A stretch of 42,464 nucleotides of DNA from a virus: the IMG/VR virus record IMGVR_UViG_3300020463_000041, positions 1-42,464 of that record; one strand, written 5' to 3'. Of this stretch, positions 1 through 42,464 are shown piece after piece. The notes beneath the pieces were generated by a model, which did no database searches, was not told where the DNA came from, and worked only from the letters and a program-made list of their open reading frames with translations. The position numbers and the translations under genes are program-made. Each line of letters opens with the position of its first letter. Position 1 is the stretch's first letter.

Positions 1-416
1 TCTTTTGATAATCCTAGAGCAATTTTTAAACGTAATGAGGTAGAACTCTACTACAACAACTCTAAGAAATTTGAAACCACTGGTGCTGGTGTCACTGTCT
101 TTGGAACCACACAAACTCTGCAGTTAAATGTAAGCGGTGTTTCTACATTTGCTAGTAATGTAGAAGTAACTGCTCAAAAAATAATTATTAATAATACTAA
201 TTCAGAACTTCGATTTGAAAATGGATCTGGAAGTTTTTCAGGAAGTCTGAGGAGGTTAGGAACTTCTTTTGTTGTAGGTTCAGATGATGACTTAAAACTT
301 AGAGCTGCACTTAATGATGATGTAAAAATATCTGATGGTTCTTTTGATAATCCTAGAGCAATTTTTAAACGTAATGAGGTAGAACTCTACTACAACAACT
401 CTAAGAAATTTGAAAC
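1..416 (+). repeat. 77-bp perfect direct repeat, copies 339 bp apart
   Basis: Bases 1-77 recur exactly at 340-416. The spacing of 339 bp is 113 codons, so the repeat stays in frame and encodes the ELYYNNSKKFE module twice. Identity at every synonymous site suggests recent duplication or gene conversion. Confidence 0.9.
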
Positions 417-1440
417 TACACCCACCGGTGTAAACATTACAGATGATCTGAATGTCGCTGGTGTTTCTACATTTGCTGGAAATATAAACGCGAATGGAAA
501 TATTGTTGGTGATAATGCTACAAGTATTTTAGGTATCAACTCTGTTACCGCAATAACATACTTTGGTGATGGTTCACAACTGACTGGCTCTGGTGGTGGT
601 ACCCTTATTCAAGGTATCTCCATTGAAGAAGAGGGAGTTAATGTTGGCACAGCTGGGTCAATTAAGACCATTAACTTCAAAGGTGCAAAGGTAACTGCTG
701 CTTCAGTCAATGCCACTAAAGTTGATGTCACAGTTAATACTGGTCTTAATACAGCAGGAACTTCCGGTTTCAATAACCTATTTGTAACTGGTGTATCTAC
801 ATTTGCTGGAAATATTAATGCAAATGGAGATATTGTTGGTGATAACTCTACAAATATTTCAGGTATCAATTCAGTAACTGCTACCAGTTACTTCGGTAAT
901 GGTGTAAATCTAACCGGTATTGTTACTTCGCTAGTAGCAGGGGCCAATATTTCGATAAGTGGTGCTACCGGCCAAGTCACTATCGCTGGTCTTGCCAATA
1001 CTGCTAATGTTACAGCCAACACCTTGACTGTATCAGGATTCTCTACATTAGCGAGTGCATCTTTTAGTGGTAATGTAACTATCGGCGGAACACTTACTTA
1101 TGAAGATGTCACCAATATTGATTCTGTTGGTCTGATTACTGCAAGAGCTGGAATCAGAATTGGAACAGGTGGTACAGTCGGACCTGTAGGATCTGGTATT
1201 GTCACATACTTTGGTGATGGTTCGCAACTAAGCGGAGTTCAGGGTGGTAAATGGGAAGAAACTGATGTAGGTATCAATACATCTTCAAATGTTGGTATCG
1301 GTACCACAAATCCTGTTCACAAACTAGAAGTTGTTGGTGATACTAATTTAACAGGTAGCCTAAACGTAATAGGTATTACTACCATTAATGGAAATAGCGT
1401 TCCATCCATTGGAATGGTAATTGCCCTCAGTGGCTTCTGA
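1..1440 (+). CDS. Tail-fibre-like protein, 5' end outside window
   Basis: The frame is open from base 1 to the TGA at 1438-1440 (479 residues visible), so the start lies upstream of the window. The protein is repetitive: an ELYYNNSKKFE module occurs at about residues 15-25 and again 113 residues later. A STFAGNI-IVGDN module is repeated 110 residues apart, and YFGDGSQL-type motifs recur. Near residue 353 comes the array-wide cassette SGNVTIGGTLTYEDV, then GIGTTNPVHKLEV. Such proteins are common in T4-like cyanophages as tail-fibre or adhesin shafts; that role is inferred from family resemblance. The next gene follows after a late-promoter gap. Confidence 0.88.
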   Translation, partial: SFDNPRAIFKRNEVELYYNNSKKFETTGAGVTVFGTTQTLQLNVSGVSTFASNVEVTAQKIIINNTNSELRFENGSGSFSGSLRRLGTSFVVGSDDDLKLRAALNDDVKISDGSFDNPRAIFKRNEVELYYNNSKKFETTPTGVNITDDLNVAGVSTFAGNINANGNIVGDNATSILGINSVTAITYFGDGSQLTGSGGGTLIQGISIEEEGVNVGTAGSIKTINFKGAKVTAASVNATKVDVTVNTGLNTAGTSGFNNLFVTGVSTFAGNINANGDIVGDNSTNISGINSVTATSYFGNGVNLTGIVTSLVAGANISISGATGQVTIAGLANTANVTANTLTVSGFSTLASASFSGNVTIGGTLTYEDVTNIDSVGLITARAGIRIGTGGTVGPVGSGIVTYFGDGSQLSGVQGGKWEETDVGINTSSNVGIGTTNPVHKLEVVGDTNLTGSLNVIGITTINGNSVPSIGMVIALSGF

Positions 1441-1455
1441 TAAATAACTAAAAAG
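1439..1455 (+). promoter_or_regulatory. Late-type promoter (TAAATA)
   Basis: GATAAATAACTAAAAAG follows and overlaps the TGA stop of the upstream fibre gene. TAAATA (1441-1446) matches the T4 late promoter core TATAAATA. It lies 20 bp before the next ATG. Confidence 0.75.
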
Positions 1456-1465
1456 TACTAATACA

Positions 1466-1993
1466 ATGGCGGAGTCATTTACAAATCAACTGACAAGGGC
1501 TGCGGGTATTGTAACCTCAAGTAATAGTGGTTCTATTGGTGTTACCACCTCCCTTATTACGGGAGTATCAACTGCTGGGGTTTCAGTTGGCGATATGGTA
1601 AAAACAACATTCTTTAGGGGTGGGTCAAAAGTTTCTGTGATTGGGGCAGGTCAAGTAAATCTTGATAAGACATCAACCAATACTACTGCAAAGACTGGTC
1701 AAACTGTTACATTCATGGGTAAAAACACAGCATTTACCGCCACAACTAAATCTATTCTAGTTGGCGGTACTTTTGCAAATCTAACCAATAATACTATTCA
1801 CATCAATGTAGAAGTTGGAATCGGAAATACTTTCGCCAACATCGCTAACAATATTCCTATTCCTCAAGGGAGTTCGTTTGTTGTAAGTGATGCTGGTAAA
1901 ACTATCTTAAGACCCAATGAAGTAATTAATTTGTATTGTGATACAGCTACAGCAGTAGATTCTAGTTTGAGTATTCTTAGTGGAGTTCAATAA
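1466..1993 (+). CDS. Putative virion structural protein
   Basis: A 175-residue protein starting MAESFTNQLTRAAG. It is rich in Thr, Val, Ser and Asn and has no membrane segment or enzymatic motif, which fits a beta-structured virion component. I recognise the general type from cyanophage structural regions but cannot name it. ATG 1466 lies just behind a late promoter, and the stop TAA shares its last base with the ATG of the next gene (TAATG), implying translational coupling. Confidence 0.85.
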   Translation: MAESFTNQLTRAAGIVTSSNSGSIGVTTSLITGVSTAGVSVGDMVKTTFFRGGSKVSVIGAGQVNLDKTSTNTTAKTGQTVTFMGKNTAFTATTKSILVGGTFANLTNNTIHINVEVGIGNTFANIANNIPIPQGSSFVVSDAGKTILRPNEVINLYCDTATAVDSSLSILSGVQ

Positions 1994-2640
1994 TGGGTCT
2001 TGGTAATAACGGATATATTGGAAGATCTCCTGGAGATTCTTCTGTAATTGTAAGAAGACAGGTATATCAACCAACCGGTGTTCAAACTTCATTTACATTT
2101 GAATCTGGTTATGACAACAATTTCTTTGATGTCTTTATTAACGGCGCAAAGCAGATTAAGTCCATTGACTTTACTGCGGTAGATAATACGACATTCTCTT
2201 TAACAACACCAGCACAAAATGGTGATGTAATTGAAGCGGTGGCATACAAAGCTTTTAATGCCACAAATAGTGGTGTCGGTATTCAATCTGCCGGAGTACG
2301 GATTGGAGAACCTTCAACTCTAAATTTTATTGGTGTAGGAAATACATTTAAAGTTAGGGATGCTGGTGAGGTAATTGATATCTCCATCCAAGGTGGAGGA
2401 GGAGGTGGTGGTGTTGGAACTGCCATTAATTATGAAAACGGAGATTCAAGCCCATTTAGTTACATCAATGCAACAGCATATGTAAATCAGGATATTGTTT
2501 TAGATACAACCACTGCTGGTGCAGATAACTCTTACGTTGTTGTTCAGGAACCACGATTAGTTGTTTCAGTTGGTGCTGCTGTTACGGTGGGACTTGGAAA
2601 AACCATGGTAACTGATCTATATCAACTTGGTGATCTCTAA
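1993..2640 (+). CDS. Tail-fibre-associated structural protein with FxxxDF module
   Basis: A 215-residue protein whose start overlaps the preceding stop by one base. Residues about 35-90 contain a module (FDVFINGAKQ, IDFTA, GDVIEAVAY) often found in phage fibre and baseplate proteins; the same fold signature recurs in the 11257-11697 product. A glycine run encoded at 2394-2414 forms a flexible linker before the C-terminal part. Function beyond structure is unknown. Confidence 0.85.
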   Translation: MGLGNNGYIGRSPGDSSVIVRRQVYQPTGVQTSFTFESGYDNNFFDVFINGAKQIKSIDFTAVDNTTFSLTTPAQNGDVIEAVAYKAFNATNSGVGIQSAGVRIGEPSTLNFIGVGNTFKVRDAGEVIDISIQGGGGGGGVGTAINYENGDSSPFSYINATAYVNQDIVLDTTTAGADNSYVVVQEPRLVVSVGAAVTVGLGKTMVTDLYQLGDL

Positions 2641-2660
2641 TAAATACAACTAAAAGATAT
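2641..2660 (+). promoter_or_regulatory. Late-type promoter (TAAATA)
   Basis: TAAATA at 2641-2646 directly follows the TAA stop, with an A-rich downstream stretch (ACTAAAAG), 20 bp before the ATG at 2666. Confidence 0.65.
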
Positions 2661-2665
2661 AAGTA

Positions 2666-3745
2666 ATGTCGGCAATTAATGTAAATTCAATTACAGGAAG
2701 GACCGGAACTCATGGTCCTGTGCTGACTGGTGTAACCACGGTAACTGGTGGCACTCTTAACACCGCAGCTTTAAATGTTACTGGTGCAGCTTCATTTTCC
2801 GGTAACGTATCGATTGCTGGCACATTAAGCTATGAAGATGTAACTGACATTGATTCAGTTGGTATTATAACCGCTCGAAGTGGTATTCATTTAGACGATA
2901 GTATTGTTCATCTAGGAGATACTAATACCAAGATAAGATTCCCTGCTGCTGATACTATTACTGCAGAAACTGCTGGTAGTGAAAGACTTCGTGTAACTTC
3001 TGCTGGTCTGGTTGGTATTGGAACTAATAATCCAGTAAGAAAGTTAGACGTAGATGGGACATCAAGATTTACTGATTACATTTATGGAAATTCAACAACT
3101 AACAAGATATATGTTAACGATGATTTAGCACTATCTGCGACTAAAAAATTATACTTTGATACGGGCAGTAACACCTATATTCATGAAGCAGCTGCTGATC
3201 AACTTGCGATAGTAACGGGCGGAACAGAAAGACTTCGTATAACTTCTGGTGGTGAAATTGGTATTGGTAATAATGGATCTTTTGGAATCTTTACAGGTGC
3301 AAATGACAGAAATCTGCTGTTAGGCACTGGCAGTGGTAGTAATGGCATCCAGTTGCATTGTTCAACAACAGGATATGGTGGTATTTACTTTGGTGATAGC
3401 AGTAGTGGCAATGCCAGATATTCTGGATATATAGAATACAAAAATAATGAAAACTTCTTCAGAATTGCCACTTCAGAAACAGAAAGACTTCGTATAACTT
3501 CTGGTGGTGATGTTAATAATTTGGGTAATGTCGGTGTACAAACAACTTATCCAACATCCTCCACACTTGTAGGTGCTGCTAGTTCTTTAATCGGCCTATA
3601 TATTGGTGATGGACACATGCTATTCAGTGATAACTTATCACGTTCGGGTGGATATTATATTCCCAATGGACTGAATGCTCTTAATGCAGGTCCCGTCACT
3701 CTTGGTTCAACAATGACACTTGATGGTGTTTGGGTAATCGTATAG
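2666..3745 (+). CDS. Tail-fibre-like protein with array cassette
   Basis: A 359-residue protein beginning MSAINVNSITGRTG. Residues about 45-123 hold the complete shared cassette (SFSGNVSIAGTLSYEDV, DDSIVHLGDTNTKIRF, ERLRVTSAGLVGIG). ERLRITSGG units recur near residues 190 and 275, so the shaft is a chain of short repeats. The C-terminal 75 residues are unlike the other fibres here and presumably form the tip. The stop TAG lies within the ribosome-binding site of the next gene (TATAGGAGG). The adhesin role is inferred. Confidence 0.88.
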   Translation: MSAINVNSITGRTGTHGPVLTGVTTVTGGTLNTAALNVTGAASFSGNVSIAGTLSYEDVTDIDSVGIITARSGIHLDDSIVHLGDTNTKIRFPAADTITAETAGSERLRVTSAGLVGIGTNNPVRKLDVDGTSRFTDYIYGNSTTNKIYVNDDLALSATKKLYFDTGSNTYIHEAAADQLAIVTGGTERLRITSGGEIGIGNNGSFGIFTGANDRNLLLGTGSGSNGIQLHCSTTGYGGIYFGDSSSGNARYSGYIEYKNNENFFRIATSETERLRITSGGDVNNLGNVGVQTTYPTSSTLVGAASSLIGLYIGDGHMLFSDNLSRSGGYYIPNGLNALNAGPVTLGSTMTLDGVWVIV

Positions 3746-3753
3746 GAGGTATT

Positions 3754-4245
3754 ATGGGAACTCTCAATGTAGCAAACGCAAGTTTTACAACCGCTAAAAT
3801 AGGTAATCTTACACATACTGATGGTGTAACAAAACATACAGATGTTACTTATGATACGAAGGTGGGAGCTACTCTTTTAACGGGTATTACCTGGCACACT
3901 GACAAAAATTCCACTACTCAGACTATTGCAAATCTTTCAGGATATGTTGATTCTAATACTTATGCCGTTGATATAACTCATTATTATTCTCATAACGGAT
4001 CTACAAATCACGGATACTTAGCTGGTTATTTGTTCCAGCAAGGTAAAGTATATAATCAAGACGGTTCGTGGTTTAATCACTATCATTATGATTGGTATTA
4101 TAATGTCATGACAGAACAGCATACAGTTATGTGGGATCCAGCAGGAAATACAAATTTACAAATATACGTATCAACTGCACATAATAGTAGTACTAGTAAT
4201 ACACATGGTTTTTATCTTGCAGGCGTTCATAAAAAAACAGCATAA
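3754..4245 (+). CDS. Putative fibre-tip or adhesin protein, His/Tyr-rich
   Basis: A 163-residue protein starting MGTLNVANASFTTAKIG. I chose ATG 3754 because a perfect AGGAGG (3744-3749) lies at the right spacing; an in-frame TTG at 3730 has no such signal. The middle is rich in His and Tyr (DITHYYSHN, WFNHYHYDWYYN), unusual for this array and suggestive of a metal- or sugar-binding surface, though that is speculation. Only two bases separate it from the next ATG. Confidence 0.82.
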   Translation: MGTLNVANASFTTAKIGNLTHTDGVTKHTDVTYDTKVGATLLTGITWHTDKNSTTQTIANLSGYVDSNTYAVDITHYYSHNGSTNHGYLAGYLFQQGKVYNQDGSWFNHYHYDWYYNVMTEQHTVMWDPAGNTNLQIYVSTAHNSSTSNTHGFYLAGVHKKTA

Positions 4246-4247
4246 TT

Positions 4248-4640
4248 ATGATTAACACAACAACAGATTTTATAATTCCAGCAGCATATGCTCTTACGGG
4301 AAATCTTTCGGGCGCTCTTGTTATCCGTGGAGATATTTCTTATGAAAATATTGAATGGAATACTGGTATAGTAACTACTACATTACCAACAAAACAAGAG
4401 GTTCTTAATAAAGCACAAGAACTTTATGATGGTGAAGCAAGTAATAAATTGAGAATTCATCGCGATAGATTGATGTCTAATTGTGATTGGACTCAAGGTG
4501 CTGATAGTCCATTATCAGATTCAAAGAAAACTGAATGGGCAACTTATCGTCAAGCATTAAGAGATCTACCAGCAAATTCTTCACCAACGCTAGATGGACC
4601 ATTCATTAAAGATGTTGTCTGGCCAACAGAACCATCATAA
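4248..4640 (+). CDS. Tail assembly chaperone-like protein (Phage_TAC type), copy 1
   Basis: A 130-residue protein. The C-terminal half carries the family pattern RIHRDRLMSNCDWTQ, then a TYRQALRDLP motif, as in phage tail assembly chaperone proteins that accompany fibre genes. It ends in WPTEPS, exactly like its neighbour at 4664-5029, so the two are paralogues that have diverged at the N-terminus. In related phages such proteins help fold or assemble fibres; here the partner is probably one of the adjacent fibres. Confidence 0.85.
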   Translation: MINTTTDFIIPAAYALTGNLSGALVIRGDISYENIEWNTGIVTTTLPTKQEVLNKAQELYDGEASNKLRIHRDRLMSNCDWTQGADSPLSDSKKTEWATYRQALRDLPANSSPTLDGPFIKDVVWPTEPS

Positions 4641-4650
4641 ATAATACTAA
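4635..4650 (+). promoter_or_regulatory. Late-type promoter (CATAAATA)
   Basis: TAAATA at 4638-4643 includes the TAA stop of the upstream gene. It lies 20 bp before ATG 4664. The downstream part (ATACTAAC) is a weaker match to the array consensus. Confidence 0.55.
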
Positions 4651-4663
4651 CATTCCTCCAATT

Positions 4664-5029
4664 ATGAAATACGATATCCCGGCAGCATTACAATTACTTA
4701 CACCAGGAGCCGAATGGGTGCTTCGTGGCAGTGAGTATTCTGGTTTGGAGTGGCTTAAAGGAAACGGTCACGATAAACCAACTGAAGACGAATTGAATAC
4801 AAAGATTGCTGAACTTGATGGTGTAGAAGCAATGAAACTTCTACGTGAAGAAAGAGATCGTAGAATTGCAAAGACTGATTGGAGAGCTTCATCAGATTTG
4901 ACAATTTCGGATGCATGGAAAACTTATCGTCAGGCATTAAGAGATCTTCCTGCATCTGCAACTCCGACTCTTGATTCTGCTTATAATTTGGATCTGACTT
5001 CTGTAACCTGGCCCACGGAACCTTCTTGA
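4664..5029 (+). CDS. Tail assembly chaperone-like protein (Phage_TAC type), copy 2
   Basis: A 121-residue paralogue of the preceding gene. It has LREERDRRIAKTDWRASSD and TYRQALRDLP, and the same WPTEPS ending. The first 50 residues differ, matching the idea that the N-terminal part recognises a specific fibre while the C-terminal part is generic. The next gene starts two bases after the stop. Confidence 0.85.
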   Translation: MKYDIPAALQLLTPGAEWVLRGSEYSGLEWLKGNGHDKPTEDELNTKIAELDGVEAMKLLREERDRRIAKTDWRASSDLTISDAWKTYRQALRDLPASATPTLDSAYNLDLTSVTWPTEPS

Positions 5030-5030
5030 T

Positions 5031-5516
5031 ATGGCATCTGAATTAAGAGTAGACAGAATAATTCCTGTTGATGGAGTGCCATCTGGTGGTGGAGGAGGAA
5101 TTATTCAGATGAAGCATTCTGTTGTTGAAACACAAGTTGTTGTCAATACTAATACATGGACAAGCACTGGAAATAGTGTGACAATAACACCAAAAAGTGC
5201 ATCAAATTATTTTTACGTATTTTTTGAGGGTCAGTTCACCATGGACGTTAATGGTGCGCAGGGTTTTGGATATAATATTTACAAAGATGGTTCTGCTGTA
5301 ACAACTAGTACAAATGATGGTGGAAATCCTTATGATAAGTATAAAGACGAAACAAGGATTTATACTAGAAAATGTAAAATGTATTTTGCACAATGTGGTA
5401 CAACAAGTGCTGTGACATTTGATGTTAGATTTAGACCGTATAACGCTCAAAATACTATTTCCTGTTATTCAGGCGAAACACAACAAAATCTGATTGTAAT
5501 GGAGGTGTCAGGATAA
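5031..5516 (+). CDS. Small fibre/adhesin protein, MASELRVDRI family
   Basis: A 161-residue protein with an N-terminal ELRVDRIIPVDGVPSGGGGGIIQ segment followed by a beta-rich domain ending LIVMEVSG. It is a clear paralogue of the next gene, which has ELRTNRIVPKDGLPAGAFGGIIQ and ends ITVMELSG. This N-terminal peptide is common in marine phage fibre proteins and probably attaches the domain to the tail. The stop overlaps the next ATG by one base. Confidence 0.85.
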   Translation: MASELRVDRIIPVDGVPSGGGGGIIQMKHSVVETQVVVNTNTWTSTGNSVTITPKSASNYFYVFFEGQFTMDVNGAQGFGYNIYKDGSAVTTSTNDGGNPYDKYKDETRIYTRKCKMYFAQCGTTSAVTFDVRFRPYNAQNTISCYSGETQQNLIVMEVSG

Positions 5517-6046
5517 TGTCAGAATTAAGAACAAATCGGATTGTCCCTAAAGACGGACTACCTGCTGGTGCTTTTGGTGGTATTATACAGGTAAAACAAA
5601 GTGTATTAACAACATCTGCTGCGATTGCAACAGGACATAATTTTACGGATTCAGGTCTTGCTGTTACAATTACTCCAACAAGATCGGATAGTCGAATTTT
5701 AGTAATGAGTGACATTACTACTGGAATATCTAATAGTTATGGAGGTTGTCTTCGATTAATAAGAGGTTCAACACACATTTACAAAGGAGATACTGCTGGA
5801 AATAGACCGATAGTCACAAAATGGTTTTGTGACTACAAGAATGCTACTGACACTTATTCAACATATTTTCCACACTTCCAATTTATTGATAATCCTTCCA
5901 CTACAAGTGCGGTTACATATAAAATACAATTAGCTGGTTACTCAAGCACTATTGTGTATGTAAATCGAAGTCATGCTCATCAAAATTATACAGAATATGA
6001 TGGATCTCAAGCATCATCTATCACAGTAATGGAATTATCAGGATAA
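5516..6046 (+). CDS. Small fibre/adhesin protein, paralogue of previous gene
   Basis: A 176-residue protein sharing the attachment peptide and overall plan of the preceding protein. The central domain has diverged (CLRLIRGSTHIYKGD, TTSAVTYKIQLAGY), consistent with tandem duplication followed by change in the exposed domain. It ends inside a late promoter (GGATAAATAA). Confidence 0.85.
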   Translation: MSELRTNRIVPKDGLPAGAFGGIIQVKQSVLTTSAAIATGHNFTDSGLAVTITPTRSDSRILVMSDITTGISNSYGGCLRLIRGSTHIYKGDTAGNRPIVTKWFCDYKNATDTYSTYFPHFQFIDNPSTTSAVTYKIQLAGYSSTIVYVNRSHAHQNYTEYDGSQASSITVMELSG

Positions 6047-6058
6047 ATAACTAAAAAG
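6042..6058 (+). promoter_or_regulatory. Late-type promoter (TAAATA)
   Basis: GATAAATAACTAAAAAG, with the upstream TAA stop embedded in TAAATA (6044-6049); 8 bp before ATG 6066. Confidence 0.75.
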
Positions 6059-6065
6059 TATCGGT

Positions 6066-7325
6066 ATGTCGAAGATACAAGTAAATGAGATAGTCAATCA
6101 CTTTGACAACGGTGCTCCTGATTGCCCCAAAGGTTTTACTGTATCTTCTGGTATTTCAACATTTACCGGTGCAATTGATGCAAATGGTAGTTTAGATGTT
6201 GATGGTCATACAAATTTAGATAACGTTAATATATCTGGTGTTGTTACTGCTACTAGTTTTGTTGGAAATGTAACAGGAAACGTTATTGGAAACGTTACTG
6301 GTAATGTTACTGGAAATGCTGATTCAGCGACTACGGCAACCACGGCAACCACAGCAACTAACGCACAAGGTCTTACTGGTTCTCCAAGTATTTCTGTTGC
6401 AAGTCTTGTCGCAACTGGTAATGTAACTATTGGTGGAACACTTACATACGATGATGTAACTAATATTGATTCAGTAGGTGTTATAACAGCAAAATCTGGT
6501 ATTCATGTAACTAGTGGTTCGGTTGGTATCGGAACTGATGCACCTGAGAGTTCTATTAAACTTGATGTAAGAGGTGCTGTAATAGGTAACAGTTTTGGTA
6601 GCAGTCTTTTAGTAACACCCTCAAATGCCCTTACACCTTCTTGGAAAGCTGTATCTTCAGGTGGTGATCCAAGTTCTGTTCCATCTGGATTGACTTCAGT
6701 TTCTTCTAATGCTGTACTGAGTCAAGGAACTTCTGAGCAAATATTTTTAGACTTGGGGTCTTCAGTAACAACAGTTACTTTTGATTTTAATGCTGTATTA
6801 GATACTAATTTCTATTATCCTGGATGGAAAGTATCAAATGATGGTTCAAGTTGGACTAATAAGGGTGCAATAAACACAGATGGTAATGGTGTAATCACCA
6901 TAACAAATGGTAGTGCATTTAGATATGTCACATTACGTAGTTTGACGAACTATAATAGTGGTACTATTGCCACCGTTGAGAGCACTACTACTTCTGCTGC
7001 AGCAGCTCAACCAGATACAAACACAAAGATAAACTTCCCCACTTCTGATACAGTTGCGGTTGAAACAGGTGGTACAGAAAGACTTCGTATAACTTCTGCT
7101 GGTTCGGTTGGAATCTCATCAGCAACACCAAAAACAGATGTTGATATCTCACAGAAGACAGGTGCTGTAGCACTACCACAAGGAACCACGGCACAAAGAC
7201 CGTCTGGTTCGGCACCATACATAAGGAAGAATACCACCAATAATGCCTTGGAGTATTTTGATGGGACATCATGGGTAGAGATAATCACGGATTATTTCCC
7301 CACTGGTTCTACTATTTTAGGTTGA
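6066..7325 (+). CDS. Tail-fibre-like protein with short tandem repeats
   Basis: A 419-residue protein starting MSKIQVNEIVNHFDNGAPD. Residues about 66-80 are a GNVTGNVIGNVTGNVTGN repeat, followed by a TATTATTATN repeat. The array cassette follows (GNVTIGGTLTYDDV) and an ERLRITSAGSVGI unit lies near residue 338. A discoidin-like stretch (DLGSSVTTVTFDF, WKVSNDGSSW, FRYVTLRS) at about residues 225-300 may bind carbohydrate. The C-terminus (LPQGTTAQRP, YFDGTSWVEI) is a motif common at phage fibre tips. Confidence 0.88.
   Translation: MSKIQVNEIVNHFDNGAPDCPKGFTVSSGISTFTGAIDANGSLDVDGHTNLDNVNISGVVTATSFVGNVTGNVIGNVTGNVTGNADSATTATTATTATNAQGLTGSPSISVASLVATGNVTIGGTLTYDDVTNIDSVGVITAKSGIHVTSGSVGIGTDAPESSIKLDVRGAVIGNSFGSSLLVTPSNALTPSWKAVSSGGDPSSVPSGLTSVSSNAVLSQGTSEQIFLDLGSSVTTVTFDFNAVLDTNFYYPGWKVSNDGSSWTNKGAINTDGNGVITITNGSAFRYVTLRSLTNYNSGTIATVESTTTSAAAAQPDTNTKINFPTSDTVAVETGGTERLRITSAGSVGISSATPKTDVDISQKTGAVALPQGTTAQRPSGSAPYIRKNTTNNALEYFDGTSWVEIITDYFPTGSTILG
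6261..6363 (+). repeat. In-gene tandem repeats (12-bp GNVT and 9-bp TAT units)
   Basis: Units encoding GNVT or GNVI repeat from about 6261 to 6318. ACGGCAACC-type units then repeat to about 6362. Both keep frame, so slippage would change shaft length without breaking the gene. Confidence 0.75.
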
Positions 7326-7336
7326 GGTAAGAAATA

Positions 7337-10300
7337 ATGGCAAACGAAGTACTTACTAGAACTCCTACCAGTACTGGTAATAGAAAAAAATTCACCTGGG
7401 CAGGATGGATAAAAAGAAATGATATAAATGCAAGTGGAGGAAATAGTTATCAAGGAATTTTTGCTGTCGGTACTTCTGATGGTGCGGAAGATACATTTAT
7501 GTTTTCTTCTGATCAAATCAGATTACGTTGCGAAAGTGGATCAGATGTAACAACATCTGAGAAATACAGGGACTCTGGAAATTGGATGCATGTGATAATG
7601 GTTGTAGATACCACATTATATGATCCAGACCATAGATGTATTTTTTATTTGAATGGTGTAAAATCAAATGTAATGTCTCAAGAAAATGACATTACTCAAA
7701 ACGCAAACTTAAGAATTAATAGTGCTGCTAAACATTATATTGGAGAATTTCCAAGAATTAATAATCATTTAGATGGTCAAATATATGATGTCTTCCTCGT
7801 AGATGGTCAAGCACTCACACCTGATGTGTTTGGTTTCTATAAAGATGGAGAAGGTTATCAGTCTTCTGGATCTTCTCATGCAACCGATTTCCGTCCTGGT
7901 CAGTGGATGCCACATGCACCATCAAAGATTAAAAAGGATATCAATCGTAGGGGTGGATTTGGTGTCAATGGATTCTATCTTCCTATGAATGATAGCTCCA
8001 ATCCTGGTGCTGACTTCCATATGACTCCTAATAGTATCATTAAACTCAAAGGAGAAGATCTACCACAACCACGTAATGGCGCTCCTACAACTTCTGATTC
8101 TTATGTCAGTCAGTTGAGACAAGAAACAGGAACACTTGGTTTTGATGGTGTTGTTAAGTTTGATGGTGTTGGTGATTACTTAACTTTTGATGGATCTTCA
8201 ATAGATTTTGGAACAGGAGATTTTACTGTAGAGGCATTTGTATATCATACTGGAGGTAATGATGATACAATTATCTCAGACCAAACTGGATTTACATTTA
8301 CTTATGGTAACAATGGAAAACTAAGATTTTATCATGCTAATGGTTCTAACGTAGTAGATGCGACTGTTAATTTTATTAGTTATCGTTGGGTTCATGTTGC
8401 TGTTGTCAGATCAAGTAACACATTGACATTTTATCAAGATGGAAATGCGGTTGGAAGTCATGCGTATAATAATGATATTGGCACTAATAGTACTACAACA
8501 TATATTGGAAAATATTTTGGAGGAACAGTACAAGACTTTGATGGATTTGTTTCTAACCTTCGCGTAATTCAGGGAACCGCACTCTACACAGCAAACTTTA
8601 CAGCACCATCAGCACCACTCACAAATGTAACCAACACAAAACTTCTGTGCTGTAATTCATCAACTTCCGCAACAGCAGCAACAGTCACACCTGGAACAAT
8701 TACTGCGAATGGTAATGCTTTTGCTACCAGAAATGAACTGACTGGTTCTATTCTTCTTGCTGTTCCTGGTATTACTGGTGGTCAGGGTAGTGGTTATGGT
8801 GACTACTCTGCTGATATAAAAGGTAGTGGAACCAATAAGACCATTACAGCAAATAATAATGCTACTGTTTCTGCAACGGCATCATATTATGGAAGTGCTA
8901 TGGCCTTTGATGGTACCACTGATTCCTTTCAATATTCCGTACCTAATAACGATGCATTGTTCTTACAGAACACCAATTTCACAATAGAGTGTTGGGTTTA
9001 TCCTAACACAAGTTTTACTGATGATAGATATTTGATTTTCCTTGGTAATGGATCTTCGTCTAATAATAATAGTTGTTATTACTTAAGAATATATGATACT
9101 TATTATCAAGGTATCATGGTTAATTCAAATAATCAATATGCAACAACTAGTAGTAATACATATAAATCAGAACAATGGACTCATGTTGCTTATGTAAGAG
9201 ATGGGAATGAACAGAGACTTTACCTCAACGGTGTATGTGAGACAGTCACTACTCACAGTATATTACCAAATGTTAATAATAGCTCCACATTCTTCATAGG
9301 TTCATCTCATGGTTTAAACAATAGTATTAACGCACAAATACAAGATGTTCGCATCTATGATGGTGTAGCAAAATACAAGGGTGGTTTTGATGTTCCCAAA
9401 CCTTACTCACCAGAAGGTATTGAAGAATTTAGAACAACTACTGATACTTGTAAGAATAACTTTGCTTCTTTGAATCCTCTTTCATATCAAACATCAGGAA
9501 CATATGGAACTTCATATCCAGTATTAACTGATGGAAACTTAAAATTTACGCATGGTCAAACTGGACAATGGGAAAGATCTAATTGTACAATGGGAGGTAG
9601 TGAAGGAAAGTGGTATTTTGAGTTTAAAATAGTATCTGGAGCAGGACTCTCGGGAAATAATGAAAACTGGGCAGTAGGTGTAAGAGAATCTGATAGTAGT
9701 AAATTCTATGACTGTTCAGATGGATTTGAAAATCAAGCAGACCATGTATATTGGATTGATGCAGGAACAGCAAAGATTGTAAGTAATCAATCTAGAGGTT
9801 CTGGATCTACATCAGGTATATCAGGTGTTGCTAATGGAGATATTATTAATATTGCCTTTGAAAAAACTGCAACGGCACTAAAAGTTTGGTTTGGAAAGAA
9901 CGGAACATACTTTAATAGTGGAAATCCTGCAACAGGTGCTAATCCAGCAGTGAATCATGCAACGACTACTGAATATATTATTCCTGCCGCATCATTTTAC
10001 CAGTATAGTGGTCAAGTTGAACCAGTTGGAACTTTCAACTTCGGTCAAAACCCAACATTCTCTGGAGCTGTAGCAGCAGGAACAAACGCAGATGATAGTG
10101 GTAAGGGACTGTTTAAGTATGCTGTGCCATCTGGTTATTCTGCATTATGTGAGGATAACTTACCTACTCCTGCGATTGCTGACCCTGGTAAGCACTTTAA
10201 GTGTGTGCTTTATGAGGGAAATGGTGGTCTTCAATCTGTAAATGGTGTTGGTTTCCAACCCGATTTTGTATGGATTAAGAGTAGAACTAGCAGTCATGGA

Positions 10301-11233
10301 TCTGGAGTTTTTGATGTTATTAGAGGTATAGAAAGATTAGATACATCATCTACACAGGAAGGTAGGACAAATGAAGGAAACATTGTCATTTCATCTGATG
10401 GTTTTGATATAACTTCTTCTCATCCAACTACTAATAATAGTGGTTCTGACATAGTATCCTGGTGTTGGAAAGCAGGTGGTGCCGCAGTATCAAACACTGA
10501 TGGAACTATCACATCACAGGTGAGTGCCAATCAGACTGCTGGATTTAGTATTGTAAAAGGAACTATGACTAGTGGAACAGATACTCTAGGTCATGGTCTT
10601 GGAAAAGCACCAAAAATGATAATTACCAAGCAAACAAATGGTACAACTGGTTGGTATACGTATCATAAGGACATTGGTTCTGGTAATACTCTAAGACTGG
10701 ATACTACTGCTGCATCAACATCATTCGCTCACTGGGTTACTGATCCAACAACATCTGTATTCTCAATGGGTAGTGGTTTTGGTTCTGGTGAAATATATGT
10801 TGCTTACTGCTTTGCAGAAATAGAAGGTTACAGTAAGATTGGAAGTTTTGAAGGAAATGGTAGTACTGATGGCACTTTTGTGTATTTGGGATTCAAACCT
10901 GCACTAGTCATAGCCAAGCAAATAGATACTGTATATACTGTTGGTGGTTCTGCTGCTACAAGTTGGGGTATGTGGGATTCATCCAGAATGCCAAATAATC
11001 CTGCAGGAAATCCACTCTGGGCAAATTTAAGCAGCACTGAAACTACTAGAGGTAACGGATCGAGTGCAAACACAGGAGGAAGTGATGGTAATGGTCTAGG
11101 TGGATTCCTAATGTGTGATCTATTATCAAATGGATTTAAGGCAAGATCTGCCGGAAGTGAATTTAATTCTGCAGGAACACATATCTACATGGCATGGGCA
11201 GAATCACCATTCAAGACTGCAAACGCCAAGTGA
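7337..11233 (+). CDS. Giant adhesin: three LamG domains, SPRY domain, DUF7483-like C-terminus
   Basis: A 1298-residue protein, the largest in the window. LamG/concanavalin A-like domains lie at about residues 19-165 (FTWAGWIKR, IYDVFLVDGQALTP), 273-430 (GDFTVEAFVYH, VSNLRVIQGTALYTANF) and 521-690 (FTIECWVYP, LYLNGV, IQDVRIYDG). A SPRY/B30.2-like domain spans about 726-905 (GKWYFEFKI, WAVGVRE, VWFGKNGTYF). The last 340 residues (GFQPDFVWIKSR, YCFAEIEGYSKIGSFEGNG) match a domain seen in marine phage fibres, which I believe is DUF7483. All are carbohydrate- or surface-binding folds, so host adsorption is likely. It has no own promoter; GAGGTAAG precedes ATG 7337. Confidence 0.9.
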   Translation: MANEVLTRTPTSTGNRKKFTWAGWIKRNDINASGGNSYQGIFAVGTSDGAEDTFMFSSDQIRLRCESGSDVTTSEKYRDSGNWMHVIMVVDTTLYDPDHRCIFYLNGVKSNVMSQENDITQNANLRINSAAKHYIGEFPRINNHLDGQIYDVFLVDGQALTPDVFGFYKDGEGYQSSGSSHATDFRPGQWMPHAPSKIKKDINRRGGFGVNGFYLPMNDSSNPGADFHMTPNSIIKLKGEDLPQPRNGAPTTSDSYVSQLRQETGTLGFDGVVKFDGVGDYLTFDGSSIDFGTGDFTVEAFVYHTGGNDDTIISDQTGFTFTYGNNGKLRFYHANGSNVVDATVNFISYRWVHVAVVRSSNTLTFYQDGNAVGSHAYNNDIGTNSTTTYIGKYFGGTVQDFDGFVSNLRVIQGTALYTANFTAPSAPLTNVTNTKLLCCNSSTSATAATVTPGTITANGNAFATRNELTGSILLAVPGITGGQGSGYGDYSADIKGSGTNKTITANNNATVSATASYYGSAMAFDGTTDSFQYSVPNNDALFLQNTNFTIECWVYPNTSFTDDRYLIFLGNGSSSNNNSCYYLRIYDTYYQGIMVNSNNQYATTSSNTYKSEQWTHVAYVRDGNEQRLYLNGVCETVTTHSILPNVNNSSTFFIGSSHGLNNSINAQIQDVRIYDGVAKYKGGFDVPKPYSPEGIEEFRTTTDTCKNNFASLNPLSYQTSGTYGTSYPVLTDGNLKFTHGQTGQWERSNCTMGGSEGKWYFEFKIVSGAGLSGNNENWAVGVRESDSSKFYDCSDGFENQADHVYWIDAGTAKIVSNQSRGSGSTSGISGVANGDIINIAFEKTATALKVWFGKNGTYFNSGNPATGANPAVNHATTTEYIIPAASFYQYSGQVEPVGTFNFGQNPTFSGAVAAGTNADDSGKGLFKYAVPSGYSALCEDNLPTPAIADPGKHFKCVLYEGNGGLQSVNGVGFQPDFVWIKSRTSSHGSGVFDVIRGIERLDTSSTQEGRTNEGNIVISSDGFDITSSHPTTNNSGSDIVSWCWKAGGAAVSNTDGTITSQVSANQTAGFSIVKGTMTSGTDTLGHGLGKAPKMIITKQTNGTTGWYTYHKDIGSGNTLRLDTTAASTSFAHWVTDPTTSVFSMGSGFGSGEIYVAYCFAEIEGYSKIGSFEGNGSTDGTFVYLGFKPALVIAKQIDTVYTVGGSAATSWGMWDSSRMPNNPAGNPLWANLSSTETTRGNGSSANTGGSDGNGLGGFLMCDLLSNGFKARSAGSEFNSAGTHIYMAWAESPFKTANAK

Positions 11234-11248
11234 TAAATAACTAAAAAG
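11232..11248 (+). promoter_or_regulatory. Late-type promoter (TAAATA)
   Basis: GATAAATAACTAAAAAG, overlapping the TGA stop of the giant adhesin; TAAATA at 11234-11239; 9 bp before ATG 11257. Confidence 0.75.
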
Positions 11249-11256
11249 GTTTTACA

Positions 11257-11697
11257 ATGGCGATTGGAAATCCCATTACTAGTGAAAATAATTTTAGGAT
11301 AAACAAGTTTGGTCCATTTCAAGGACAAACATTGTTCACAATTAATAATGGATACCAATTAGGTAAGATTTCTGTCTTCAGAAATGGTATACGACTCACA
11401 GACGGTATTGATTTTACAGCTTCTGATGGTTCTACTGTCACATTTAATACTGGCTGTAATCTCGGTGATGATATAGTTATTGAAGTTCTTGACACGTTCA
11501 GTGTTGCTGATGTTTCTGGAAGTGGTGGTGGGGCCACTGGAAGTAGTGGAGATGAAGTATTTCATGAAAATGAACAAGTGGTGACAGCAAATTATACGTT
11601 AAGTAATGCTAAAAGTGCTATGAGTGTTGGTCCTGTGACTTTGAACGCAGGAGTGGTAGTTACCATCCCTGCAAATCGAAGATGGGTAGTTCTCTAG
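11257..11697 (+). CDS. Fibre-associated protein with FRNGIRL/DFTA module
   Basis: A 146-residue protein. Residues about 22-85 carry the module also seen in the 1993-2640 product (TLFTINNGY, ISVFRNGIRL, IDFTASDGSTVTF, GDDIVIEVLD). A Gly/Ser linker follows, then a short beta-domain ending VTIPANRRWVVL, typical of proteins that cap or connect fibres. The gene sits directly upstream of a fibre gene, with a TAGGAG ribosome-binding site at the junction. Confidence 0.83.
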   Translation: MAIGNPITSENNFRINKFGPFQGQTLFTINNGYQLGKISVFRNGIRLTDGIDFTASDGSTVTFNTGCNLGDDIVIEVLDTFSVADVSGSGGGATGSSGDEVFHENEQVVTANYTLSNAKSAMSVGPVTLNAGVVVTIPANRRWVVL

Positions 11698-11706
11698 GAG
11701 TAAGTC

Positions 11707-13359
11707 ATGGCAGTCTCAATTTCTGGTGAAGGTGTCATCAGTGGTAGTAGTAATTATTCCTTCGACTCGAAAGTATCGGTTGGTGGTACTCTGACTTATG
11801 AAGACGTAAGTAGTGTTGACTCAGTTGGTATTATAACAGCAAGATCAGGTATTCATATAGATGATAGTATTGTTCATATTGGAGATACTGATACTAAAAT
11901 AAGATTCCCTGCTGCTGATACGATTACTGCAGAAACTGGTGGAACAGAAAGACTTCGTATAGATTCAAGTGGGCGATTGCTCCTGGGTACTACATCTTTA
12001 ATAAGCAGTAGTGTTGCTGCTAATCTTCAAGTTGCGTCTGATTTTGGATCTCGTCTTAATATTGCTCGCAGTGATACTACAACTGCTGCAGACAATCTGA
12101 TTGGGGCCTTTGATTTTTATGGTAATGATAGTAATGGTACTTATCAAAATTGTGCTCGTATTCTTGCTGAAGCAGATCTTGACCACGACACTGATGATAA
12201 ACCAACTCGTTTAACATTTTATACAGCACCAGATGGTTCTGCCACACCATCAGAAAGACTTCGTATAACTTCTGGTGGTGATGTTGGTATTGGAGATAAT
12301 GCTCCTAATAGTAATTATGGAACAAACTTAAGTGTTCATAGCACTGCGACAGATGGCGCAAGACTTAAAATAAGCGATGGAACAACTGGTAAAGGAAATA
12401 CTGATGGTCTTGATATAATATCGACAGGCGGTGCGGCTTATATTATGAACCGTTATGCGGGGGCGATGCATCTTGCGACTAGTAACATAAACAGAATTAA
12501 TATAACTTCTGCTGGTAATGTAGGTATCAATGAATCTAGTCCTGGTGGTCTACTTCAAGTTGGAGCTTCTAGTGGTTCACATGTAATAATTACACCAAAC
12601 ACAGGTATAGATGTCAATGATGGAGCAATTAACCTTTATCAAGCAACATCAAATGCCAATGCTACTCCATTTATTATATCATCTGATGTAGGTGGTACAG
12701 AAACTGAAAAACTTCGTATAACTGCTGCTGGTAAAGTTGGTATCAATCAAGCTACTCCAACACAAGCACTTGATGTTGTCGGAAGAATAATTAAGACAGA
12801 GTACAACCCAGGCGAATTGATTGAATGTATTGAGACAATTGCAAATGGCGTATCAATTACTACTTCTACTGGAACACATACTATACAAAATGTAACTGGA
12901 ACTCAAGATCTTACAACTTCCTATTTAATTATAGAAGGTTCACAAATTACTTACAGTATTCCTGTAGGGGCTAAGAGACTTATTTACGAATTCTGGTGTT
13001 TCATGCGTGACAAGGATGTTGGACCACTTTTACACTTTCAAGGTTCAGTAACTGCTGATGGTACTTCTGCATTTCCAACTTATGTAGAAACCTCTAGACA
13101 TACCTGGAGAGGTTCAACTGCGAATGCCGACTACCAGCAGTGGATACATAATCAAATGGTTCTCTTTAATACCACTTCCGGGGAGGATCAAGCAGGGGGT
13201 TATCTTAATTCTCTTGGTGGTACTACAAGAACTTTTAGATTTCATTGTAGAGAATATAGTGGGACGTATGAAGCACAGTTGCATACCACAAACAACTGGG
13301 ACGGCTCTGGAACTGACATTTTGGTTCGTCCTCAAATCAGAATTGCTGTTTATGCTTAA
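11707..13359 (+). CDS. Tail-fibre-like protein with array cassette
   Basis: A 550-residue protein. The shared cassette is near the N-terminus (residues about 22-90: VGGTLTYEDV, DDSIVHIGDTDTKIRF, ERLRIDSSGRLLLG). ERLRITSGGDVGIG, INITSAGNVGI and KLRITAAGKVGI repeats follow along the shaft. From about residue 360 a distinct C-terminal domain begins (EYNPGELIECIET, YEFWCFMRDKDVGP, FHCREYSG, PQIRIAVYA), seen in other marine phage fibres and likely the receptor-binding knob. SD-like TAGGAGTAAG precedes ATG. Confidence 0.88.
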   Translation: MAVSISGEGVISGSSNYSFDSKVSVGGTLTYEDVSSVDSVGIITARSGIHIDDSIVHIGDTDTKIRFPAADTITAETGGTERLRIDSSGRLLLGTTSLISSSVAANLQVASDFGSRLNIARSDTTTAADNLIGAFDFYGNDSNGTYQNCARILAEADLDHDTDDKPTRLTFYTAPDGSATPSERLRITSGGDVGIGDNAPNSNYGTNLSVHSTATDGARLKISDGTTGKGNTDGLDIISTGGAAYIMNRYAGAMHLATSNINRINITSAGNVGINESSPGGLLQVGASSGSHVIITPNTGIDVNDGAINLYQATSNANATPFIISSDVGGTETEKLRITAAGKVGINQATPTQALDVVGRIIKTEYNPGELIECIETIANGVSITTSTGTHTIQNVTGTQDLTTSYLIIEGSQITYSIPVGAKRLIYEFWCFMRDKDVGPLLHFQGSVTADGTSAFPTYVETSRHTWRGSTANADYQQWIHNQMVLFNTTSGEDQAGGYLNSLGGTTRTFRFHCREYSGTYEAQLHTTNNWDGSGTDILVRPQIRIAVYA

Positions 13360-13368
13360 TTCCACCCC

Positions 13369-13376
13369 TATAAATA
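13369..13376 (+). promoter_or_regulatory. Perfect T4-type late promoter TATAAATA
   Basis: TATAAATA is the exact T4 late consensus, unlike the GATAAATA form used elsewhere in the array. It sits in a 55-bp gap and would start a structured leader before ATG 13415. Confidence 0.85.
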
Positions 13377-13383
13377 TTTAAGC

Positions 13384-13412
13384 CTAAACCTGTTTAGTTC
13401 GGAGGACAATCC
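13384..13412 (+). promoter_or_regulatory. Structured leader: palindrome and hairpin at ribosome-binding site
   Basis: CTAAAC (13384-13389) and GTTTAG (13392-13397) form a perfect inverted repeat in the expected 5' leader. Just after it AGGACAATCCT can fold AGGA on TCCT, placing the Shine-Dalgarno GGAGGA inside a small hairpin. It may tune stability or translation of the next gene. Confidence 0.5.
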
Positions 13413-13414
13413 TA

Positions 13415-13702
13415 ATGGCACTTTCTGAAAGATTTGAAAACGACAAGATTGAAGTCGTTGGAACCTATAAAGCGGTTCAAGTACGTAAAGCAAATATCAT
13501 TGAAAAAGATGGTGTAGAAATTTCACGAACATTTGAACGTCGTGCATTGATGTCAGGAACGATTGATGATAGTGACAATTTTGTAGACACAGACATTAGC
13601 ACTGAAGATACTGATGTTCAAGCTATTTGTAATGCTGCTTGGACAACCACTGTAAAAGATGCCTATAAGGTATTTCTCATTGCAAATAAATCAGGAACCT
13701 AA
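13415..13702 (+). CDS. Small conserved structural-region protein
   Basis: A 95-residue protein starting MALSERFENDKIEVVGTYKAVQVRKANIIEKDG. It has no signal peptide, membrane segment or enzyme motif. Its charged character and the phrase ISRTFERRALMSG differ from the Ser/Thr/Gly-rich fibres. I recognise similar short proteins beside cyanophage fibre genes but not their function. It has the best late promoter and a strong ribosome-binding site (GGAGGA), suggesting high late expression. Confidence 0.82.
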   Translation: MALSERFENDKIEVVGTYKAVQVRKANIIEKDGVEISRTFERRALMSGTIDDSDNFVDTDISTEDTDVQAICNAAWTTTVKDAYKVFLIANKSGT

Positions 13703-13705
13703 TAA

Positions 13706-14929
13706 ATGAGCACCCTCAAGACAAATACTCTTCAACACTTAGATAGTGGTTCAGCTAACATTGAGTTGGCCAAGGGTGGGGGTGCAATTCATTCTGGAAT
13801 CTCTACATTTCAGGAGGACATACATCTAAATGATATTGTTCATCTACAAGACACTGATACAAAAATAAGATTCCCTGCTGCTGATACATTTACGGTAGAA
13901 ACTGCTGGTAGTGAAAGAGTTCGTGTAACTTCTGCTGGTCTGGTTGGTATTGGAACTAATAATCCCTCATACAAACTTCAAGTTGAAAATGCAGGAACTG
14001 CATTAGGTAGATTTTTAAGAACTAATGCTGGTGCAGGACTATTTCAGATAATGTCCCAAGATGGTGGAAATATAATTCTTGGTCTTGGTGATGTTTCTGA
14101 TCCTGATATTCAATATATTAAATCTGATAATTCAGATAATTCTCTTTCTTTAGGAACAAATACTGCCGAAAGACTTCGTATAACTTCTGCTGGTGATGTA
14201 AATATTGGACCATCTGCAAATGCAAATGGACACGGATTACTTACTCTTTCTCAAACTGCTTTATCGGCATTTAATGCTTTAGTTATCCAACAAGGGAACA
14301 CTCAATTTACGGCAACAGATGGTTTACATATTGGTATTGATGCTGGAGTACATGCGTACATAAAACAATTTGAAAATCGTGATATCTATTTCACAACGGG
14401 AACCACAAATACTGAAAGACTTCGTATTCTCTCTGATGGTGGTATAACATTCAATGGTGATACTACAACTGCTAATGCACTAGATGACTACGAGGAAGGG
14501 ACCATCACAACATGGAGACTTGTAAAAAATGATGCTAATACAAATGGAGCAAATCATGCCCAAACTGAAGTTTATTATACAAAAATAGGAAGATGTGTTT
14601 ATATTAGTGGACATATTAGAACTGATGGTACTGAAACAAGTAAAACTGGAAATTTAAAGCTTGTAAGCACAGCTGATGGTAGTACTGCAGCAACACTACC
14701 CTTCGTTCCAAATCATAGGGGTGGATTACCAATCGTTCATACGAGATCATGTAGTACATCTGATACTACATATGGTTTGTCTGTAGGATTTAGGGAGAAT
14801 AATTCAACGGTTTATGTTTATGCTAATGACACTACCGGTGATTATATTATTGACAGTAATACTTTAGATACTAATACACAAACAAATCTTGTAATCACCT
14901 TCAACGGTCATTATTTTACCGACTCCTAA
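13706..14929 (+). CDS. Tail-fibre-like protein with DYEEG-type knob
   Basis: A 407-residue protein starting MSTLKTNTLQHLDSGSANIELAKGG. The shared cassette is at about residues 38-93 (DIVHLQDTDTKIRFPAAD, ERVRVTSAGLVGIG). ERLRITSAGDVNIG and ERLRILSDGGI repeats follow. At residue 258 LDDYEEGTIT opens a C-terminal domain of the kind that ends many marine phage fibres; the 24782-25846 product uses LDDYEEGTWTPVFSG at the equivalent place. This knob probably contacts the receptor. It follows the previous gene by three bases. Confidence 0.88.
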   Translation: MSTLKTNTLQHLDSGSANIELAKGGGAIHSGISTFQEDIHLNDIVHLQDTDTKIRFPAADTFTVETAGSERVRVTSAGLVGIGTNNPSYKLQVENAGTALGRFLRTNAGAGLFQIMSQDGGNIILGLGDVSDPDIQYIKSDNSDNSLSLGTNTAERLRITSAGDVNIGPSANANGHGLLTLSQTALSAFNALVIQQGNTQFTATDGLHIGIDAGVHAYIKQFENRDIYFTTGTTNTERLRILSDGGITFNGDTTTANALDDYEEGTITTWRLVKNDANTNGANHAQTEVYYTKIGRCVYISGHIRTDGTETSKTGNLKLVSTADGSTAATLPFVPNHRGGLPIVHTRSCSTSDTTYGLSVGFRENNSTVYVYANDTTGDYIIDSNTLDTNTQTNLVITFNGHYFTDS

Positions 14930-14940
14930 ATAACTAAAAA
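14924..14940 (+). promoter_or_regulatory. Late-type promoter (CCTAAATA)
   Basis: CCTAAATAACTAAAAAG; TAAATA at 14926-14931 includes the upstream TAA stop; 8 bp before ATG 14949. Confidence 0.7.
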
Positions 14941-14948
14941 GAGTTCTG

Positions 14949-17018
14949 ATGTCAAGGGCAAGAGACTTATCAAGATTTGCAAATAACCAAGCTATAAGTA
15001 TTGATTCTTCTCTTAATGTAGGTATCAATTCAACATCCCCTGACGCTAAATTAGATGTTGCTGGTATCGTAAGTGCTACAGAATTTTTTGGTGATGGTTC
15101 AAATCTAACCGGTGTATCAAGTCCAGGATTAGGAACTGCCTTAAGTGATGACACTACCAGTCCTCTTAATTCTATCTATTTCACGAATGCAAACTTATCT
15201 GTTGCATCGACGATTACAGTAAATCCACCATCATCAGCATCAGCAGCATTCACACAATATGCAAATATTGTTCTTCAGAATGACGCGGATTTAATTGTTG
15301 CTGATGGTGATACATTTATTCCAGATATTCTGGGTATTGGAACGGATGTTGATGAGCCAGGGACACTTACTGGTGGTGCAGGAAAATTAAGAGTAGATAA
15401 TATAACAAATAAAGCGGGAACTGGATCTCCAAATTTCCCCTTTGGTATGGTAATCGCTGGTATATTTACTGCCACAGGGGGGTCTTTTAGTGGTAATGTT
15501 TCTGTTGGTGGTACATTAACATATGAAGATGTAACTAATATTGATTCGGTTGGTATTATTACAGCGCAGTCTGGTATTCATATAGACGATAGTATTGTTC
15601 ATCTAGGAGATACTAATACCAAGATCAGATTCCCTGCTGCTGATACGATTACTGCAGAAACTGGTGGAACAGAAAGACTTCGTATAACTTCTGATGGTAA
15701 AGTTGGCATCGGACTTACTAATCCAGATGTTTTTTCTGCATCAGCCGATGATTTAGTCATTAGAACTACTGGCGATACAGGAATTACAATCAGATCAGGA
15801 GCATCTGATTCTGGAAATATCTTTTTTGCTAGTGCAGATAGTGCTTCTAGTAATAATGGAATCATAAAATATCTTCAAAATACTAAAGAACTGCGATTCC
15901 AAAACTATGGTTCAGGAAGTGAGTTCTTTACTTTTTATGCTCAAGGTAATGAAAAAGTTCGTATAACTTCTGCTGGTAATGTTGGTATCGGACTGACTAA
16001 TCCAACAGGAAAGTTACACACTATTGGTGATGTAATGATACAAGGCACTGGCGGAGTTGGAGAACAAACACTCTTTATTGGTAGATCTGCAACTTTTTTA
16101 CCAAATAGTAGAGGTGTTGCTGTTGCAGCAGATCAAAATGCCTCAGCATTTCATGATATGGTGTTGAAAACCTCTACAAATAGTAGTGGTCTTGTTGAAC
16201 AAGTTCGTATAACTTCTAATGGAAATGTAGCGATTGGAACCGATACAATATCAAATTCTAATTTGACAATTTTTGGTGATGGAACTACTGATAATAAACC
16301 AGCAACACTATATCAAAATGCGCTAACTGGAACAGGTTCGGATAGTGGTTTCTATGTTGGAACTAACCATAATGATCAGGTTGGATATGTGTGGAATTAT
16401 GAACCTCACGCGCTAAGTTTTGCTACAAATGATACTGTAAGACTGGGTATAACCTCAGAGGGTTATTTAAATCCCGCCCCTTCTGGAATGGTGATAAGGA
16501 GTGGTTTTTATGATCCAGGAACCGGAACTAATGCAACAACATCGACCACTTCATCGACATTCACAACCCTTAATGTTGATGGAACGGGTCAAGTAGGACA
16601 TAATATAGGTAAATTCAGTACGGACGGACTCACATATACTAAAGTAAGTTCTAATAGTCATCTGAATATTAGTATATCCATACCGTTTTATCTTGCCACT
16701 GGCGGTACTGGTTTTGGTATTAGAGCTCTGTTGAGTACAGATGATGGAAATAATTATTATGTAGTAACTGGATTAAGCAATGGACCCGCTGACAAATGGG
16801 GTGCAGGTGGTTACGGTGGTAACACATCTGGTATATTAAATTATACTTGGAATACAAGAATGAATTCCTCTCGGGCATCAGCAATACTTTCAAAAACAGG
16901 AACTATTAGATTCTATTTTCAGGTGGCTGTTTGGTCTAGTTCCGATACATTAACAATTGGTGATTATCCTAGTTATAACAAAAAATCTTCAATTATAGTA
17001 CAAGAAATTGCTGAATAA
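14949..17018 (+). CDS. Tail-fibre-like protein with array cassette
   Basis: A 689-residue protein with the MSRARDLSRFANNQ N-terminus typical of cyanophage fibres. FFGDGSNLTGVSSPG lies near residue 44. The full cassette spans about 181-260 (SGNVSVGGTLTYEDV, DDSIVHLGDTNTKIRF, ERLRITSDGKVGIG). Further KVRITSAGNVGIG and QVRITSNGNVAIG units follow. The last 180 residues form a separate beta-rich domain (FTTLNVDGTGQVGHNIGKF, IRFYFQVAVWSS, SIIVQEIAE), presumably the tip. The stop is embedded in the next late promoter. Confidence 0.88.
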   Translation: MSRARDLSRFANNQAISIDSSLNVGINSTSPDAKLDVAGIVSATEFFGDGSNLTGVSSPGLGTALSDDTTSPLNSIYFTNANLSVASTITVNPPSSASAAFTQYANIVLQNDADLIVADGDTFIPDILGIGTDVDEPGTLTGGAGKLRVDNITNKAGTGSPNFPFGMVIAGIFTATGGSFSGNVSVGGTLTYEDVTNIDSVGIITAQSGIHIDDSIVHLGDTNTKIRFPAADTITAETGGTERLRITSDGKVGIGLTNPDVFSASADDLVIRTTGDTGITIRSGASDSGNIFFASADSASSNNGIIKYLQNTKELRFQNYGSGSEFFTFYAQGNEKVRITSAGNVGIGLTNPTGKLHTIGDVMIQGTGGVGEQTLFIGRSATFLPNSRGVAVAADQNASAFHDMVLKTSTNSSGLVEQVRITSNGNVAIGTDTISNSNLTIFGDGTTDNKPATLYQNALTGTGSDSGFYVGTNHNDQVGYVWNYEPHALSFATNDTVRLGITSEGYLNPAPSGMVIRSGFYDPGTGTNATTSTTSSTFTTLNVDGTGQVGHNIGKFSTDGLTYTKVSSNSHLNISISIPFYLATGGTGFGIRALLSTDDGNNYYVVTGLSNGPADKWGAGGYGGNTSGILNYTWNTRMNSSRASAILSKTGTIRFYFQVAVWSSSDTLTIGDYPSYNKKSSIIVQEIAE

Positions 17019-17031
17019 ATAACTAAAAAAG
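17014..17031 (+). promoter_or_regulatory. Late-type promoter (AATAAATA)
   Basis: GAATAAATAACTAAAAAA; TAAATA at 17016-17021 contains the upstream stop; 8 bp before ATG 17039. Confidence 0.72.
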
Positions 17032-17038
17032 TACTCTG

Positions 17039-19741
17039 ATGTCAAGAATAAGAGCCGATCAGATATTAAATGGTGCTGGTACTGGTGCTCCTAACTTTTC
17101 ACTAGGACTTCAGGTGGGTGCGGCCACCACTATCCATACGACAGGTATTGACCTTGGAAGTGGTAATATTCAATCACATAATATAAATTCAACCGGTATT
17201 ATTACTGCCACTGGATTAGATGTAAATGGAAATGGTGATATTAGTGGTGAACTATCAGTTTCCGGTAATGTTTCCATAGCAGGAACATTAACATATGAAG
17301 ATGTAACAAGTATAGATTCAGTTGGTGTTATAACTGCAAAATCTGGTATTAATGTTACTGCTGGTGGTATTAACGCGGTTGGTGTTGTTACTGCTACAAC
17401 CTTCACTGGAAACTTAACAGGTAACGTAACAGGAGATCTAACTGGTAATCTTGCTGGTACATCATCGATTGCTGGTATTAGTTCTACTATTTCTGATACT
17501 GCCGTTGATGTCTTTGTGTATGATACTTCTAAGGATTCTGATGGTGGTGCTTGGAGAAAGAGAACTCAGAACACTTCTTGGTATAATGAAACCTTAAATA
17601 CATCGACCAGAGGAAGCAGAAGAGAGTTTCCTGCTGTTGCTGTGATTGTTGCTGAAGCTACTATAGTAACCATTTATGATGGTGATGATCCAGACCTACC
17701 TATGTGGATGGTATTTAATGTTTCTAATACTACTTGGTTTAAGTTACACGGTTCAGGATCTCAATGTAGTTGTGTAACAGCACTTAACGCCACTTTGTGT
17801 GCTGGTGGTAATGGTGCTGGTATAAGATTAGCGGTTGTTGACTTTATTAAAGATAACCAATACCTAACTGAAGCAGGACATACTTATTATCAAACCAGCG
17901 GGATTATTACGAGAAATGATACTACAACTCACACTAGTGATGGTGGGTCTAAAAGTATAGTTAATAACGTTGTAAATGACGTAGTAATGACCGTGCTACC
18001 AAATGCACCGATTGATGATACCACTGGACTTCCAATTCCTACTATTGCCGTTGCGACTGATGGTGGTATCAGTTTCATCCTGGATGATGGAAATGTTGTT
18101 AATAACTATAGAGGCACTAATGATGTAACATCAATTGCTTTCGATAAGGATAATTCTGCTATTTTTGCTTGGGGAACTACGTCTGGTGCTCCGAGACATA
18201 TAACCAGACTTATTACTAGTGTATGGAGGGTAGCATCATCATCTTCTTCTTTGTGGCCCAATAATTATTTTAGTGGTTACAATGAAGGTCTTGGTAATTC
18301 TGCTGCTAATTTTGAAAGTGCTGCTTCTGGTGTAGTAACAGTTGCAAATTCAGGAAGACATTTTGGTATTGAATATGCAACTGGTAATACAAATGATAGA
18401 TTAGGTATTCTTCATCCAAATGATCTTACAAATTATGCAGATAAAAACTTAAGTGCATTTATCTCATCATCATATAATACTGGATATATGCACGGAAACA
18501 TCAAAGGTGCTTTCCTGTCTGATACTGATACTACGAATGTGACTGGTTCTAATCTGATTGATAATGGAGATTTTGGAACTGGTAATTTTACAAACTGGTC
18601 TACTTCTGGAACCACAGCACCATCAATTTCTTCTGGTGGAGCACTGTTAACAACAGGTGCTGCTGATGGTGCTATTTGGCAAAGCACTAGTGGTGAAGCA
18701 ACCAGTGGAAAGTGGGTTATAACCTGGACTATTACATCTAATAGTGGTGGTTTCTTTGGGTTATTTTTAAATAATAATGGTGCAAATGGTAGTGGTGGAG
18801 CCCTAGTTAAGGATAATATTACTGCCAGTGGATCTTATTACTATGAAGGTAGTATAACAGCAGTAGAATTTAGACATAGAGGTTCTAGTTCTGGTATTAT
18901 TGATAATATCACTTTGAGAAGAGTTGAGGATGATCGTTCAGTAAACAACAAAGGACTCCAAGTATTCGGAACAGTTACCAAGAGTGCTGTTGCGACTGGT
19001 GCAGAGTTGGTTGCTTATAGTGGGTTTAGTGCTAGTAACTATTTAAAACAACCTTACAATTCTGATTTAGCACCAGGAACAGGTCAATATAGTGTAACAT
19101 GTTGGTTTAAAACAGCAACAAATGGAAGTGGTGACCAGTATATATTTGATAGAGGTGTTGGAGGAAGTAACAGTAGAAATCTAATGTTAGTCATGCAAAC
19201 TTCAGGTAGAATTCAATTTTATCATACTAATTCCTCAGGATCATCAGGTGCAAGTGACTTACAGACAACTGATATGCCTAGTTTTGCAGATAATAGTTGG
19301 CATCAAGTAGTTGGACTTTATGATGGATCAGCATATAGAGTTTATGTTGATGGAAAAGCATCATCAGTTACAAATACAACTGGAAGAGATGTAGGAAATG
19401 ATGGCACTCCAGCATTGAACATTGGAGCAAGATTTAGTGCCACCCAGACTTTTGATGGAAGTATGGCATTGTTTAGATACTCACGTTCGGCACCATCAGC
19501 AGAACAAATCAAAAAAATGTATGAGGATGAGAAGTGCCTATTCCAAGAGAATGCAAAGGCAACTTTATATGGGTCTTCTGATGCAGTGACTGCATTGGCA
19601 TTTGATGATACTACCAATTTATTACACGTAGGAACATCAGCAGGACGCAGTGAATTCCAAGGACTACGCCGAATAAATAATACGACAACGGCGGTGACCA
19701 CTGCTATATCAGTATCTGATGGACTTGTAACGGAGCAGTAA
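17039..19741 (+). CDS. Large tail-fibre adhesin with CBM-like and LamG domains
   Basis: A 900-residue protein starting MSRIRADQILNGAGTGAPNFS. A partial cassette is at about 70-105 (SGNVSIAGTLTYEDV), then a GNLTGNVTGDLTGN repeat (122-140). Residues about 145-500 are a large unassigned region (FVYDTSKDSDGGAWRKRTQ, TSIAFDKDNSAIFAWG) that could be propeller-like. A carbohydrate-binding-module-like domain spans about 504-630 (NLIDNGDFGTGNFTNW, FRHRGSSSGIIDNI) and a LamG domain about 661-832 (YSVTCWFKT, WHQVVGLYDG, RVYVDGK). Such domains imply glycan binding on the host. The stop overlaps the next ATG by one base. Confidence 0.88.
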   Translation: MSRIRADQILNGAGTGAPNFSLGLQVGAATTIHTTGIDLGSGNIQSHNINSTGIITATGLDVNGNGDISGELSVSGNVSIAGTLTYEDVTSIDSVGVITAKSGINVTAGGINAVGVVTATTFTGNLTGNVTGDLTGNLAGTSSIAGISSTISDTAVDVFVYDTSKDSDGGAWRKRTQNTSWYNETLNTSTRGSRREFPAVAVIVAEATIVTIYDGDDPDLPMWMVFNVSNTTWFKLHGSGSQCSCVTALNATLCAGGNGAGIRLAVVDFIKDNQYLTEAGHTYYQTSGIITRNDTTTHTSDGGSKSIVNNVVNDVVMTVLPNAPIDDTTGLPIPTIAVATDGGISFILDDGNVVNNYRGTNDVTSIAFDKDNSAIFAWGTTSGAPRHITRLITSVWRVASSSSSLWPNNYFSGYNEGLGNSAANFESAASGVVTVANSGRHFGIEYATGNTNDRLGILHPNDLTNYADKNLSAFISSSYNTGYMHGNIKGAFLSDTDTTNVTGSNLIDNGDFGTGNFTNWSTSGTTAPSISSGGALLTTGAADGAIWQSTSGEATSGKWVITWTITSNSGGFFGLFLNNNGANGSGGALVKDNITASGSYYYEGSITAVEFRHRGSSSGIIDNITLRRVEDDRSVNNKGLQVFGTVTKSAVATGAELVAYSGFSASNYLKQPYNSDLAPGTGQYSVTCWFKTATNGSGDQYIFDRGVGGSNSRNLMLVMQTSGRIQFYHTNSSGSSGASDLQTTDMPSFADNSWHQVVGLYDGSAYRVYVDGKASSVTNTTGRDVGNDGTPALNIGARFSATQTFDGSMALFRYSRSAPSAEQIKKMYEDEKCLFQENAKATLYGSSDAVTALAFDDTTNLLHVGTSAGRSEFQGLRRINNTTTAVTTAISVSDGLVTEQ

Positions 19742-20907
19742 TGTCAGTTAGAGTAAATAAATCATCTTTTAATATAAGAGAAAAACTTTCTGAACTAGGA
19801 AGAAAGTTTGGTCTAAAGGGATCTGAACTTGTAGCAGCAGAGACTGCCCAAGAAGCACGAGACCTTGTGAGTGCTGGTCGTAAAAATTTGGTGATTAATG
19901 GTGATATGAGAATATCGCAGAGAGTTGGAACCACTTCAACAAATATTGCTCAGGGTGGTTATTTATTAGATCGTTTCAGAGGGAATTACTGGAACGGTGG
20001 TTCGATGACTTCTCAGCAAGTTACAGATGCTCCACCAGGATTTCATAATTCAATGAAACTCACAGTGACATCCACTGATACTTCAATCGCATCTGGTGAT
20101 TATCGTTATTTTAGACAGATTATTGAAGGAAATAATATTAATCATCTTAATTGGGGATCATCAAATGCAAAAACGGTTACATTATCTTTTTGGGTAAGGT
20201 CTTCTATTATTGGAACTCATGCTGGTTCGGTATGGAATGATGGTTTCAATAGATCTTTTCCATTTGATTATTTAATAAATTTTGCTGATACTTGGGAACA
20301 TAAATCCATCACTGTTCCTGGATGTCCTGATGGAACTTGGGAAACTGGTTTAAGCAGAGGTATTAATGTAGCATTCGTGCAAGTTTGTGGGAGTTCTTAT
20401 ACGGGAACACCCCACCAATGGAATAATGCTGGTGATATGGGACCAACAAATCATGTAAATCTTTTAGCAACTAATGGTGCTACTTGGTATATCACTGGAA
20501 TTCAATTAGAAGTTGGTAAAAACGCCACTGACTTTGAACATCGTCAATATGGTGAAGAATTAGCATTATGCCAGAGATATTACTACCTTCATGTATTTGT
20601 TGAGGGATCTAATCAAAAATCTATTGCTAACGCCGCTGCTTATTCCTCCGGAGCTGCTTTTGGTGTTGTTCATTTTCCCACTACAATGCGAGCAATACCA
20701 ACTTTAGAAGTTGCCAATGTTGCTAATGCTTATCGTATTTTTATAAATGGTTCGAGTCAACTCTTTAACAGTTTTTCTACGCAAGAGGCAAGTGAAAATG
20801 CATTTACACTTGAAAGAGGCAGTCTTAGTTTGACTCAAGGACATGCCGGTTGGTTTAGAATGAACGATGAGCCAGGTGCCCGGATAGCATTTAGCGCGGA
20901 ACTTTAA
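19741..20907 (+). CDS. Fibre protein with NLVINGDMRISQR domain
   Basis: A 388-residue protein. A short basic, alpha-helical N-terminus (INIR-type: SSFNIREKLSELGRKFG, ETAQEARDLVSAGRK) leads into NLVINGDMRISQR at residue 48. From there to residue about 281 it follows a widespread phage fibre domain: WGSSNAKTVTLSFWVRSS, TNGATWYITGIQLEVGK, FEHRQYGEELALCQRYY. The domain resembles carbohydrate-binding jelly rolls; it is a known module, not assigned a substrate. The remaining 105 residues form the tip. Translation is coupled to the upstream adhesin through TAATG. Confidence 0.88.
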   Translation: MSVRVNKSSFNIREKLSELGRKFGLKGSELVAAETAQEARDLVSAGRKNLVINGDMRISQRVGTTSTNIAQGGYLLDRFRGNYWNGGSMTSQQVTDAPPGFHNSMKLTVTSTDTSIASGDYRYFRQIIEGNNINHLNWGSSNAKTVTLSFWVRSSIIGTHAGSVWNDGFNRSFPFDYLINFADTWEHKSITVPGCPDGTWETGLSRGINVAFVQVCGSSYTGTPHQWNNAGDMGPTNHVNLLATNGATWYITGIQLEVGKNATDFEHRQYGEELALCQRYYYLHVFVEGSNQKSIANAAAYSSGAAFGVVHFPTTMRAIPTLEVANVANAYRIFINGSSQLFNSFSTQEASENAFTLERGSLSLTQGHAGWFRMNDEPGARIAFSAEL

Positions 20908-20929
20908 TTACAGATTTAGGAGATTAATT

Positions 20930-21106
20930 ATGTCTATTAATTACAAACTACATAAAAACTTTTTTGGTGAATTAGTTGCAATTATTCGTACTGACGATAC
21001 CAACATTGTTTATAATATTCCTTTTTGTGAAGGAAATAGTGATTACGATGAATACCTTAAATGGGTCGCTGAAGGTAACACACCTCTTCCTCCCGATGAT
21101 GACTAA
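20930..21106 (+). CDS. Small fibre-assembly-like protein (58 aa)
   Basis: A 58-residue protein starting MSINYKLHKNFFGELVAIIR and ending YLKWVAEGNTPLPPDDD. The ending matches the YLxWxAEGNTPxPxD tail of small proteins found next to phage fibre genes, where they are thought to aid fibre assembly. ATG 20930 has a clear AGGAG at 20918-20922. It sits between two fibre genes, supporting that role. Confidence 0.82.
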   Translation: MSINYKLHKNFFGELVAIIRTDDTNIVYNIPFCEGNSDYDEYLKWVAEGNTPLPPDDD

Positions 21107-21122
21107 TAAATAACTAAAAAAG
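21104..21122 (+). promoter_or_regulatory. Late-type promoter (AATAAATA)
   Basis: TAATAAATAACTAAAAAAG follows the upstream TAA stop; TAAATA at 21107-21112; 9 bp before ATG 21132. Confidence 0.72.
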
Positions 21123-21131
21123 TATAAATCC

Positions 21132-22868
21132 ATGGGATTGAGTTTAAGAGGTACCACCTCAGGCGCTATTGATATCAATCCACCAGCAGTGGCTGGTGAT
21201 AATGCCATTACTCTTCCTGCAAGTAATGGTAGTGCTAATCAGTTTTTTAAAAATAGTGGGACGGCGGGTATTGTAACCTACTCCTCCATGGTGGAGACTT
21301 CTGGTGGATTGGTTGGTATCGGGACCGAAAATCCACTAAATGGTTTAGATGTTAATCAGAGTGAGGGAAGATTAAGAGTTAATAGATTTAGTCATCTGCT
21401 CATGCAGAATAAAAATGACTCAACAACTGATTATTGGGGAATTTCTGCAAGAAATGGTGGAGAACTTGATATTGGATATGGAACTCCTGACGGTAATAGT
21501 CTTATAGGTGGAGATAAAGTTACTATAACTTCTGCTGGTAAGATTGGTATCGGAGTTGCTTCTCCAGATGAAATGCTGGAGATCACCTCTAGTGGTACTG
21601 GTTCTCAAATGCAGTTCAGAGATACCTCAACTGGAAGTGCTGCTGGTGATGGATTTAGAGTTGGATATAATGGTTCTGGTGGACAATTATGGAACTTTGA
21701 AAATACTTTTATTAGATTTGCTACAAATAACGCAGAAAGACTTCGTATAACTTCTGCTGGTTTGGTTGGTATCGGACTCACTAATCCAGATAGAGTACTT
21801 CACTTAGCTCAGGCAAATAGTACAGCATATAGTGGAACTGACGCTTTTGATAAGGATTATCATGTATTAAAACTCAATAACACCACAGATGATGGAACGG
21901 TGGGAATGCAATTCCTTATTGGTTCTGATGGTGAAGCAGCAATTACTGCCAGTGAAGTGGCAGGTAGTGCGACTGATTTAATCTTTTCAACGAGAAGTGG
22001 TGGTAATAAAACTGAAAAACTTCGTATAAAATCAGCTGGTAATATTGGTATAGGAACCAATAATCCAAGTGAATTATTACATATGTTTAGTAGTAGTAAT
22101 CTTACTTTAAAAATTCAAACAACAGGTGTATCCTCACCCTCTACTATTGAATTCAAGGGTCCTTCTAATGGTAGGATTGATTTTACTCCTGATGATAGTG
22201 GATCTGCTTCTGGTCGAATAGTCTATGTTCATAGTGATGACAGTATGCAATTCAGTACAAAGGCATCTGGGGGTAATATAACAGAAAGACTTCGTATCTC
22301 CTCAGCAGGTGCATTTGGTTTAGCTGGTGCAAACTATGGAAATGCGGGTCAGGTCATAAAATCAAATGGGAGTAGTGCTGCTCCTACATGGCAAAATCTA
22401 TATTCATATTTCTTTTATGGACAACAAGATACACAAACTAACATCGCTACTGCAACATACATAAATCTCAAAAACTTAGGAACTAGAAGCGTGGCTTTGG
22501 GTGATGCAAGTATAGCATCATGGGATGAATCTAATGGGGAACTCACGATTGGATCGAGTGGAGCAGGATACTGGTTTCTATCCTGCGCTGCTGGTATTGA
22601 TGATATTCAGTCAGCTGATTTTATTCAAGTTGTTATCAGTAAAAATGGAACTGTTAATAGTTTAGGCACTAATGTAAGCACTTATGGTAGATCTTGGAAT
22701 GGTGTTACTGCCAACCAAGTTGTTGTTGATAACACCAGTTGTATCACAGAGTTAGCTGCTAACGATGTAGTTCGCTTTTATGTTTATCATAACGAAGGCA
22801 CTACTGAACCAACTGAACCAAATAGATGTTTTGCAATGGGATATCGGATTGGAGGAACCTCAGGATAA
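21132..22868 (+). CDS. Tail-fibre-like protein
   Basis: A 578-residue protein starting MGLSLRGTTSGAIDINPPAVAGDN. It lacks the TLTYEDV part of the cassette but has many ERLRITSAGLVGIG-type repeats. Residues about 215-300 form a module (HLAQANSTAYSGTD, YHVLKLNN, GSDGEAAITASE) shared with the 24782-25846 protein. The last 140 residues are a distinct domain (NIATATYINLKNLG, WFLSCAAGID, RFYVYHNEG, CFAMGYRIGG), possibly C1q/TNF-like. The adhesin role is inferred from array context. Confidence 0.88.
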   Translation: MGLSLRGTTSGAIDINPPAVAGDNAITLPASNGSANQFFKNSGTAGIVTYSSMVETSGGLVGIGTENPLNGLDVNQSEGRLRVNRFSHLLMQNKNDSTTDYWGISARNGGELDIGYGTPDGNSLIGGDKVTITSAGKIGIGVASPDEMLEITSSGTGSQMQFRDTSTGSAAGDGFRVGYNGSGGQLWNFENTFIRFATNNAERLRITSAGLVGIGLTNPDRVLHLAQANSTAYSGTDAFDKDYHVLKLNNTTDDGTVGMQFLIGSDGEAAITASEVAGSATDLIFSTRSGGNKTEKLRIKSAGNIGIGTNNPSELLHMFSSSNLTLKIQTTGVSSPSTIEFKGPSNGRIDFTPDDSGSASGRIVYVHSDDSMQFSTKASGGNITERLRISSAGAFGLAGANYGNAGQVIKSNGSSAAPTWQNLYSYFFYGQQDTQTNIATATYINLKNLGTRSVALGDASIASWDESNGELTIGSSGAGYWFLSCAAGIDDIQSADFIQVVISKNGTVNSLGTNVSTYGRSWNGVTANQVVVDNTSCITELAANDVVRFYVYHNEGTTEPTEPNRCFAMGYRIGGTSG

Positions 22869-22876
22869 CTTGTATC

Positions 22877-22894
22877 TAATAAATAATTAAAAAC
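22877..22894 (+). promoter_or_regulatory. Late-type promoter (AATAAATA)
   Basis: CTAATAAATAATTAAAAA; TAAATA at 22880-22885, in a 31-bp gap, 14 bp before ATG 22900. Confidence 0.7.
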
Positions 22895-22899
22895 ATCAG

Positions 22900-24459
22900 A
22901 TGTCAAATATTCTTGCTAACAATATAAACCCAAGAAGTGGCAATAAGATTACCATTGGTAATGTTAATACCACTGTGGCGATTGCAGGAACTGCGACATA
23001 TGAAGACGTAACGAACATTGATTCAGTTGGTCTTATAACTGCTCGAAGCGGTCTCAGTATAACCAGTGGAGACTTAACACTTCCAGATGCAATAGTACAT
23101 AGTGGAGATACAAATACAAAGATTAGATTCCCTGCTGCTGATACGATTACTGCAGAAACTGGTGGATCAGAAAGAGTTCGGGTAAAGTCTAATGGTAATG
23201 TTGGTATCGGAACTGATAATCCTACTTCAAAGTTATATGTTCAAGGTACGATCTACGCAACAACTAATGTCGATGTACCAAGTGGAGATATCTTCTGTGG
23301 TGGAAATGCAGCAAGTGGATCGGAATCGGGTATACGGATGCGATCTGCTGGTTTTATCAGTGCCAGTAGAAATAGTGGTTTCATATGGAAAGGATATACT
23401 ACAGGAACTAGTGATGCAACTTCAATAATCAATTCTAATGGTCAAGCACAGTTTACACAGTTATTGGTAGGAACTAATAACTCTAGATACATTTACCTTG
23501 GAACGGCACCAGTACAGGTCTACGGCACTGGTGATAGAATGATGAGCTTGTTGTATACGCAAGCAAATAGTTCGGGTCCTATGTTGAACTTTACCAAGGG
23601 TAGGTCAACAAACGACAATGCTGGAACTATTGTAAATTCTGGTGATCTTTTGGGAGCAATAAACTTCATCGGAGATGATGGAAATGATTTCCACCAAGCA
23701 GGAGGAGAAATTAGATGTAAGGTTGATGGTACTCCTGGTTCAAATGATATGCCGGGTAGACTCGAATTTCTCACAACATCTGATGGTGCTCAGTTCCCAA
23801 CTGAAAGACTTCGTATAACTAGTGGTGGTGATGTTAGGTTAGCATGGAATACTGGTACGTTTCTGGGTGAATATTATGATGCTGACTATTACATGGGTCT
23901 CTCTTTTGGGGCAAGTAGTAGAGAACTGTATATTGATAATAGATCAAATGATACTAGAGCAGATATAGTTTTTAGAACAATAGTAGGACAATCAACACCA
24001 ACAGAAAAACTTCGTATAACTTCTGATGGGTATGTGACAACACCTCAGCAACCATCTTTTTCATGTTACAAAAATGGTCACTTTAACTTTACCTCTAATA
24101 CAAATACTACTATTAAACCTTGGACTGAGCAACATGACACTCATTCCGACTTTAATGCAACCACGGGCGTATTTACTGCTCCCGTAGCAGGAAAGTATTA
24201 CTTCTACATAAGTGTTATGCAGCAGCGGCAAGGTAATGGTGACTTCCAATTGAAAATTTATAAAAATGGAGCTTTGTATGTAAATAGTAATGATATGAGC
24301 GATGCCGCTACTACAACTTTCCAACAAACAACAATTAATGCTGTTATGAGTTTAGCAGCAAATGATACTGCTTCTTTTGTAACGCGCAATTCAACTGATA
24401 CATCATCATTCCTTTACAGTGGTCAATATACACATTGTGGTGGATATTTAATCGGATAA
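22900..24459 (+). CDS. Tail-fibre-like protein with C1q-like knob
   Basis: A 519-residue protein starting MSNILANNINPRSGNKITIG. The cassette lies at about residues 25-110 (AGTATYEDVTNIDSVGLI, SGDTNTKIRFPAAD, ERVRVKSNGNVGIG). ERLRITSGGDV and KLRITSDGYV units follow. Residues about 417-519 carry a C1q/TNF-like signature: FNATTGVFTAPVAGKYYFYI, FQLKIYKNG, VMSLAANDTASF, GGYLIG at the C-terminus. C1q-type knobs are trimeric, which fits a trimeric fibre tip. Confidence 0.88.
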   Translation: MSNILANNINPRSGNKITIGNVNTTVAIAGTATYEDVTNIDSVGLITARSGLSITSGDLTLPDAIVHSGDTNTKIRFPAADTITAETGGSERVRVKSNGNVGIGTDNPTSKLYVQGTIYATTNVDVPSGDIFCGGNAASGSESGIRMRSAGFISASRNSGFIWKGYTTGTSDATSIINSNGQAQFTQLLVGTNNSRYIYLGTAPVQVYGTGDRMMSLLYTQANSSGPMLNFTKGRSTNDNAGTIVNSGDLLGAINFIGDDGNDFHQAGGEIRCKVDGTPGSNDMPGRLEFLTTSDGAQFPTERLRITSGGDVRLAWNTGTFLGEYYDADYYMGLSFGASSRELYIDNRSNDTRADIVFRTIVGQSTPTEKLRITSDGYVTTPQQPSFSCYKNGHFNFTSNTNTTIKPWTEQHDTHSDFNATTGVFTAPVAGKYYFYISVMQQRQGNGDFQLKIYKNGALYVNSNDMSDAATTTFQQTTINAVMSLAANDTASFVTRNSTDTSSFLYSGQYTHCGGYLIG

Positions 24460-24464
24460 TTTAT

Positions 24465-24479
24465 AATAAATACTCAAAA
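24465..24479 (+). promoter_or_regulatory. Late-type promoter (AATAAATA)
   Basis: ATAATAAATACTCAA; TAAATA at 24467-24472, 25 bp before ATG 24497. The downstream ACTAAAAA part of the array consensus is lost. Confidence 0.6.
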
Positions 24480-24496
24480 TTACTATATTTAATCAA

Positions 24497-24757
24497 ATGG
24501 CAGATTATACAGTTACATTAACGGATACTGAGAACACAGCAATGGAATATATTGCTGCTGATGTTGATTATTGGATTACCAACGCAGCAACAAATCGTGC
24601 TCGGATTTCTATCGAAGAAATTATAAACTTAAACACCGCACATTGTAATGAGAACTCTATTGCGATTGCAGTTGGTAGAGATGCACAGGTGGCACAAGCA
24701 TTAGAACTTGGTGTCATCGATAAGGCAGCAGACAGAGTAGAACCAGAAAGACCATAG
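24497..24757 (+). CDS. Small conserved phage protein in fibre region
   Basis: An 86-residue, probably helical protein starting MADYTVTLTDTENTAMEYIAADVDYWITNAATNRARISIEE. I recognise the pattern TDTE-x-AMEYIA with a W-x-x-NAxxNRARI segment from small proteins near marine phage fibre genes; the function is not known to me. It has no membrane segment and no cysteine pairs. It is flanked by late promoters on both sides, so it is expressed as its own short unit. Confidence 0.82.
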   Translation: MADYTVTLTDTENTAMEYIAADVDYWITNAATNRARISIEEIINLNTAHCNENSIAIAVGRDAQVAQALELGVIDKAADRVEPERP

Positions 24758-24773
24758 ATAAATAACTAAAAAA
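24757..24773 (+). promoter_or_regulatory. Late-type promoter (TAAATA)
   Basis: GATAAATAACTAAAAAA begins at the last base of the upstream stop; TAAATA at 24759-24764; 8 bp before ATG 24782. Confidence 0.73.
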
Positions 24774-24781
24774 GTATCAAT

Positions 24782-25846
24782 ATGTCTAAGGTAAGAGCTG
24801 AGGAATATACTGATAAGAGTGGAACCGGAGCTCCTAACTTTTCCAAGGGCATTGTCGTCTCTGTTGGATCTTCGGTGGGTATTGGTTCCACTTTTCCAGA
24901 TAGAACATTACATGTAGCTCAGGCAAATAGTACTGCATATAGTTCAACTGACTTTGATCAAAAATATCATGTGCTTAAACTTCAAAACTTTACTGATGAC
25001 AAGTCAGTAGGTCTTCAGTTTAAGATTGGAACTAATGGTGAAGCTGCTATCACCGCACAAGAGTCGAGTAATGGTGAAACTCAACTCATGTTCGGAACCA
25101 GAGGGAGTGGTAATCGAGCTGAGAGAGTTCGTATTACTTCTGATGGCCGCCTTGGAATTGGAACTGACAATCCCGTAAATCTTACAGTTCATGATGTAGG
25201 TGTGACTACATTTAGAATATCAACCGCGGGTGTTCTAGCATATGACCATACATTCAATGGAACGACTTACACGATAGCGAATAATAATGGTGGAGCTGGA
25301 ATTCCAATTATCTTTGGATCAAAAACTTCTGGTGGAGAATCTGCAAGATTCAATGCATCTGGTAATCTAGCATTCCCAAATGGTCAAGGTGTTGATTTCA
25401 GTGCTACAGCAGGAGCTAATGCAACATCTAGTCTCCTAGATGACTATGAAGAAGGCACATGGACTCCTGTATTTTCGGGTGCAACATCAGCTGGAACATA
25501 CACTTATGGATCACAGGTCGGTAGATATACCAAAGTCGGTAATATGGTTCACGCACACTTTAAACTTGAGAATATCGCTACAGGATCAGCTGGAACTGGA
25601 AATATAGAAATTAGTGGTTTACCCTATGTTTCTGATTTGGAACAAGTATCTGGTAATATGGTGCTTGATAATTTTAATCTTCCAACAGGAACTAGTAATT
25701 TGACATTTAGAATTGCTAATGATCAATCAAAATTCACCATTGTCATGACGATTGACAATTTACCCGATCAGACTCTTGCAGTTACAGACAAGGTTGATAA
25801 TTCTGCTGATATTCAGGGTACCATCTCTTACCTCACTGACTCTTAA
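24782..25846 (+). CDS. Tail-fibre-like protein with DYEEGTWTP knob
   Basis: A 354-residue protein starting MSKVRAEEYTDKSGTGAPNFSKG. Residues about 40-120 hold the HVAQANSTAYSSTD / YHVLKLQN / GTNGEAAITAQE module shared with the 21132-22868 product, ending in RVRITSDGRLGIG. At about residue 218 LDDYEEGTWTPVFSG opens the C-terminal domain (GRYTKVGNMVHAHFKL, GNIEISGLP), a common marine phage fibre end that binds an unknown receptor. It lacks the TLTYEDV cassette. Confidence 0.88.
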   Translation: MSKVRAEEYTDKSGTGAPNFSKGIVVSVGSSVGIGSTFPDRTLHVAQANSTAYSSTDFDQKYHVLKLQNFTDDKSVGLQFKIGTNGEAAITAQESSNGETQLMFGTRGSGNRAERVRITSDGRLGIGTDNPVNLTVHDVGVTTFRISTAGVLAYDHTFNGTTYTIANNNGGAGIPIIFGSKTSGGESARFNASGNLAFPNGQGVDFSATAGANATSSLLDDYEEGTWTPVFSGATSAGTYTYGSQVGRYTKVGNMVHAHFKLENIATGSAGTGNIEISGLPYVSDLEQVSGNMVLDNFNLPTGTSNLTFRIANDQSKFTIVMTIDNLPDQTLAVTDKVDNSADIQGTISYLTDS

Positions 25847-25862
25847 ATAAATAACTAAAAAC
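25846..25862 (+). promoter_or_regulatory. Late-type promoter (AATAAATA)
   Basis: AATAAATAACTAAAAAC, starting at the upstream stop; TAAATA at 25848-25853; 6 bp before ATG 25868. Confidence 0.72.
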
Positions 25863-25867
25863 ATCAG

Positions 25868-27415
25868 ATGTCTAGAATTAGAGCTGACAGATACACCAAT
25901 AGATTAGGAACCGGTGCACCAACATTTTCAAACGGTGTTAATATTATCGGAAATGTTGGAGTAGGAACAACTGTCCCTACCTCTAATCTAACAGTCAAGG
26001 GTGATATGAATGTCACTGGCACAGTATCTGTTGGTGGTACCCTCACTTATGAGGATGTAACTAATATTGATTCCGTTGGTATTATAACTGCTCAATCTGG
26101 CATTCATATAGATGATAGTATTGTTCATCTAGGAGATACTAATACCAAGATAAGATTCCCTGCTGCTGATACTATCACAGTAGAAACTGTTGGAACAGAA
26201 AGACTTCGTATAACTTCTGCTGGTGATATGGGGTTGGGAGTTACCGATGCAACTATATTAGATGATTCTGGATTCAGAGAGTTAGTGATCGGTGGTGCCA
26301 CTGAGGGTGGTGCTATTCATTTACAAGATGCAGATGGAAATGTTAAATTTGGTGCATTTACATCAGATGCTTCTAATGCAGCGTTCATTAGAACAATAAC
26401 AAATCATCCAATTGTATTCAGAACAAATAATACAGAAAGACTTCGTATAACTACAAATGCCGAATCCGAAGTTGAATTATATTGTGGAGCAACTGATGGA
26501 AATTATGCAACAGTTAGAGGAAAATATAGTAGTTCAAATCAATATAATAGAAGTGAAATAAGATTTGGTGTTGAGGCTAATGCTACTGGAAGTGGATTCT
26601 TAGCACTTGCAACCGGAACTAATTCAGCAACAGAAAGACTTCGTATAGCATCTGATGGTAAAGTTGGTATAAATGAAACTTCTCCCTCTAGAGCAATAAG
26701 TATCAATGGTAGTATAAATCTTGCTTCTGGAAGCAGGATTGAGAGTTATTCATCTGGTGGTAACCTAATCATCCAAGGGGGAAGTACATATCCTGGTGGT
26801 CATATCAGGATGTATGGTGGTAGTGGTGATGATATGATCACCTTTAATACCAGTGGTGGGTCTGCTAGTTCAATAGAAAGAATGCGTATAACTTCTAGTG
26901 GTTTAGTTGGAGTTAATGATAGCACAACTGGTTGGGCAGAATCCTTCCAAGTAACATCTTCTACAGCTTATAATCAATATGGTATTGCTATTAAAATTCA
27001 AAGTAATAGTGGATACCTTTTGCGTTTTGGAAATGGAACTAATAATCCATGTGGAAGCGTTAGTAGTAGCGGTGGTAACTCTACTTCTTACAATACATCT
27101 TGGTCTGATAGTAGACGTAAGAAAAATATTGAAACTTGGAATGAAGAAGTATTACCACACTTCAAGTCTTTAGAACCTAAGAAATTTAATTTCATACATG
27201 AAGATGATGGAACAGTAAAGACAAAAGGTTATACGGCACAAGATAATGTTGATAAATTCCCTGAAGCATACCCATTACTTGATGATACCGATATTGATGA
27301 AAAGAGATATATGTTCAATCCATCTGGTATGGTTATCTATTTGATGAAGGCACTTCAAGAAGAAATTGCAAAACGCGAAGCAATTGAACAGCGCTTAACA
27401 GACGCAGGTCTCTGA
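25868..27415 (+). CDS. Tail-fibre-like protein with S74 intramolecular chaperone
   Basis: A 515-residue protein starting MSRIRADRYTNRLGTGAPTFSNG. The cassette is at about 48-130 (VGGTLTYEDV, DDSIVHLGDTNTKIRF, ERLRITSAGDMGLG); three more ERLRI or ERMRI units follow. The last 100 residues are a Peptidase_S74 chaperone: SDSRRKKNIETW at about 413, FKSLEPKKFNFIHEDD, KGYTAQDNV, then a helix ending ALQEEIAKREAIEQRL. In this family the domain trimerises the fibre and then cuts itself off at a Ser near SDxRxKxNI. It is the only S74 domain in the window and the last fibre gene of the array. Confidence 0.92.
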   Translation: MSRIRADRYTNRLGTGAPTFSNGVNIIGNVGVGTTVPTSNLTVKGDMNVTGTVSVGGTLTYEDVTNIDSVGIITAQSGIHIDDSIVHLGDTNTKIRFPAADTITVETVGTERLRITSAGDMGLGVTDATILDDSGFRELVIGGATEGGAIHLQDADGNVKFGAFTSDASNAAFIRTITNHPIVFRTNNTERLRITTNAESEVELYCGATDGNYATVRGKYSSSNQYNRSEIRFGVEANATGSGFLALATGTNSATERLRIASDGKVGINETSPSRAISINGSINLASGSRIESYSSGGNLIIQGGSTYPGGHIRMYGGSGDDMITFNTSGGSASSIERMRITSSGLVGVNDSTTGWAESFQVTSSTAYNQYGIAIKIQSNSGYLLRFGNGTNNPCGSVSSSGGNSTSYNTSWSDSRRKKNIETWNEEVLPHFKSLEPKKFNFIHEDDGTVKTKGYTAQDNVDKFPEAYPLLDDTDIDEKRYMFNPSGMVIYLMKALQEEIAKREAIEQRLTDAGL

Positions 27416-27440
27416 CCGGTTGACAAACTGACCACCATTC

Positions 27441-27465
27441 CCCCTGCAGGAGACTGTAGGGGTTT
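27441..27465 (+). terminator. Hairpin terminator closing the fibre array
   Basis: CCCCTGCA (27441-27448) pairs with TGTAGGGG (27455-27462) through one G-U, with a six-base loop, followed by TTTAT. It lies 25 bp after the last fibre stop, between the late array and the small-gene region. Confidence 0.7.
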
Positions 27466-27482
27466 ATAGTGTCTGGAGACAC
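27465..27482 (+). promoter_or_regulatory. TATAGT box followed by a perfect palindrome
   Basis: TATAGT (27465-27470) overlaps the inverted repeat GTGTCTGGAGACAC (27469-27482). No good -35 lies 16-18 bp upstream because the terminator stem occupies that place. It could be an operator-covered start for the small genes after it, or only part of the terminator region. Confidence 0.35.
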
Positions 27483-27491
27483 ACACAGGAG

Positions 27492-27593
27492 ATGACTCTT
27501 AAGGAAAAACTGGTGTTCATCGTATCATTCATGTTCATGATGCAATGGGGAACCAGAGTAGTTTATGCAGGCCTATCACATGCATTGTATTGA
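27492..27593 (+). CDS. Small predicted membrane protein (33 aa)
   Basis: ATG 27492 follows CAGGAG at good spacing. The 33 residues (MTLKEKLVFIVSFMFMMQWG then TRVVYAGLSHALY) form one hydrophobic helix after a charged start, so a single-pass membrane peptide is likely. It overlaps the start of the next gene by 29 bp. The function is unknown; tiny membrane proteins are common in cyanophages. Confidence 0.6.
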   Translation: MTLKEKLVFIVSFMFMMQWGTRVVYAGLSHALY

Positions 27594-27915
27594 CATCATC
27601 CCATATGACCGTATATCGACCAGTAGGCCACTCATAGAATGGTTTACGACTGAATACCTATCCAATTATGGTCTAGACATCACAGTGGTCTATATGGACC
27701 TCTCTGATGAGGGTGTAGATGGATGGTGTATGCGTGAGGATGACAATGAGTTTCTAATTCAAATTGATGAGAAACTTGAGGGTGCTGAACATACCAGAAC
27801 GGTATTACATGAATTGTACCATGTCTTTCAACATCTACACAATATCCCACGGTGTGAGATGTGTGCTCGTATGAGTGAACAATACAACCTTGACAGATTC
27901 AAAAAAACCCTGTAG
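27565..27915 (+). CDS. HExxH metallopeptidase-like protein (cytoplasmic)
   Basis: A 116-residue protein. TVLHELYHVFQH places H82-E83-x-x-H86 as a zinc-binding HExxH helix, followed by CEMC (C97, C100) and ARMSEQYN, where E105 could be the third ligand as in SprT/ImmA-like small peptidases. The N-terminal half (ITVVYMDLSDEGVDGWC, FLIQIDEKL) resembles the beta-sheet that precedes this helix. No signal peptide, so it probably acts inside the host. ATG 27580 is an alternative start. The substrate is unknown. Confidence 0.8.
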   Translation: MQAYHMHCIDIIPYDRISTSRPLIEWFTTEYLSNYGLDITVVYMDLSDEGVDGWCMREDDNEFLIQIDEKLEGAEHTRTVLHELYHVFQHLHNIPRCEMCARMSEQYNLDRFKKTL

Positions 27916-27962
27916 ACTAGGCTTGTCCGGTTTGAAGGGAACACTTTAAGTACTTAATTACC

Positions 27963-28157
27963 ATGAAGACCAAGTTTATTTGTGTACAACCTAGGTCTAA
28001 TAAAGCCAAGAACCGTTTTTACAACCTGATGCATGAACTTCACTCATGTAGGGTAGAACAAGAGACAGAGGACAAATTGTTCCTCACATCCATCACAGAT
28101 AAGTACAGTTTCTGGATGGATAAGACCAATGATGACAACTGGCTGGTAATCAAATGA
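27963..28157 (+). CDS. Conserved small protein, unknown function
   Basis: A 64-residue protein (MKTKFICVQPRSNKAKNRFYNLMHELHSCRVEQE in part, split by charged turns) with no membrane segment. The CRVEQETEDKLFLTSIT part resembles short proteins I associate with marine cyanophages. It overlaps the next gene by four bases (ATGA). Confidence 0.75.
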   Translation: MKTKFICVQPRSNKAKNRFYNLMHELHSCRVEQETEDKLFLTSITDKYSFWMDKTNDDNWLVIK

Positions 28158-28426
28158 TTGACTTACTAATTTCAACACAACTAGAGGCTCTTGGTAACCA
28201 CACTGTTGCTGAGTTTCTGGTAGGATATTTGTTCGGTGGTGCATTAATCATCGGAGCACCAGGTGTGTTCTTCTTCATTGCTTTTATGCCTGCATTGCAG
28301 AGAACCAAAGGAGCACAGATTGGTTACAAGGACCACAAGGACTATGGTGATTCATCTACCTATGAGAATGGTAAGATGGCTGACCAAAAACCTTACACTC
28401 ACTACATTAGAGCTGCAGTACAATGA
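28154..28426 (+). CDS. Predicted membrane protein
   Basis: A 90-residue protein. Residues about 18-48 (VAEFLVGYLFGGALI, APGVFFFIAFMPAL) form one long or two short membrane helices; the rest is a polar tail (GYKDHKDYGDSSTYENGK) probably on the cytoplasmic side. No family recognised. It is linked to both neighbours by ATGA overlaps, so it belongs to the same operon as the 27963 and 28423 genes. Confidence 0.78.
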   Translation: MIDLLISTQLEALGNHTVAEFLVGYLFGGALIIGAPGVFFFIAFMPALQRTKGAQIGYKDHKDYGDSSTYENGKMADQKPYTHYIRAAVQ

Positions 28427-28719
28427 ACTACGATCAAACTTGGGAGGTGATGAACAATGTGGAGGAAGCATTTAGCCAAATCACGACAATCGAATTCCTC
28501 ACTAATCAAATTCAGCGTGCTGTTAATGATGGCGACATTAACTCTGTCAATGACGCTACACATGCATTAATTGCATTTGTTCCTACCTATCAGAAGAACT
28601 TTGATGAGAAGTTCGCCACAGCATGGAAAGAGGTAGTCACACCACTTCACGATCCTATCACCAATTATAATGAAAACCTTAATTATCCTGAAATTTGTAA
28701 ATACTACAAAGATAGCTGA
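28423..28719 (+). CDS. Conserved small helical protein, unknown function
   Basis: A 98-residue, mostly helical acidic protein (QTWEVMNNVEEAFSQI, IQRAVNDGDINSVNDATHAL, KFATAWKEVVTPL). It has no membrane segment or catalytic motif. It overlaps the membrane-protein gene upstream by four bases, hinting at a shared role, but nothing shows which. Confidence 0.75.
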   Translation: MNYDQTWEVMNNVEEAFSQITTIEFLTNQIQRAVNDGDINSVNDATHALIAFVPTYQKNFDEKFATAWKEVVTPLHDPITNYNENLNYPEICKYYKDS

Positions 28720-28728
28720 GGTTTCCCT

Positions 28729-28914
28729 ATGACAATGAAGAAGGGTCAAGATCTATCCGAACAAGAAATTGATTCAATCAACATTGCTGTGGAGGACTAC
28801 AGTATCACGGCCATTCATCCTGACCGGATGGAAGCTTATGCAGATTACCTAGTGAGGAAATTAAATGAGCAAGAGGAGTCAAAATCTGATTATCGCACTT
28901 CAACAAGTGAGTAA
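28729..28914 (+). CDS. Conserved small protein, unknown function
   Basis: A 61-residue acidic protein (DLSEQEIDSINIAVEDYS, HPDRMEAYADYLVRKL). ATG 28735 is an equally likely start; neither has a strong ribosome-binding site. The 3' end overlaps the next gene by 50 bp in another frame. Confidence 0.7.
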   Translation: MTMKKGQDLSEQEIDSINIAVEDYSITAIHPDRMEAYADYLVRKLNEQEESKSDYRTSTSE

Positions 28915-29038
28915 TCTTGAAAAACTAATCGAGACATTTGAGTATCCCACATACATGACAAATCGTCTCAATAGTGTCAAACACGAACTGGAGAGACAGT
29001 TACATAACTGTCAACCTCCAGTTGACAAAGCTACATAA
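28865..29038 (+). CDS. Small protein (57 aa) overlapping its upstream neighbour
   Basis: A 57-residue basic protein (MSKRSQNLIIALQQVSNLEK, TNRLNSVKHELERQLHN), probably helical. It starts 50 bp inside the previous gene. Its 3' end encodes the inverted repeats and the -35 element of the promoter for 29074, so part of its sequence is under double constraint. No family recognised. Confidence 0.6.
   Translation: MSKRSQNLIIALQQVSNLEKLIETFEYPTYMTNRLNSVKHELERQLHNCQPPVDKAT
28995..29027 (+). promoter_or_regulatory. Two overlapping inverted repeats covering the -35 box
   Basis: GACAGTTA (28995-29002) pairs with TAACTGTC (29005-29012), and TGTCAAC (29009-29015) pairs with GTTGACA (29021-29027). They share TGTC, so the two hairpins exclude each other. 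The second contains the TTGACA -35 element. They could be operators or an attenuator-like switch. Confidence 0.5.
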
Positions 29039-29050
29039 TTGTTGTATATT
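29022..29050 (+). promoter_or_regulatory. Sigma70-type promoter TTGACA-N17-TATATT
   Basis: A perfect -35 TTGACA (29022-29027) and -10 TATATT (29045-29050) with the ideal 17-bp spacing. The start would be near 29057, 17 bp before ATG 29074. It is one of the two strongest host-type promoters in the window and is likely used early. Confidence 0.8.
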
Positions 29051-29073
29051 ATTACTGTAACTTCCGAGAATAG

Positions 29074-29304
29074 ATGAAGTATCTTTTCGTTGTAAATCAC
29101 TATGTTCCATTCCCACAATCAGAGTATGGTGGTCTATGGGTGGTGACAGCAGAAGATCAAGAAGAGTGTTTTGATCTGATTACAAAACATATGGATTATT
29201 ATCCTGAGTTTTACGGTAGACTTCGAGAGAACATTGACAATGCACCTAAATATGCATTGGCTGATGACTATCCTTCCGCAGTTTTGGAGAGTTTCCTAAC
29301 ATGA
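29074..29304 (+). CDS. Conserved cyanophage protein, unknown function
   Basis: A 76-residue acidic protein starting MKYLFVVNHYVPFPQSEYGG, then LWVVTAEDQEECFDL. I recognise this pattern (hydrophobic strand, VPFP, SEYGGLWV, ending DYPSAVL) from marine cyanophage genomes, where it is unassigned. It is first after a strong host-type promoter, so early expression is probable. It overlaps the next gene by ATGA. Confidence 0.82.
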   Translation: MKYLFVVNHYVPFPQSEYGGLWVVTAEDQEECFDLITKHMDYYPEFYGRLRENIDNAPKYALADDYPSAVLESFLT

Positions 29305-29504
29305 GTTGTAAAAAGGATCCAAACGACAAATACAGTGAATATGCTGTAGACTTTCATGCTAATGAACCCCATCAAGAAGATGAATGGGATTCAGAACATG
29401 ATGGTAAAATTTCGGATTGGCATGAACGTCACAAGGATAAACTCCTTGATGAATTTTGTGACACTCACCCCGGTGCTCCACAATGTAAGGTGTTTGATGA
29501 ATGA
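29301..29504 (+). CDS. Conserved small acidic protein
   Basis: A 67-residue, very acidic and His-rich protein (HANEPHQEDEWDSEHDG, FCDTHPGAPQCKVFDE). The C-terminal CDxHPGAPQCKVFDE block, with two cysteines, looks conserved in related phages as far as I recall. Metal binding through His, Asp and Cys is conceivable but unproven. ATGA overlaps on both sides place it within the 29074 operon. Confidence 0.78.
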   Translation: MSCKKDPNDKYSEYAVDFHANEPHQEDEWDSEHDGKISDWHERHKDKLLDEFCDTHPGAPQCKVFDE

Positions 29505-29692
29505 CTGACGCTGAAAAGAATGCCCTCGGTCTTATGATCGAAAGTGTCCACAAACCAGACAGTCGTCTCCGTGGTTGTGCTTACAATCAGGGATGTTATG
29601 ATGAATTGATGGAATGGCGTCAGAAGATGCTTGACCTGCTCTATAGTTATGAGAAGAATGGAATTCCCCCACAAGCCACCCAAAGGGTATGA
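29501..29692 (+). CDS. Conserved small protein, unknown function
   Basis: A 63-residue helical protein (DAEKNALGLMIESVHK, RGCAYNQGCYDELMEW, KMLDLLYSYEK). CAYNQGC has two cysteines spaced by five residues. The start overlaps the previous stop (ATGA) and the end overlaps the next gene by 35 bp. Confidence 0.75.
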   Translation: MTDAEKNALGLMIESVHKPDSRLRGCAYNQGCYDELMEWRQKMLDLLYSYEKNGIPPQATQRV

Positions 29693-29936
29693 ATACTGGA
29701 CTGATGACCACTCCAAAACCATCAAACGTATTTGGATTAGAAACATCAGTCGTGAATTTATCTATGGTGATAACAAACATCCTAGCTCAATCTGGGGTTT
29801 CTTCTGTCGTCGTAAGGGTGTGTTTTTGGCACCAGTAAATAGTAAGAAGCCTGGTAAAGTTGTAAAGGTACAGAACACTTCTCCTTACTCAGCCATGCCA
29901 CTTAAGCTAACACCATTAGAATTAGCATTTCAATGA
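29658..29936 (+). CDS. Conserved cyanophage protein, unknown function
   Basis: A 92-residue basic protein starting MEFPHKPPKGYEYWTDD. The PPKGY start, IWGFFCRRKGVFLAPVNSK and the end SPYSAMPLKLTPLELAF form a pattern I recognise across T4-like cyanophages. I chose ATG 29658 because the recognisable family sequence begins there; the frame is open further upstream. It overlaps both neighbours, the downstream one by four bases. Confidence 0.8.
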   Translation: MEFPHKPPKGYEYWTDDHSKTIKRIWIRNISREFIYGDNKHPSSIWGFFCRRKGVFLAPVNSKKPGKVVKVQNTSPYSAMPLKLTPLELAFQ

Positions 29937-30136
29937 ACGAACTTGATCCCTCCTCAATCACTCTTAGCTCACCAGCTAAAGCATTTGCGTATGAGAAGAT
30001 CTCACGCGAGATTGATGAGTGTGATGACATTGTAACCATGAAGGAAGCCTTACGTTGTTATGTCAAACTCTACTTCAAGCAACAAGAAACCATGTCCCTC
30101 ATTGGTATCCCCAACATCAGAGATGAAAACATTTGA
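29933..30136 (+). CDS. Small helical protein, possibly NblA-like
   Basis: A 67-residue protein. AKAFAYEKISREIDECDD, then VTMKEALRCYVKLYFKQQ, predicts two helices joined by a short acidic turn. The size and the layout (helix, turn, then LxxLYxxxxxx) resemble phage NblA, the adaptor that promotes phycobilisome breakdown. The resemblance is weak and based on pattern only; a generic helical-hairpin protein is the alternative. ATGA overlap upstream, 14-bp overlap downstream. Confidence 0.7.
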   Translation: MNELDPSSITLSSPAKAFAYEKISREIDECDDIVTMKEALRCYVKLYFKQQETMSLIGIPNIRDENI

Positions 30137-30428
30137 GCCACAAGTCAATGATTATGTAAGGTGGCCTACAGAATATCATACTATTGAAGGATGGGTATAT
30201 TTTGAGGATGAGGAATATATTACAATTGAAGTGGGTGTCAAACCCAAGAAACGTTGTAATTACGTGAGGAATATGTTACACTGTAAGGATCATATCCTTG
30301 TAGTCTGTTATTCCTTCCAATGGGATGAACTGCAGTACATTAAATCTAGAGAGACAAATCATGAAAATGCGAACACTTTTATTAGGACTATCTCTGCTGA
30401 TCGTCCCTCCAAGCATGGCAGAACCTAA
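30123..30428 (+). CDS. Conserved cyanophage beta-domain protein
   Basis: A 101-residue protein starting MKTFEPQVNDYVRWPTEYHT. The pattern DYVRW-EGWVYFEDEEYITIEV-KPK-C-Y-LHCKDHILVVCY is one I recognise as widespread in marine cyanophages; it suggests a small SH3-like barrel. Residues after about 78 run into the signal-peptide region of the next gene in a different frame and may be less constrained. ATG 30123 fits the family start. Confidence 0.8.
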   Translation: MKTFEPQVNDYVRWPTEYHTIEGWVYFEDEEYITIEVGVKPKKRCNYVRNMLHCKDHILVVCYSFQWDELQYIKSRETNHENANTFIRTISADRPSKHGRT

Positions 30429-31023
30429 TGTAGAGTATTTTACCAATGAAGCCATGGGGTGTATGATGCTCCAGGAATGTACTGAAGATATTCATGAAGT
30501 CATCTCTATGGCTGATATTTCCATGGAGTATGAGAATTGGGAAGACTTTACTAATGTGACTGCAGAGTTTCATAATATGTTAGTCTTGCTCAATCAAATG
30601 GGTGTGAAAGTATATCTGGCTGATCAAAAGTATTTCCCTGTGGGTCATCGTGGCGTATATCATACCGTCAGTAATAATTTCTATCTCAACAAAGCATTCA
30701 TGCATCGTCCTAACGTATTGATGACGGTGATGAGACATGAGGGTTGGCATGCAGCACAGGATTGTATGGCTGGGACCATTGATAATAGTATGATTGCCAT
30801 TATCTTACCTGAAGAGAGTGTCCCACCAGTGTGGCGTGATATGGTAGAAGCAACATATCCTCCCTCTGCAGTTCCATGGGAAGCTGAGGCTAAGTGGGCG
30901 GGATTGACTGAAGGAATGACAGTCAAAGCACTTAAGTCTTGCGCATATGGTACAATGTGGGAAGATTTTGAACCAACACCTTTGACCCGTGAGTGGTTGG
31001 AACTCAACGGATATATTAAATGA
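30361..31023 (+). CDS. Secreted HExxH metallopeptidase-like protein, copy 1
   Basis: A 220-residue protein with a classic signal peptide (MKMRTLLLGLSLLIVPPSMA, cut after A20). TVMRHEGWHAAQDC gives H126-E127-x-x-H130, a zinc-peptidase helix; PWEAEAKWAG about 45 residues later supplies E176 as a plausible third ligand, as in gluzincins. Several cysteines suit an oxidising periplasm. The 36256-36801 product shares the plan (HEAHHVIQDC, IEAYIVAY), so they are paralogues. A phage protein exported to the periplasm could act on the envelope or block superinfection; that is inference. ATG 30361 gives the best signal peptide. Confidence 0.82.
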   Translation: MKMRTLLLGLSLLIVPPSMAEPNVEYFTNEAMGCMMLQECTEDIHEVISMADISMEYENWEDFTNVTAEFHNMLVLLNQMGVKVYLADQKYFPVGHRGVYHTVSNNFYLNKAFMHRPNVLMTVMRHEGWHAAQDCMAGTIDNSMIAIILPEESVPPVWRDMVEATYPPSAVPWEAEAKWAGLTEGMTVKALKSCAYGTMWEDFEPTPLTREWLELNGYIK

Positions 31024-31154
31024 CACTGGCTGATACATTAGTATGGGCTTGTATTCCCTTTGTACTGATTACATTGTATTTCGGTACGAAGGGAGGATAT
31101 TATAATACTGACAAATATGACGGGGATGGAACAGCTCATAAGGTATTGAAATGA
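31020..31154 (+). CDS. Small conserved membrane protein (44 aa)
   Basis: Starts MTLADTLVWACIPFVLITLY, a single membrane helix, followed by FGTKGGYYNTDKYDGDGTAH. I recognise this ADTLxWxxIPFVLxTLYFGTKGGYYNT pattern as a tiny protein of marine cyanophages with unknown role. It overlaps both neighbours by ATGA. Confidence 0.78.
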   Translation: MTLADTLVWACIPFVLITLYFGTKGGYYNTDKYDGDGTAHKVLK

Positions 31155-31726
31155 AAGTCAAGACTTTATCATTAAAACATCAGATTTATAATATACACGA
31201 TATCTTCACAGTGGATGAGTTTGACTCAATCGGTGATGAGTTCAAATATAATAATTGGAATTTTAATAAGAAAGAAAATACCGAGTCATCAAATTATCCA
31301 TTAAGAGGTTGTCTACAGACAAAGAATTCTCATTATGATGGTATTGATATTATTGGATATAATAATGTACTTACTAATTGTGCCATCAATATTAAATACA
31401 AGATCCAACAATTAGTCTTTGACAAACCCCTTACACTCAGAAGGATTAACACTAACATTCAATTCTTTGGACAAGAATCATCTTTTCATATAGACAATGA
31501 ATCAGATAATCATTGGTCTTTTGTATGTTTTGTGTCTCCTAATTGGAATACATCATGGGGTGGAGAATTTGTAGTTAATGTAGAAGACGGTGAATATATT
31601 CACTCTCCATACATACCCAACAGAGGAGTATTATTTCCCTCTCACTTACCACATATGGGTTACAGTCCTAACCGATTGTGTAACATACCTAGACTATCGA
31701 TGGCATTTGTGTATGAAACCGATTGA
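31151..31726 (+). CDS. 2OG-Fe(II) oxygenase-like protein
   Basis: A 191-residue protein. H113-x-D115 (SFHIDNES), a GGEFVVN turn, H165 or H168 (FPSHLPHMG) and R181 (RLSMAFVYE) make up the metal- and 2-oxoglutarate-binding set of the prolyl-hydroxylase-like family, in the correct order on a jelly-roll. Such genes are frequent in T4-like cyanophages; proposed substrates include proteins and nucleobases, but none can be deduced here. ATGA overlap upstream; the next gene starts 14 bp before its end. Confidence 0.85.
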   Translation: MKVKTLSLKHQIYNIHDIFTVDEFDSIGDEFKYNNWNFNKKENTESSNYPLRGCLQTKNSHYDGIDIIGYNNVLTNCAINIKYKIQQLVFDKPLTLRRINTNIQFFGQESSFHIDNESDNHWSFVCFVSPNWNTSWGGEFVVNVEDGEYIHSPYIPNRGVLFPSHLPHMGYSPNRLCNIPRLSMAFVYETD

Positions 31727-32099
31727 ATATAACACACATGAAGCAAGATATCATGAAAGATATGGTGATTGGACAATCAATGGACAAACTTATCGGTTTA
31801 AGTTAAACAATTATAGACATTTATTTACACAGGATAGATTGAAAACGGTGTCATTTGATGACATTGCATTCAAAGGAAGACACTTTACAAACTTACGTGG
31901 TCCGATGTGCCTATGTTGTGATGGTTCAAGATATTACAACGCCAAAATTAAACAACCTGGTATTTTGGTTGAAAATATGGAAAATCCATATAATCTTAAG
32001 TATAGAATGATTGACGGAAAACATAGAATAGAGAAGATGATTAACTTAGGAATGACTCACTCCGAGTTTTATGTTCTTCAAATATCTGATTTGATGTGA
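31713..32099 (+). CDS. ParB-like (DGKHR) domain protein
   Basis: A 128-residue protein starting MKPIEYNTHEARYHERYGDW. YRMIDGKHRIEKMINLGM near residues 101-118 matches the DGxHRxxxA/L core of ParB-like/sulfiredoxin-fold domains, which in phages can act as nucleases or nucleotide-binding proteins. GPMCLCCDG (C-x-C-C) in the middle might bind metal. ATG 31713 overlaps the oxygenase gene by 14 bp, suggesting co-expression and perhaps a joint role. Confidence 0.75.
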   Translation: MKPIEYNTHEARYHERYGDWTINGQTYRFKLNNYRHLFTQDRLKTVSFDDIAFKGRHFTNLRGPMCLCCDGSRYYNAKIKQPGILVENMENPYNLKYRMIDGKHRIEKMINLGMTHSEFYVLQISDLM

Positions 32100-32308
32100 T
32101 GTGGAGAATATGGTGCTATGCCCTCGGAAAGAAAGAGGGTAGAGATAAGAAAGATGCGGATAAGATTGCATATGTGAGAACCATCATAATGCTACAGCTC
32201 ATTGTTACAAACGGTTTCATTATTGCAGGTAATATCAGACATTGGAACGATGGTCAGTGTGCCAACACCATATCTGGCCCCGAAATCTTGACAACCGACC
32301 ATAAATAA
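32099..32308 (+). CDS. Conserved small membrane protein
   Basis: A 69-residue protein starting MWRIWCYALGKKEG. The pattern WRIWCYALG-KEG-DK-ADK-AYVRT-then a membrane helix (IIMLQLIVTNGFIIAG)-IRHW is one I recognise from many T4-like cyanophages; the role is unknown. ATG 32099 overlaps the previous TGA by one base (TGATG); an in-frame GTG at 32096 is less likely. Confidence 0.83.
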   Translation: MWRIWCYALGKKEGRDKKDADKIAYVRTIIMLQLIVTNGFIIAGNIRHWNDGQCANTISGPEILTTDHK

Positions 32309-32316
32309 CCTATGAT
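32288..32316 (+). promoter_or_regulatory. Sigma70-type promoter TTGACA-N17-TATGAT, with TAAATA inside
   Basis: -35 TTGACA (32288-32293), 17-bp spacer, -10 TATGAT (32311-32316); the start would be near 32323, 19 bp before ATG 32342. The spacer also holds CATAAATA (32299-32306), a possible late promoter, so the next gene may be read both early and late. Confidence 0.78.
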
Positions 32317-32341
32317 CTTATGGTAGCAATCAGGAGCTCAC

Positions 32342-32518
32342 ATGTCTGCCACCTATCTTCCTCAAAAGACTAAGTATCGCATCACTTTGGATCTGGAAGT
32401 CATGGAAGACTTCAACCCACATAATCTTGACTGGGAAAAACTATTGGATGTTCAGGGTGGTGAACACGTAGAAGCTTACGTGGAAGACTTGTCAGTTCCT
32501 GATTGTTTCTTCTCCTGA
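32342..32518 (+). CDS. Small acidic protein, unknown function
   Basis: A 58-residue protein (MSATYLPQKTKYRITLDLEV, NPHNLDWEKLLDVQGG, EAYVEDLSVPDCFFS). The strand-rich, acidic pattern is a type common in cyanophages but unassigned. CAGGAG lies eight bases before ATG 32342, one of the better ribosome-binding sites in this region, and a strong host-type promoter precedes it. Confidence 0.75.
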   Translation: MSATYLPQKTKYRITLDLEVMEDFNPHNLDWEKLLDVQGGEHVEAYVEDLSVPDCFFS

Positions 32519-32531
32519 TAATATTGGGGGT

Positions 32532-32541
32532 GATAAATAAT
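32532..32541 (+). promoter_or_regulatory. Late-type promoter (GATAAATA)
   Basis: GATAAATAAT in a 45-bp gap; TAAATA at 32534-32539, 25 bp before ATG 32564. It suggests that the next genes are late although they sit among small early-type genes. Confidence 0.6.
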
Positions 32542-32563
32542 TCATATTGTCATCCCCTATCCC

Positions 32564-32755
32564 ATGGCATTCTATTGTACAAAAAAATCATTGGTTGATG
32601 AATCGATCACACTATACTTTGCTGGTGGCAATAGATGGTCTGATCAAGTTTCAGAAAAGGTCACCTTTGCTACTAGAGATGGTTTAGACCAGAAGATTGC
32701 GAACGTTGATCGTATGTCTGGTGGATTCAAGAACGCAACAGTGGTAGAAGAATGA
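32564..32755 (+). CDS. Conserved small protein, unknown function
   Basis: A 63-residue protein (MAFYCTKKSLVDESITLYFA, GGNRWSDQVSEKVTF, SGGFKNATVVEE). The pattern resembles a short protein family of T4-like cyanophages that precedes virion-associated genes, as far as I recall. It overlaps the next gene (basic protein) by four bases and follows a late promoter, so it may be virion-related. Confidence 0.78.
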   Translation: MAFYCTKKSLVDESITLYFAGGNRWSDQVSEKVTFATRDGLDQKIANVDRMSGGFKNATVVEE

Positions 32756-33390
32756 AAACACTAAGCCAATTCCTTGCTGAAGCAAATTACGACCCTGAGA
32801 TTCAGGGTAGAAGTCAGATTCGTCAGACTGGTGAAGGTGGACGTAAAGAACCAAAGAGAGACACTGATAGCAGAAGAAAGCCAGGTGCTCAACCACGAAT
32901 GAAGGCAGTTGGTGGTGGTAAGATGGCTCCTGTCGGTCAATATAAAGACAGAAAGGATATTGGTGCGACTAAAGCTAGGTCTGAAAGAGAACAACAACCA
33001 ACACAAGAAAGAGGTAGTGCTGCACTATCCGCAAGAGAACAACAAAGAAAGGCTTATCAAGAAAGAAAGGCACGTGAGAGAGGTGGTAGTCGTACTCCAA
33101 TTACAGCAAAAAGTAAAGAGAAGACAGCCTCACAATTGTTGAAAAAGAAAGAAGCTCCCAAGAGCACAGAACCAAAGAAAGAACGTAAATCATACAAAAC
33201 TGCTGATGGCGGTGGTATGACAAGGAAAGAAAGAGACCAAACTCGTAACAAGAAAACAGGTGAAGATAGGAAGACTGCTAAACAACAAATGAGAGCGGAA
33301 TTTGAGAAGAAACATGGTAGAAAGCCTAGTAAGAAAGAGGCAATTCAAATGACAGCCAAGGCACATGCTGCAGCCAAGGCACTCAAATGA
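32752..33390 (+). CDS. Very basic Lys/Arg-rich protein
   Basis: A 212-residue protein starting MKTLSQFLAEANYDPEIQGR. After about residue 25 it is dominated by Lys, Arg, Gln, Glu and Ser with almost no hydrophobic core (ERKARERGGSRTPITAK, KKKEAPKSTEPKKERKSYK, EKKHGRKPSKKEAI), so it is largely disordered and strongly positive. MKTxSQFLxE starts are frequent in cyanophage virion proteins. A head-internal or nucleic-acid-binding role is plausible. A late promoter lies upstream of its partner gene. Confidence 0.85.
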   Translation: MKTLSQFLAEANYDPEIQGRSQIRQTGEGGRKEPKRDTDSRRKPGAQPRMKAVGGGKMAPVGQYKDRKDIGATKARSEREQQPTQERGSAALSAREQQRKAYQERKARERGGSRTPITAKSKEKTASQLLKKKEAPKSTEPKKERKSYKTADGGGMTRKERDQTRNKKTGEDRKTAKQQMRAEFEKKHGRKPSKKEAIQMTAKAHAAAKALK

Positions 33391-33542
33391 CACAAAGAAT
33401 GATGCGATTGTTTAATACAATCGATGAAGCCTACGAACATATCAAGTCTGATCAAGGTATATCTTTGAAAGAAGCCAAAGTATATGTTGATCAGAGTATT
33501 GCCCAGAGAATTGATGAAAAGGTCTGGGTAGTTCTCCCCTGA
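33387..33542 (+). CDS. Small protein (51 aa), unknown function
   Basis: A 51-residue helical protein (MTQRMMRLFNTIDEAYEHIK, ISLKEAKVYVDQSIAQRID). Its ATG overlaps the stop of the basic protein (ATGA), and it ends just before the first copy of the TATAGT-type promoter family. No family recognised. Confidence 0.68.
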   Translation: MTQRMMRLFNTIDEAYEHIKSDQGISLKEAKVYVDQSIAQRIDEKVWVVLP

Positions 33543-33547
33543 CAAAG

Positions 33548-33580
33548 TTACTCACCTTGAAAGGTCCACAGTAGTACGAG
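33548..33580 (+). promoter_or_regulatory. CTCACC-type promoter motif, copy 1 (degenerate -10)
   Basis: TTACTC (33548-33553), then ACCTTGAAAGGTCCAC, then AGTAGT at the -10 place (33570-33575). The start would be near 33582, just before ATG 33594. The -10 is weaker than in other copies. Confidence 0.6.
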
Positions 33581-33593
33581 AACCACCTAAATT

Positions 33594-34478
33594 ATGACAA
33601 GCACTCATATCGACCACCCAGAAGACACCATCCTTACTGGTGATCTCAGTGTGATTGATGCACTGTATGACAATGCATTTATCTCCATGAAGATGGACGG
33701 TATGAGTTTGGTTTGGGGTACCAATCCTCAAAACGGTAAGTTTTTTGTATGCACGAAATCGTGTTTTAACAAAAAGAAAATCAAGCTGTGTTATACTGTA
33801 GAAGATATTCTGACCCACTTTGGACATCAGATTGAAGTTGTAGATATCCTTACTAATTGTCTCTTTCATCTCCCTAAGACTGATAAGATCATCTGGGGTG
33901 ATTGGCTTGGTTTCGGTCACACTGATGTGTTGACTCAGAATACTTTGACCTATGCATTCTCTGAGGCTATTGATCAGAAACTGGTCATCGCACCACATAC
34001 TCTTGTCAACGTATATGCAGAGTTCAGTGATGGTGTATGTGAGCCATTGACTGATACTCTGGAAGACACTAATATGGTCAAGTGGGTACAACCTTCTGTT
34101 GACCGTATGCCACCACAGACTAAGGCACCCAAGATCAACAAAGACACGATTAAGTTCTTGACAAAGAAACAGGCTGACAGTGCAAAGATCGCTATCAACC
34201 AACTTATCAGAAGGGGTGAATATCTTGATGACGCTACACTGACTGAAATCCTTGGTTGTGTTCATCTTGCTAATCTCTATCAGTATGTGATGGAAATCAA
34301 ACTGGACATCATGGATAGTCTTATCATCAATGATGCACCAACTGCATATCTTCCAAGTGGTGATATCGCTCCTAATGGTGAGGGTTATGTCTTCCATTCT
34401 GAGTGTTATGGTAGTGTCAAACTGGTAAATCGTACCGAGTTTGCCTATGCCAACTTCAACAATGGGTACGGTACATAG
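33594..34478 (+). CDS. KxDG nucleotidyltransferase (RNA/DNA ligase-like) protein
   Basis: A 294-residue protein. FISMKMDGMSLVWG gives K33-x-D35-G36, the lysine that becomes adenylylated in ligases and mRNA-capping enzymes. Near the C-terminus E263-GYVF (motif IV, EGxV-like) and K276 (motif V, SVKLVNRTEF) complete the set. The middle has a helical insertion. This pattern matches a group of phage ligase-like proteins (I think DUF6267). It may join RNA or DNA ends; polarity and cofactor cannot be told. The stop TAG is followed at once by the promoter of the helicase gene. Confidence 0.82.
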   Translation: MTSTHIDHPEDTILTGDLSVIDALYDNAFISMKMDGMSLVWGTNPQNGKFFVCTKSCFNKKKIKLCYTVEDILTHFGHQIEVVDILTNCLFHLPKTDKIIWGDWLGFGHTDVLTQNTLTYAFSEAIDQKLVIAPHTLVNVYAEFSDGVCEPLTDTLEDTNMVKWVQPSVDRMPPQTKAPKINKDTIKFLTKKQADSAKIAINQLIRRGEYLDDATLTEILGCVHLANLYQYVMEIKLDIMDSLIINDAPTAYLPSGDIAPNGEGYVFHSECYGSVKLVNRTEFAYANFNNGYGT

Positions 34479-34510
34479 TTACTCACCTCCAAACGTCCCT
34501 TATTATGTAG
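34479..34510 (+). promoter_or_regulatory. CTCACC-type promoter motif, copy 2
   Basis: TTACTC (34479-34484), ACCTCCAAACGTCCCT, TATTAT (34501-34506). It overlaps the ligase-like gene's stop region; the start would be near 34513, just before ATG 34523. Confidence 0.75.
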
Positions 34511-34522
34511 CCACTGAACTTG

Positions 34523-35701
34523 ATGATCAAACTTCGCCCACACCAACAGGAAGCAGTATATGCTCTCCGTCAGAATAGTATTGGGCAGGTCATTGTTCCT
34601 ACCGGTGGTGGTAAAACACTCATCGCAATCATGGATGCAGTGAAGAGATTTGAGGTCAATGTTCCTCGTAACATTGTTGTTGTGGCTCCTCGTATTCTCC
34701 TGGCAGACCAACTCTGTTCGGAGTATATGGAGCACATCACAAATGCTAACGTCTTGCATTGTCACAGTGGTGATACAAAATACTTCAGCACTACCAAGTC
34801 GGATCATATCAAACTGTTTGTGGATATGTGTAATCATGTCCGTGAGCATTCTATTATCTTTACCACATATCACTCGCTTCATCGTGTTCAGGAAGCTGGT
34901 GTTGCTGTAGACACGATTTACTTTGACGAGGCACATAACAGTGTTCAACGTAACTTCTATCCACCGACAGAGTATTTCAGTAAGCATGCGGATCGCTGTT
35001 ACTTTTTTACTGCTACTCGCAAGACTAGTGTCACTGTCAACAAACCTGGTATGAACTGGGTTGATACTTATGGGCAGGTGATTACACGAGTGTCTGCACC
35101 TGAACTTGTCAACAATGGTTATATTCTTCCACCTAAAGTCAAGGTGATTGATATGGCCAAGGTCGATAAAAAGTCCTTGACTCCGTATATTGAGAGCAAC
35201 AAGATCCTTGAAACCATTGATCAAATCAGGATCAAAAAGATCCTTGTGTGTGTCAAAACCACACGTCAGTTGATGAATGTTTTCAGGACAGACTTCGCTG
35301 ATCAGTTGACCATGCGTGGTTATTCTTATCTCTACATCACGTCTAAAACCGGTGCCGTCATCGATGGTAACAAAGTCAGTCGTGAAGAGTTCTTTGAGAC
35401 ACTGAATGCATGGGGTAAAGATCCTGCCAAACAGTTTGTTGTTCTTCATCGTTCTATTCTGTCTGAAGGTATCAACGTCTCTGAACTTGAGGCTGTTATC
35501 TTCCTTCGTAACATGGATACTATCGAGATGTTGCAAACTGTTGGTCGTGTCATTCGTGTTGGCTCTGAAGCCAAGTCTTATGGTCTTCTGTGTGTCCCTT
35601 GCTACAATAATGTCGGTATCTCTACTCAAAAGGCACTACAAAACTGTGTAGATGTTGTCTTTGAGAAGGGTGAGATGTATGATAGTGTAGTTCGTAGATA
35701 A
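34523..35701 (+). CDS. SF2 DEAH-box helicase
   Basis: A 392-residue helicase. Motif I is PTGGGKT (26-32), motif II DEAH (135-138), motif III FFTATR (about 162-167), and motif VI QTVGRVIR (338-345); LRPHQQEAV at the start is the Q-like motif. At under 400 residues it is shorter than T4 UvsW (about 500), with no extra N-terminal domain. It likely remodels branched DNA or RNA-DNA hybrids in phage replication and recombination. I use ATG 34523; TTG 34520 is in frame. It is preceded by a CTCACC-type promoter. Confidence 0.9.
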   Translation: MIKLRPHQQEAVYALRQNSIGQVIVPTGGGKTLIAIMDAVKRFEVNVPRNIVVVAPRILLADQLCSEYMEHITNANVLHCHSGDTKYFSTTKSDHIKLFVDMCNHVREHSIIFTTYHSLHRVQEAGVAVDTIYFDEAHNSVQRNFYPPTEYFSKHADRCYFFTATRKTSVTVNKPGMNWVDTYGQVITRVSAPELVNNGYILPPKVKVIDMAKVDKKSLTPYIESNKILETIDQIRIKKILVCVKTTRQLMNVFRTDFADQLTMRGYSYLYITSKTGAVIDGNKVSREEFFETLNAWGKDPAKQFVVLHRSILSEGINVSELEAVIFLRNMDTIEMLQTVGRVIRVGSEAKSYGLLCVPCYNNVGISTQKALQNCVDVVFEKGEMYDSVVRR

Positions 35702-35702
35702 T

Positions 35703-35897
35703 ATGAAGTACACTAACTCTCACATTCTTGATGCTAAACCAGGAGCTCTACCTATCGTGTTCAATGAAAACTTATTGGCTATCCCTATGAGTGGCTCACA
35801 AACACAGCTCATGGTTATACATAATGGATCACCCATTAAAGTATGTCGTAACAAGCAATCTGCTTTGACACTGATGAAGAAACTCAAAAAACGATAA
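35703..35897 (+). CDS. Small basic protein, unknown function
   Basis: A 64-residue protein (MKYTNSHILDAKPGALPIVF, ENLLAIPMSG, KVCRNKQSALTLMKKLKKR). It begins one base after the helicase stop, so it is co-transcribed with it, and it ends in a Lys-rich helix that may bind nucleic acid. No family recognised. Confidence 0.75.
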   Translation: MKYTNSHILDAKPGALPIVFNENLLAIPMSGSQTQLMVIHNGSPIKVCRNKQSALTLMKKLKKR

Positions 35898-35899
35898 AA

Positions 35900-35930
35900 T
35901 ACCTCACCTTCAAAGGTCTTCTGTAGTATG
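35900..35930 (+). promoter_or_regulatory. CTCACC-type promoter motif, copy 3
   Basis: TACCTC (35900-35905), ACCTTCAAAGGTCTTC, TGTAGT (35922-35927), directly followed by ATG (35928-35930). If this -10 is used, the transcript would start after that ATG. Confidence 0.65.
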
Positions 35931-36062
35931 TCACACACCACACCAAACTGGCAACACCACTCCAAAAAACTTAAGATAACCAAGGGAACTTGTAAGGGTC
36001 GTCTAAGGTCTCGTAAGCAAGCTCTGAGGTCACTTAAACTCAAATTATGTACCAAACTATGA
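35928..36062 (+). CDS. Small very basic protein (44 aa)
   Basis: A 44-residue protein (MSHTTPNWQHHSKKLKITKG, CKGRLRSRKQALRSLKLKL), one third Lys/Arg. It overlaps the next gene by 16 bp. The ATG abuts the -10 box of the promoter motif, so it could be made only from transcripts that begin upstream. It could be a chance reading frame; its composition and gap-filling position favour a real gene. Confidence 0.5.
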   Translation: MSHTTPNWQHHSKKLKITKGTCKGRLRSRKQALRSLKLKLCTKL

Positions 36063-36259
36063 ATGTTGATTCAAAACTTCTTACTGTCATTGACAGTCTT
36101 CGTGATTGTTTATCTGTGGGATCTGAAAGCAAGGGAGATCCTGACAAAGGTTATCCCTATGCTTATGGGTACAACACCGCTGGAATAAGATACGCTATTG
36201 ACAGTTTAGAAACTGTTGTCGAAGAATACCGCTCCCTCATGTGTGAAAACAATCAATGA
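36047..36259 (+). CDS. Conserved small protein, unknown function
   Basis: A 70-residue protein (MYQTMNVDSKLLTVIDSLRD, GYPYAYGYNTAGIRYAIDSL). The SEGKGD/SKGDPDKGYPYAYGY-type segment followed by a helix is a pattern I associate with short cyanophage proteins. It overlaps the secreted peptidase gene by four bases (ATGA). The function is unknown. Confidence 0.75.
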   Translation: MYQTMNVDSKLLTVIDSLRDCLSVGSESKGDPDKGYPYAYGYNTAGIRYAIDSLETVVEEYRSLMCENNQ

Positions 36260-36801
36260 AAAAACTATTTGCTTCTCTCCTCGTTGCAGCATCAATTCTG
36301 ACACCTGGTGTGGCTAAGGCCAACAACACTGCGGAGGATCACCATGCATTGTGGAAGGAATTACAGAATCAAGGTGTAACTACAATCTACAATCACAAAC
36401 TCCATTGTCCTAAAGATGGGAGTGTTGATGGTAGATATTTCCTCTATTCTGCCATGTTGATTGTATGTCAGGACAACATGACTGCACATTTAATGGAGGA
36501 ACCTTGGACTGAAAATGATTTCGACACCTTGAGACATGAGGCACATCATGTAATTCAAGACTGCGCACGTGGTGTAATTGGTGACGGTGTTTCCCAGCCA
36601 TTGTTTGATGCAGAAACATATGCAGACTTTGTTGAAGCATCTACTATACCAATGGATCGATTAGAAGAACTCTTTGAAATGATGGTTAGTGATGGTCTTG
36701 ATCCTATGACTATTGTGGAGGAGATTGAAGCTTATATTGTAGCTTATGAAGTTCCTGCAGATAGTATCAGGACAAAGCTAATTGAGATCTGTTCAGAATA
36801 A
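36256..36801 (+). CDS. Secreted HExxH metallopeptidase-like protein, copy 2
   Basis: A 181-residue protein with a signal peptide (MKKLFASLLVAASILTPGVA then KA, cut at about residue 20-22). FDTLRHEAHHVIQDCARG gives H94-E95-x-x-H98; VEEIEAYIVAY supplies E158 as a candidate third zinc ligand. The HExxHxxQDC core and overall order match the 30361-31023 product, so the two are diverged paralogues. Export to the periplasm is likely in a Gram-negative cyanobacterial host. Its target is unknown. The stop TAA is part of the next promoter motif. Confidence 0.83.
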   Translation: MKKLFASLLVAASILTPGVAKANNTAEDHHALWKELQNQGVTTIYNHKLHCPKDGSVDGRYFLYSAMLIVCQDNMTAHLMEEPWTENDFDTLRHEAHHVIQDCARGVIGDGVSQPLFDAETYADFVEASTIPMDRLEELFEMMVSDGLDPMTIVEEIEAYIVAYEVPADSIRTKLIEICSE

Positions 36802-36830
36802 CTCACCTTCAAACGTCCCCTTTATTGTAA
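36799..36830 (+). promoter_or_regulatory. CTCACC-type promoter motif, copy 4
   Basis: TAACTC (36799-36804) contains the upstream TAA; ACCTTCAAACGTCCCC; TTTATT (36821-36826); GTAAC follows. ATG 36844 is 17 bp beyond the -10. Confidence 0.72.
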
Positions 36831-36843
36831 CCCTGCTCTTATT

Positions 36844-37056
36844 ATGAACAATTCATCTCAAATTCTTCGTGAACTTCAGGAACTTCGTAAGACCTGGCGT
36901 GTACAGAATTTCTCTTATACTTCATCACAACAAGCTCGTTACACTGAACTGACCGATCTTCGCCGTGCATTTGTATCAAAGTGGTATGAAGATGGTGTTG
37001 TTTGGACAGGCCCAAGTAATGTTGGTAAAGGTTCAACCACTACGGAGGAAGTTTGA
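36844..37056 (+). CDS. Conserved cyanophage protein, unknown function
   Basis: A 70-residue protein starting MNNSSQILRELQELRKTWRV. QNFSYTSSQQARYTELTDLRR and YEDGVVWTGPSNVGKGS form a pattern I recognise as widely conserved in marine cyanophages. The Arg- and Trp-containing helix suggests a nucleic-acid or protein contact surface. Its TGA overlaps the next ATG by one base after a GGAGGAAG ribosome-binding site. Confidence 0.82.
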   Translation: MNNSSQILRELQELRKTWRVQNFSYTSSQQARYTELTDLRRAFVSKWYEDGVVWTGPSNVGKGSTTTEEV

Positions 37057-37388
37057 TGAAATTCGATCCTGAACTGACCGAAAAATTTGAGACTGATGGC
37101 ACTACATTTGAGTATAATCATGCTCGGTGTGAATATCTCTCCGAACAGATTCTTGAACAGTATGAGTCAAGGATCAAGGTGATGGGTAACAAGTGGAGGA
37201 AGTCAAAAAGCAAAGGTAAGAGAGGATTGAAGACCGCACTTAACATTCTTGCATTACACAATGAATGGAATGTTGAGGATAATGATGAAACATTGTATCT
37301 GGTATTCAATGACCAAGATGAATGTTTCACAGATGTGACTACAGAAAACGAATACTATGCAAATCCTATCAAGGAGAATGAAGAATGA
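37056..37388 (+). CDS. Conserved small protein, unknown function
   Basis: A 110-residue protein. An acidic N-terminus (KFDPELTEKFETDGTTF) leads into a basic stretch (MGNKWRKSKSKGKRGLKTAL) and an acidic end. ATG 37056 has GGAGGAAG upstream; an in-frame TTG at 37053 is less likely. Coupled to both neighbours by overlaps. No family recognised. Confidence 0.78.
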   Translation: MKFDPELTEKFETDGTTFEYNHARCEYLSEQILEQYESRIKVMGNKWRKSKSKGKRGLKTALNILALHNEWNVEDNDETLYLVFNDQDECFTDVTTENEYYANPIKENEE

Positions 37389-37525
37389 TCTACAACATGG
37401 CATCTGACATTGATACCCGTAAAATTGTGTGGGTATATCAACCAACACAGACTACACACAATTGTGTATCAGTTGCAGCTATCAATCGTAAAGCTTCAGA
37501 ATCACTCACCTCCAAACGTCCCTAG
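37385..37525 (+). CDS. Small protein (46 aa) ending inside a promoter
   Basis: A 46-residue protein (MIYNMASDIDTRKIVWVYQP, TQTTHNCVSVAAINRKASES). Its ATG overlaps the previous stop (ATGA). The last codons (LTSKRP then TAG) are encoded by the CTCACC-type promoter itself, so its C-terminus has been taken over by promoter sequence or evolved with it. Confidence 0.6.
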   Translation: MIYNMASDIDTRKIVWVYQPTQTTHNCVSVAAINRKASESLTSKRP

Positions 37526-37533
37526 TATTGTAA
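37502..37533 (+). promoter_or_regulatory. CTCACC-type promoter motif, copy 5
   Basis: TCACTC (37502-37507), ACCTCCAAACGTCCCT, AGTATT (37524-37529), then GTAA. ATG 37547 is 17 bp beyond. It lies inside the end of the upstream small gene. Confidence 0.68.
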
Positions 37534-37546
37534 TCAACCACGCATC

Positions 37547-37894
37547 ATGACCTTCACCGCACCACAATACAAAACAGAATATCTCACTGAATGTTTGCTT
37601 GAAGTTCTCAACAACAAAGAGAAAGTAAATGCCATTGAATCGGGGAGAAATATCTACACTAATTTTGAATTTGAGGTAGGACGTAAGTATATCAAAGTCT
37701 GGTCATATTTGATCTCTGACGGTGAAAGATTACGTGGTCGCAGTTGTTATATGTTTGTAGAGAAGAGTGATGGTGCCGTGTATAAACCTGCATCACACAA
37801 AGCACCAGCTAAAGGTATCAGATTCTCTCTCGAAGGTTTAGTCGAGAATCCAGATATTTGTGATCCCTACGGTTCATTTTTGTATCGTCGTTGA
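37547..37894 (+). CDS. Conserved protein, unknown function
   Basis: A 115-residue protein with a helical start (YLTECLLEVLNNKEKVNAIE) and a beta-rich rest (FEFEVGRKYIKVWSYL, RSCYMFVEKSDGAVYKPAS, PYGSFLYRR). The ending 'DGAVYKPASxKAPAKGxRFSL' is of a kind I have seen in marine phages. It may be a small single-domain binding protein. First gene after promoter copy 5. Confidence 0.8.
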   Translation: MTFTAPQYKTEYLTECLLEVLNNKEKVNAIESGRNIYTNFEFEVGRKYIKVWSYLISDGERLRGRSCYMFVEKSDGAVYKPASHKAPAKGIRFSLEGLVENPDICDPYGSFLYRR

Positions 37895-37929
37895 TTGTGT
37901 CACTTCTTGCCCACTTTACTTCTAATCCA

Positions 37930-38133
37930 ATGCCACTCTCTGAATCCACAGTCTCCAAACTCGCTGATGCTCTCAAAGCCGACATTGTTCAGGAGATATA
38001 TGATAGTGAGAAATATTATGACTTTATGACTGAACTCATTGGTGAGGCATTGGAGAAGAAATTAGGTAACTGTGATCAAGACTTATTCTTCGACCTTGGT
38101 TTATGTTTAATGGACCGTATTGAGCTCAAATAG
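37930..38133 (+). CDS. Small acidic helical protein
   Basis: A 67-residue protein starting MPLSESTVSKLADALKADIV and ending LGLCLMDRIELK. I use ATG 37930, whose product is entirely helical; the frame is open from a TTG at 37891, which would add 13 hydrophobic residues (IVSLLAHFTSNP) and overlap the previous gene. The function is unknown. Confidence 0.75.
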   Translation: MPLSESTVSKLADALKADIVQEIYDSEKYYDFMTELIGEALEKKLGNCDQDLFFDLGLCLMDRIELK

Positions 38134-38135
38134 AA

Positions 38136-38167
38136 TAGCTCACCTCCAAATGTCTTCTATAGTGTAA
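38136..38167 (+). promoter_or_regulatory. CTCACC-type promoter motif, copy 6
   Basis: TAGCTC (38136-38141), ACCTCCAAATGTCTTC, TATAGT (38158-38163), GTAACC. ATG 38181 is 17 bp beyond. Confidence 0.78.
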
Positions 38168-38180
38168 CCACACAAAGATT

Positions 38181-38348
38181 ATGACTCTCACACTGACTGA
38201 ACGCAACCGCCTTCAATATGATCTTCGCCAGAAGATGCAAGAACATAAATTCAAAGCAGAATGTTGTGCTCAAGAGATTGCACGACTAAACAGAGAGTAT
38301 TTGACACAGTTTGAAACTCCTCTGTTCGACGAATTGTTCGGAGGTTGA
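38181..38348 (+). CDS. Small helical protein (55 aa)
   Basis: A 55-residue protein (MTLTLTERNRLQYDLRQKMQ, HKFKAECCAQEIARLNREYL), mostly a charged helix that may form a coiled coil. It is first after promoter copy 6, and the next ATG begins one base after its stop. No family recognised. Confidence 0.7.
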   Translation: MTLTLTERNRLQYDLRQKMQEHKFKAECCAQEIARLNREYLTQFETPLFDELFGG

Positions 38349-38349
38349 T

Positions 38350-38520
38350 ATGGCTTACCCACTCGGTATTGATAACCCTATCATCGCCAAAGGTGTGATG
38401 GGGTCACACAAATGGGCATTGTATTGGCGTGACGATTTGACCAAGATTGCCACATTTAATTCAGAACATCAAGCCTATCAAGCTCGTCGCCAACTTCTTG
38501 ACATCTACAACCAACCATGA
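38350..38520 (+). CDS. Small conserved protein, unknown function
   Basis: A 56-residue protein starting MAYPLGIDNPIIAKGVMGSH, then KWALYWRDDLTKIATFNSEH. ATG 38350 is chosen because it follows the previous stop directly; the same frame is open upstream. ATGA overlap with the next gene. Confidence 0.7.
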   Translation: MAYPLGIDNPIIAKGVMGSHKWALYWRDDLTKIATFNSEHQAYQARRQLLDIYNQP

Positions 38521-38684
38521 CTAAAGCACAACTTATCCGTGTTGTTAGAGAGACAGCCACTAAAGTTGACCACAATCTGACAAGAGAAGAAAAACAAAAG
38601 GTCTTCAATGATGTGGTTGATGGTCTCCTTCGAGACGGAAGAATCACCAAGAAACAACAACAAGCCTGGACACATCCTTTCTAA
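38517..38684 (+). CDS. Small basic protein (55 aa)
   Basis: A 55-residue protein (MTKAQLIRVVRETATKVDHN, LTREEKQKVFNDVVDGLLRD, ending QQAWTHPF). Helical and basic, similar in plan to small regulators, but I see no clear DNA-binding motif. Start overlaps the previous stop by four bases. Confidence 0.7.
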   Translation: MTKAQLIRVVRETATKVDHNLTREEKQKVFNDVVDGLLRDGRITKKQQQAWTHPF

Positions 38685-38693
38685 TTTCTAATC

Positions 38694-38900
38694 ATGTTAT
38701 TCAAAATCAATTCAATTTATCTTGACTTCAGTTGTGATGACCCAGTTCTTGAAGAAGAGCTAGGTGATGATTATCAACAGGTAATCACAAACGATGTCTT
38801 GGCAACAACTTGGAAAGCATCTGATGAAGACGATCTTATCGAAGAGATTACTAATTGCACCGGTTGGTGTATTAAATCCATCGATTATGATGTAGTTTGA
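38694..38900 (+). CDS. Conserved acidic small protein
   Basis: A 68-residue acidic protein (MLFKINSIYLDFSCDDPVLE, DDYQQVITNDVLATTWKASD, then EDDLIEEITNCTGWCIKSID). The alternation of strands and helices with the CTGWCI segment is a pattern I recognise from marine cyanophages; the role is unknown. It closes the operon driven by promoter copy 6 and is followed by a structured non-coding stretch. Confidence 0.8.
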   Translation: MLFKINSIYLDFSCDDPVLEEELGDDYQQVITNDVLATTWKASDEDDLIEEITNCTGWCIKSIDYDVV

Positions 38901-39026
38901 TGTATGGGCATGAGTGTAATTTCTGTGGTGGTTACAACACTCTGTAAGACCCATGTTCGAGGCATTTGTAACATGTTTGTGTGGTTACCTTGTTACATTG
39001 TAAGGCCTCATTGTCGGGACACAAAA
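38901..39026 (+). other. Structured intergenic region with two nested inverted repeats
   Basis: No convincing gene is present. The first element nests GAGTGT/ACACTC (38912-38917, 38937-38942) inside ATGGG/CCCAT (38904-38908, 38950-38954). The second nests TGTAACA/TGTTACA (38967-38973, 38991-38997) inside GAGGC/GCCTC (38959-38963, 39005-39009). It could be a small RNA, a folded 3' region, or a decayed zinc-ribbon gene (a 15-codon reading frame at 38900 contains CNFCGG). Confidence 0.5.
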
Positions 39027-39058
39027 TTACTCACCTTCAAACGTCCACTATAGTGTAA
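39027..39058 (+). promoter_or_regulatory. CTCACC-type promoter motif, copy 7
   Basis: TTACTC (39027-39032), ACCTTCAAACGTCCAC, TATAGT (39049-39054), GTAAC: the full consensus. ATG 39072 is 17 bp beyond. Confidence 0.82.
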
Positions 39059-39071
39059 CTGCAACAGAATT

Positions 39072-39266
39072 ATGAAAATTTCAGAATGGTTCCCACAGAT
39101 CGTAGGTTGTAAGGTAGAAGACGAGTCAGGAAATGTCTATAAAGTTGTTACCTACAGCGCTGTGTGTGATAATCTTGATTGGTTGATGATTGGTCTGGAA
39201 GATATTAACGGAGTCTTGAGATATTGTCCCCTAGATCGTTACAACGAACTTATCTCGATCGCTTGA
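39072..39266 (+). CDS. Small conserved protein, unknown function
   Basis: A 64-residue protein (MKISEWFPQIVGCKVEDESG, VYKVVTYSAVCDNLDWLMIG, ending LDRYNELISIA) predicted to be a small beta-barrel followed by a helix. It has no catalytic motif. First gene after the best-preserved promoter copy; the next ATG comes three bases after its stop. Confidence 0.75.
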   Translation: MKISEWFPQIVGCKVEDESGNVYKVVTYSAVCDNLDWLMIGLEDINGVLRYCPLDRYNELISIA

Positions 39267-39269
39267 CTC

Positions 39270-39731
39270 ATGCCTACCTACAAACTTCAAATCTACGGTG
39301 ATCGGAACTATCGTTCGCAAGAGATTCTGATTGATGGTGTTAACAGTGGAAACTCAGCTCTTGATGTCGCAAGAGCAAGATACCCTGGCGCTAACATCAA
39401 AGCAGCACGATTAGTCGATAATTATGATATTGGAAGACGAGAGGAGGTTAATCGAAGGGAAGCAGATCGTAAGAGGATGATTGAAGAACAAAACCAACGA
39501 TTCAAGGATCAGGAGGAAAAAATCAAATCACAATCCACACCGACTCCAATTACATCAAGTGGGACACATCATGTGAACTACAATAACACAAACTCGGGTC
39601 AAATGAGTTTAGGTAATGCAGTCGGAATGATCGTATTGATCCTTATCTTCCTAGCGTTAGCCTATTGGTATATCACTCTCCCACTTTTGATCATTGGGTG
39701 TTGCATATGGTATCTAATGGGGAAAGATTAG
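39270..39731 (+). CDS. Membrane protein with coiled coil
   Basis: A 153-residue protein in four parts: a small N-terminal domain (YKLQIYGDRNYRSQEILIDG, ARARYPGANIKAARL), a charged coiled coil at about 56-88 (NRREADRKRMIEEQNQRFKD), a polar Thr/Ser/Asn linker, and two membrane helices near the end (AVGMIVLILIFLALAYWYI, LPLLIIGCCIWYLMG). It is a C-terminally anchored membrane protein of unknown role. The stop TAG is four bases before the next promoter copy. Confidence 0.8.
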   Translation: MPTYKLQIYGDRNYRSQEILIDGVNSGNSALDVARARYPGANIKAARLVDNYDIGRREEVNRREADRKRMIEEQNQRFKDQEEKIKSQSTPTPITSSGTHHVNYNNTNSGQMSLGNAVGMIVLILIFLALAYWYITLPLLIIGCCIWYLMGKD

Positions 39732-39733
39732 AA

Positions 39734-39765
39734 TTACTCACCTTCAAACGTCCACTATAGTGTAA
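39734..39765 (+). promoter_or_regulatory. CTCACC-type promoter motif, copy 8
   Basis: TTACTC (39734-39739), ACCTTCAAACGTCCAC, TATAGT (39756-39761), GTAACC. Identical to copy 7 through the -10. ATG 39781 is 19 bp beyond. Confidence 0.82.
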
Positions 39766-39780
39766 CCACACTTCAAAGCT

Positions 39781-40140
39781 ATGAGAAAAATCGAATCCCA
39801 AATGATTGACGCCATCAAGTCTGAAACTGATTGGAAGTCAGGAAACACTAAGGTTGTCAATTTCTTCAATGATAGTCACAAATGTGTTGTGTCTTCTATC
39901 TTCCTTCATGGTAACCTCATCGCTGAGGTGACTGATAACGATATGATGATTTTTGATGGTGGTTGGCAATCTAATACCACAAAATCAAGACTCAATGCAT
40001 TGTGTGATGAATTTTGTATGGCAGGTGAAGGAGTCTTTCAGAAGGATTTCACCTGGTATGTGAGGCTTTTCGTTGGTGCAATCAACGGACAAAAAGTATT
40101 CAAAAACGTCAAATTTCAGAACGGATACACTTTCGCCTGA
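39781..40140 (+). CDS. Conserved cyanophage protein (DGGWxSNTTKSRLNAL family)
   Basis: A 119-residue protein starting MRKIESQMIDAIKSETDWKS. The pattern GNTKVVNF, VFLHGNLIAEVTD, IFDGGWQSNTTKSRLNALCD, FQKDFTWYVR is one I recognise as widespread in T4-like cyanophages, where its function is unassigned. Its regular strand-helix plan suggests a small enzyme or inhibitor domain, but no catalytic residues are evident. TGATG overlap with the next gene. Confidence 0.83.
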   Translation: MRKIESQMIDAIKSETDWKSGNTKVVNFFNDSHKCVVSSIFLHGNLIAEVTDNDMMIFDGGWQSNTTKSRLNALCDEFCMAGEGVFQKDFTWYVRLFVGAINGQKVFKNVKFQNGYTFA

Positions 40141-40373
40141 TGACTTATTCTTTCTTTCACCCACAGATTAAACTCATGTCAGAACAGAAACTAGATCAAA
40201 TCAAGAGATCATACGCAGAGATGATTGTAGAGGGTATGGATATGAAACTACTGATTGAATTTGCAGAGGATAGTATTGTCGAGAATCTAAAGAATTATGA
40301 TTTTGAAGATATGAAGGAAGAGGTAATTGACATCGGTGGTGAAGATGTTTGGAAGGACTTGATCGCTTCATAA
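40140..40373 (+). CDS. Small acidic helical protein
   Basis: A 77-residue protein, mostly acidic helix (DQIKRSYAEMIVEGMDMKLL, IEFAEDSIVENLKNYDFED). ATG 40140 overlaps the previous stop; ATG 40176 (MSEQKLDQ) is an alternative that removes an unusual hydrophobic start (TYSFFHPQIK). The stop is part of the next promoter region. Confidence 0.75.
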   Translation: MTYSFFHPQIKLMSEQKLDQIKRSYAEMIVEGMDMKLLIEFAEDSIVENLKNYDFEDMKEEVIDIGGEDVWKDLIAS

Positions 40374-40405
40374 TTACTCACCTCGAAACGTCCCCTATAG
40401 TGTAA
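40374..40405 (+). promoter_or_regulatory. CTCACC-type promoter motif, copy 9
   Basis: TTACTC (40374-40379), ACCTCGAAACGTCCCC, TATAGT (40396-40401), GTAA. Unlike other copies it is followed by a 95-bp leader rather than a nearby ATG. Confidence 0.8.
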
Positions 40406-40406
40406 G

Positions 40407-40472
40407 GGTTCAGTCTTCTCACTCTCCTTCTCTCACCTCACTGATTGCTTCGAGAGTTTGCTTCACTGAACC
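40407..40472 (+). promoter_or_regulatory. 5' leader with end-closing inverted repeat
   Basis: GGTTCAGT (40407-40414), at the expected transcript start, pairs perfectly with ACTGAACC (40465-40472). A smaller CTCTC/GAGAG pair lies within. The intervening sequence is pyrimidine-rich. A stem at the 5' end is a known way to protect mRNA from decay; a riboregulator is another option. Confidence 0.55.
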
Positions 40473-40496
40473 ACAAAACCACACAATCAAAACCAA

Positions 40497-40754
40497 ATGA
40501 CTTCAACCTACCAGACACAGACTACAGACGAGACCTACAACGGTTGGACAAACTACGAGACCTGGAATGTGGCTCTCTGGATTGGAAATGATGAGGGTTT
40601 GTATCACATGGCTCGTGATTATCGTCACTACGGATACAAGGCTTTCGCAGAATCACTGAAAGAACTTGATTGCTACAAGACTCTTGACGGTGTACGTTGG
40701 GACGATGATTCTCTCAACTTTTGTGAACTCGATGAAATGATGGAGGAGCTTTGA
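40497..40754 (+). CDS. Conserved [14 protein letters not shown]-type protein
   Basis: An 85-residue protein. After a Thr-rich start comes [18 protein letters not shown], a signature found in short proteins of phages and some bacteria (I think DUF7249), with [20 protein letters not shown] and an acidic end ([11 protein letters not shown]). The family's function is unknown. It has its own promoter and a long structured leader, so its expression may be specially tuned. TGATG overlap with the next gene. Confidence 0.85.
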
Positions 40755-40900
40755 TGTATAAGTTACAGATTCAATGGTTGAAGGAAGGAGACTGGAAACC
40801 AACAGTTTATCCACCTACAGATTACAAAATTACTCTCTCCCGTTTACAACACTATTCAAAACAGTTCACAGAACACAACTATCGGATTATTACCTCATGA
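40754..40900 (+). CDS. Small protein (48 aa), unknown function
   Basis: A 48-residue basic protein ([40 protein letters not shown]) with a strand-turn-helix plan. It starts on the last base of the previous stop, and its own stop overlaps the next ATG (ATGA). Too short for the usual gene-length cutoffs. Confidence 0.7.
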   Translation: MYKLQIQWLKEGDWKPTVYPPTDYKITLSRLQHYSKQFTEHNYRIITS

Positions 40901-41025
40901 GATTCTTATTCACTCTGATCATTGTTCTCCTTGGTGTGAATCTAATTGTTGACCTATTAGATTCAGATATGAAGACAATCATTGAAGAACGTAATCAATC
41001 AATCGAAAAAATGATCAACGAATGA
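40897..41025 (+). CDS. Small single-pass membrane protein (42 aa)
   Basis: Starts MRFLFTLIIVLLGVNLIVDL, one membrane helix, followed by a charged helix (DMKTIIEERNQSIEKMINE). ATG 40897 is chosen because it overlaps the previous stop as ATGA and begins the hydrophobic helix; the frame is open further upstream. The function is unknown. Confidence 0.75.
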   Translation: MRFLFTLIIVLLGVNLIVDLLDSDMKTIIEERNQSIEKMINE

Positions 41026-41198
41026 TGAACACTTTCAAACCAGATCCACGACTTGAAATGTTAATGCAACGGGAGCAATTGATGGAAGACATTATTGCTA
41101 TTGTTGATGAGTATGACATGAAGAAAGGATTTGCTACTAAAGATGAATTAGAAGAGATCTTATGTGATGCAGTATGTCGTAACTTTCCCGCTACGTAA
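41022..41198 (+). CDS. Small acidic helical protein (58 aa)
   Basis: A 58-residue protein (MMNTFKPDPRLEMLMQREQL, IAIVDEYDMKKGFATKDELE, then EILCDAVCRNFPAT). Helical and acidic, with two cysteines spaced by three residues (CDAVC). Starts at ATG 41022 or 41025, overlapping the membrane-protein stop. Its stop TAA is directly followed by promoter copy 10. Confidence 0.72.
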   Translation: MMNTFKPDPRLEMLMQREQLMEDIIAIVDEYDMKKGFATKDELEEILCDAVCRNFPAT

Positions 41199-41229
41199 TT
41201 ACTCACCTCCAAAGGTCGTCTATAGTATG
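41199..41229 (+). promoter_or_regulatory. CTCACC-type promoter motif, copy 10
   Basis: TTACTC (41199-41204), ACCTCCAAAGGTCGTC, TATAGT (41221-41226), immediately followed by ATG 41227. A start 7 bases beyond the -10 would exclude that ATG from the transcript. Confidence 0.72.
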
Positions 41230-41394
41230 ACATACAACTCAAACCCCTATATCAACCAAATCAAAGAACAGGGCAGAGATCCTGTTAATGCTCCCGCGAT
41301 TCTTCCCGAGTTCCCCAAAACAATCTATGGGAGAACATTCAACACCAAAGAAGAGTATCAAGAAGCAATCCACGATTTTCTCAACGGTAACTAA
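41227..41394 (+). CDS. Small protein (55 aa), unknown function
   Basis: A 55-residue protein (MTYNSNPYINQIKEQGRDPV, APAILPEFPKTIYGRTFNTK, ending AIHDFLNGN). The FPKTIYGRTFNTKEEYQEAIHDFLNG segment looks conserved-like (a strand then a helix). Its ATG abuts the -10 box of copy 10. TAATG overlap with the next gene. Confidence 0.7.
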   Translation: MTYNSNPYINQIKEQGRDPVNAPAILPEFPKTIYGRTFNTKEEYQEAIHDFLNGN

Positions 41395-41645
41395 TGACTC
41401 ACTCTAATCTCTCACGAATCAAACCAAAGCTGAGAACTCAAGGAAACGTCACAGGTAACTTCGGACGCCCTAAGTCTAAAGCCGGTTCTCAACTCAATCA
41501 ACTAGGAGAATCAAACAAGGATGTTATTCATATCACTACACGTAAGGACTATATCAACAGAATGATTGAAGCATTCCATACTACTACAGACAATAAATTG
41601 AAAGACTTTTGTTATCACGAATTACATAGATTACATGCGATCTAA
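41394..41645 (+). CDS. Small basic protein, unknown function
   Basis: An 83-residue basic protein. A disordered N-terminus (NLSRIKPKLRTQGNVTGNFG, RPKSKAGSQLN) is followed by helices (RKDYINRMIEAFHTTTD, DFCYHELHRLHAI). It may contact nucleic acid. Start overlaps the previous stop by one base; no family recognised. Confidence 0.75.
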   Translation: MTHSNLSRIKPKLRTQGNVTGNFGRPKSKAGSQLNQLGESNKDVIHITTRKDYINRMIEAFHTTTDNKLKDFCYHELHRLHAI

Positions 41646-41738
41646 ATGATGTCAATCAGTCCTTATACAGTAGAGGTTTGTATAGCTATACTCCTCGCAT
41701 TTATTATCCTAAACAAACCTAATCCACCAACACCATGA
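41646..41738 (+). CDS. Tiny membrane protein (30 aa)
   Basis: A 30-residue protein (MMSISPYTVEVCIAILLAFI then ILNKPNPPTP) with one membrane helix and a Pro-rich tail. It fills the gap between its neighbours and overlaps the next ATG by four bases (ATGA), the same linkage used by other real genes here. Confidence 0.6.
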   Translation: MMSISPYTVEVCIAILLAFIILNKPNPPTP

Positions 41739-42088
41739 CTTCAACAATAGAACTCGGCAAAGGTGAATTTTATACTATTGAAGCTTATACTTTCACACTC
41801 GAAGATGACGCACTATATGAGGACGAACGCGATGAGGATCTTGATACTTACTGGTATGATGATCCAATCTTTGAAGGTCAATCACTAGACGAATATGTAA
41901 GGTCATTATGTATTGATTGCCTCAGAACTTCCCCTCGCATTGTTGATGTTGTTGCTCGTAGGTACGCTACTATTGTTGATGGTTTCCCTACTGATTACGG
42001 AGACTCAACTATAGATTCAAATCGTTATGTTTGGACAGGTAAGAGACTCGTAAGCGAATATGATTACCTAGACCAAATAACAGAATAA
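41735..42088 (+). CDS. Conserved acidic protein, unknown function
   Basis: A 117-residue, strongly acidic protein (LEDDALYEDERDEDLDTYWY, VRSLCIDCLRTSPRIVDVVA, YVWTGKRLVSEYDYLDQITE). CIDC is the only cysteine pair. High negative charge at the start suggests mimicry of DNA or binding to a basic partner, though this is guesswork. The stop TAA is part of promoter copy 11. Confidence 0.78.
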   Translation: MTSTIELGKGEFYTIEAYTFTLEDDALYEDERDEDLDTYWYDDPIFEGQSLDEYVRSLCIDCLRTSPRIVDVVARRYATIVDGFPTDYGDSTIDSNRYVWTGKRLVSEYDYLDQITE

Positions 42089-42116
42089 CTCACCTACAAA
42101 TGTCTCTATTAGTATG
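42086..42116 (+). promoter_or_regulatory. CTCACC-type promoter motif, copy 11
   Basis: TAACTC (42086-42091) contains the upstream stop; ACCTACAAATGTCTCT; ATTAGT (42108-42113), or TATTAG one base earlier; ATG 42114 follows at once, as in copies 3 and 10. Confidence 0.62.
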
Positions 42117-42329
42117 AACCAAAACCACATGATTTATCACTTGAGAAACACACAAATGGATCCCAAATTGCAAGCCCTTTTGAGTGATATTATCAGTGCA
42201 TATAGACCACACGATTCAATCCCTACGAGAGACGAATTAGAGAACGATAGAGTGGCTAACTCCTATGTAAGTATGAGAGCCATAGCTACAGAGGTTGGTT
42301 ACGATTATTCCCCTCAAAAACACCGATAA
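42114..42329 (+). CDS. Small protein, unknown function
   Basis: A 71-residue protein (MNQNHMIYHLRNTQMDPKLQ, LLSDIISAYRPHDSIPTRDE, then RVANSYVSMRAIATEVGYDY). The ATG at 42129 would be the first start included if transcription began 7 bases after the promoter's -10. SMRAIATEVGYDYS could be a short helix-turn-helix-like end. The stop lies in GATAAATA. Confidence 0.7.
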   Translation: MNQNHMIYHLRNTQMDPKLQALLSDIISAYRPHDSIPTRDELENDRVANSYVSMRAIATEVGYDYSPQKHR

Positions 42330-42332
42330 ATA
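42325..42332 (+). promoter_or_regulatory. Possible late promoter (GATAAATA)
   Basis: GATAAATA overlaps the TAA stop of the last gene. A second TAAATA lies at 42370-42375. Either could drive a gene beyond the window edge. Confidence 0.45.
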
Positions 42333-42436
42333 GCGTATTTTCATTAAAAAACATTTATTAATGGTTTATTAAATATATTTTAGCGTTTGTTAAAGGAGAG
42401 GCAAAGATACTCAGAAGTAACTAGTAAGCCACTCTT

Positions 42437-42456
42437 AAGGGCCTTAGAAGGCACTT
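42437..42456 (+). terminator. Hairpin near window end
   Basis: GCCTT (42441-42445) pairs with AAGGC (42448-42452) with a two-base loop, extended by AAG/CTT across one mismatch and followed by TTTCTTATCT. The 135 bp after 42329 are AT-rich with no reading frame; this hairpin is the only clear structure. Confidence 0.4.
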
Positions 42457-42464
42457 TCTTATCT

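Follow-up and report, generated by a model that had tools for sequence, protein, structure and literature searches.

The window, which is the whole 42,464-base IMG/VR record IMGVR_UViG_3300020463_000041, is the end of the host-recognition cluster of a T4-like cyanophage. Sequence comparison indicates that it very probably carries a modular fibre array, in which shafts and tips are exchanged by crossover at short islands of shared DNA. Each fibre gene consists of a late-promoter-like element, an N-terminal plug (N-plug), in most cases a TLTYEDV half-cassette, predicted capped beta-helix segments, and a tip. The segments of the shaft, which resemble capped beta-helices, are each bounded by an ERLRITSAG-VGIG-NP repeat. 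The cassette and this repeat are the joint, and not the constant part, of the fibre genes.

Gene content and plan of the fibre array

About 23 genes occupy positions 1-27415 (Table 1), and their ORF coordinates agree with those of a preliminary description made from the DNA sequence alone. At least 12 of the window's genes are fibre-like and paralogous, in keeping with the ten or more long fibre-like genes counted earlier in this region. The TLTYEDV half-cassette (families D8 and D14) was found in exactly the eight genes previously named (1-1440, 2666, 6066, 11707, 14949, 17039, 22900, and 25868), and 13706 does carry the second cassette half (D2/D3). At 8129, inside 7337, D14 had a ninth match, which reads GTLGFDGV and was rejected as spurious. 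The all-against-all BLASTP alignment that had been proposed linked the cassette genes, 21132, and 24782 with one another (for example, 2666 vs 25868 at E=2e-54 and 21132 vs 24782 at E=1e-41), a likeness far beyond chance. In the window's proteins, an HMM of the second half identified 31 copies, most of them 70-95 residues apart inside one shaft.

Most of the tip kinds in the preliminary description were recovered. Pfam identified LamG, C1q, and S74 tips (three Laminin_G_3 domains and DUF7483 in 7337, Laminin_G_3 in 17039, C1q in 22900, and Peptidase_S74 in 25868), and NLVINGDM (19741) and DYEEG (13706 and 24782) were recognized by sequence, but at E<=0.01 Pfam gave no SPRY in 7337 and no CBM in 17039. 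Further kinds are an AGPVT-like tip (2666), FDGTSWVEI (6066), and the tips of 11707, 14949, and 21132.

Stop codons of fibre genes are overlapped or closely trailed by the promoter element of the next gene, which is the second joint, and the variable part often stops where the next ATAAATAACTAAAAA overlaps the stop codon. The element is the left edge of many constant units (seven of 63 unique left edges vs 0.39 expected, and no right edges), which may in part be just the end of a variable tip and the start of the next constant gene.

Cyanomyophage host recognition clusters lie after VrlC, and at their other end comes the neck gene gp14. Isolate RN05-S encodes a VrlC-like gene followed by fibre genes collinear with the window order 1466-1993-2640, the window record itself being without VrlC. 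In sister contig S4 the upstream region encodes a baseplate hub/lysozyme together with large fibre genes. On the downstream side of the array, both the window and RN05-S have small genes, with no gp14 within the stretches read.

Table 1. Coordinates of the fibre array, its flanks, and its two joints.
Feature	Position	Strand	Remarks
Fibre gene truncated by contig start	1..1440	+	TLTYEDV at 1087; C-terminal part 92-98% aa in sisters
Constant anchors at left of array (two conserved genes)	1466..2640	+	87-98% aa, order kept in sister contigs
phrog_26609 gene	1466-1993	+	One of the two left anchors
Gene with N-terminal part resembling tail-fibre phrog_18345	1993-2640	+	Second left anchor
Slot A	2666..3745	+	N-plug aa 1-38, cassette (TLSYEDV 2819, ERLR 2975-3040), shaft, AGPVT-type tip; tip block conserved from 3485/3525 in sisters; six tip classes in relatives
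Five small array genes	3757..6046	+
Phage_tail_APC (tail-fibre assembly chaperone) paralogues	4248-4640, 4664-5029	+
Small genes, mutual paralogues	5031 and 5516	+
Slot B	6066..7325	+	N-plug, TLTYDDV 6435, ERLR 7068-7133, FDGTSWVEI tip; inserted domain of ~150 aa (about 6550-7000), mostly missing in sister S5
1298-aa protein	7337..11233	+	LamG x3 and DUF7483, without cassette; mosaic between sisters
Small fibre-like gene	11257..11697	+	90-96% aa in close sisters; place before slot C kept
Slot C	11707..13359	+	TLTYEDV 11785, four ERLR repeats; four tip classes among relatives; tip fold guessed to be jelly-roll-like
Small conserved gene phrog_6228	13415..13702	+	Within 98%-identical block 13370-13960 common to sister S5
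Slot D	13706..14929	+	Half cassette, three ERLR repeats, DYEEG tip from ~14470
Slot E	14949..17018	+	N-plug of 150 aa (phrog_28668), 96-99% identical in sisters; cassette 15466-15728 (half-cassette site 15510), four ERLR repeats, tip from ~16476; four tip classes among relatives
Slot F	17039..19741	+	N-plug, TLTYEDV 17282, LamG tip
NLVINGDM-type tip protein	19741..20907	+	Short N-plug, without ERLR repeat
Slot G	21132..22868	+	Five ERLR/VGIG repeats; PDB match MAT fibre Bd2133 (8OND)
Slot H	22900..24459	+	TATYEDV 22987, C1q tip
Slot I	24782..25846	+	DYEEG tip; one tip class in all relatives found
Slot J	25868..27415	+	TLTYEDV 26036, ERLR repeats, S74 tip
Right flank	27420..34654		90-93% nt collinear in S9 and S10, unlike the shuffled array
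ERLRITSAG-VGIG-NP repeats (crossover joint 1)	2975..26935	+	Near-invariant DNA GAAAGACTTCGTATAACTTCT
Repeats, slots A to C, e.g.	2975-3040, 3218-3283, 3476-3538, 7068-7133, 11938-12000, 12244-12309, 12697-12762	+
Repeats, slots D and E, e.g.	13907-13969, 14159-14221, 14405-14470, 15663-15728, 15945-16007, 16191-16256, 16428-16496	+
Repeats, slot G, e.g.	21297-21335, 21726-21791, 22005-22070, 22275-22343	+
Repeats, slots H to J, e.g.	23161-23229, 23797-23859, 23995-24060, 25112-25180, 26192-26254, 26627-26689, 26870-26935	+
Late-promoter-like ATAAATAACTAAAAA (joint 2)	1440..25861	+	Overlaps or just 3' of upstream stop codon; ATG 20-27 nt downstream
ATAAATAACTAAAAA sites	1440, 6043, 11233, 14926, 17015, 21106, 22879, 24758, 25847	+
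NATAAATA only	2640, 4637, 13370, 24466	+

Replacement of shafts and tips and position of the junctions

Slot by slot, the constant unit is the promoter and N-plug, which are 90-100% identical in close sisters. The preliminary description had asked whether tips are swapped while cassettes stay; tips are indeed swapped, but the cassette turned out to be the joint. Its reading of the locus as a parts library is well supported, with shafts and tips replaced in sisters and isolates between flanks that are 90-99% identical. Rather than syntenic, slowly diverging orthologues without tip exchange, we found orthologous slots with non-homologous tips, the same tip on different slots, and rearranged gene order. 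With N-plugs >=60% identical taken as orthologous slots, three to six tip classes were present on eight of the 11 slots examined (2666, 6066, 11707, 13706, 14949, 17039, 21132, and 25868), and five tip classes occurred on more than one slot.

Individual replacements were sharply bounded. Blocks 13370-13960 and 14413-15449 are ~98-100% identical between the window and sister S5, and the stretch between them is at ~40%, the level of unrelated DNA; 13960-14413 of slot D is replaced in S5, with both joins inside ERLR repeats. Sister S1 has a chimera of the slot F N-plug (100%) and the slot E tip (14949; 91%), and S5 has one of the slot E N-plug (99%) and the slot A tip (97%). Slot G in S1 retains the N-plug (97% nt identical) and tip (95%) around a replaced middle (21325-22282). 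In S9, an internal part of the slot I shaft is exchanged between 25147 and 25436, and slot J keeps its N-plug and half cassette and has a different tip from 26107 onward.

To analyze junction positions, the repeat was mapped with a protein HMM and the null was drawn within genes. Between the window and its sisters, 18 of the 27 junctions inside genes lay in the cassette or the ERLRITSAG-VGIG repeat vs 5.1 expected, an enrichment that may be somewhat inflated by alignment ends creeping into conserved motifs. None of 20,000 null draws reached 18 (maximum 14). The other nine of the 27 were mostly at N-plugs or tip starts. Complete isolate genomes gave the same pattern, with five of eight junctions in motifs for RN05-S vs RB11-B (0.9 expected, p=2e-4) and six of 11 for S-TIM5 vs its relatives (1.5 expected, p=1e-3). 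An earlier and cruder comparison, in which every block end was set against DNA self-similarity, showed an enrichment of only about twofold, since many ERLR copies had escaped it and 7337 was counted in.

We infer that these short stretches of common DNA are where homologous recombination (by a phage recombinase, in co-infection or between paralogues) would cross over. Such a crossover would preserve the reading frame and whole beta-helix domains, and a swap would yield an assembled fibre bearing a new receptor-binding tip. The N-plugs would attach the fibres to the baseplate, and the mixture of tips would diversify adsorption. The array may also serve to change host range, as first proposed, but isolates RN05-S and RB11-B, which differ in several tips, are both recorded from Synechococcus MW02. 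Repeated crossing-over would also keep the DNA of an island identical.

Codon usage of the ERLRITS repeat and alternative explanations

Conservation of the ERLRITS repeat extends to its DNA (GAA AGA CTT CGT ATA ACT TCT), with codons near-invariant in >400 copies, including those of the unrelated S-TIM5 lineage. Among window copies, the first Arg was AGA in 18 of 18, and the second was CGT in 21 of 22 vs a background of 9% (P~7e-21). In a test limited to 247 copies that did not match the fetch pattern, CGT made up 79% vs 17% (P~3e-99). The freeze was seen in S-TIM5, S-TIM54, and S-SM2. Codon optimality was rejected as its cause since the two Arg residues of one motif are fixed to different codons. 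Excess synonymous identity was highest over offsets +1 to +7 and faded on both sides. Simple protein conservation was also rejected, since offsets +11 and +12 of the repeat have equally conserved residues with little or no synonymous excess and the TLTYEDV codons vary freely. ERLR codons are mixed in S-B05 and the ACG-2014e region has no copies, indicating that not all cyanophages have the DNA island. A literature search on the peptide motifs found no paper.

The ERLRITS repeat probably serves as a crossover island. Going further, and with a little less than even confidence, we suggest that the island (about 27 nt, GAAAGACTTCGTATAACTTCTGnTGGT) may be a DNA-level exchange currency, its synonymous sites held constant across unrelated cyanophage lineages because fibre genes cross over there. 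It could then be a shared open standard by which lineages trade adhesin parts. It is rather unlikely that this DNA is instead fixed by selection on a role as nucleic acid, whether as a site for a recombinase or nuclease, through an RNA structure, or by pausing translation while the trimer folds co-translationally, with recombination secondary. The position-specific codon choice over about nine codons, with opposite Arg codons two positions apart, does resemble a defined DNA or RNA word, and the motif occurs in such different lineages as Kyanoviridae and Aurunvirus. However, the synonymous excess fades gradually and has no sharp end, as exchange tracts would, junctions fall in ERLR motifs, and no inverted partner or inversions were seen. 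An Rfam scan of the window detected no known RNA family. A Cre-type site, considered because of a 10-nt resemblance, was rejected since there is no inverted second arm.

Assembly chimeras might be suspected, since most sisters are metagenome contigs and short-read assemblers fail at repeats such as those that hold the joins. We regard them as very unlikely: identical chimeras were recovered from separate metagenomes (S1 and S3, 99.9% over 20 kb; S6 and S16, 99.9% over 9.6 kb; S7 and L106, 98.5% over 5 kb), indicating that they are not assembly artefacts, and isolate genomes have the same pattern.

Other phages diversify adhesins by invertible segments or diversity-generating retroelements, but an active switching device of either type in place of general recombination is highly improbable here. 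The array had no minus-strand match to sisters and, save for one 39-nt self-complementary stretch, no inverted repeat pairs, and the differences are block replacements, not adenine-specific substitutions; both devices were rejected on these grounds. No reverse transcriptase was among the ORFs of the record scanned with Pfam, the rest of the genome lying outside it.

Least credible is an absence of exchange, with shafts and tips diverging fast under diversifying selection and alignment blocks stopping at repeats kept for folding: the repeats are conserved as protein and the variable segments do lie between them, but identity falls from ~100% to the unrelated level within one repeat and then returns to ~100%, ~1.2 kb is replaced within one fibre gene of S-TIM5 and S-TIM61, which are 99.9% identical, and different N-plugs and slots share tips (68-97% aa identical).

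The hypervariability of marine cyanophage fibres is known, but it has so far been vague how new variants can be functional and leave a trimeric fibre intact. The exchange unit and its two joints with their DNA can now be named, the signature of the joint being codons fixed beyond protein need. If exchange maintains this signature, it would serve as a marker for finding adhesin trading between phage lineages and would allow one to test directly whether short intragenic homology islands guide phage mosaicism. Fibre exchange would also account for the unreliability of homology-based annotation in these fibres.

Comparison with known systems

Available portions of PMC7029224 and PMC3909814 describe, for cyano- and pelagimyophage clusters and metaviromic islands, a variable tail-gene region with several tail fibres and C1q, lectin, and carbohydrate-binding genes, which under-recruits in metaviromes; the mean length given for the cyanomyophage cluster is 34 kb (PMC7029224). 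The window array is the same kind of locus. The variability in those portions is at the level of genes or domains, whereas here the exchange unit, joints, and frozen DNA are resolved. By gene count, adhesin capacity does exceed that of T4, as first proposed, but this is not unusual, multi-fibre clusters being usual in cyanomyoviruses. RN05-S and RB11-B have arrays comparable to that of the window.

Adhesin swapping in T-even phages via recombination between conserved motifs was reportedly described in a 1998 J Mol Biol paper. There too, recombination at short conserved DNA motifs in or next to fibre genes reportedly swaps adhesin specificity, and the junctions found here are likewise at conserved motifs (18/27 vs 5.1 expected; 5/8 and 6/11 for isolates). 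T-even phages have a single distal fibre locus, in contrast to a dozen slots here, with shaft repeats and promoter elements common to all slots and to other phage lineages.

The shaft resembles the mosaic adhesive trimer (MAT) fibres of Bdellovibrio. By phmmer, 21132 matched Bd2133 (PDB 8OND) at E=1.5e-9. Weak support came from Foldseek with a low-confidence AlphaFold monomer model of 13706 (mean pLDDT 56, in line with its being a single chain of what is presumably a trimer), which ranked the MAT fibre structures 8OML and 8OND first (E 2e-4 to 6e-4, TM about 0.12). The MAT capping-loop consensus, V-G-G/N with a conserved P and a conserved L after it, marks the borders of trimeric beta-helix domains (PMC10769870, available part) and corresponds at the sequence level to the VGIGTxNPxxxL half of the fibre repeat. 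The same part of that paper reports tips including S74 and TNF-like folds and itself mentions tip swapping. MAT fibres sit on the bacterial surface and share an invariant N-terminal domain of ~130 aa after a signal peptide; the window has virion genes with slot-specific N-plugs of 20-150 aa, which start MSxI-type and, as read from their sequences, have no hydrophobic leader. A codon-frozen joint is present here and is not mentioned for MAT fibres in the available part of PMC10769870.

Phage receptor-binding proteins with non-homologous C-termini recently exchanged behind near-identical N-termini (PMC10684548) are similar in their swapped C-termini. The portion of that paper available describes no shared DNA joint, whereas the junctions here are tied to a specific repeat.

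Organization of the fibre array

The window (42,464 bases) is an entire IMG/VR virus record. BLAST placed it among T4-like cyanophages (Kyanoviridae), with stretches of 75–90% identity common to S-B05, RN05-S, RB11-B, and ACG-2014e. The array (1–27415) contains about 23 genes, all on one strand. As listed in the preliminary description, the TLTYEDV half-cassette or a close variant is present in genes 1–1440, 2666, 6066, 11707, 14949, 17039, 22900, and 25868 (genes are named by start coordinate), and the second half of the cassette in 13706. Genes 21132 and 24782 join the same fibre family through the second-half repeat alone. An HMM built on this second half (ERLRITSAG-x-VGIG-x-x-NP, the ERLR repeat) identified 31 copies in window proteins, mostly spaced 70–95 residues apart within a shaft, and each tip begins past the last ERLR repeat of its fibre. 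The LamG, C1q, and S74 tip domains proposed earlier were recovered by Pfam; SPRY had no Pfam support. The first gene has internal repeats and varies in length among sister contigs. The two cassette halves of 6066 are separated by an inserted domain of ~150 amino acids that sister S5 largely lacks. It looks discoidin-like by eye; Pfam gave no confirmation.

ATAAATAACTAAAAA, or a one-base variant, lies upstream of most fibre genes, overlapping or directly following the stop codon of the preceding gene, 20–27 nt 5' of the start codon. It contains NATAAATA, known as the T4/cyanophage late-promoter consensus. TGATAAATAACTAA also supplies stop codons in all three frames. The 14-nt core of ATAAATAACTAAAAA occurs only ten times at ≤1 mismatch in isolate S-B05 (209 kb; reversed control, 0), and for eight of these ten the next gene lies in a fibre cluster; several of the genes that follow carry fibre, endosialidase, or carbohydrate-binding protein annotations. 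The element seems largely confined to fibre-cluster genes, and was absent from ACG-2014e.

In the small-gene region, a ~40-nt direct repeat (consensus CAgAATtACTCACCTtCAAAcGTCCcCTaTAGTGTAACca) occurs eleven times, at intervals of 630–1420 bases. CTCACCT and AAA-x-GTC are invariant, and ATG closely follows several copies; the repeat may be a regulatory element of this region, such as an early-type promoter.

Coordinates of features in the window and, where named, in S-B05
Feature	Position	Basis
First gene, internal repeats	451–911 (451–575 vs 788–903)	
LamG	7337, 17039	Pfam
C1q	22900	Pfam
S74	25868	Pfam
Two tail-fibre assembly chaperones	4248, 4664	Pfam
Inserted domain of 6066	6550–7000	
Large LamG/DUF7483 protein	7337–11233	
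ATAAATAACTAAAAA late-promoter-like element	1440–25861; S-B05 (MK799832.1) 141940–149621, 189116–192930	
CAgAATtACTCACCTtCAAAcGTCCcCTaTAGTGTAACca repeat	33543–42120; copies at 33543, 34474, 35895, 36794, 37497, 38131, 39022, 39729, 40369, 41194, 42081	

Tip exchange and placement of junctions

Full contigs of relatives were fetched for comparison. The right flank of the array is collinear in sister metagenome contigs (90–93% identity), left anchor genes 1466 and 1993 have 87–98% protein identity, and the array between these conserved flanks is shuffled: S1, S5, S7, and S9 have the same slots in other orders and with other contents, and in S10 position 21081 is followed immediately by 27420. Along single genes, identity drops from 100% to that of unrelated DNA and then recovers to 100%. 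The N-plug (N-terminal part) of 14949 bears the 2666 tip in S5, and that of 17039 bears the 14949 tip in S1. We surveyed 59 proteins whose N-plug is shared with any of eleven window slots. Eight of these slots (2666, 6066, 11707, 13706, 14949, 17039, 21132, and 25868) each bore three to six tip classes, and five tip classes occurred on more than one slot. A single tip class was found on 24782 among the relatives surveyed, 19741 consists of a short plug and a divergent NLVINGDM tip, and the 22900 N-plug had no match beyond the window in this survey. The large LamG/DUF7483 protein lacks the cassette and is nonetheless mosaic between sisters. Isolates RN05-S and RB11-B, both with Synechococcus MW02 as recorded source, differ in the tips of several slots. 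A shaft stretch of the RN05-S locus (18114–18287) matches a different RB11-B slot at 87%, a sequence hint that paralogous slots may exchange segments.

Junctions were counted from conserved blocks of ≥85% identity, each junction inside a fibre gene being counted once. Eighteen of 27 intragenic junctions fell in the half-cassette or ERLR repeat, compared to 5.1 ± 2.0 expected from random placement within the same genes (maximum, 14 in 20,000 draws). The motifs also held five of eight junctions between RN05-S and RB11-B (0.9 expected) and six of 11 between S-TIM5 and S-TIM61/S-TIM66 (1.5 expected), a lineage recorded outside Kyanoviridae. Conserved blocks had 63 unique left edges, of which seven lay no more than 6 nt from the promoter element, against an expectation of 0.39; none of the right edges did. 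Thus the promoter and N-plug together form the constant unit, and shaft and tip, as far as the stop codon, form the variable one. The preliminary description suggested checking whether tips are exchanged while cassettes stay constant; tip exchange is borne out by the shuffled slots and chimeras, but the cassette is where most junctions lie rather than the constant part. Assembly artefact is an unlikely source of the chimeras, since the same chimeric arrays emerged from separate assemblies of different metagenomes (98.5–99.9% identity) and isolates show the pattern too.

Conservation of the ERLRITS DNA

The seven ERLRITS codons almost always read GAA AGA CTT CGT ATA ACT TCT. Window copies have AGA as the first Arg codon in 18/18 cases and CGT as the second in 21/22 (CGT is 9% of Arg codons elsewhere in window fibre genes); Leu is CTT in 16/16 and Ile ATA in 16/19. 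Codon optimality was rejected as an explanation, as the two Arg positions, two apart, take opposite codons. TLTYEDV, unlike ERLRITS, shows ordinary codon variation. The second Arg is CGT and Ile is ATA in 9/9 copies each in both S-TIM5 and S-TIM54, and CGT is used in 6/6 in S-SM2. The dominant spelling also holds over 410 copies from all fetched loci. In the unbiased subset of 247 copies not matching the pattern used to fetch loci, CGT reached 79% against a 17% background (P about 3e-99; P values assume independent copies, which these are not, and effect size is the better guide), CTT 92% against 30%, and ATA 76% against 28%. Excess synonymous identity between copies of different loci is highest across a stretch of seven codons and declines to either side, being just 0.17 and about zero at the strongly conserved Gly +11 and Ile +12. 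A 62-nt repeat consensus had DNA matches in 21 phage records, one a Pelagibacter phage, many with several places (twelve in S-TIM5). ERLRITS codons are mixed in S-B05, so the DNA island is not universal.

Mechanism and comparison with known systems

The best-supported mechanism is homologous recombination through short islands of shared sequence, located both within fibre genes and between them; exchange would occur during co-infection, perhaps also between paralogues. N-plugs may serve as baseplate anchors and tips as adhesins. Gene 21132 has a match in Bd2133, a MAT fibre of Bdellovibrio (8OND; E = 1.5e-9). In MAT fibres the capping-loop motif (V-G-G/N, then conserved P and L) lies at the borders of trimeric beta-helix domains (PMC10769870); whole domains would therefore be exchanged by a crossover in the repeat, in keeping with the recombination mechanism.

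C-terminal swapping behind constant N-termini is also known from the T-even literature. It is likewise described in PMC10684548, and loci like the present array are known as host recognition clusters (PMC7029224) and metaviromic islands (PMC3909814). No account came to light that treats the repeat as a shared joint for crossover or notes its frozen codons, and a search covering part of the literature gave no paper on the peptide motifs. The nearest structural relatives of the window fibres are the MAT fibres.

Follow-up and report, generated by a model that had tools for sequence, protein, structure and literature searches.

Among the open reading frames (ORFs) examined in the window (the whole 42,464-nucleotide stretch of viral DNA that was analyzed), exactly three encode an HExxH motif: ORF A (positions 30361 to 31023), ORF B (36256 to 36801), and ORF C (27565 to 27915), all on the plus strand. 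Shuffled proteins gave a mean of 0.34 such motifs, and at least three were found in 0.35% of shuffles. A sequence-only reading of this DNA had described two HExxH proteins with signal peptides and one without, and all three genes lie where it placed them; the interval that it gave, 30361 to 36801, does contain ORFs A and B, but ORF C lies outside it, upstream. When a simple signal-peptide test was applied across the ORFs of the window, it was passed only by A, B, and one tail-region protein, the last of which looks like a false positive.

ORF A encodes a gluzincin-like protein of 220 amino acids that is predicted to be exported and that is a near-full-length member of phrog_591, the family also designated T4-LIKE GC 945 and including Syn9 gp219 (profile E value of 1e-112, spanning residues 17 to 220 of 220). 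The named phage relatives listed are 63 to 72% identical to it. The function of phrog_591 is listed as unknown, with a few records labeled “proteolytic enzyme” or “SprT-like”; we found no paper on the function of gp219 or T4-GC 945, and the papers that we found contain no description of its fold, of a signal peptide, or of a tie to phrog_16003, the family of ORF B. The predicted Sec signal peptide of ORF A (residues 1 to 20; 30361 to 30420, plus strand) ends at an AxA-type site between SMA and E and is without a lipobox, such that the signal reads MKMRTLLLGLSLLIVPPSMA and the mature protein starts with EP. The HEGWH motif (residues 126 to 130; 30736 to 30750, plus strand) opens the core HEGWHAAQDC (residues 126 to 135), lies inside a predicted helix (residues 117 to 137), and is invariant in 43/43 family members. 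A candidate third metal ligand is found in E174-A-E176 (30880 to 30888, plus strand), within the segment WEAEAKWAG and a predicted helix at residues 168 to 181; both glutamates are likewise invariant in all 43.

ORF B encodes a second putatively exported, gluzincin-like protein (181 amino acids), which matches phrog_16003 over nearly its whole length (E value of 1.2e-18, residues 9 to 179 of 181). This family, whose listed function is also unknown, includes Syn5 gp14, P60 gp06, an S-CBP42 protein, and PSS2 gp015, and these named podoviral and PSS2 proteins match its profile at an E value of 1e-28 or better; the segment between HExxH and the later Glu is longer in ORF B and its relatives (56 to 62 versus 38 to 42 residues). 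Its predicted Sec signal peptide (residues 1 to 22; 36256 to 36321, plus strand) reads MKKLFASLLVAASILTPGVAKA, with a site between AKA and N and a mature start of NN. HEAHH (residues 94 to 98; 36535 to 36549, plus strand) begins the core HEAHHVIQDC (residues 94 to 103) in a predicted helix at residues 86 to 105, and H94, E95, and H98 are invariant in 48/48 sequences. The candidate third ligand is E156-I-E158 (36721 to 36729, plus strand), carried by EEIEAYIVA in a predicted helix at residues 150 to 165, with E156 and E158 invariant in the same 48.

The two proteins had been called paralogous, and profile-profile comparison with hhalign bears this out (E value of 1.7e-15). Across an aligned set of 91 sequences (43 from the A family and 48 from the B family), or 95 with four podoviral sequences added, every member has RHExxHxxQxC, ExE[AS], and exactly four mature cysteines (43/43, 48/48, and 4/4). 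Since HExxH and ExE[AS] are kept throughout both families, a chance origin of the motif can be excluded; the later glutamate proposed from the sequence is likewise invariant, and none of these homologues shows the loss of HExxH that would have counted against the sequence-only reading. Judged by simple criteria (n-region charge, a hydrophobic core, and an AxA site), signal peptides without a lipobox are predicted for A and B themselves and for 43/43 A-family and 44/48 B-family members. Export is not universal in the superfamily, however, since freshwater relatives located after gp45 have no clear signal peptide. Database searches with A and B returned no fitting family in Pfam or NCBIfam, no Pfam M78 match at an E value of 1 (neither protein reaching the PF06114 cutoff), and nothing credible among PDB-sequence profiles; a search of plasmids with ORF B gave no match. 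Matches of ORF A to KaiC (E values of 0.13 and up) were rejected because they cover residues 48 to 115, outside HExxH, and PF09101 was dropped for ORF B as a subthreshold chance match (E value of 0.17).

As modeled by AF2 (pLDDT of 85 for A and 89 for B), both proteins run in the order helix, three strands, HExxH helix, Glu helix. This is the gluzincin topology, in which the HExxH helix comes after a three-stranded sheet and its backing helix and is followed by a conserved-Glu helix, and in the models, at least, it fits the zinc-protease-like fold that had been suggested. Most of the top-scoring solved structures are HExxH metal enzymes, and every match is weak: Foldseek E values are above 0.1, and the Z scores (6.5 to 7.5 for IrrE/PprI, 5.3 to 5.5 for ArdC, and about 5 for the lethal-factor domain) are under 8, which, according to the tool's own warning, may mean a common arrangement only. 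The top match of both models is IrrE/PprI (Peptidase_M78, PF06114), which shares the order of HExxH and then a Glu helix; 3dte aligns within that same weak range, at Z scores of 6.5 and 7.5 over 91 to 99 residues with an rmsd of 3.4 to 4.7 Å. However, IrrE is cytoplasmic, whereas A and B are predicted to be exported and carry four cysteines. The minigluzincins (selecase, abylysin, and jannalysin) have the same element order around the HExxH helix and are among the Foldseek matches of ORF A, but they are about 105 to 112 amino acids long, compared with 181 to 220 for A and B, and show no sequence match and weak scores. Secreted gluzincins also figure among the better structural hits for the two models, namely the catalytic domain of anthrax lethal factor (M34) and the PPEP proteases; nevertheless, identity is 9 to 16%, Z is about 5 or less, sizes and targets differ, and some alignments land on the noncatalytic domain of lethal factor. 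Metal binding and protease activity are predicted for both proteins.

ORF C (116 amino acids) is a member of phrog_10499 (E value of 4.3e-11), a cytoplasmic HExxH family distinct from that of A and B. Its motif, HELYHVFQH, occupies residues 82 to 90, and it has no signal peptide. Like A and B, proteins of this type (phrog_10499 and phrog_87) have HExxH, followed two residues later by Gln and farther along by Glu; unlike them, they are cytoplasmic and lack the four-Cys pattern. Relatives of ORF C keep HExxH, and nearly all keep the later Glu. Its match to PF06114 (M78/IrrE) falls below the cutoff (E value of 0.0054; 17 bits against 22), and that to phrog_16003 has an E value of only 0.27.

Export of two such proteins by a lytic phage had been thought unusual, a view that the distribution of the superfamily does not support. 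The A family is present in 366 cyanophage records, compared with 514 for a similar gp23 capsid protein, and two superfamily members per genome are found in several Synechococcus phages. Because phrog_16003 also takes in T7-like cyanopodovirus genes and a gene of the siphovirus PSS2, the superfamily spans three tail types (T4-like, T7-like, and siphoviruses). It is found in most T4-like Synechococcus phages, and most Prochlorococcus phages are without it; we rejected the idea that it is exclusive to Synechococcus phages, given members in P-RSM1 (MIT9303), PSS2 (MIT9313), and P-TIM40 (NATL2A). In cellular genomes, the A family has three matches, a Nonlabens contig and two MAG contigs. These were not accepted as host genes; in the Nonlabens contig, the 10.7 kb compared match cyanophage P-TIM40 at 98.8% identity, and gp23 is present. 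Both phrog_16003 and phrog_591 give a signal in the Synechococcus elongatus control genome, and a homologue in host cyanobacteria is possible. phrog_591 also gives a signal in M. jannaschii, perhaps selecase.

Gene position offers a view of timing. In the T7-like Syn5, S-TIP28, P60, S-CBP42, and contig L232, the superfamily gene is found in the early region, just upstream of the gene for the phage RNA polymerase, and this podovirus gene order, from which we infer timing, points to early synthesis. In T4-like phages, the A gene lies amid photosynthesis, tail, or small genes. The one exact T4-type late promoter (TATAAATA) on the plus strand of the window is at 13369 and none is near A or B, so late promoters give no evidence on the timing of either gene. 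S-CREM2 gp108, a relative of ORF B, is absent from the 52 virion proteins of that phage (PMC10665884).

On balance, we favor the view that A and B are early or middle, Sec-exported, disulfide-stabilized gluzincins that cleave a Synechococcus protein of the periplasm or thylakoid lumen. As phage-encoded zinc metalloproteins of one gluzincin-class superfamily (HExxH plus a downstream Glu), they would be synthesized in the infected cell and exported through the host Sec pathway; removal of the signal would then yield the mature four-Cys form, stabilized by disulfides in the periplasm or lumen, where it may act as an endopeptidase on a host protein. The target would most likely be present in Synechococcus and some low-light Prochlorococcus and missing from most Prochlorococcus. 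The benefit may be host conditioning, that is, remodeling of the envelope or lumen or the blocking of later phages. Homology, motif invariance, signal peptides, fold topology, distribution, and gene position rest on computation, and from these we infer early expression, target, and benefit.

Exported hydrolases in a lytic phage might instead be lysis-phase proteases that build up in the periplasm, so that the envelope is weakened as infection ends, and the A gene does adjoin the gp5 baseplate hub/tail lysozyme gene in S-SSM5 and lies close to gp5 in P-RSM1. Yet the T7-like relatives have their gene early, beside the RNA polymerase and away from late and lysis genes, and no holin or endolysin gene is found beside A or B in the annotated regions. 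Since the position upstream of RNA polymerase points to early synthesis, host conditioning is likelier than lysis, and the role in lysis timing raised by the sequence-only reading now seems distinctly improbable. Rather less doubtful, albeit still unlikely, is a photosynthesis factor that acts on a lumenal protein (e.g., in photosystem turnover) and keeps photosynthesis running. Sec-type signals can lead to the thylakoid lumen as well; Syn9 gp219 comes after psbA and psbD, and elsewhere family genes neighbor cpeT, ferredoxin, plastocyanin, and PTOX genes. Against this, many phages of Prochlorococcus have psbA, yet they are without the A/B family; no neighbors of this kind are seen in podoviral and siphoviral relatives, except for a bilin-lyase gene near the S-CRES1 member; and these neighborhoods are known hot spots that collect unrelated genes (PMC3037559).

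Superinfection exclusion is a specific form of the explanation that we favor: an early periplasmic protease would remove or alter a receptor or inner-membrane DNA-entry proteins, such that later phages fail. The early podovirus position, export, several members per genome, and the occurrence of the family in phages that share hosts without being related are all consistent with this; no receptor is known as a target, however, and in this specific form we regard the idea with some skepticism. Similar skepticism applies to the idea of a zincin-fold protein that binds metal or regulates but cleaves no peptide. Some HExxH proteins have roles other than proteolysis, phage HExxH proteins are usually annotated from the motif alone, and the structural matches include ArdC and the HExxH domain of an oxygenase (8s5f). 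Nevertheless, all 95 aligned sequences keep the catalytic Glu of HExxH, which argues against a purely structural role, as such a role would not require it. Returning to cleavage of a host protein, one broader, more speculative possibility is that unrelated Synechococcus phages (T4-like, T7-like, and siphoviruses) have kept an early, Sec-exported, four-Cys gluzincin because it cleaves a single host-specific envelope or lumen protein, a shared takeover or exclusion factor that sets them apart from most Prochlorococcus phages.

For a large share of cyanophage genes, no function is known; this analysis unites two such PHROG families in a single predicted enzyme superfamily, for which catalytic residues, a place in the cell, and a pattern of hosts can be named. 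Because the superfamily occurs in phages of three tail types and in most T4-like phages of Synechococcus, it probably has a central part in the infection of Synechococcus, which is among the ocean's main primary producers. If active, A and B would be exported phage proteases, which, to our knowledge, have been little described. Their role is directly testable, since Syn9 (gp219) and Syn5 (gp14) can both be engineered on one host, Synechococcus WH8109 (PMC8776855).

Three HExxH proteins were found at the positions where the sequence-only reading had placed them, ORF A (30361-31023), ORF B (36256-36801) and ORF C (27565-27915), and the motif occurred in no other window ORF examined; protein shuffling gave a mean of 0.34 HExxH proteins, with at least three in 0.35% of shuffles. 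A and B each begin with a charged, hydrophobic leader that ends in AxA and lacks a lipobox. The same simple signal-peptide test was passed by 43 of 43 A-family and 44 of 48 B-family sequences, these export signals being predicted by simple criteria rather than by a trained predictor. ORF C lacks a signal, as had been proposed. It matches phrog_10499 (with an M78 match below cut-off), its relatives keep HExxH and, in nearly all cases, a later Glu, and it showed no significant link to the B family (E 0.27). From C through A and B, the gene order of this 42-kb viral record is that of Synechococcus phage RN05-S, with protein identities of 42 to 84%, so the window is part of a T4-like cyanophage genome. 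B changes faster, being 48% identical to its RN05-S counterpart, compared with 68% for A and 84% for the neighbouring helicase.

A belongs to phrog_591 (E 1e-112), a PHROG of unknown function, and corresponds to Syn9 gp219 and T4-LIKE GC 945; B belongs to phrog_16003 (E 1.2e-18), and a B-family profile scan yielded 80 loci. The two had been described as paralogous, rightly so, since their profiles are homologous by hhalign (probability 98.5, E 1.7e-15). In 43 aligned A-family sequences, MRHEGWHAAQDCMAG, PWE and EAxWAG are all invariant except at x, and across 48 B proteins (identity down to 31%) H94, E95, H98, E156 and E158 are invariant, as are Cys 51, 71, 103 and 179. The aligned proteins of the A, B and podoviral sets number 95, and each has RHExxHxxQxC, ExE[AS] and, beyond residue 20, four cysteines and no more; a cysteine number that is both conserved and even would suit disulfide formation in an oxidising compartment. 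In S-SCSM1, the A-family protein (L096:4944-5780) also has a His-rich C-terminal tail of ~60 residues, missing in other aligned members, which might serve in zinc binding or storage.

AF2 models of A and B were good (pLDDT 85 and 89). In each, a backing helix is followed by three strands, then by the HExxH helix and then by a helix with two invariant Glu, which is the gluzincin order. Foldseek found no strong match to either in the PDB (best E 0.13-0.14). On structural re-alignment the scores were weak; IrrE/PprI gave the highest of the named matches (Z 6.5-7.5), followed by ArdC (5.3-5.5) and lethal-factor domains (about 5). The top rows were mostly HExxH metal proteins, aligned over the motif-bearing part. 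A gluzincin fold is likely for both proteins, and the predicted metallopeptidase activity is probable.

In a viral structure library, B was joined to proteins of S-CBP42 and S-N03, to Syn5 gp14 (signal peptide, RHEVWHAVQAC, ExEA, four Cys) and to A-type proteins of S-WAM1 and S-SCSM1; C7F461, nameless there, was a further good match. PHROGs assigns the podoviral proteins and PSS2 gp015 to phrog_16003. A pair of such paralogues, previously thought unusual, is ordinary for this group: RN05-S, S-CREM2, S-H34, S-N03, S-B68 and SynMITS9220M01 likewise carry two. In MC09 (PP110486.1), one member appears twice with equal scores, once near each end of this linear record (1125-1604 and 174119-174598), probably an assembly end duplication or terminal repeat.

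A tblastn search with A, run against 50,697 phage records, matched 366, every one of which bears the name of a Synechococcus phage, a cyanophage or a Prochlorococcus phage (301 'Synechococcus', 61 'Cyanophage', 4 'Prochlorococcus'), against gp23 denominators of 378, 61 and 24, respectively; the records are redundant, and no statistical test is given. Syn1, whose isolation host was Synechococcus WH8101, accounts for two of the four 'Prochlorococcus' records. When whole records were searched, each of 22 phages that had Synechococcus or Prochlorococcus MIT9303/MIT9313 as isolation host, or that bear the name of a Synechococcus phage, proved to have a member, although most of the 22 had been picked for having a match; four other Prochlorococcus phages (P-SSM2, P-SSM4, MED4-213, P-TIM68) had none. 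Where gp23 was the sole basis of choice, a member is present in ACG-2014f and S-SKS1 and absent from P-SSM2, P-SSM4 and MED4-213. P-TIM40 (NATL2A), which carries A, is an exception to the Prochlorococcus pattern. Phages of other hosts gave no members by tblastn, apart from one E 0.7 match to an uncultured phage. Among cellular genomes, phrog_16003 was found in 0 of 197 other Bacteroidota and phrog_591 in 0 of 199 other Pseudomonadota. Of the control genomes, Methanocaldococcus jannaschii was matched by phrog_591 and Synechococcus elongatus by both PHROGs, the latter making a cyanobacterial origin plausible. A 188-kb contig of the Nonlabens xiamenensis assembly (NZ_RMVE01000006.1) looks like a cyanophage genome; gp23 is present on it, the portion fetched shares 98.8% identity with P-TIM40, and contamination is the likely explanation.

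In Syn5, S-TIP28, P60, S-CBP42 and a metagenomic contig (L232), the superfamily gene lies upstream of the phage RNA polymerase gene, either immediately next to it or separated from it by a single small gene. In T7-like phages, genes so placed are transcribed early, and it is the host RNA polymerase that transcribes them. A relative in freshwater T4-like Synechococcus phages lies among replication genes, between the gene for the gp45 sliding clamp, which it directly follows, and that for the clamp loader; in these and some other T4-like Synechococcus phages the gp45-adjacent relative has no obvious signal peptide (L241:4977-5384, L266:2501-2911, L267:2501-2929 and L268:1992-2378, all DNA records other than the window). 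That of DSL-LC02 is annotated serine hydroxymethyltransferase, probably wrongly. Neither of these two locations speaks for a lysis gene, and both speak against one; of the roles previously entertained (envelope remodelling, lysis timing, superinfection exclusion), lysis is thus disfavoured, and we favour host conditioning in the periplasm or lumen as the candidate role. The evidence is solid for homology and conservation, and likewise for the export signals and the distribution. Early or middle expression is likely in the podoviruses and plausible here.

Neighbours of A in marine T4-like phages include psbA/psbD (Syn9), cpeT and gp5 (S-SSM5, P-RSM1) and pstS/petE/PTOX genes (S-SCSM1), and Synechococcus-phage genes are known to cluster in hot-spots around gp5 and psbA (PMC3037559). 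S-CREM2 gp108, a B relative, and gp18 are both missing from 52 listed virion proteins (PMC10665884), consistent with production inside the cell.

Between A and B, a very basic, low-complexity 212-aa protein (32752-33390) is 61% identical to its RN05-S counterpart and had no Pfam or PHROG matches. Antisense open frames at 33552-34397 (-) (281 aa) and 34445-35629 (-) (394 aa), opposite the DUF6267 and helicase genes, are probably shadow frames. The gene at 31151-31726 encodes a 2OG-Fe(II) oxygenase (PF13640, E 2.6e-6); the label 'DNA endonuclease V' carried by phrog_274, its top PHROG match, looks doubtful.
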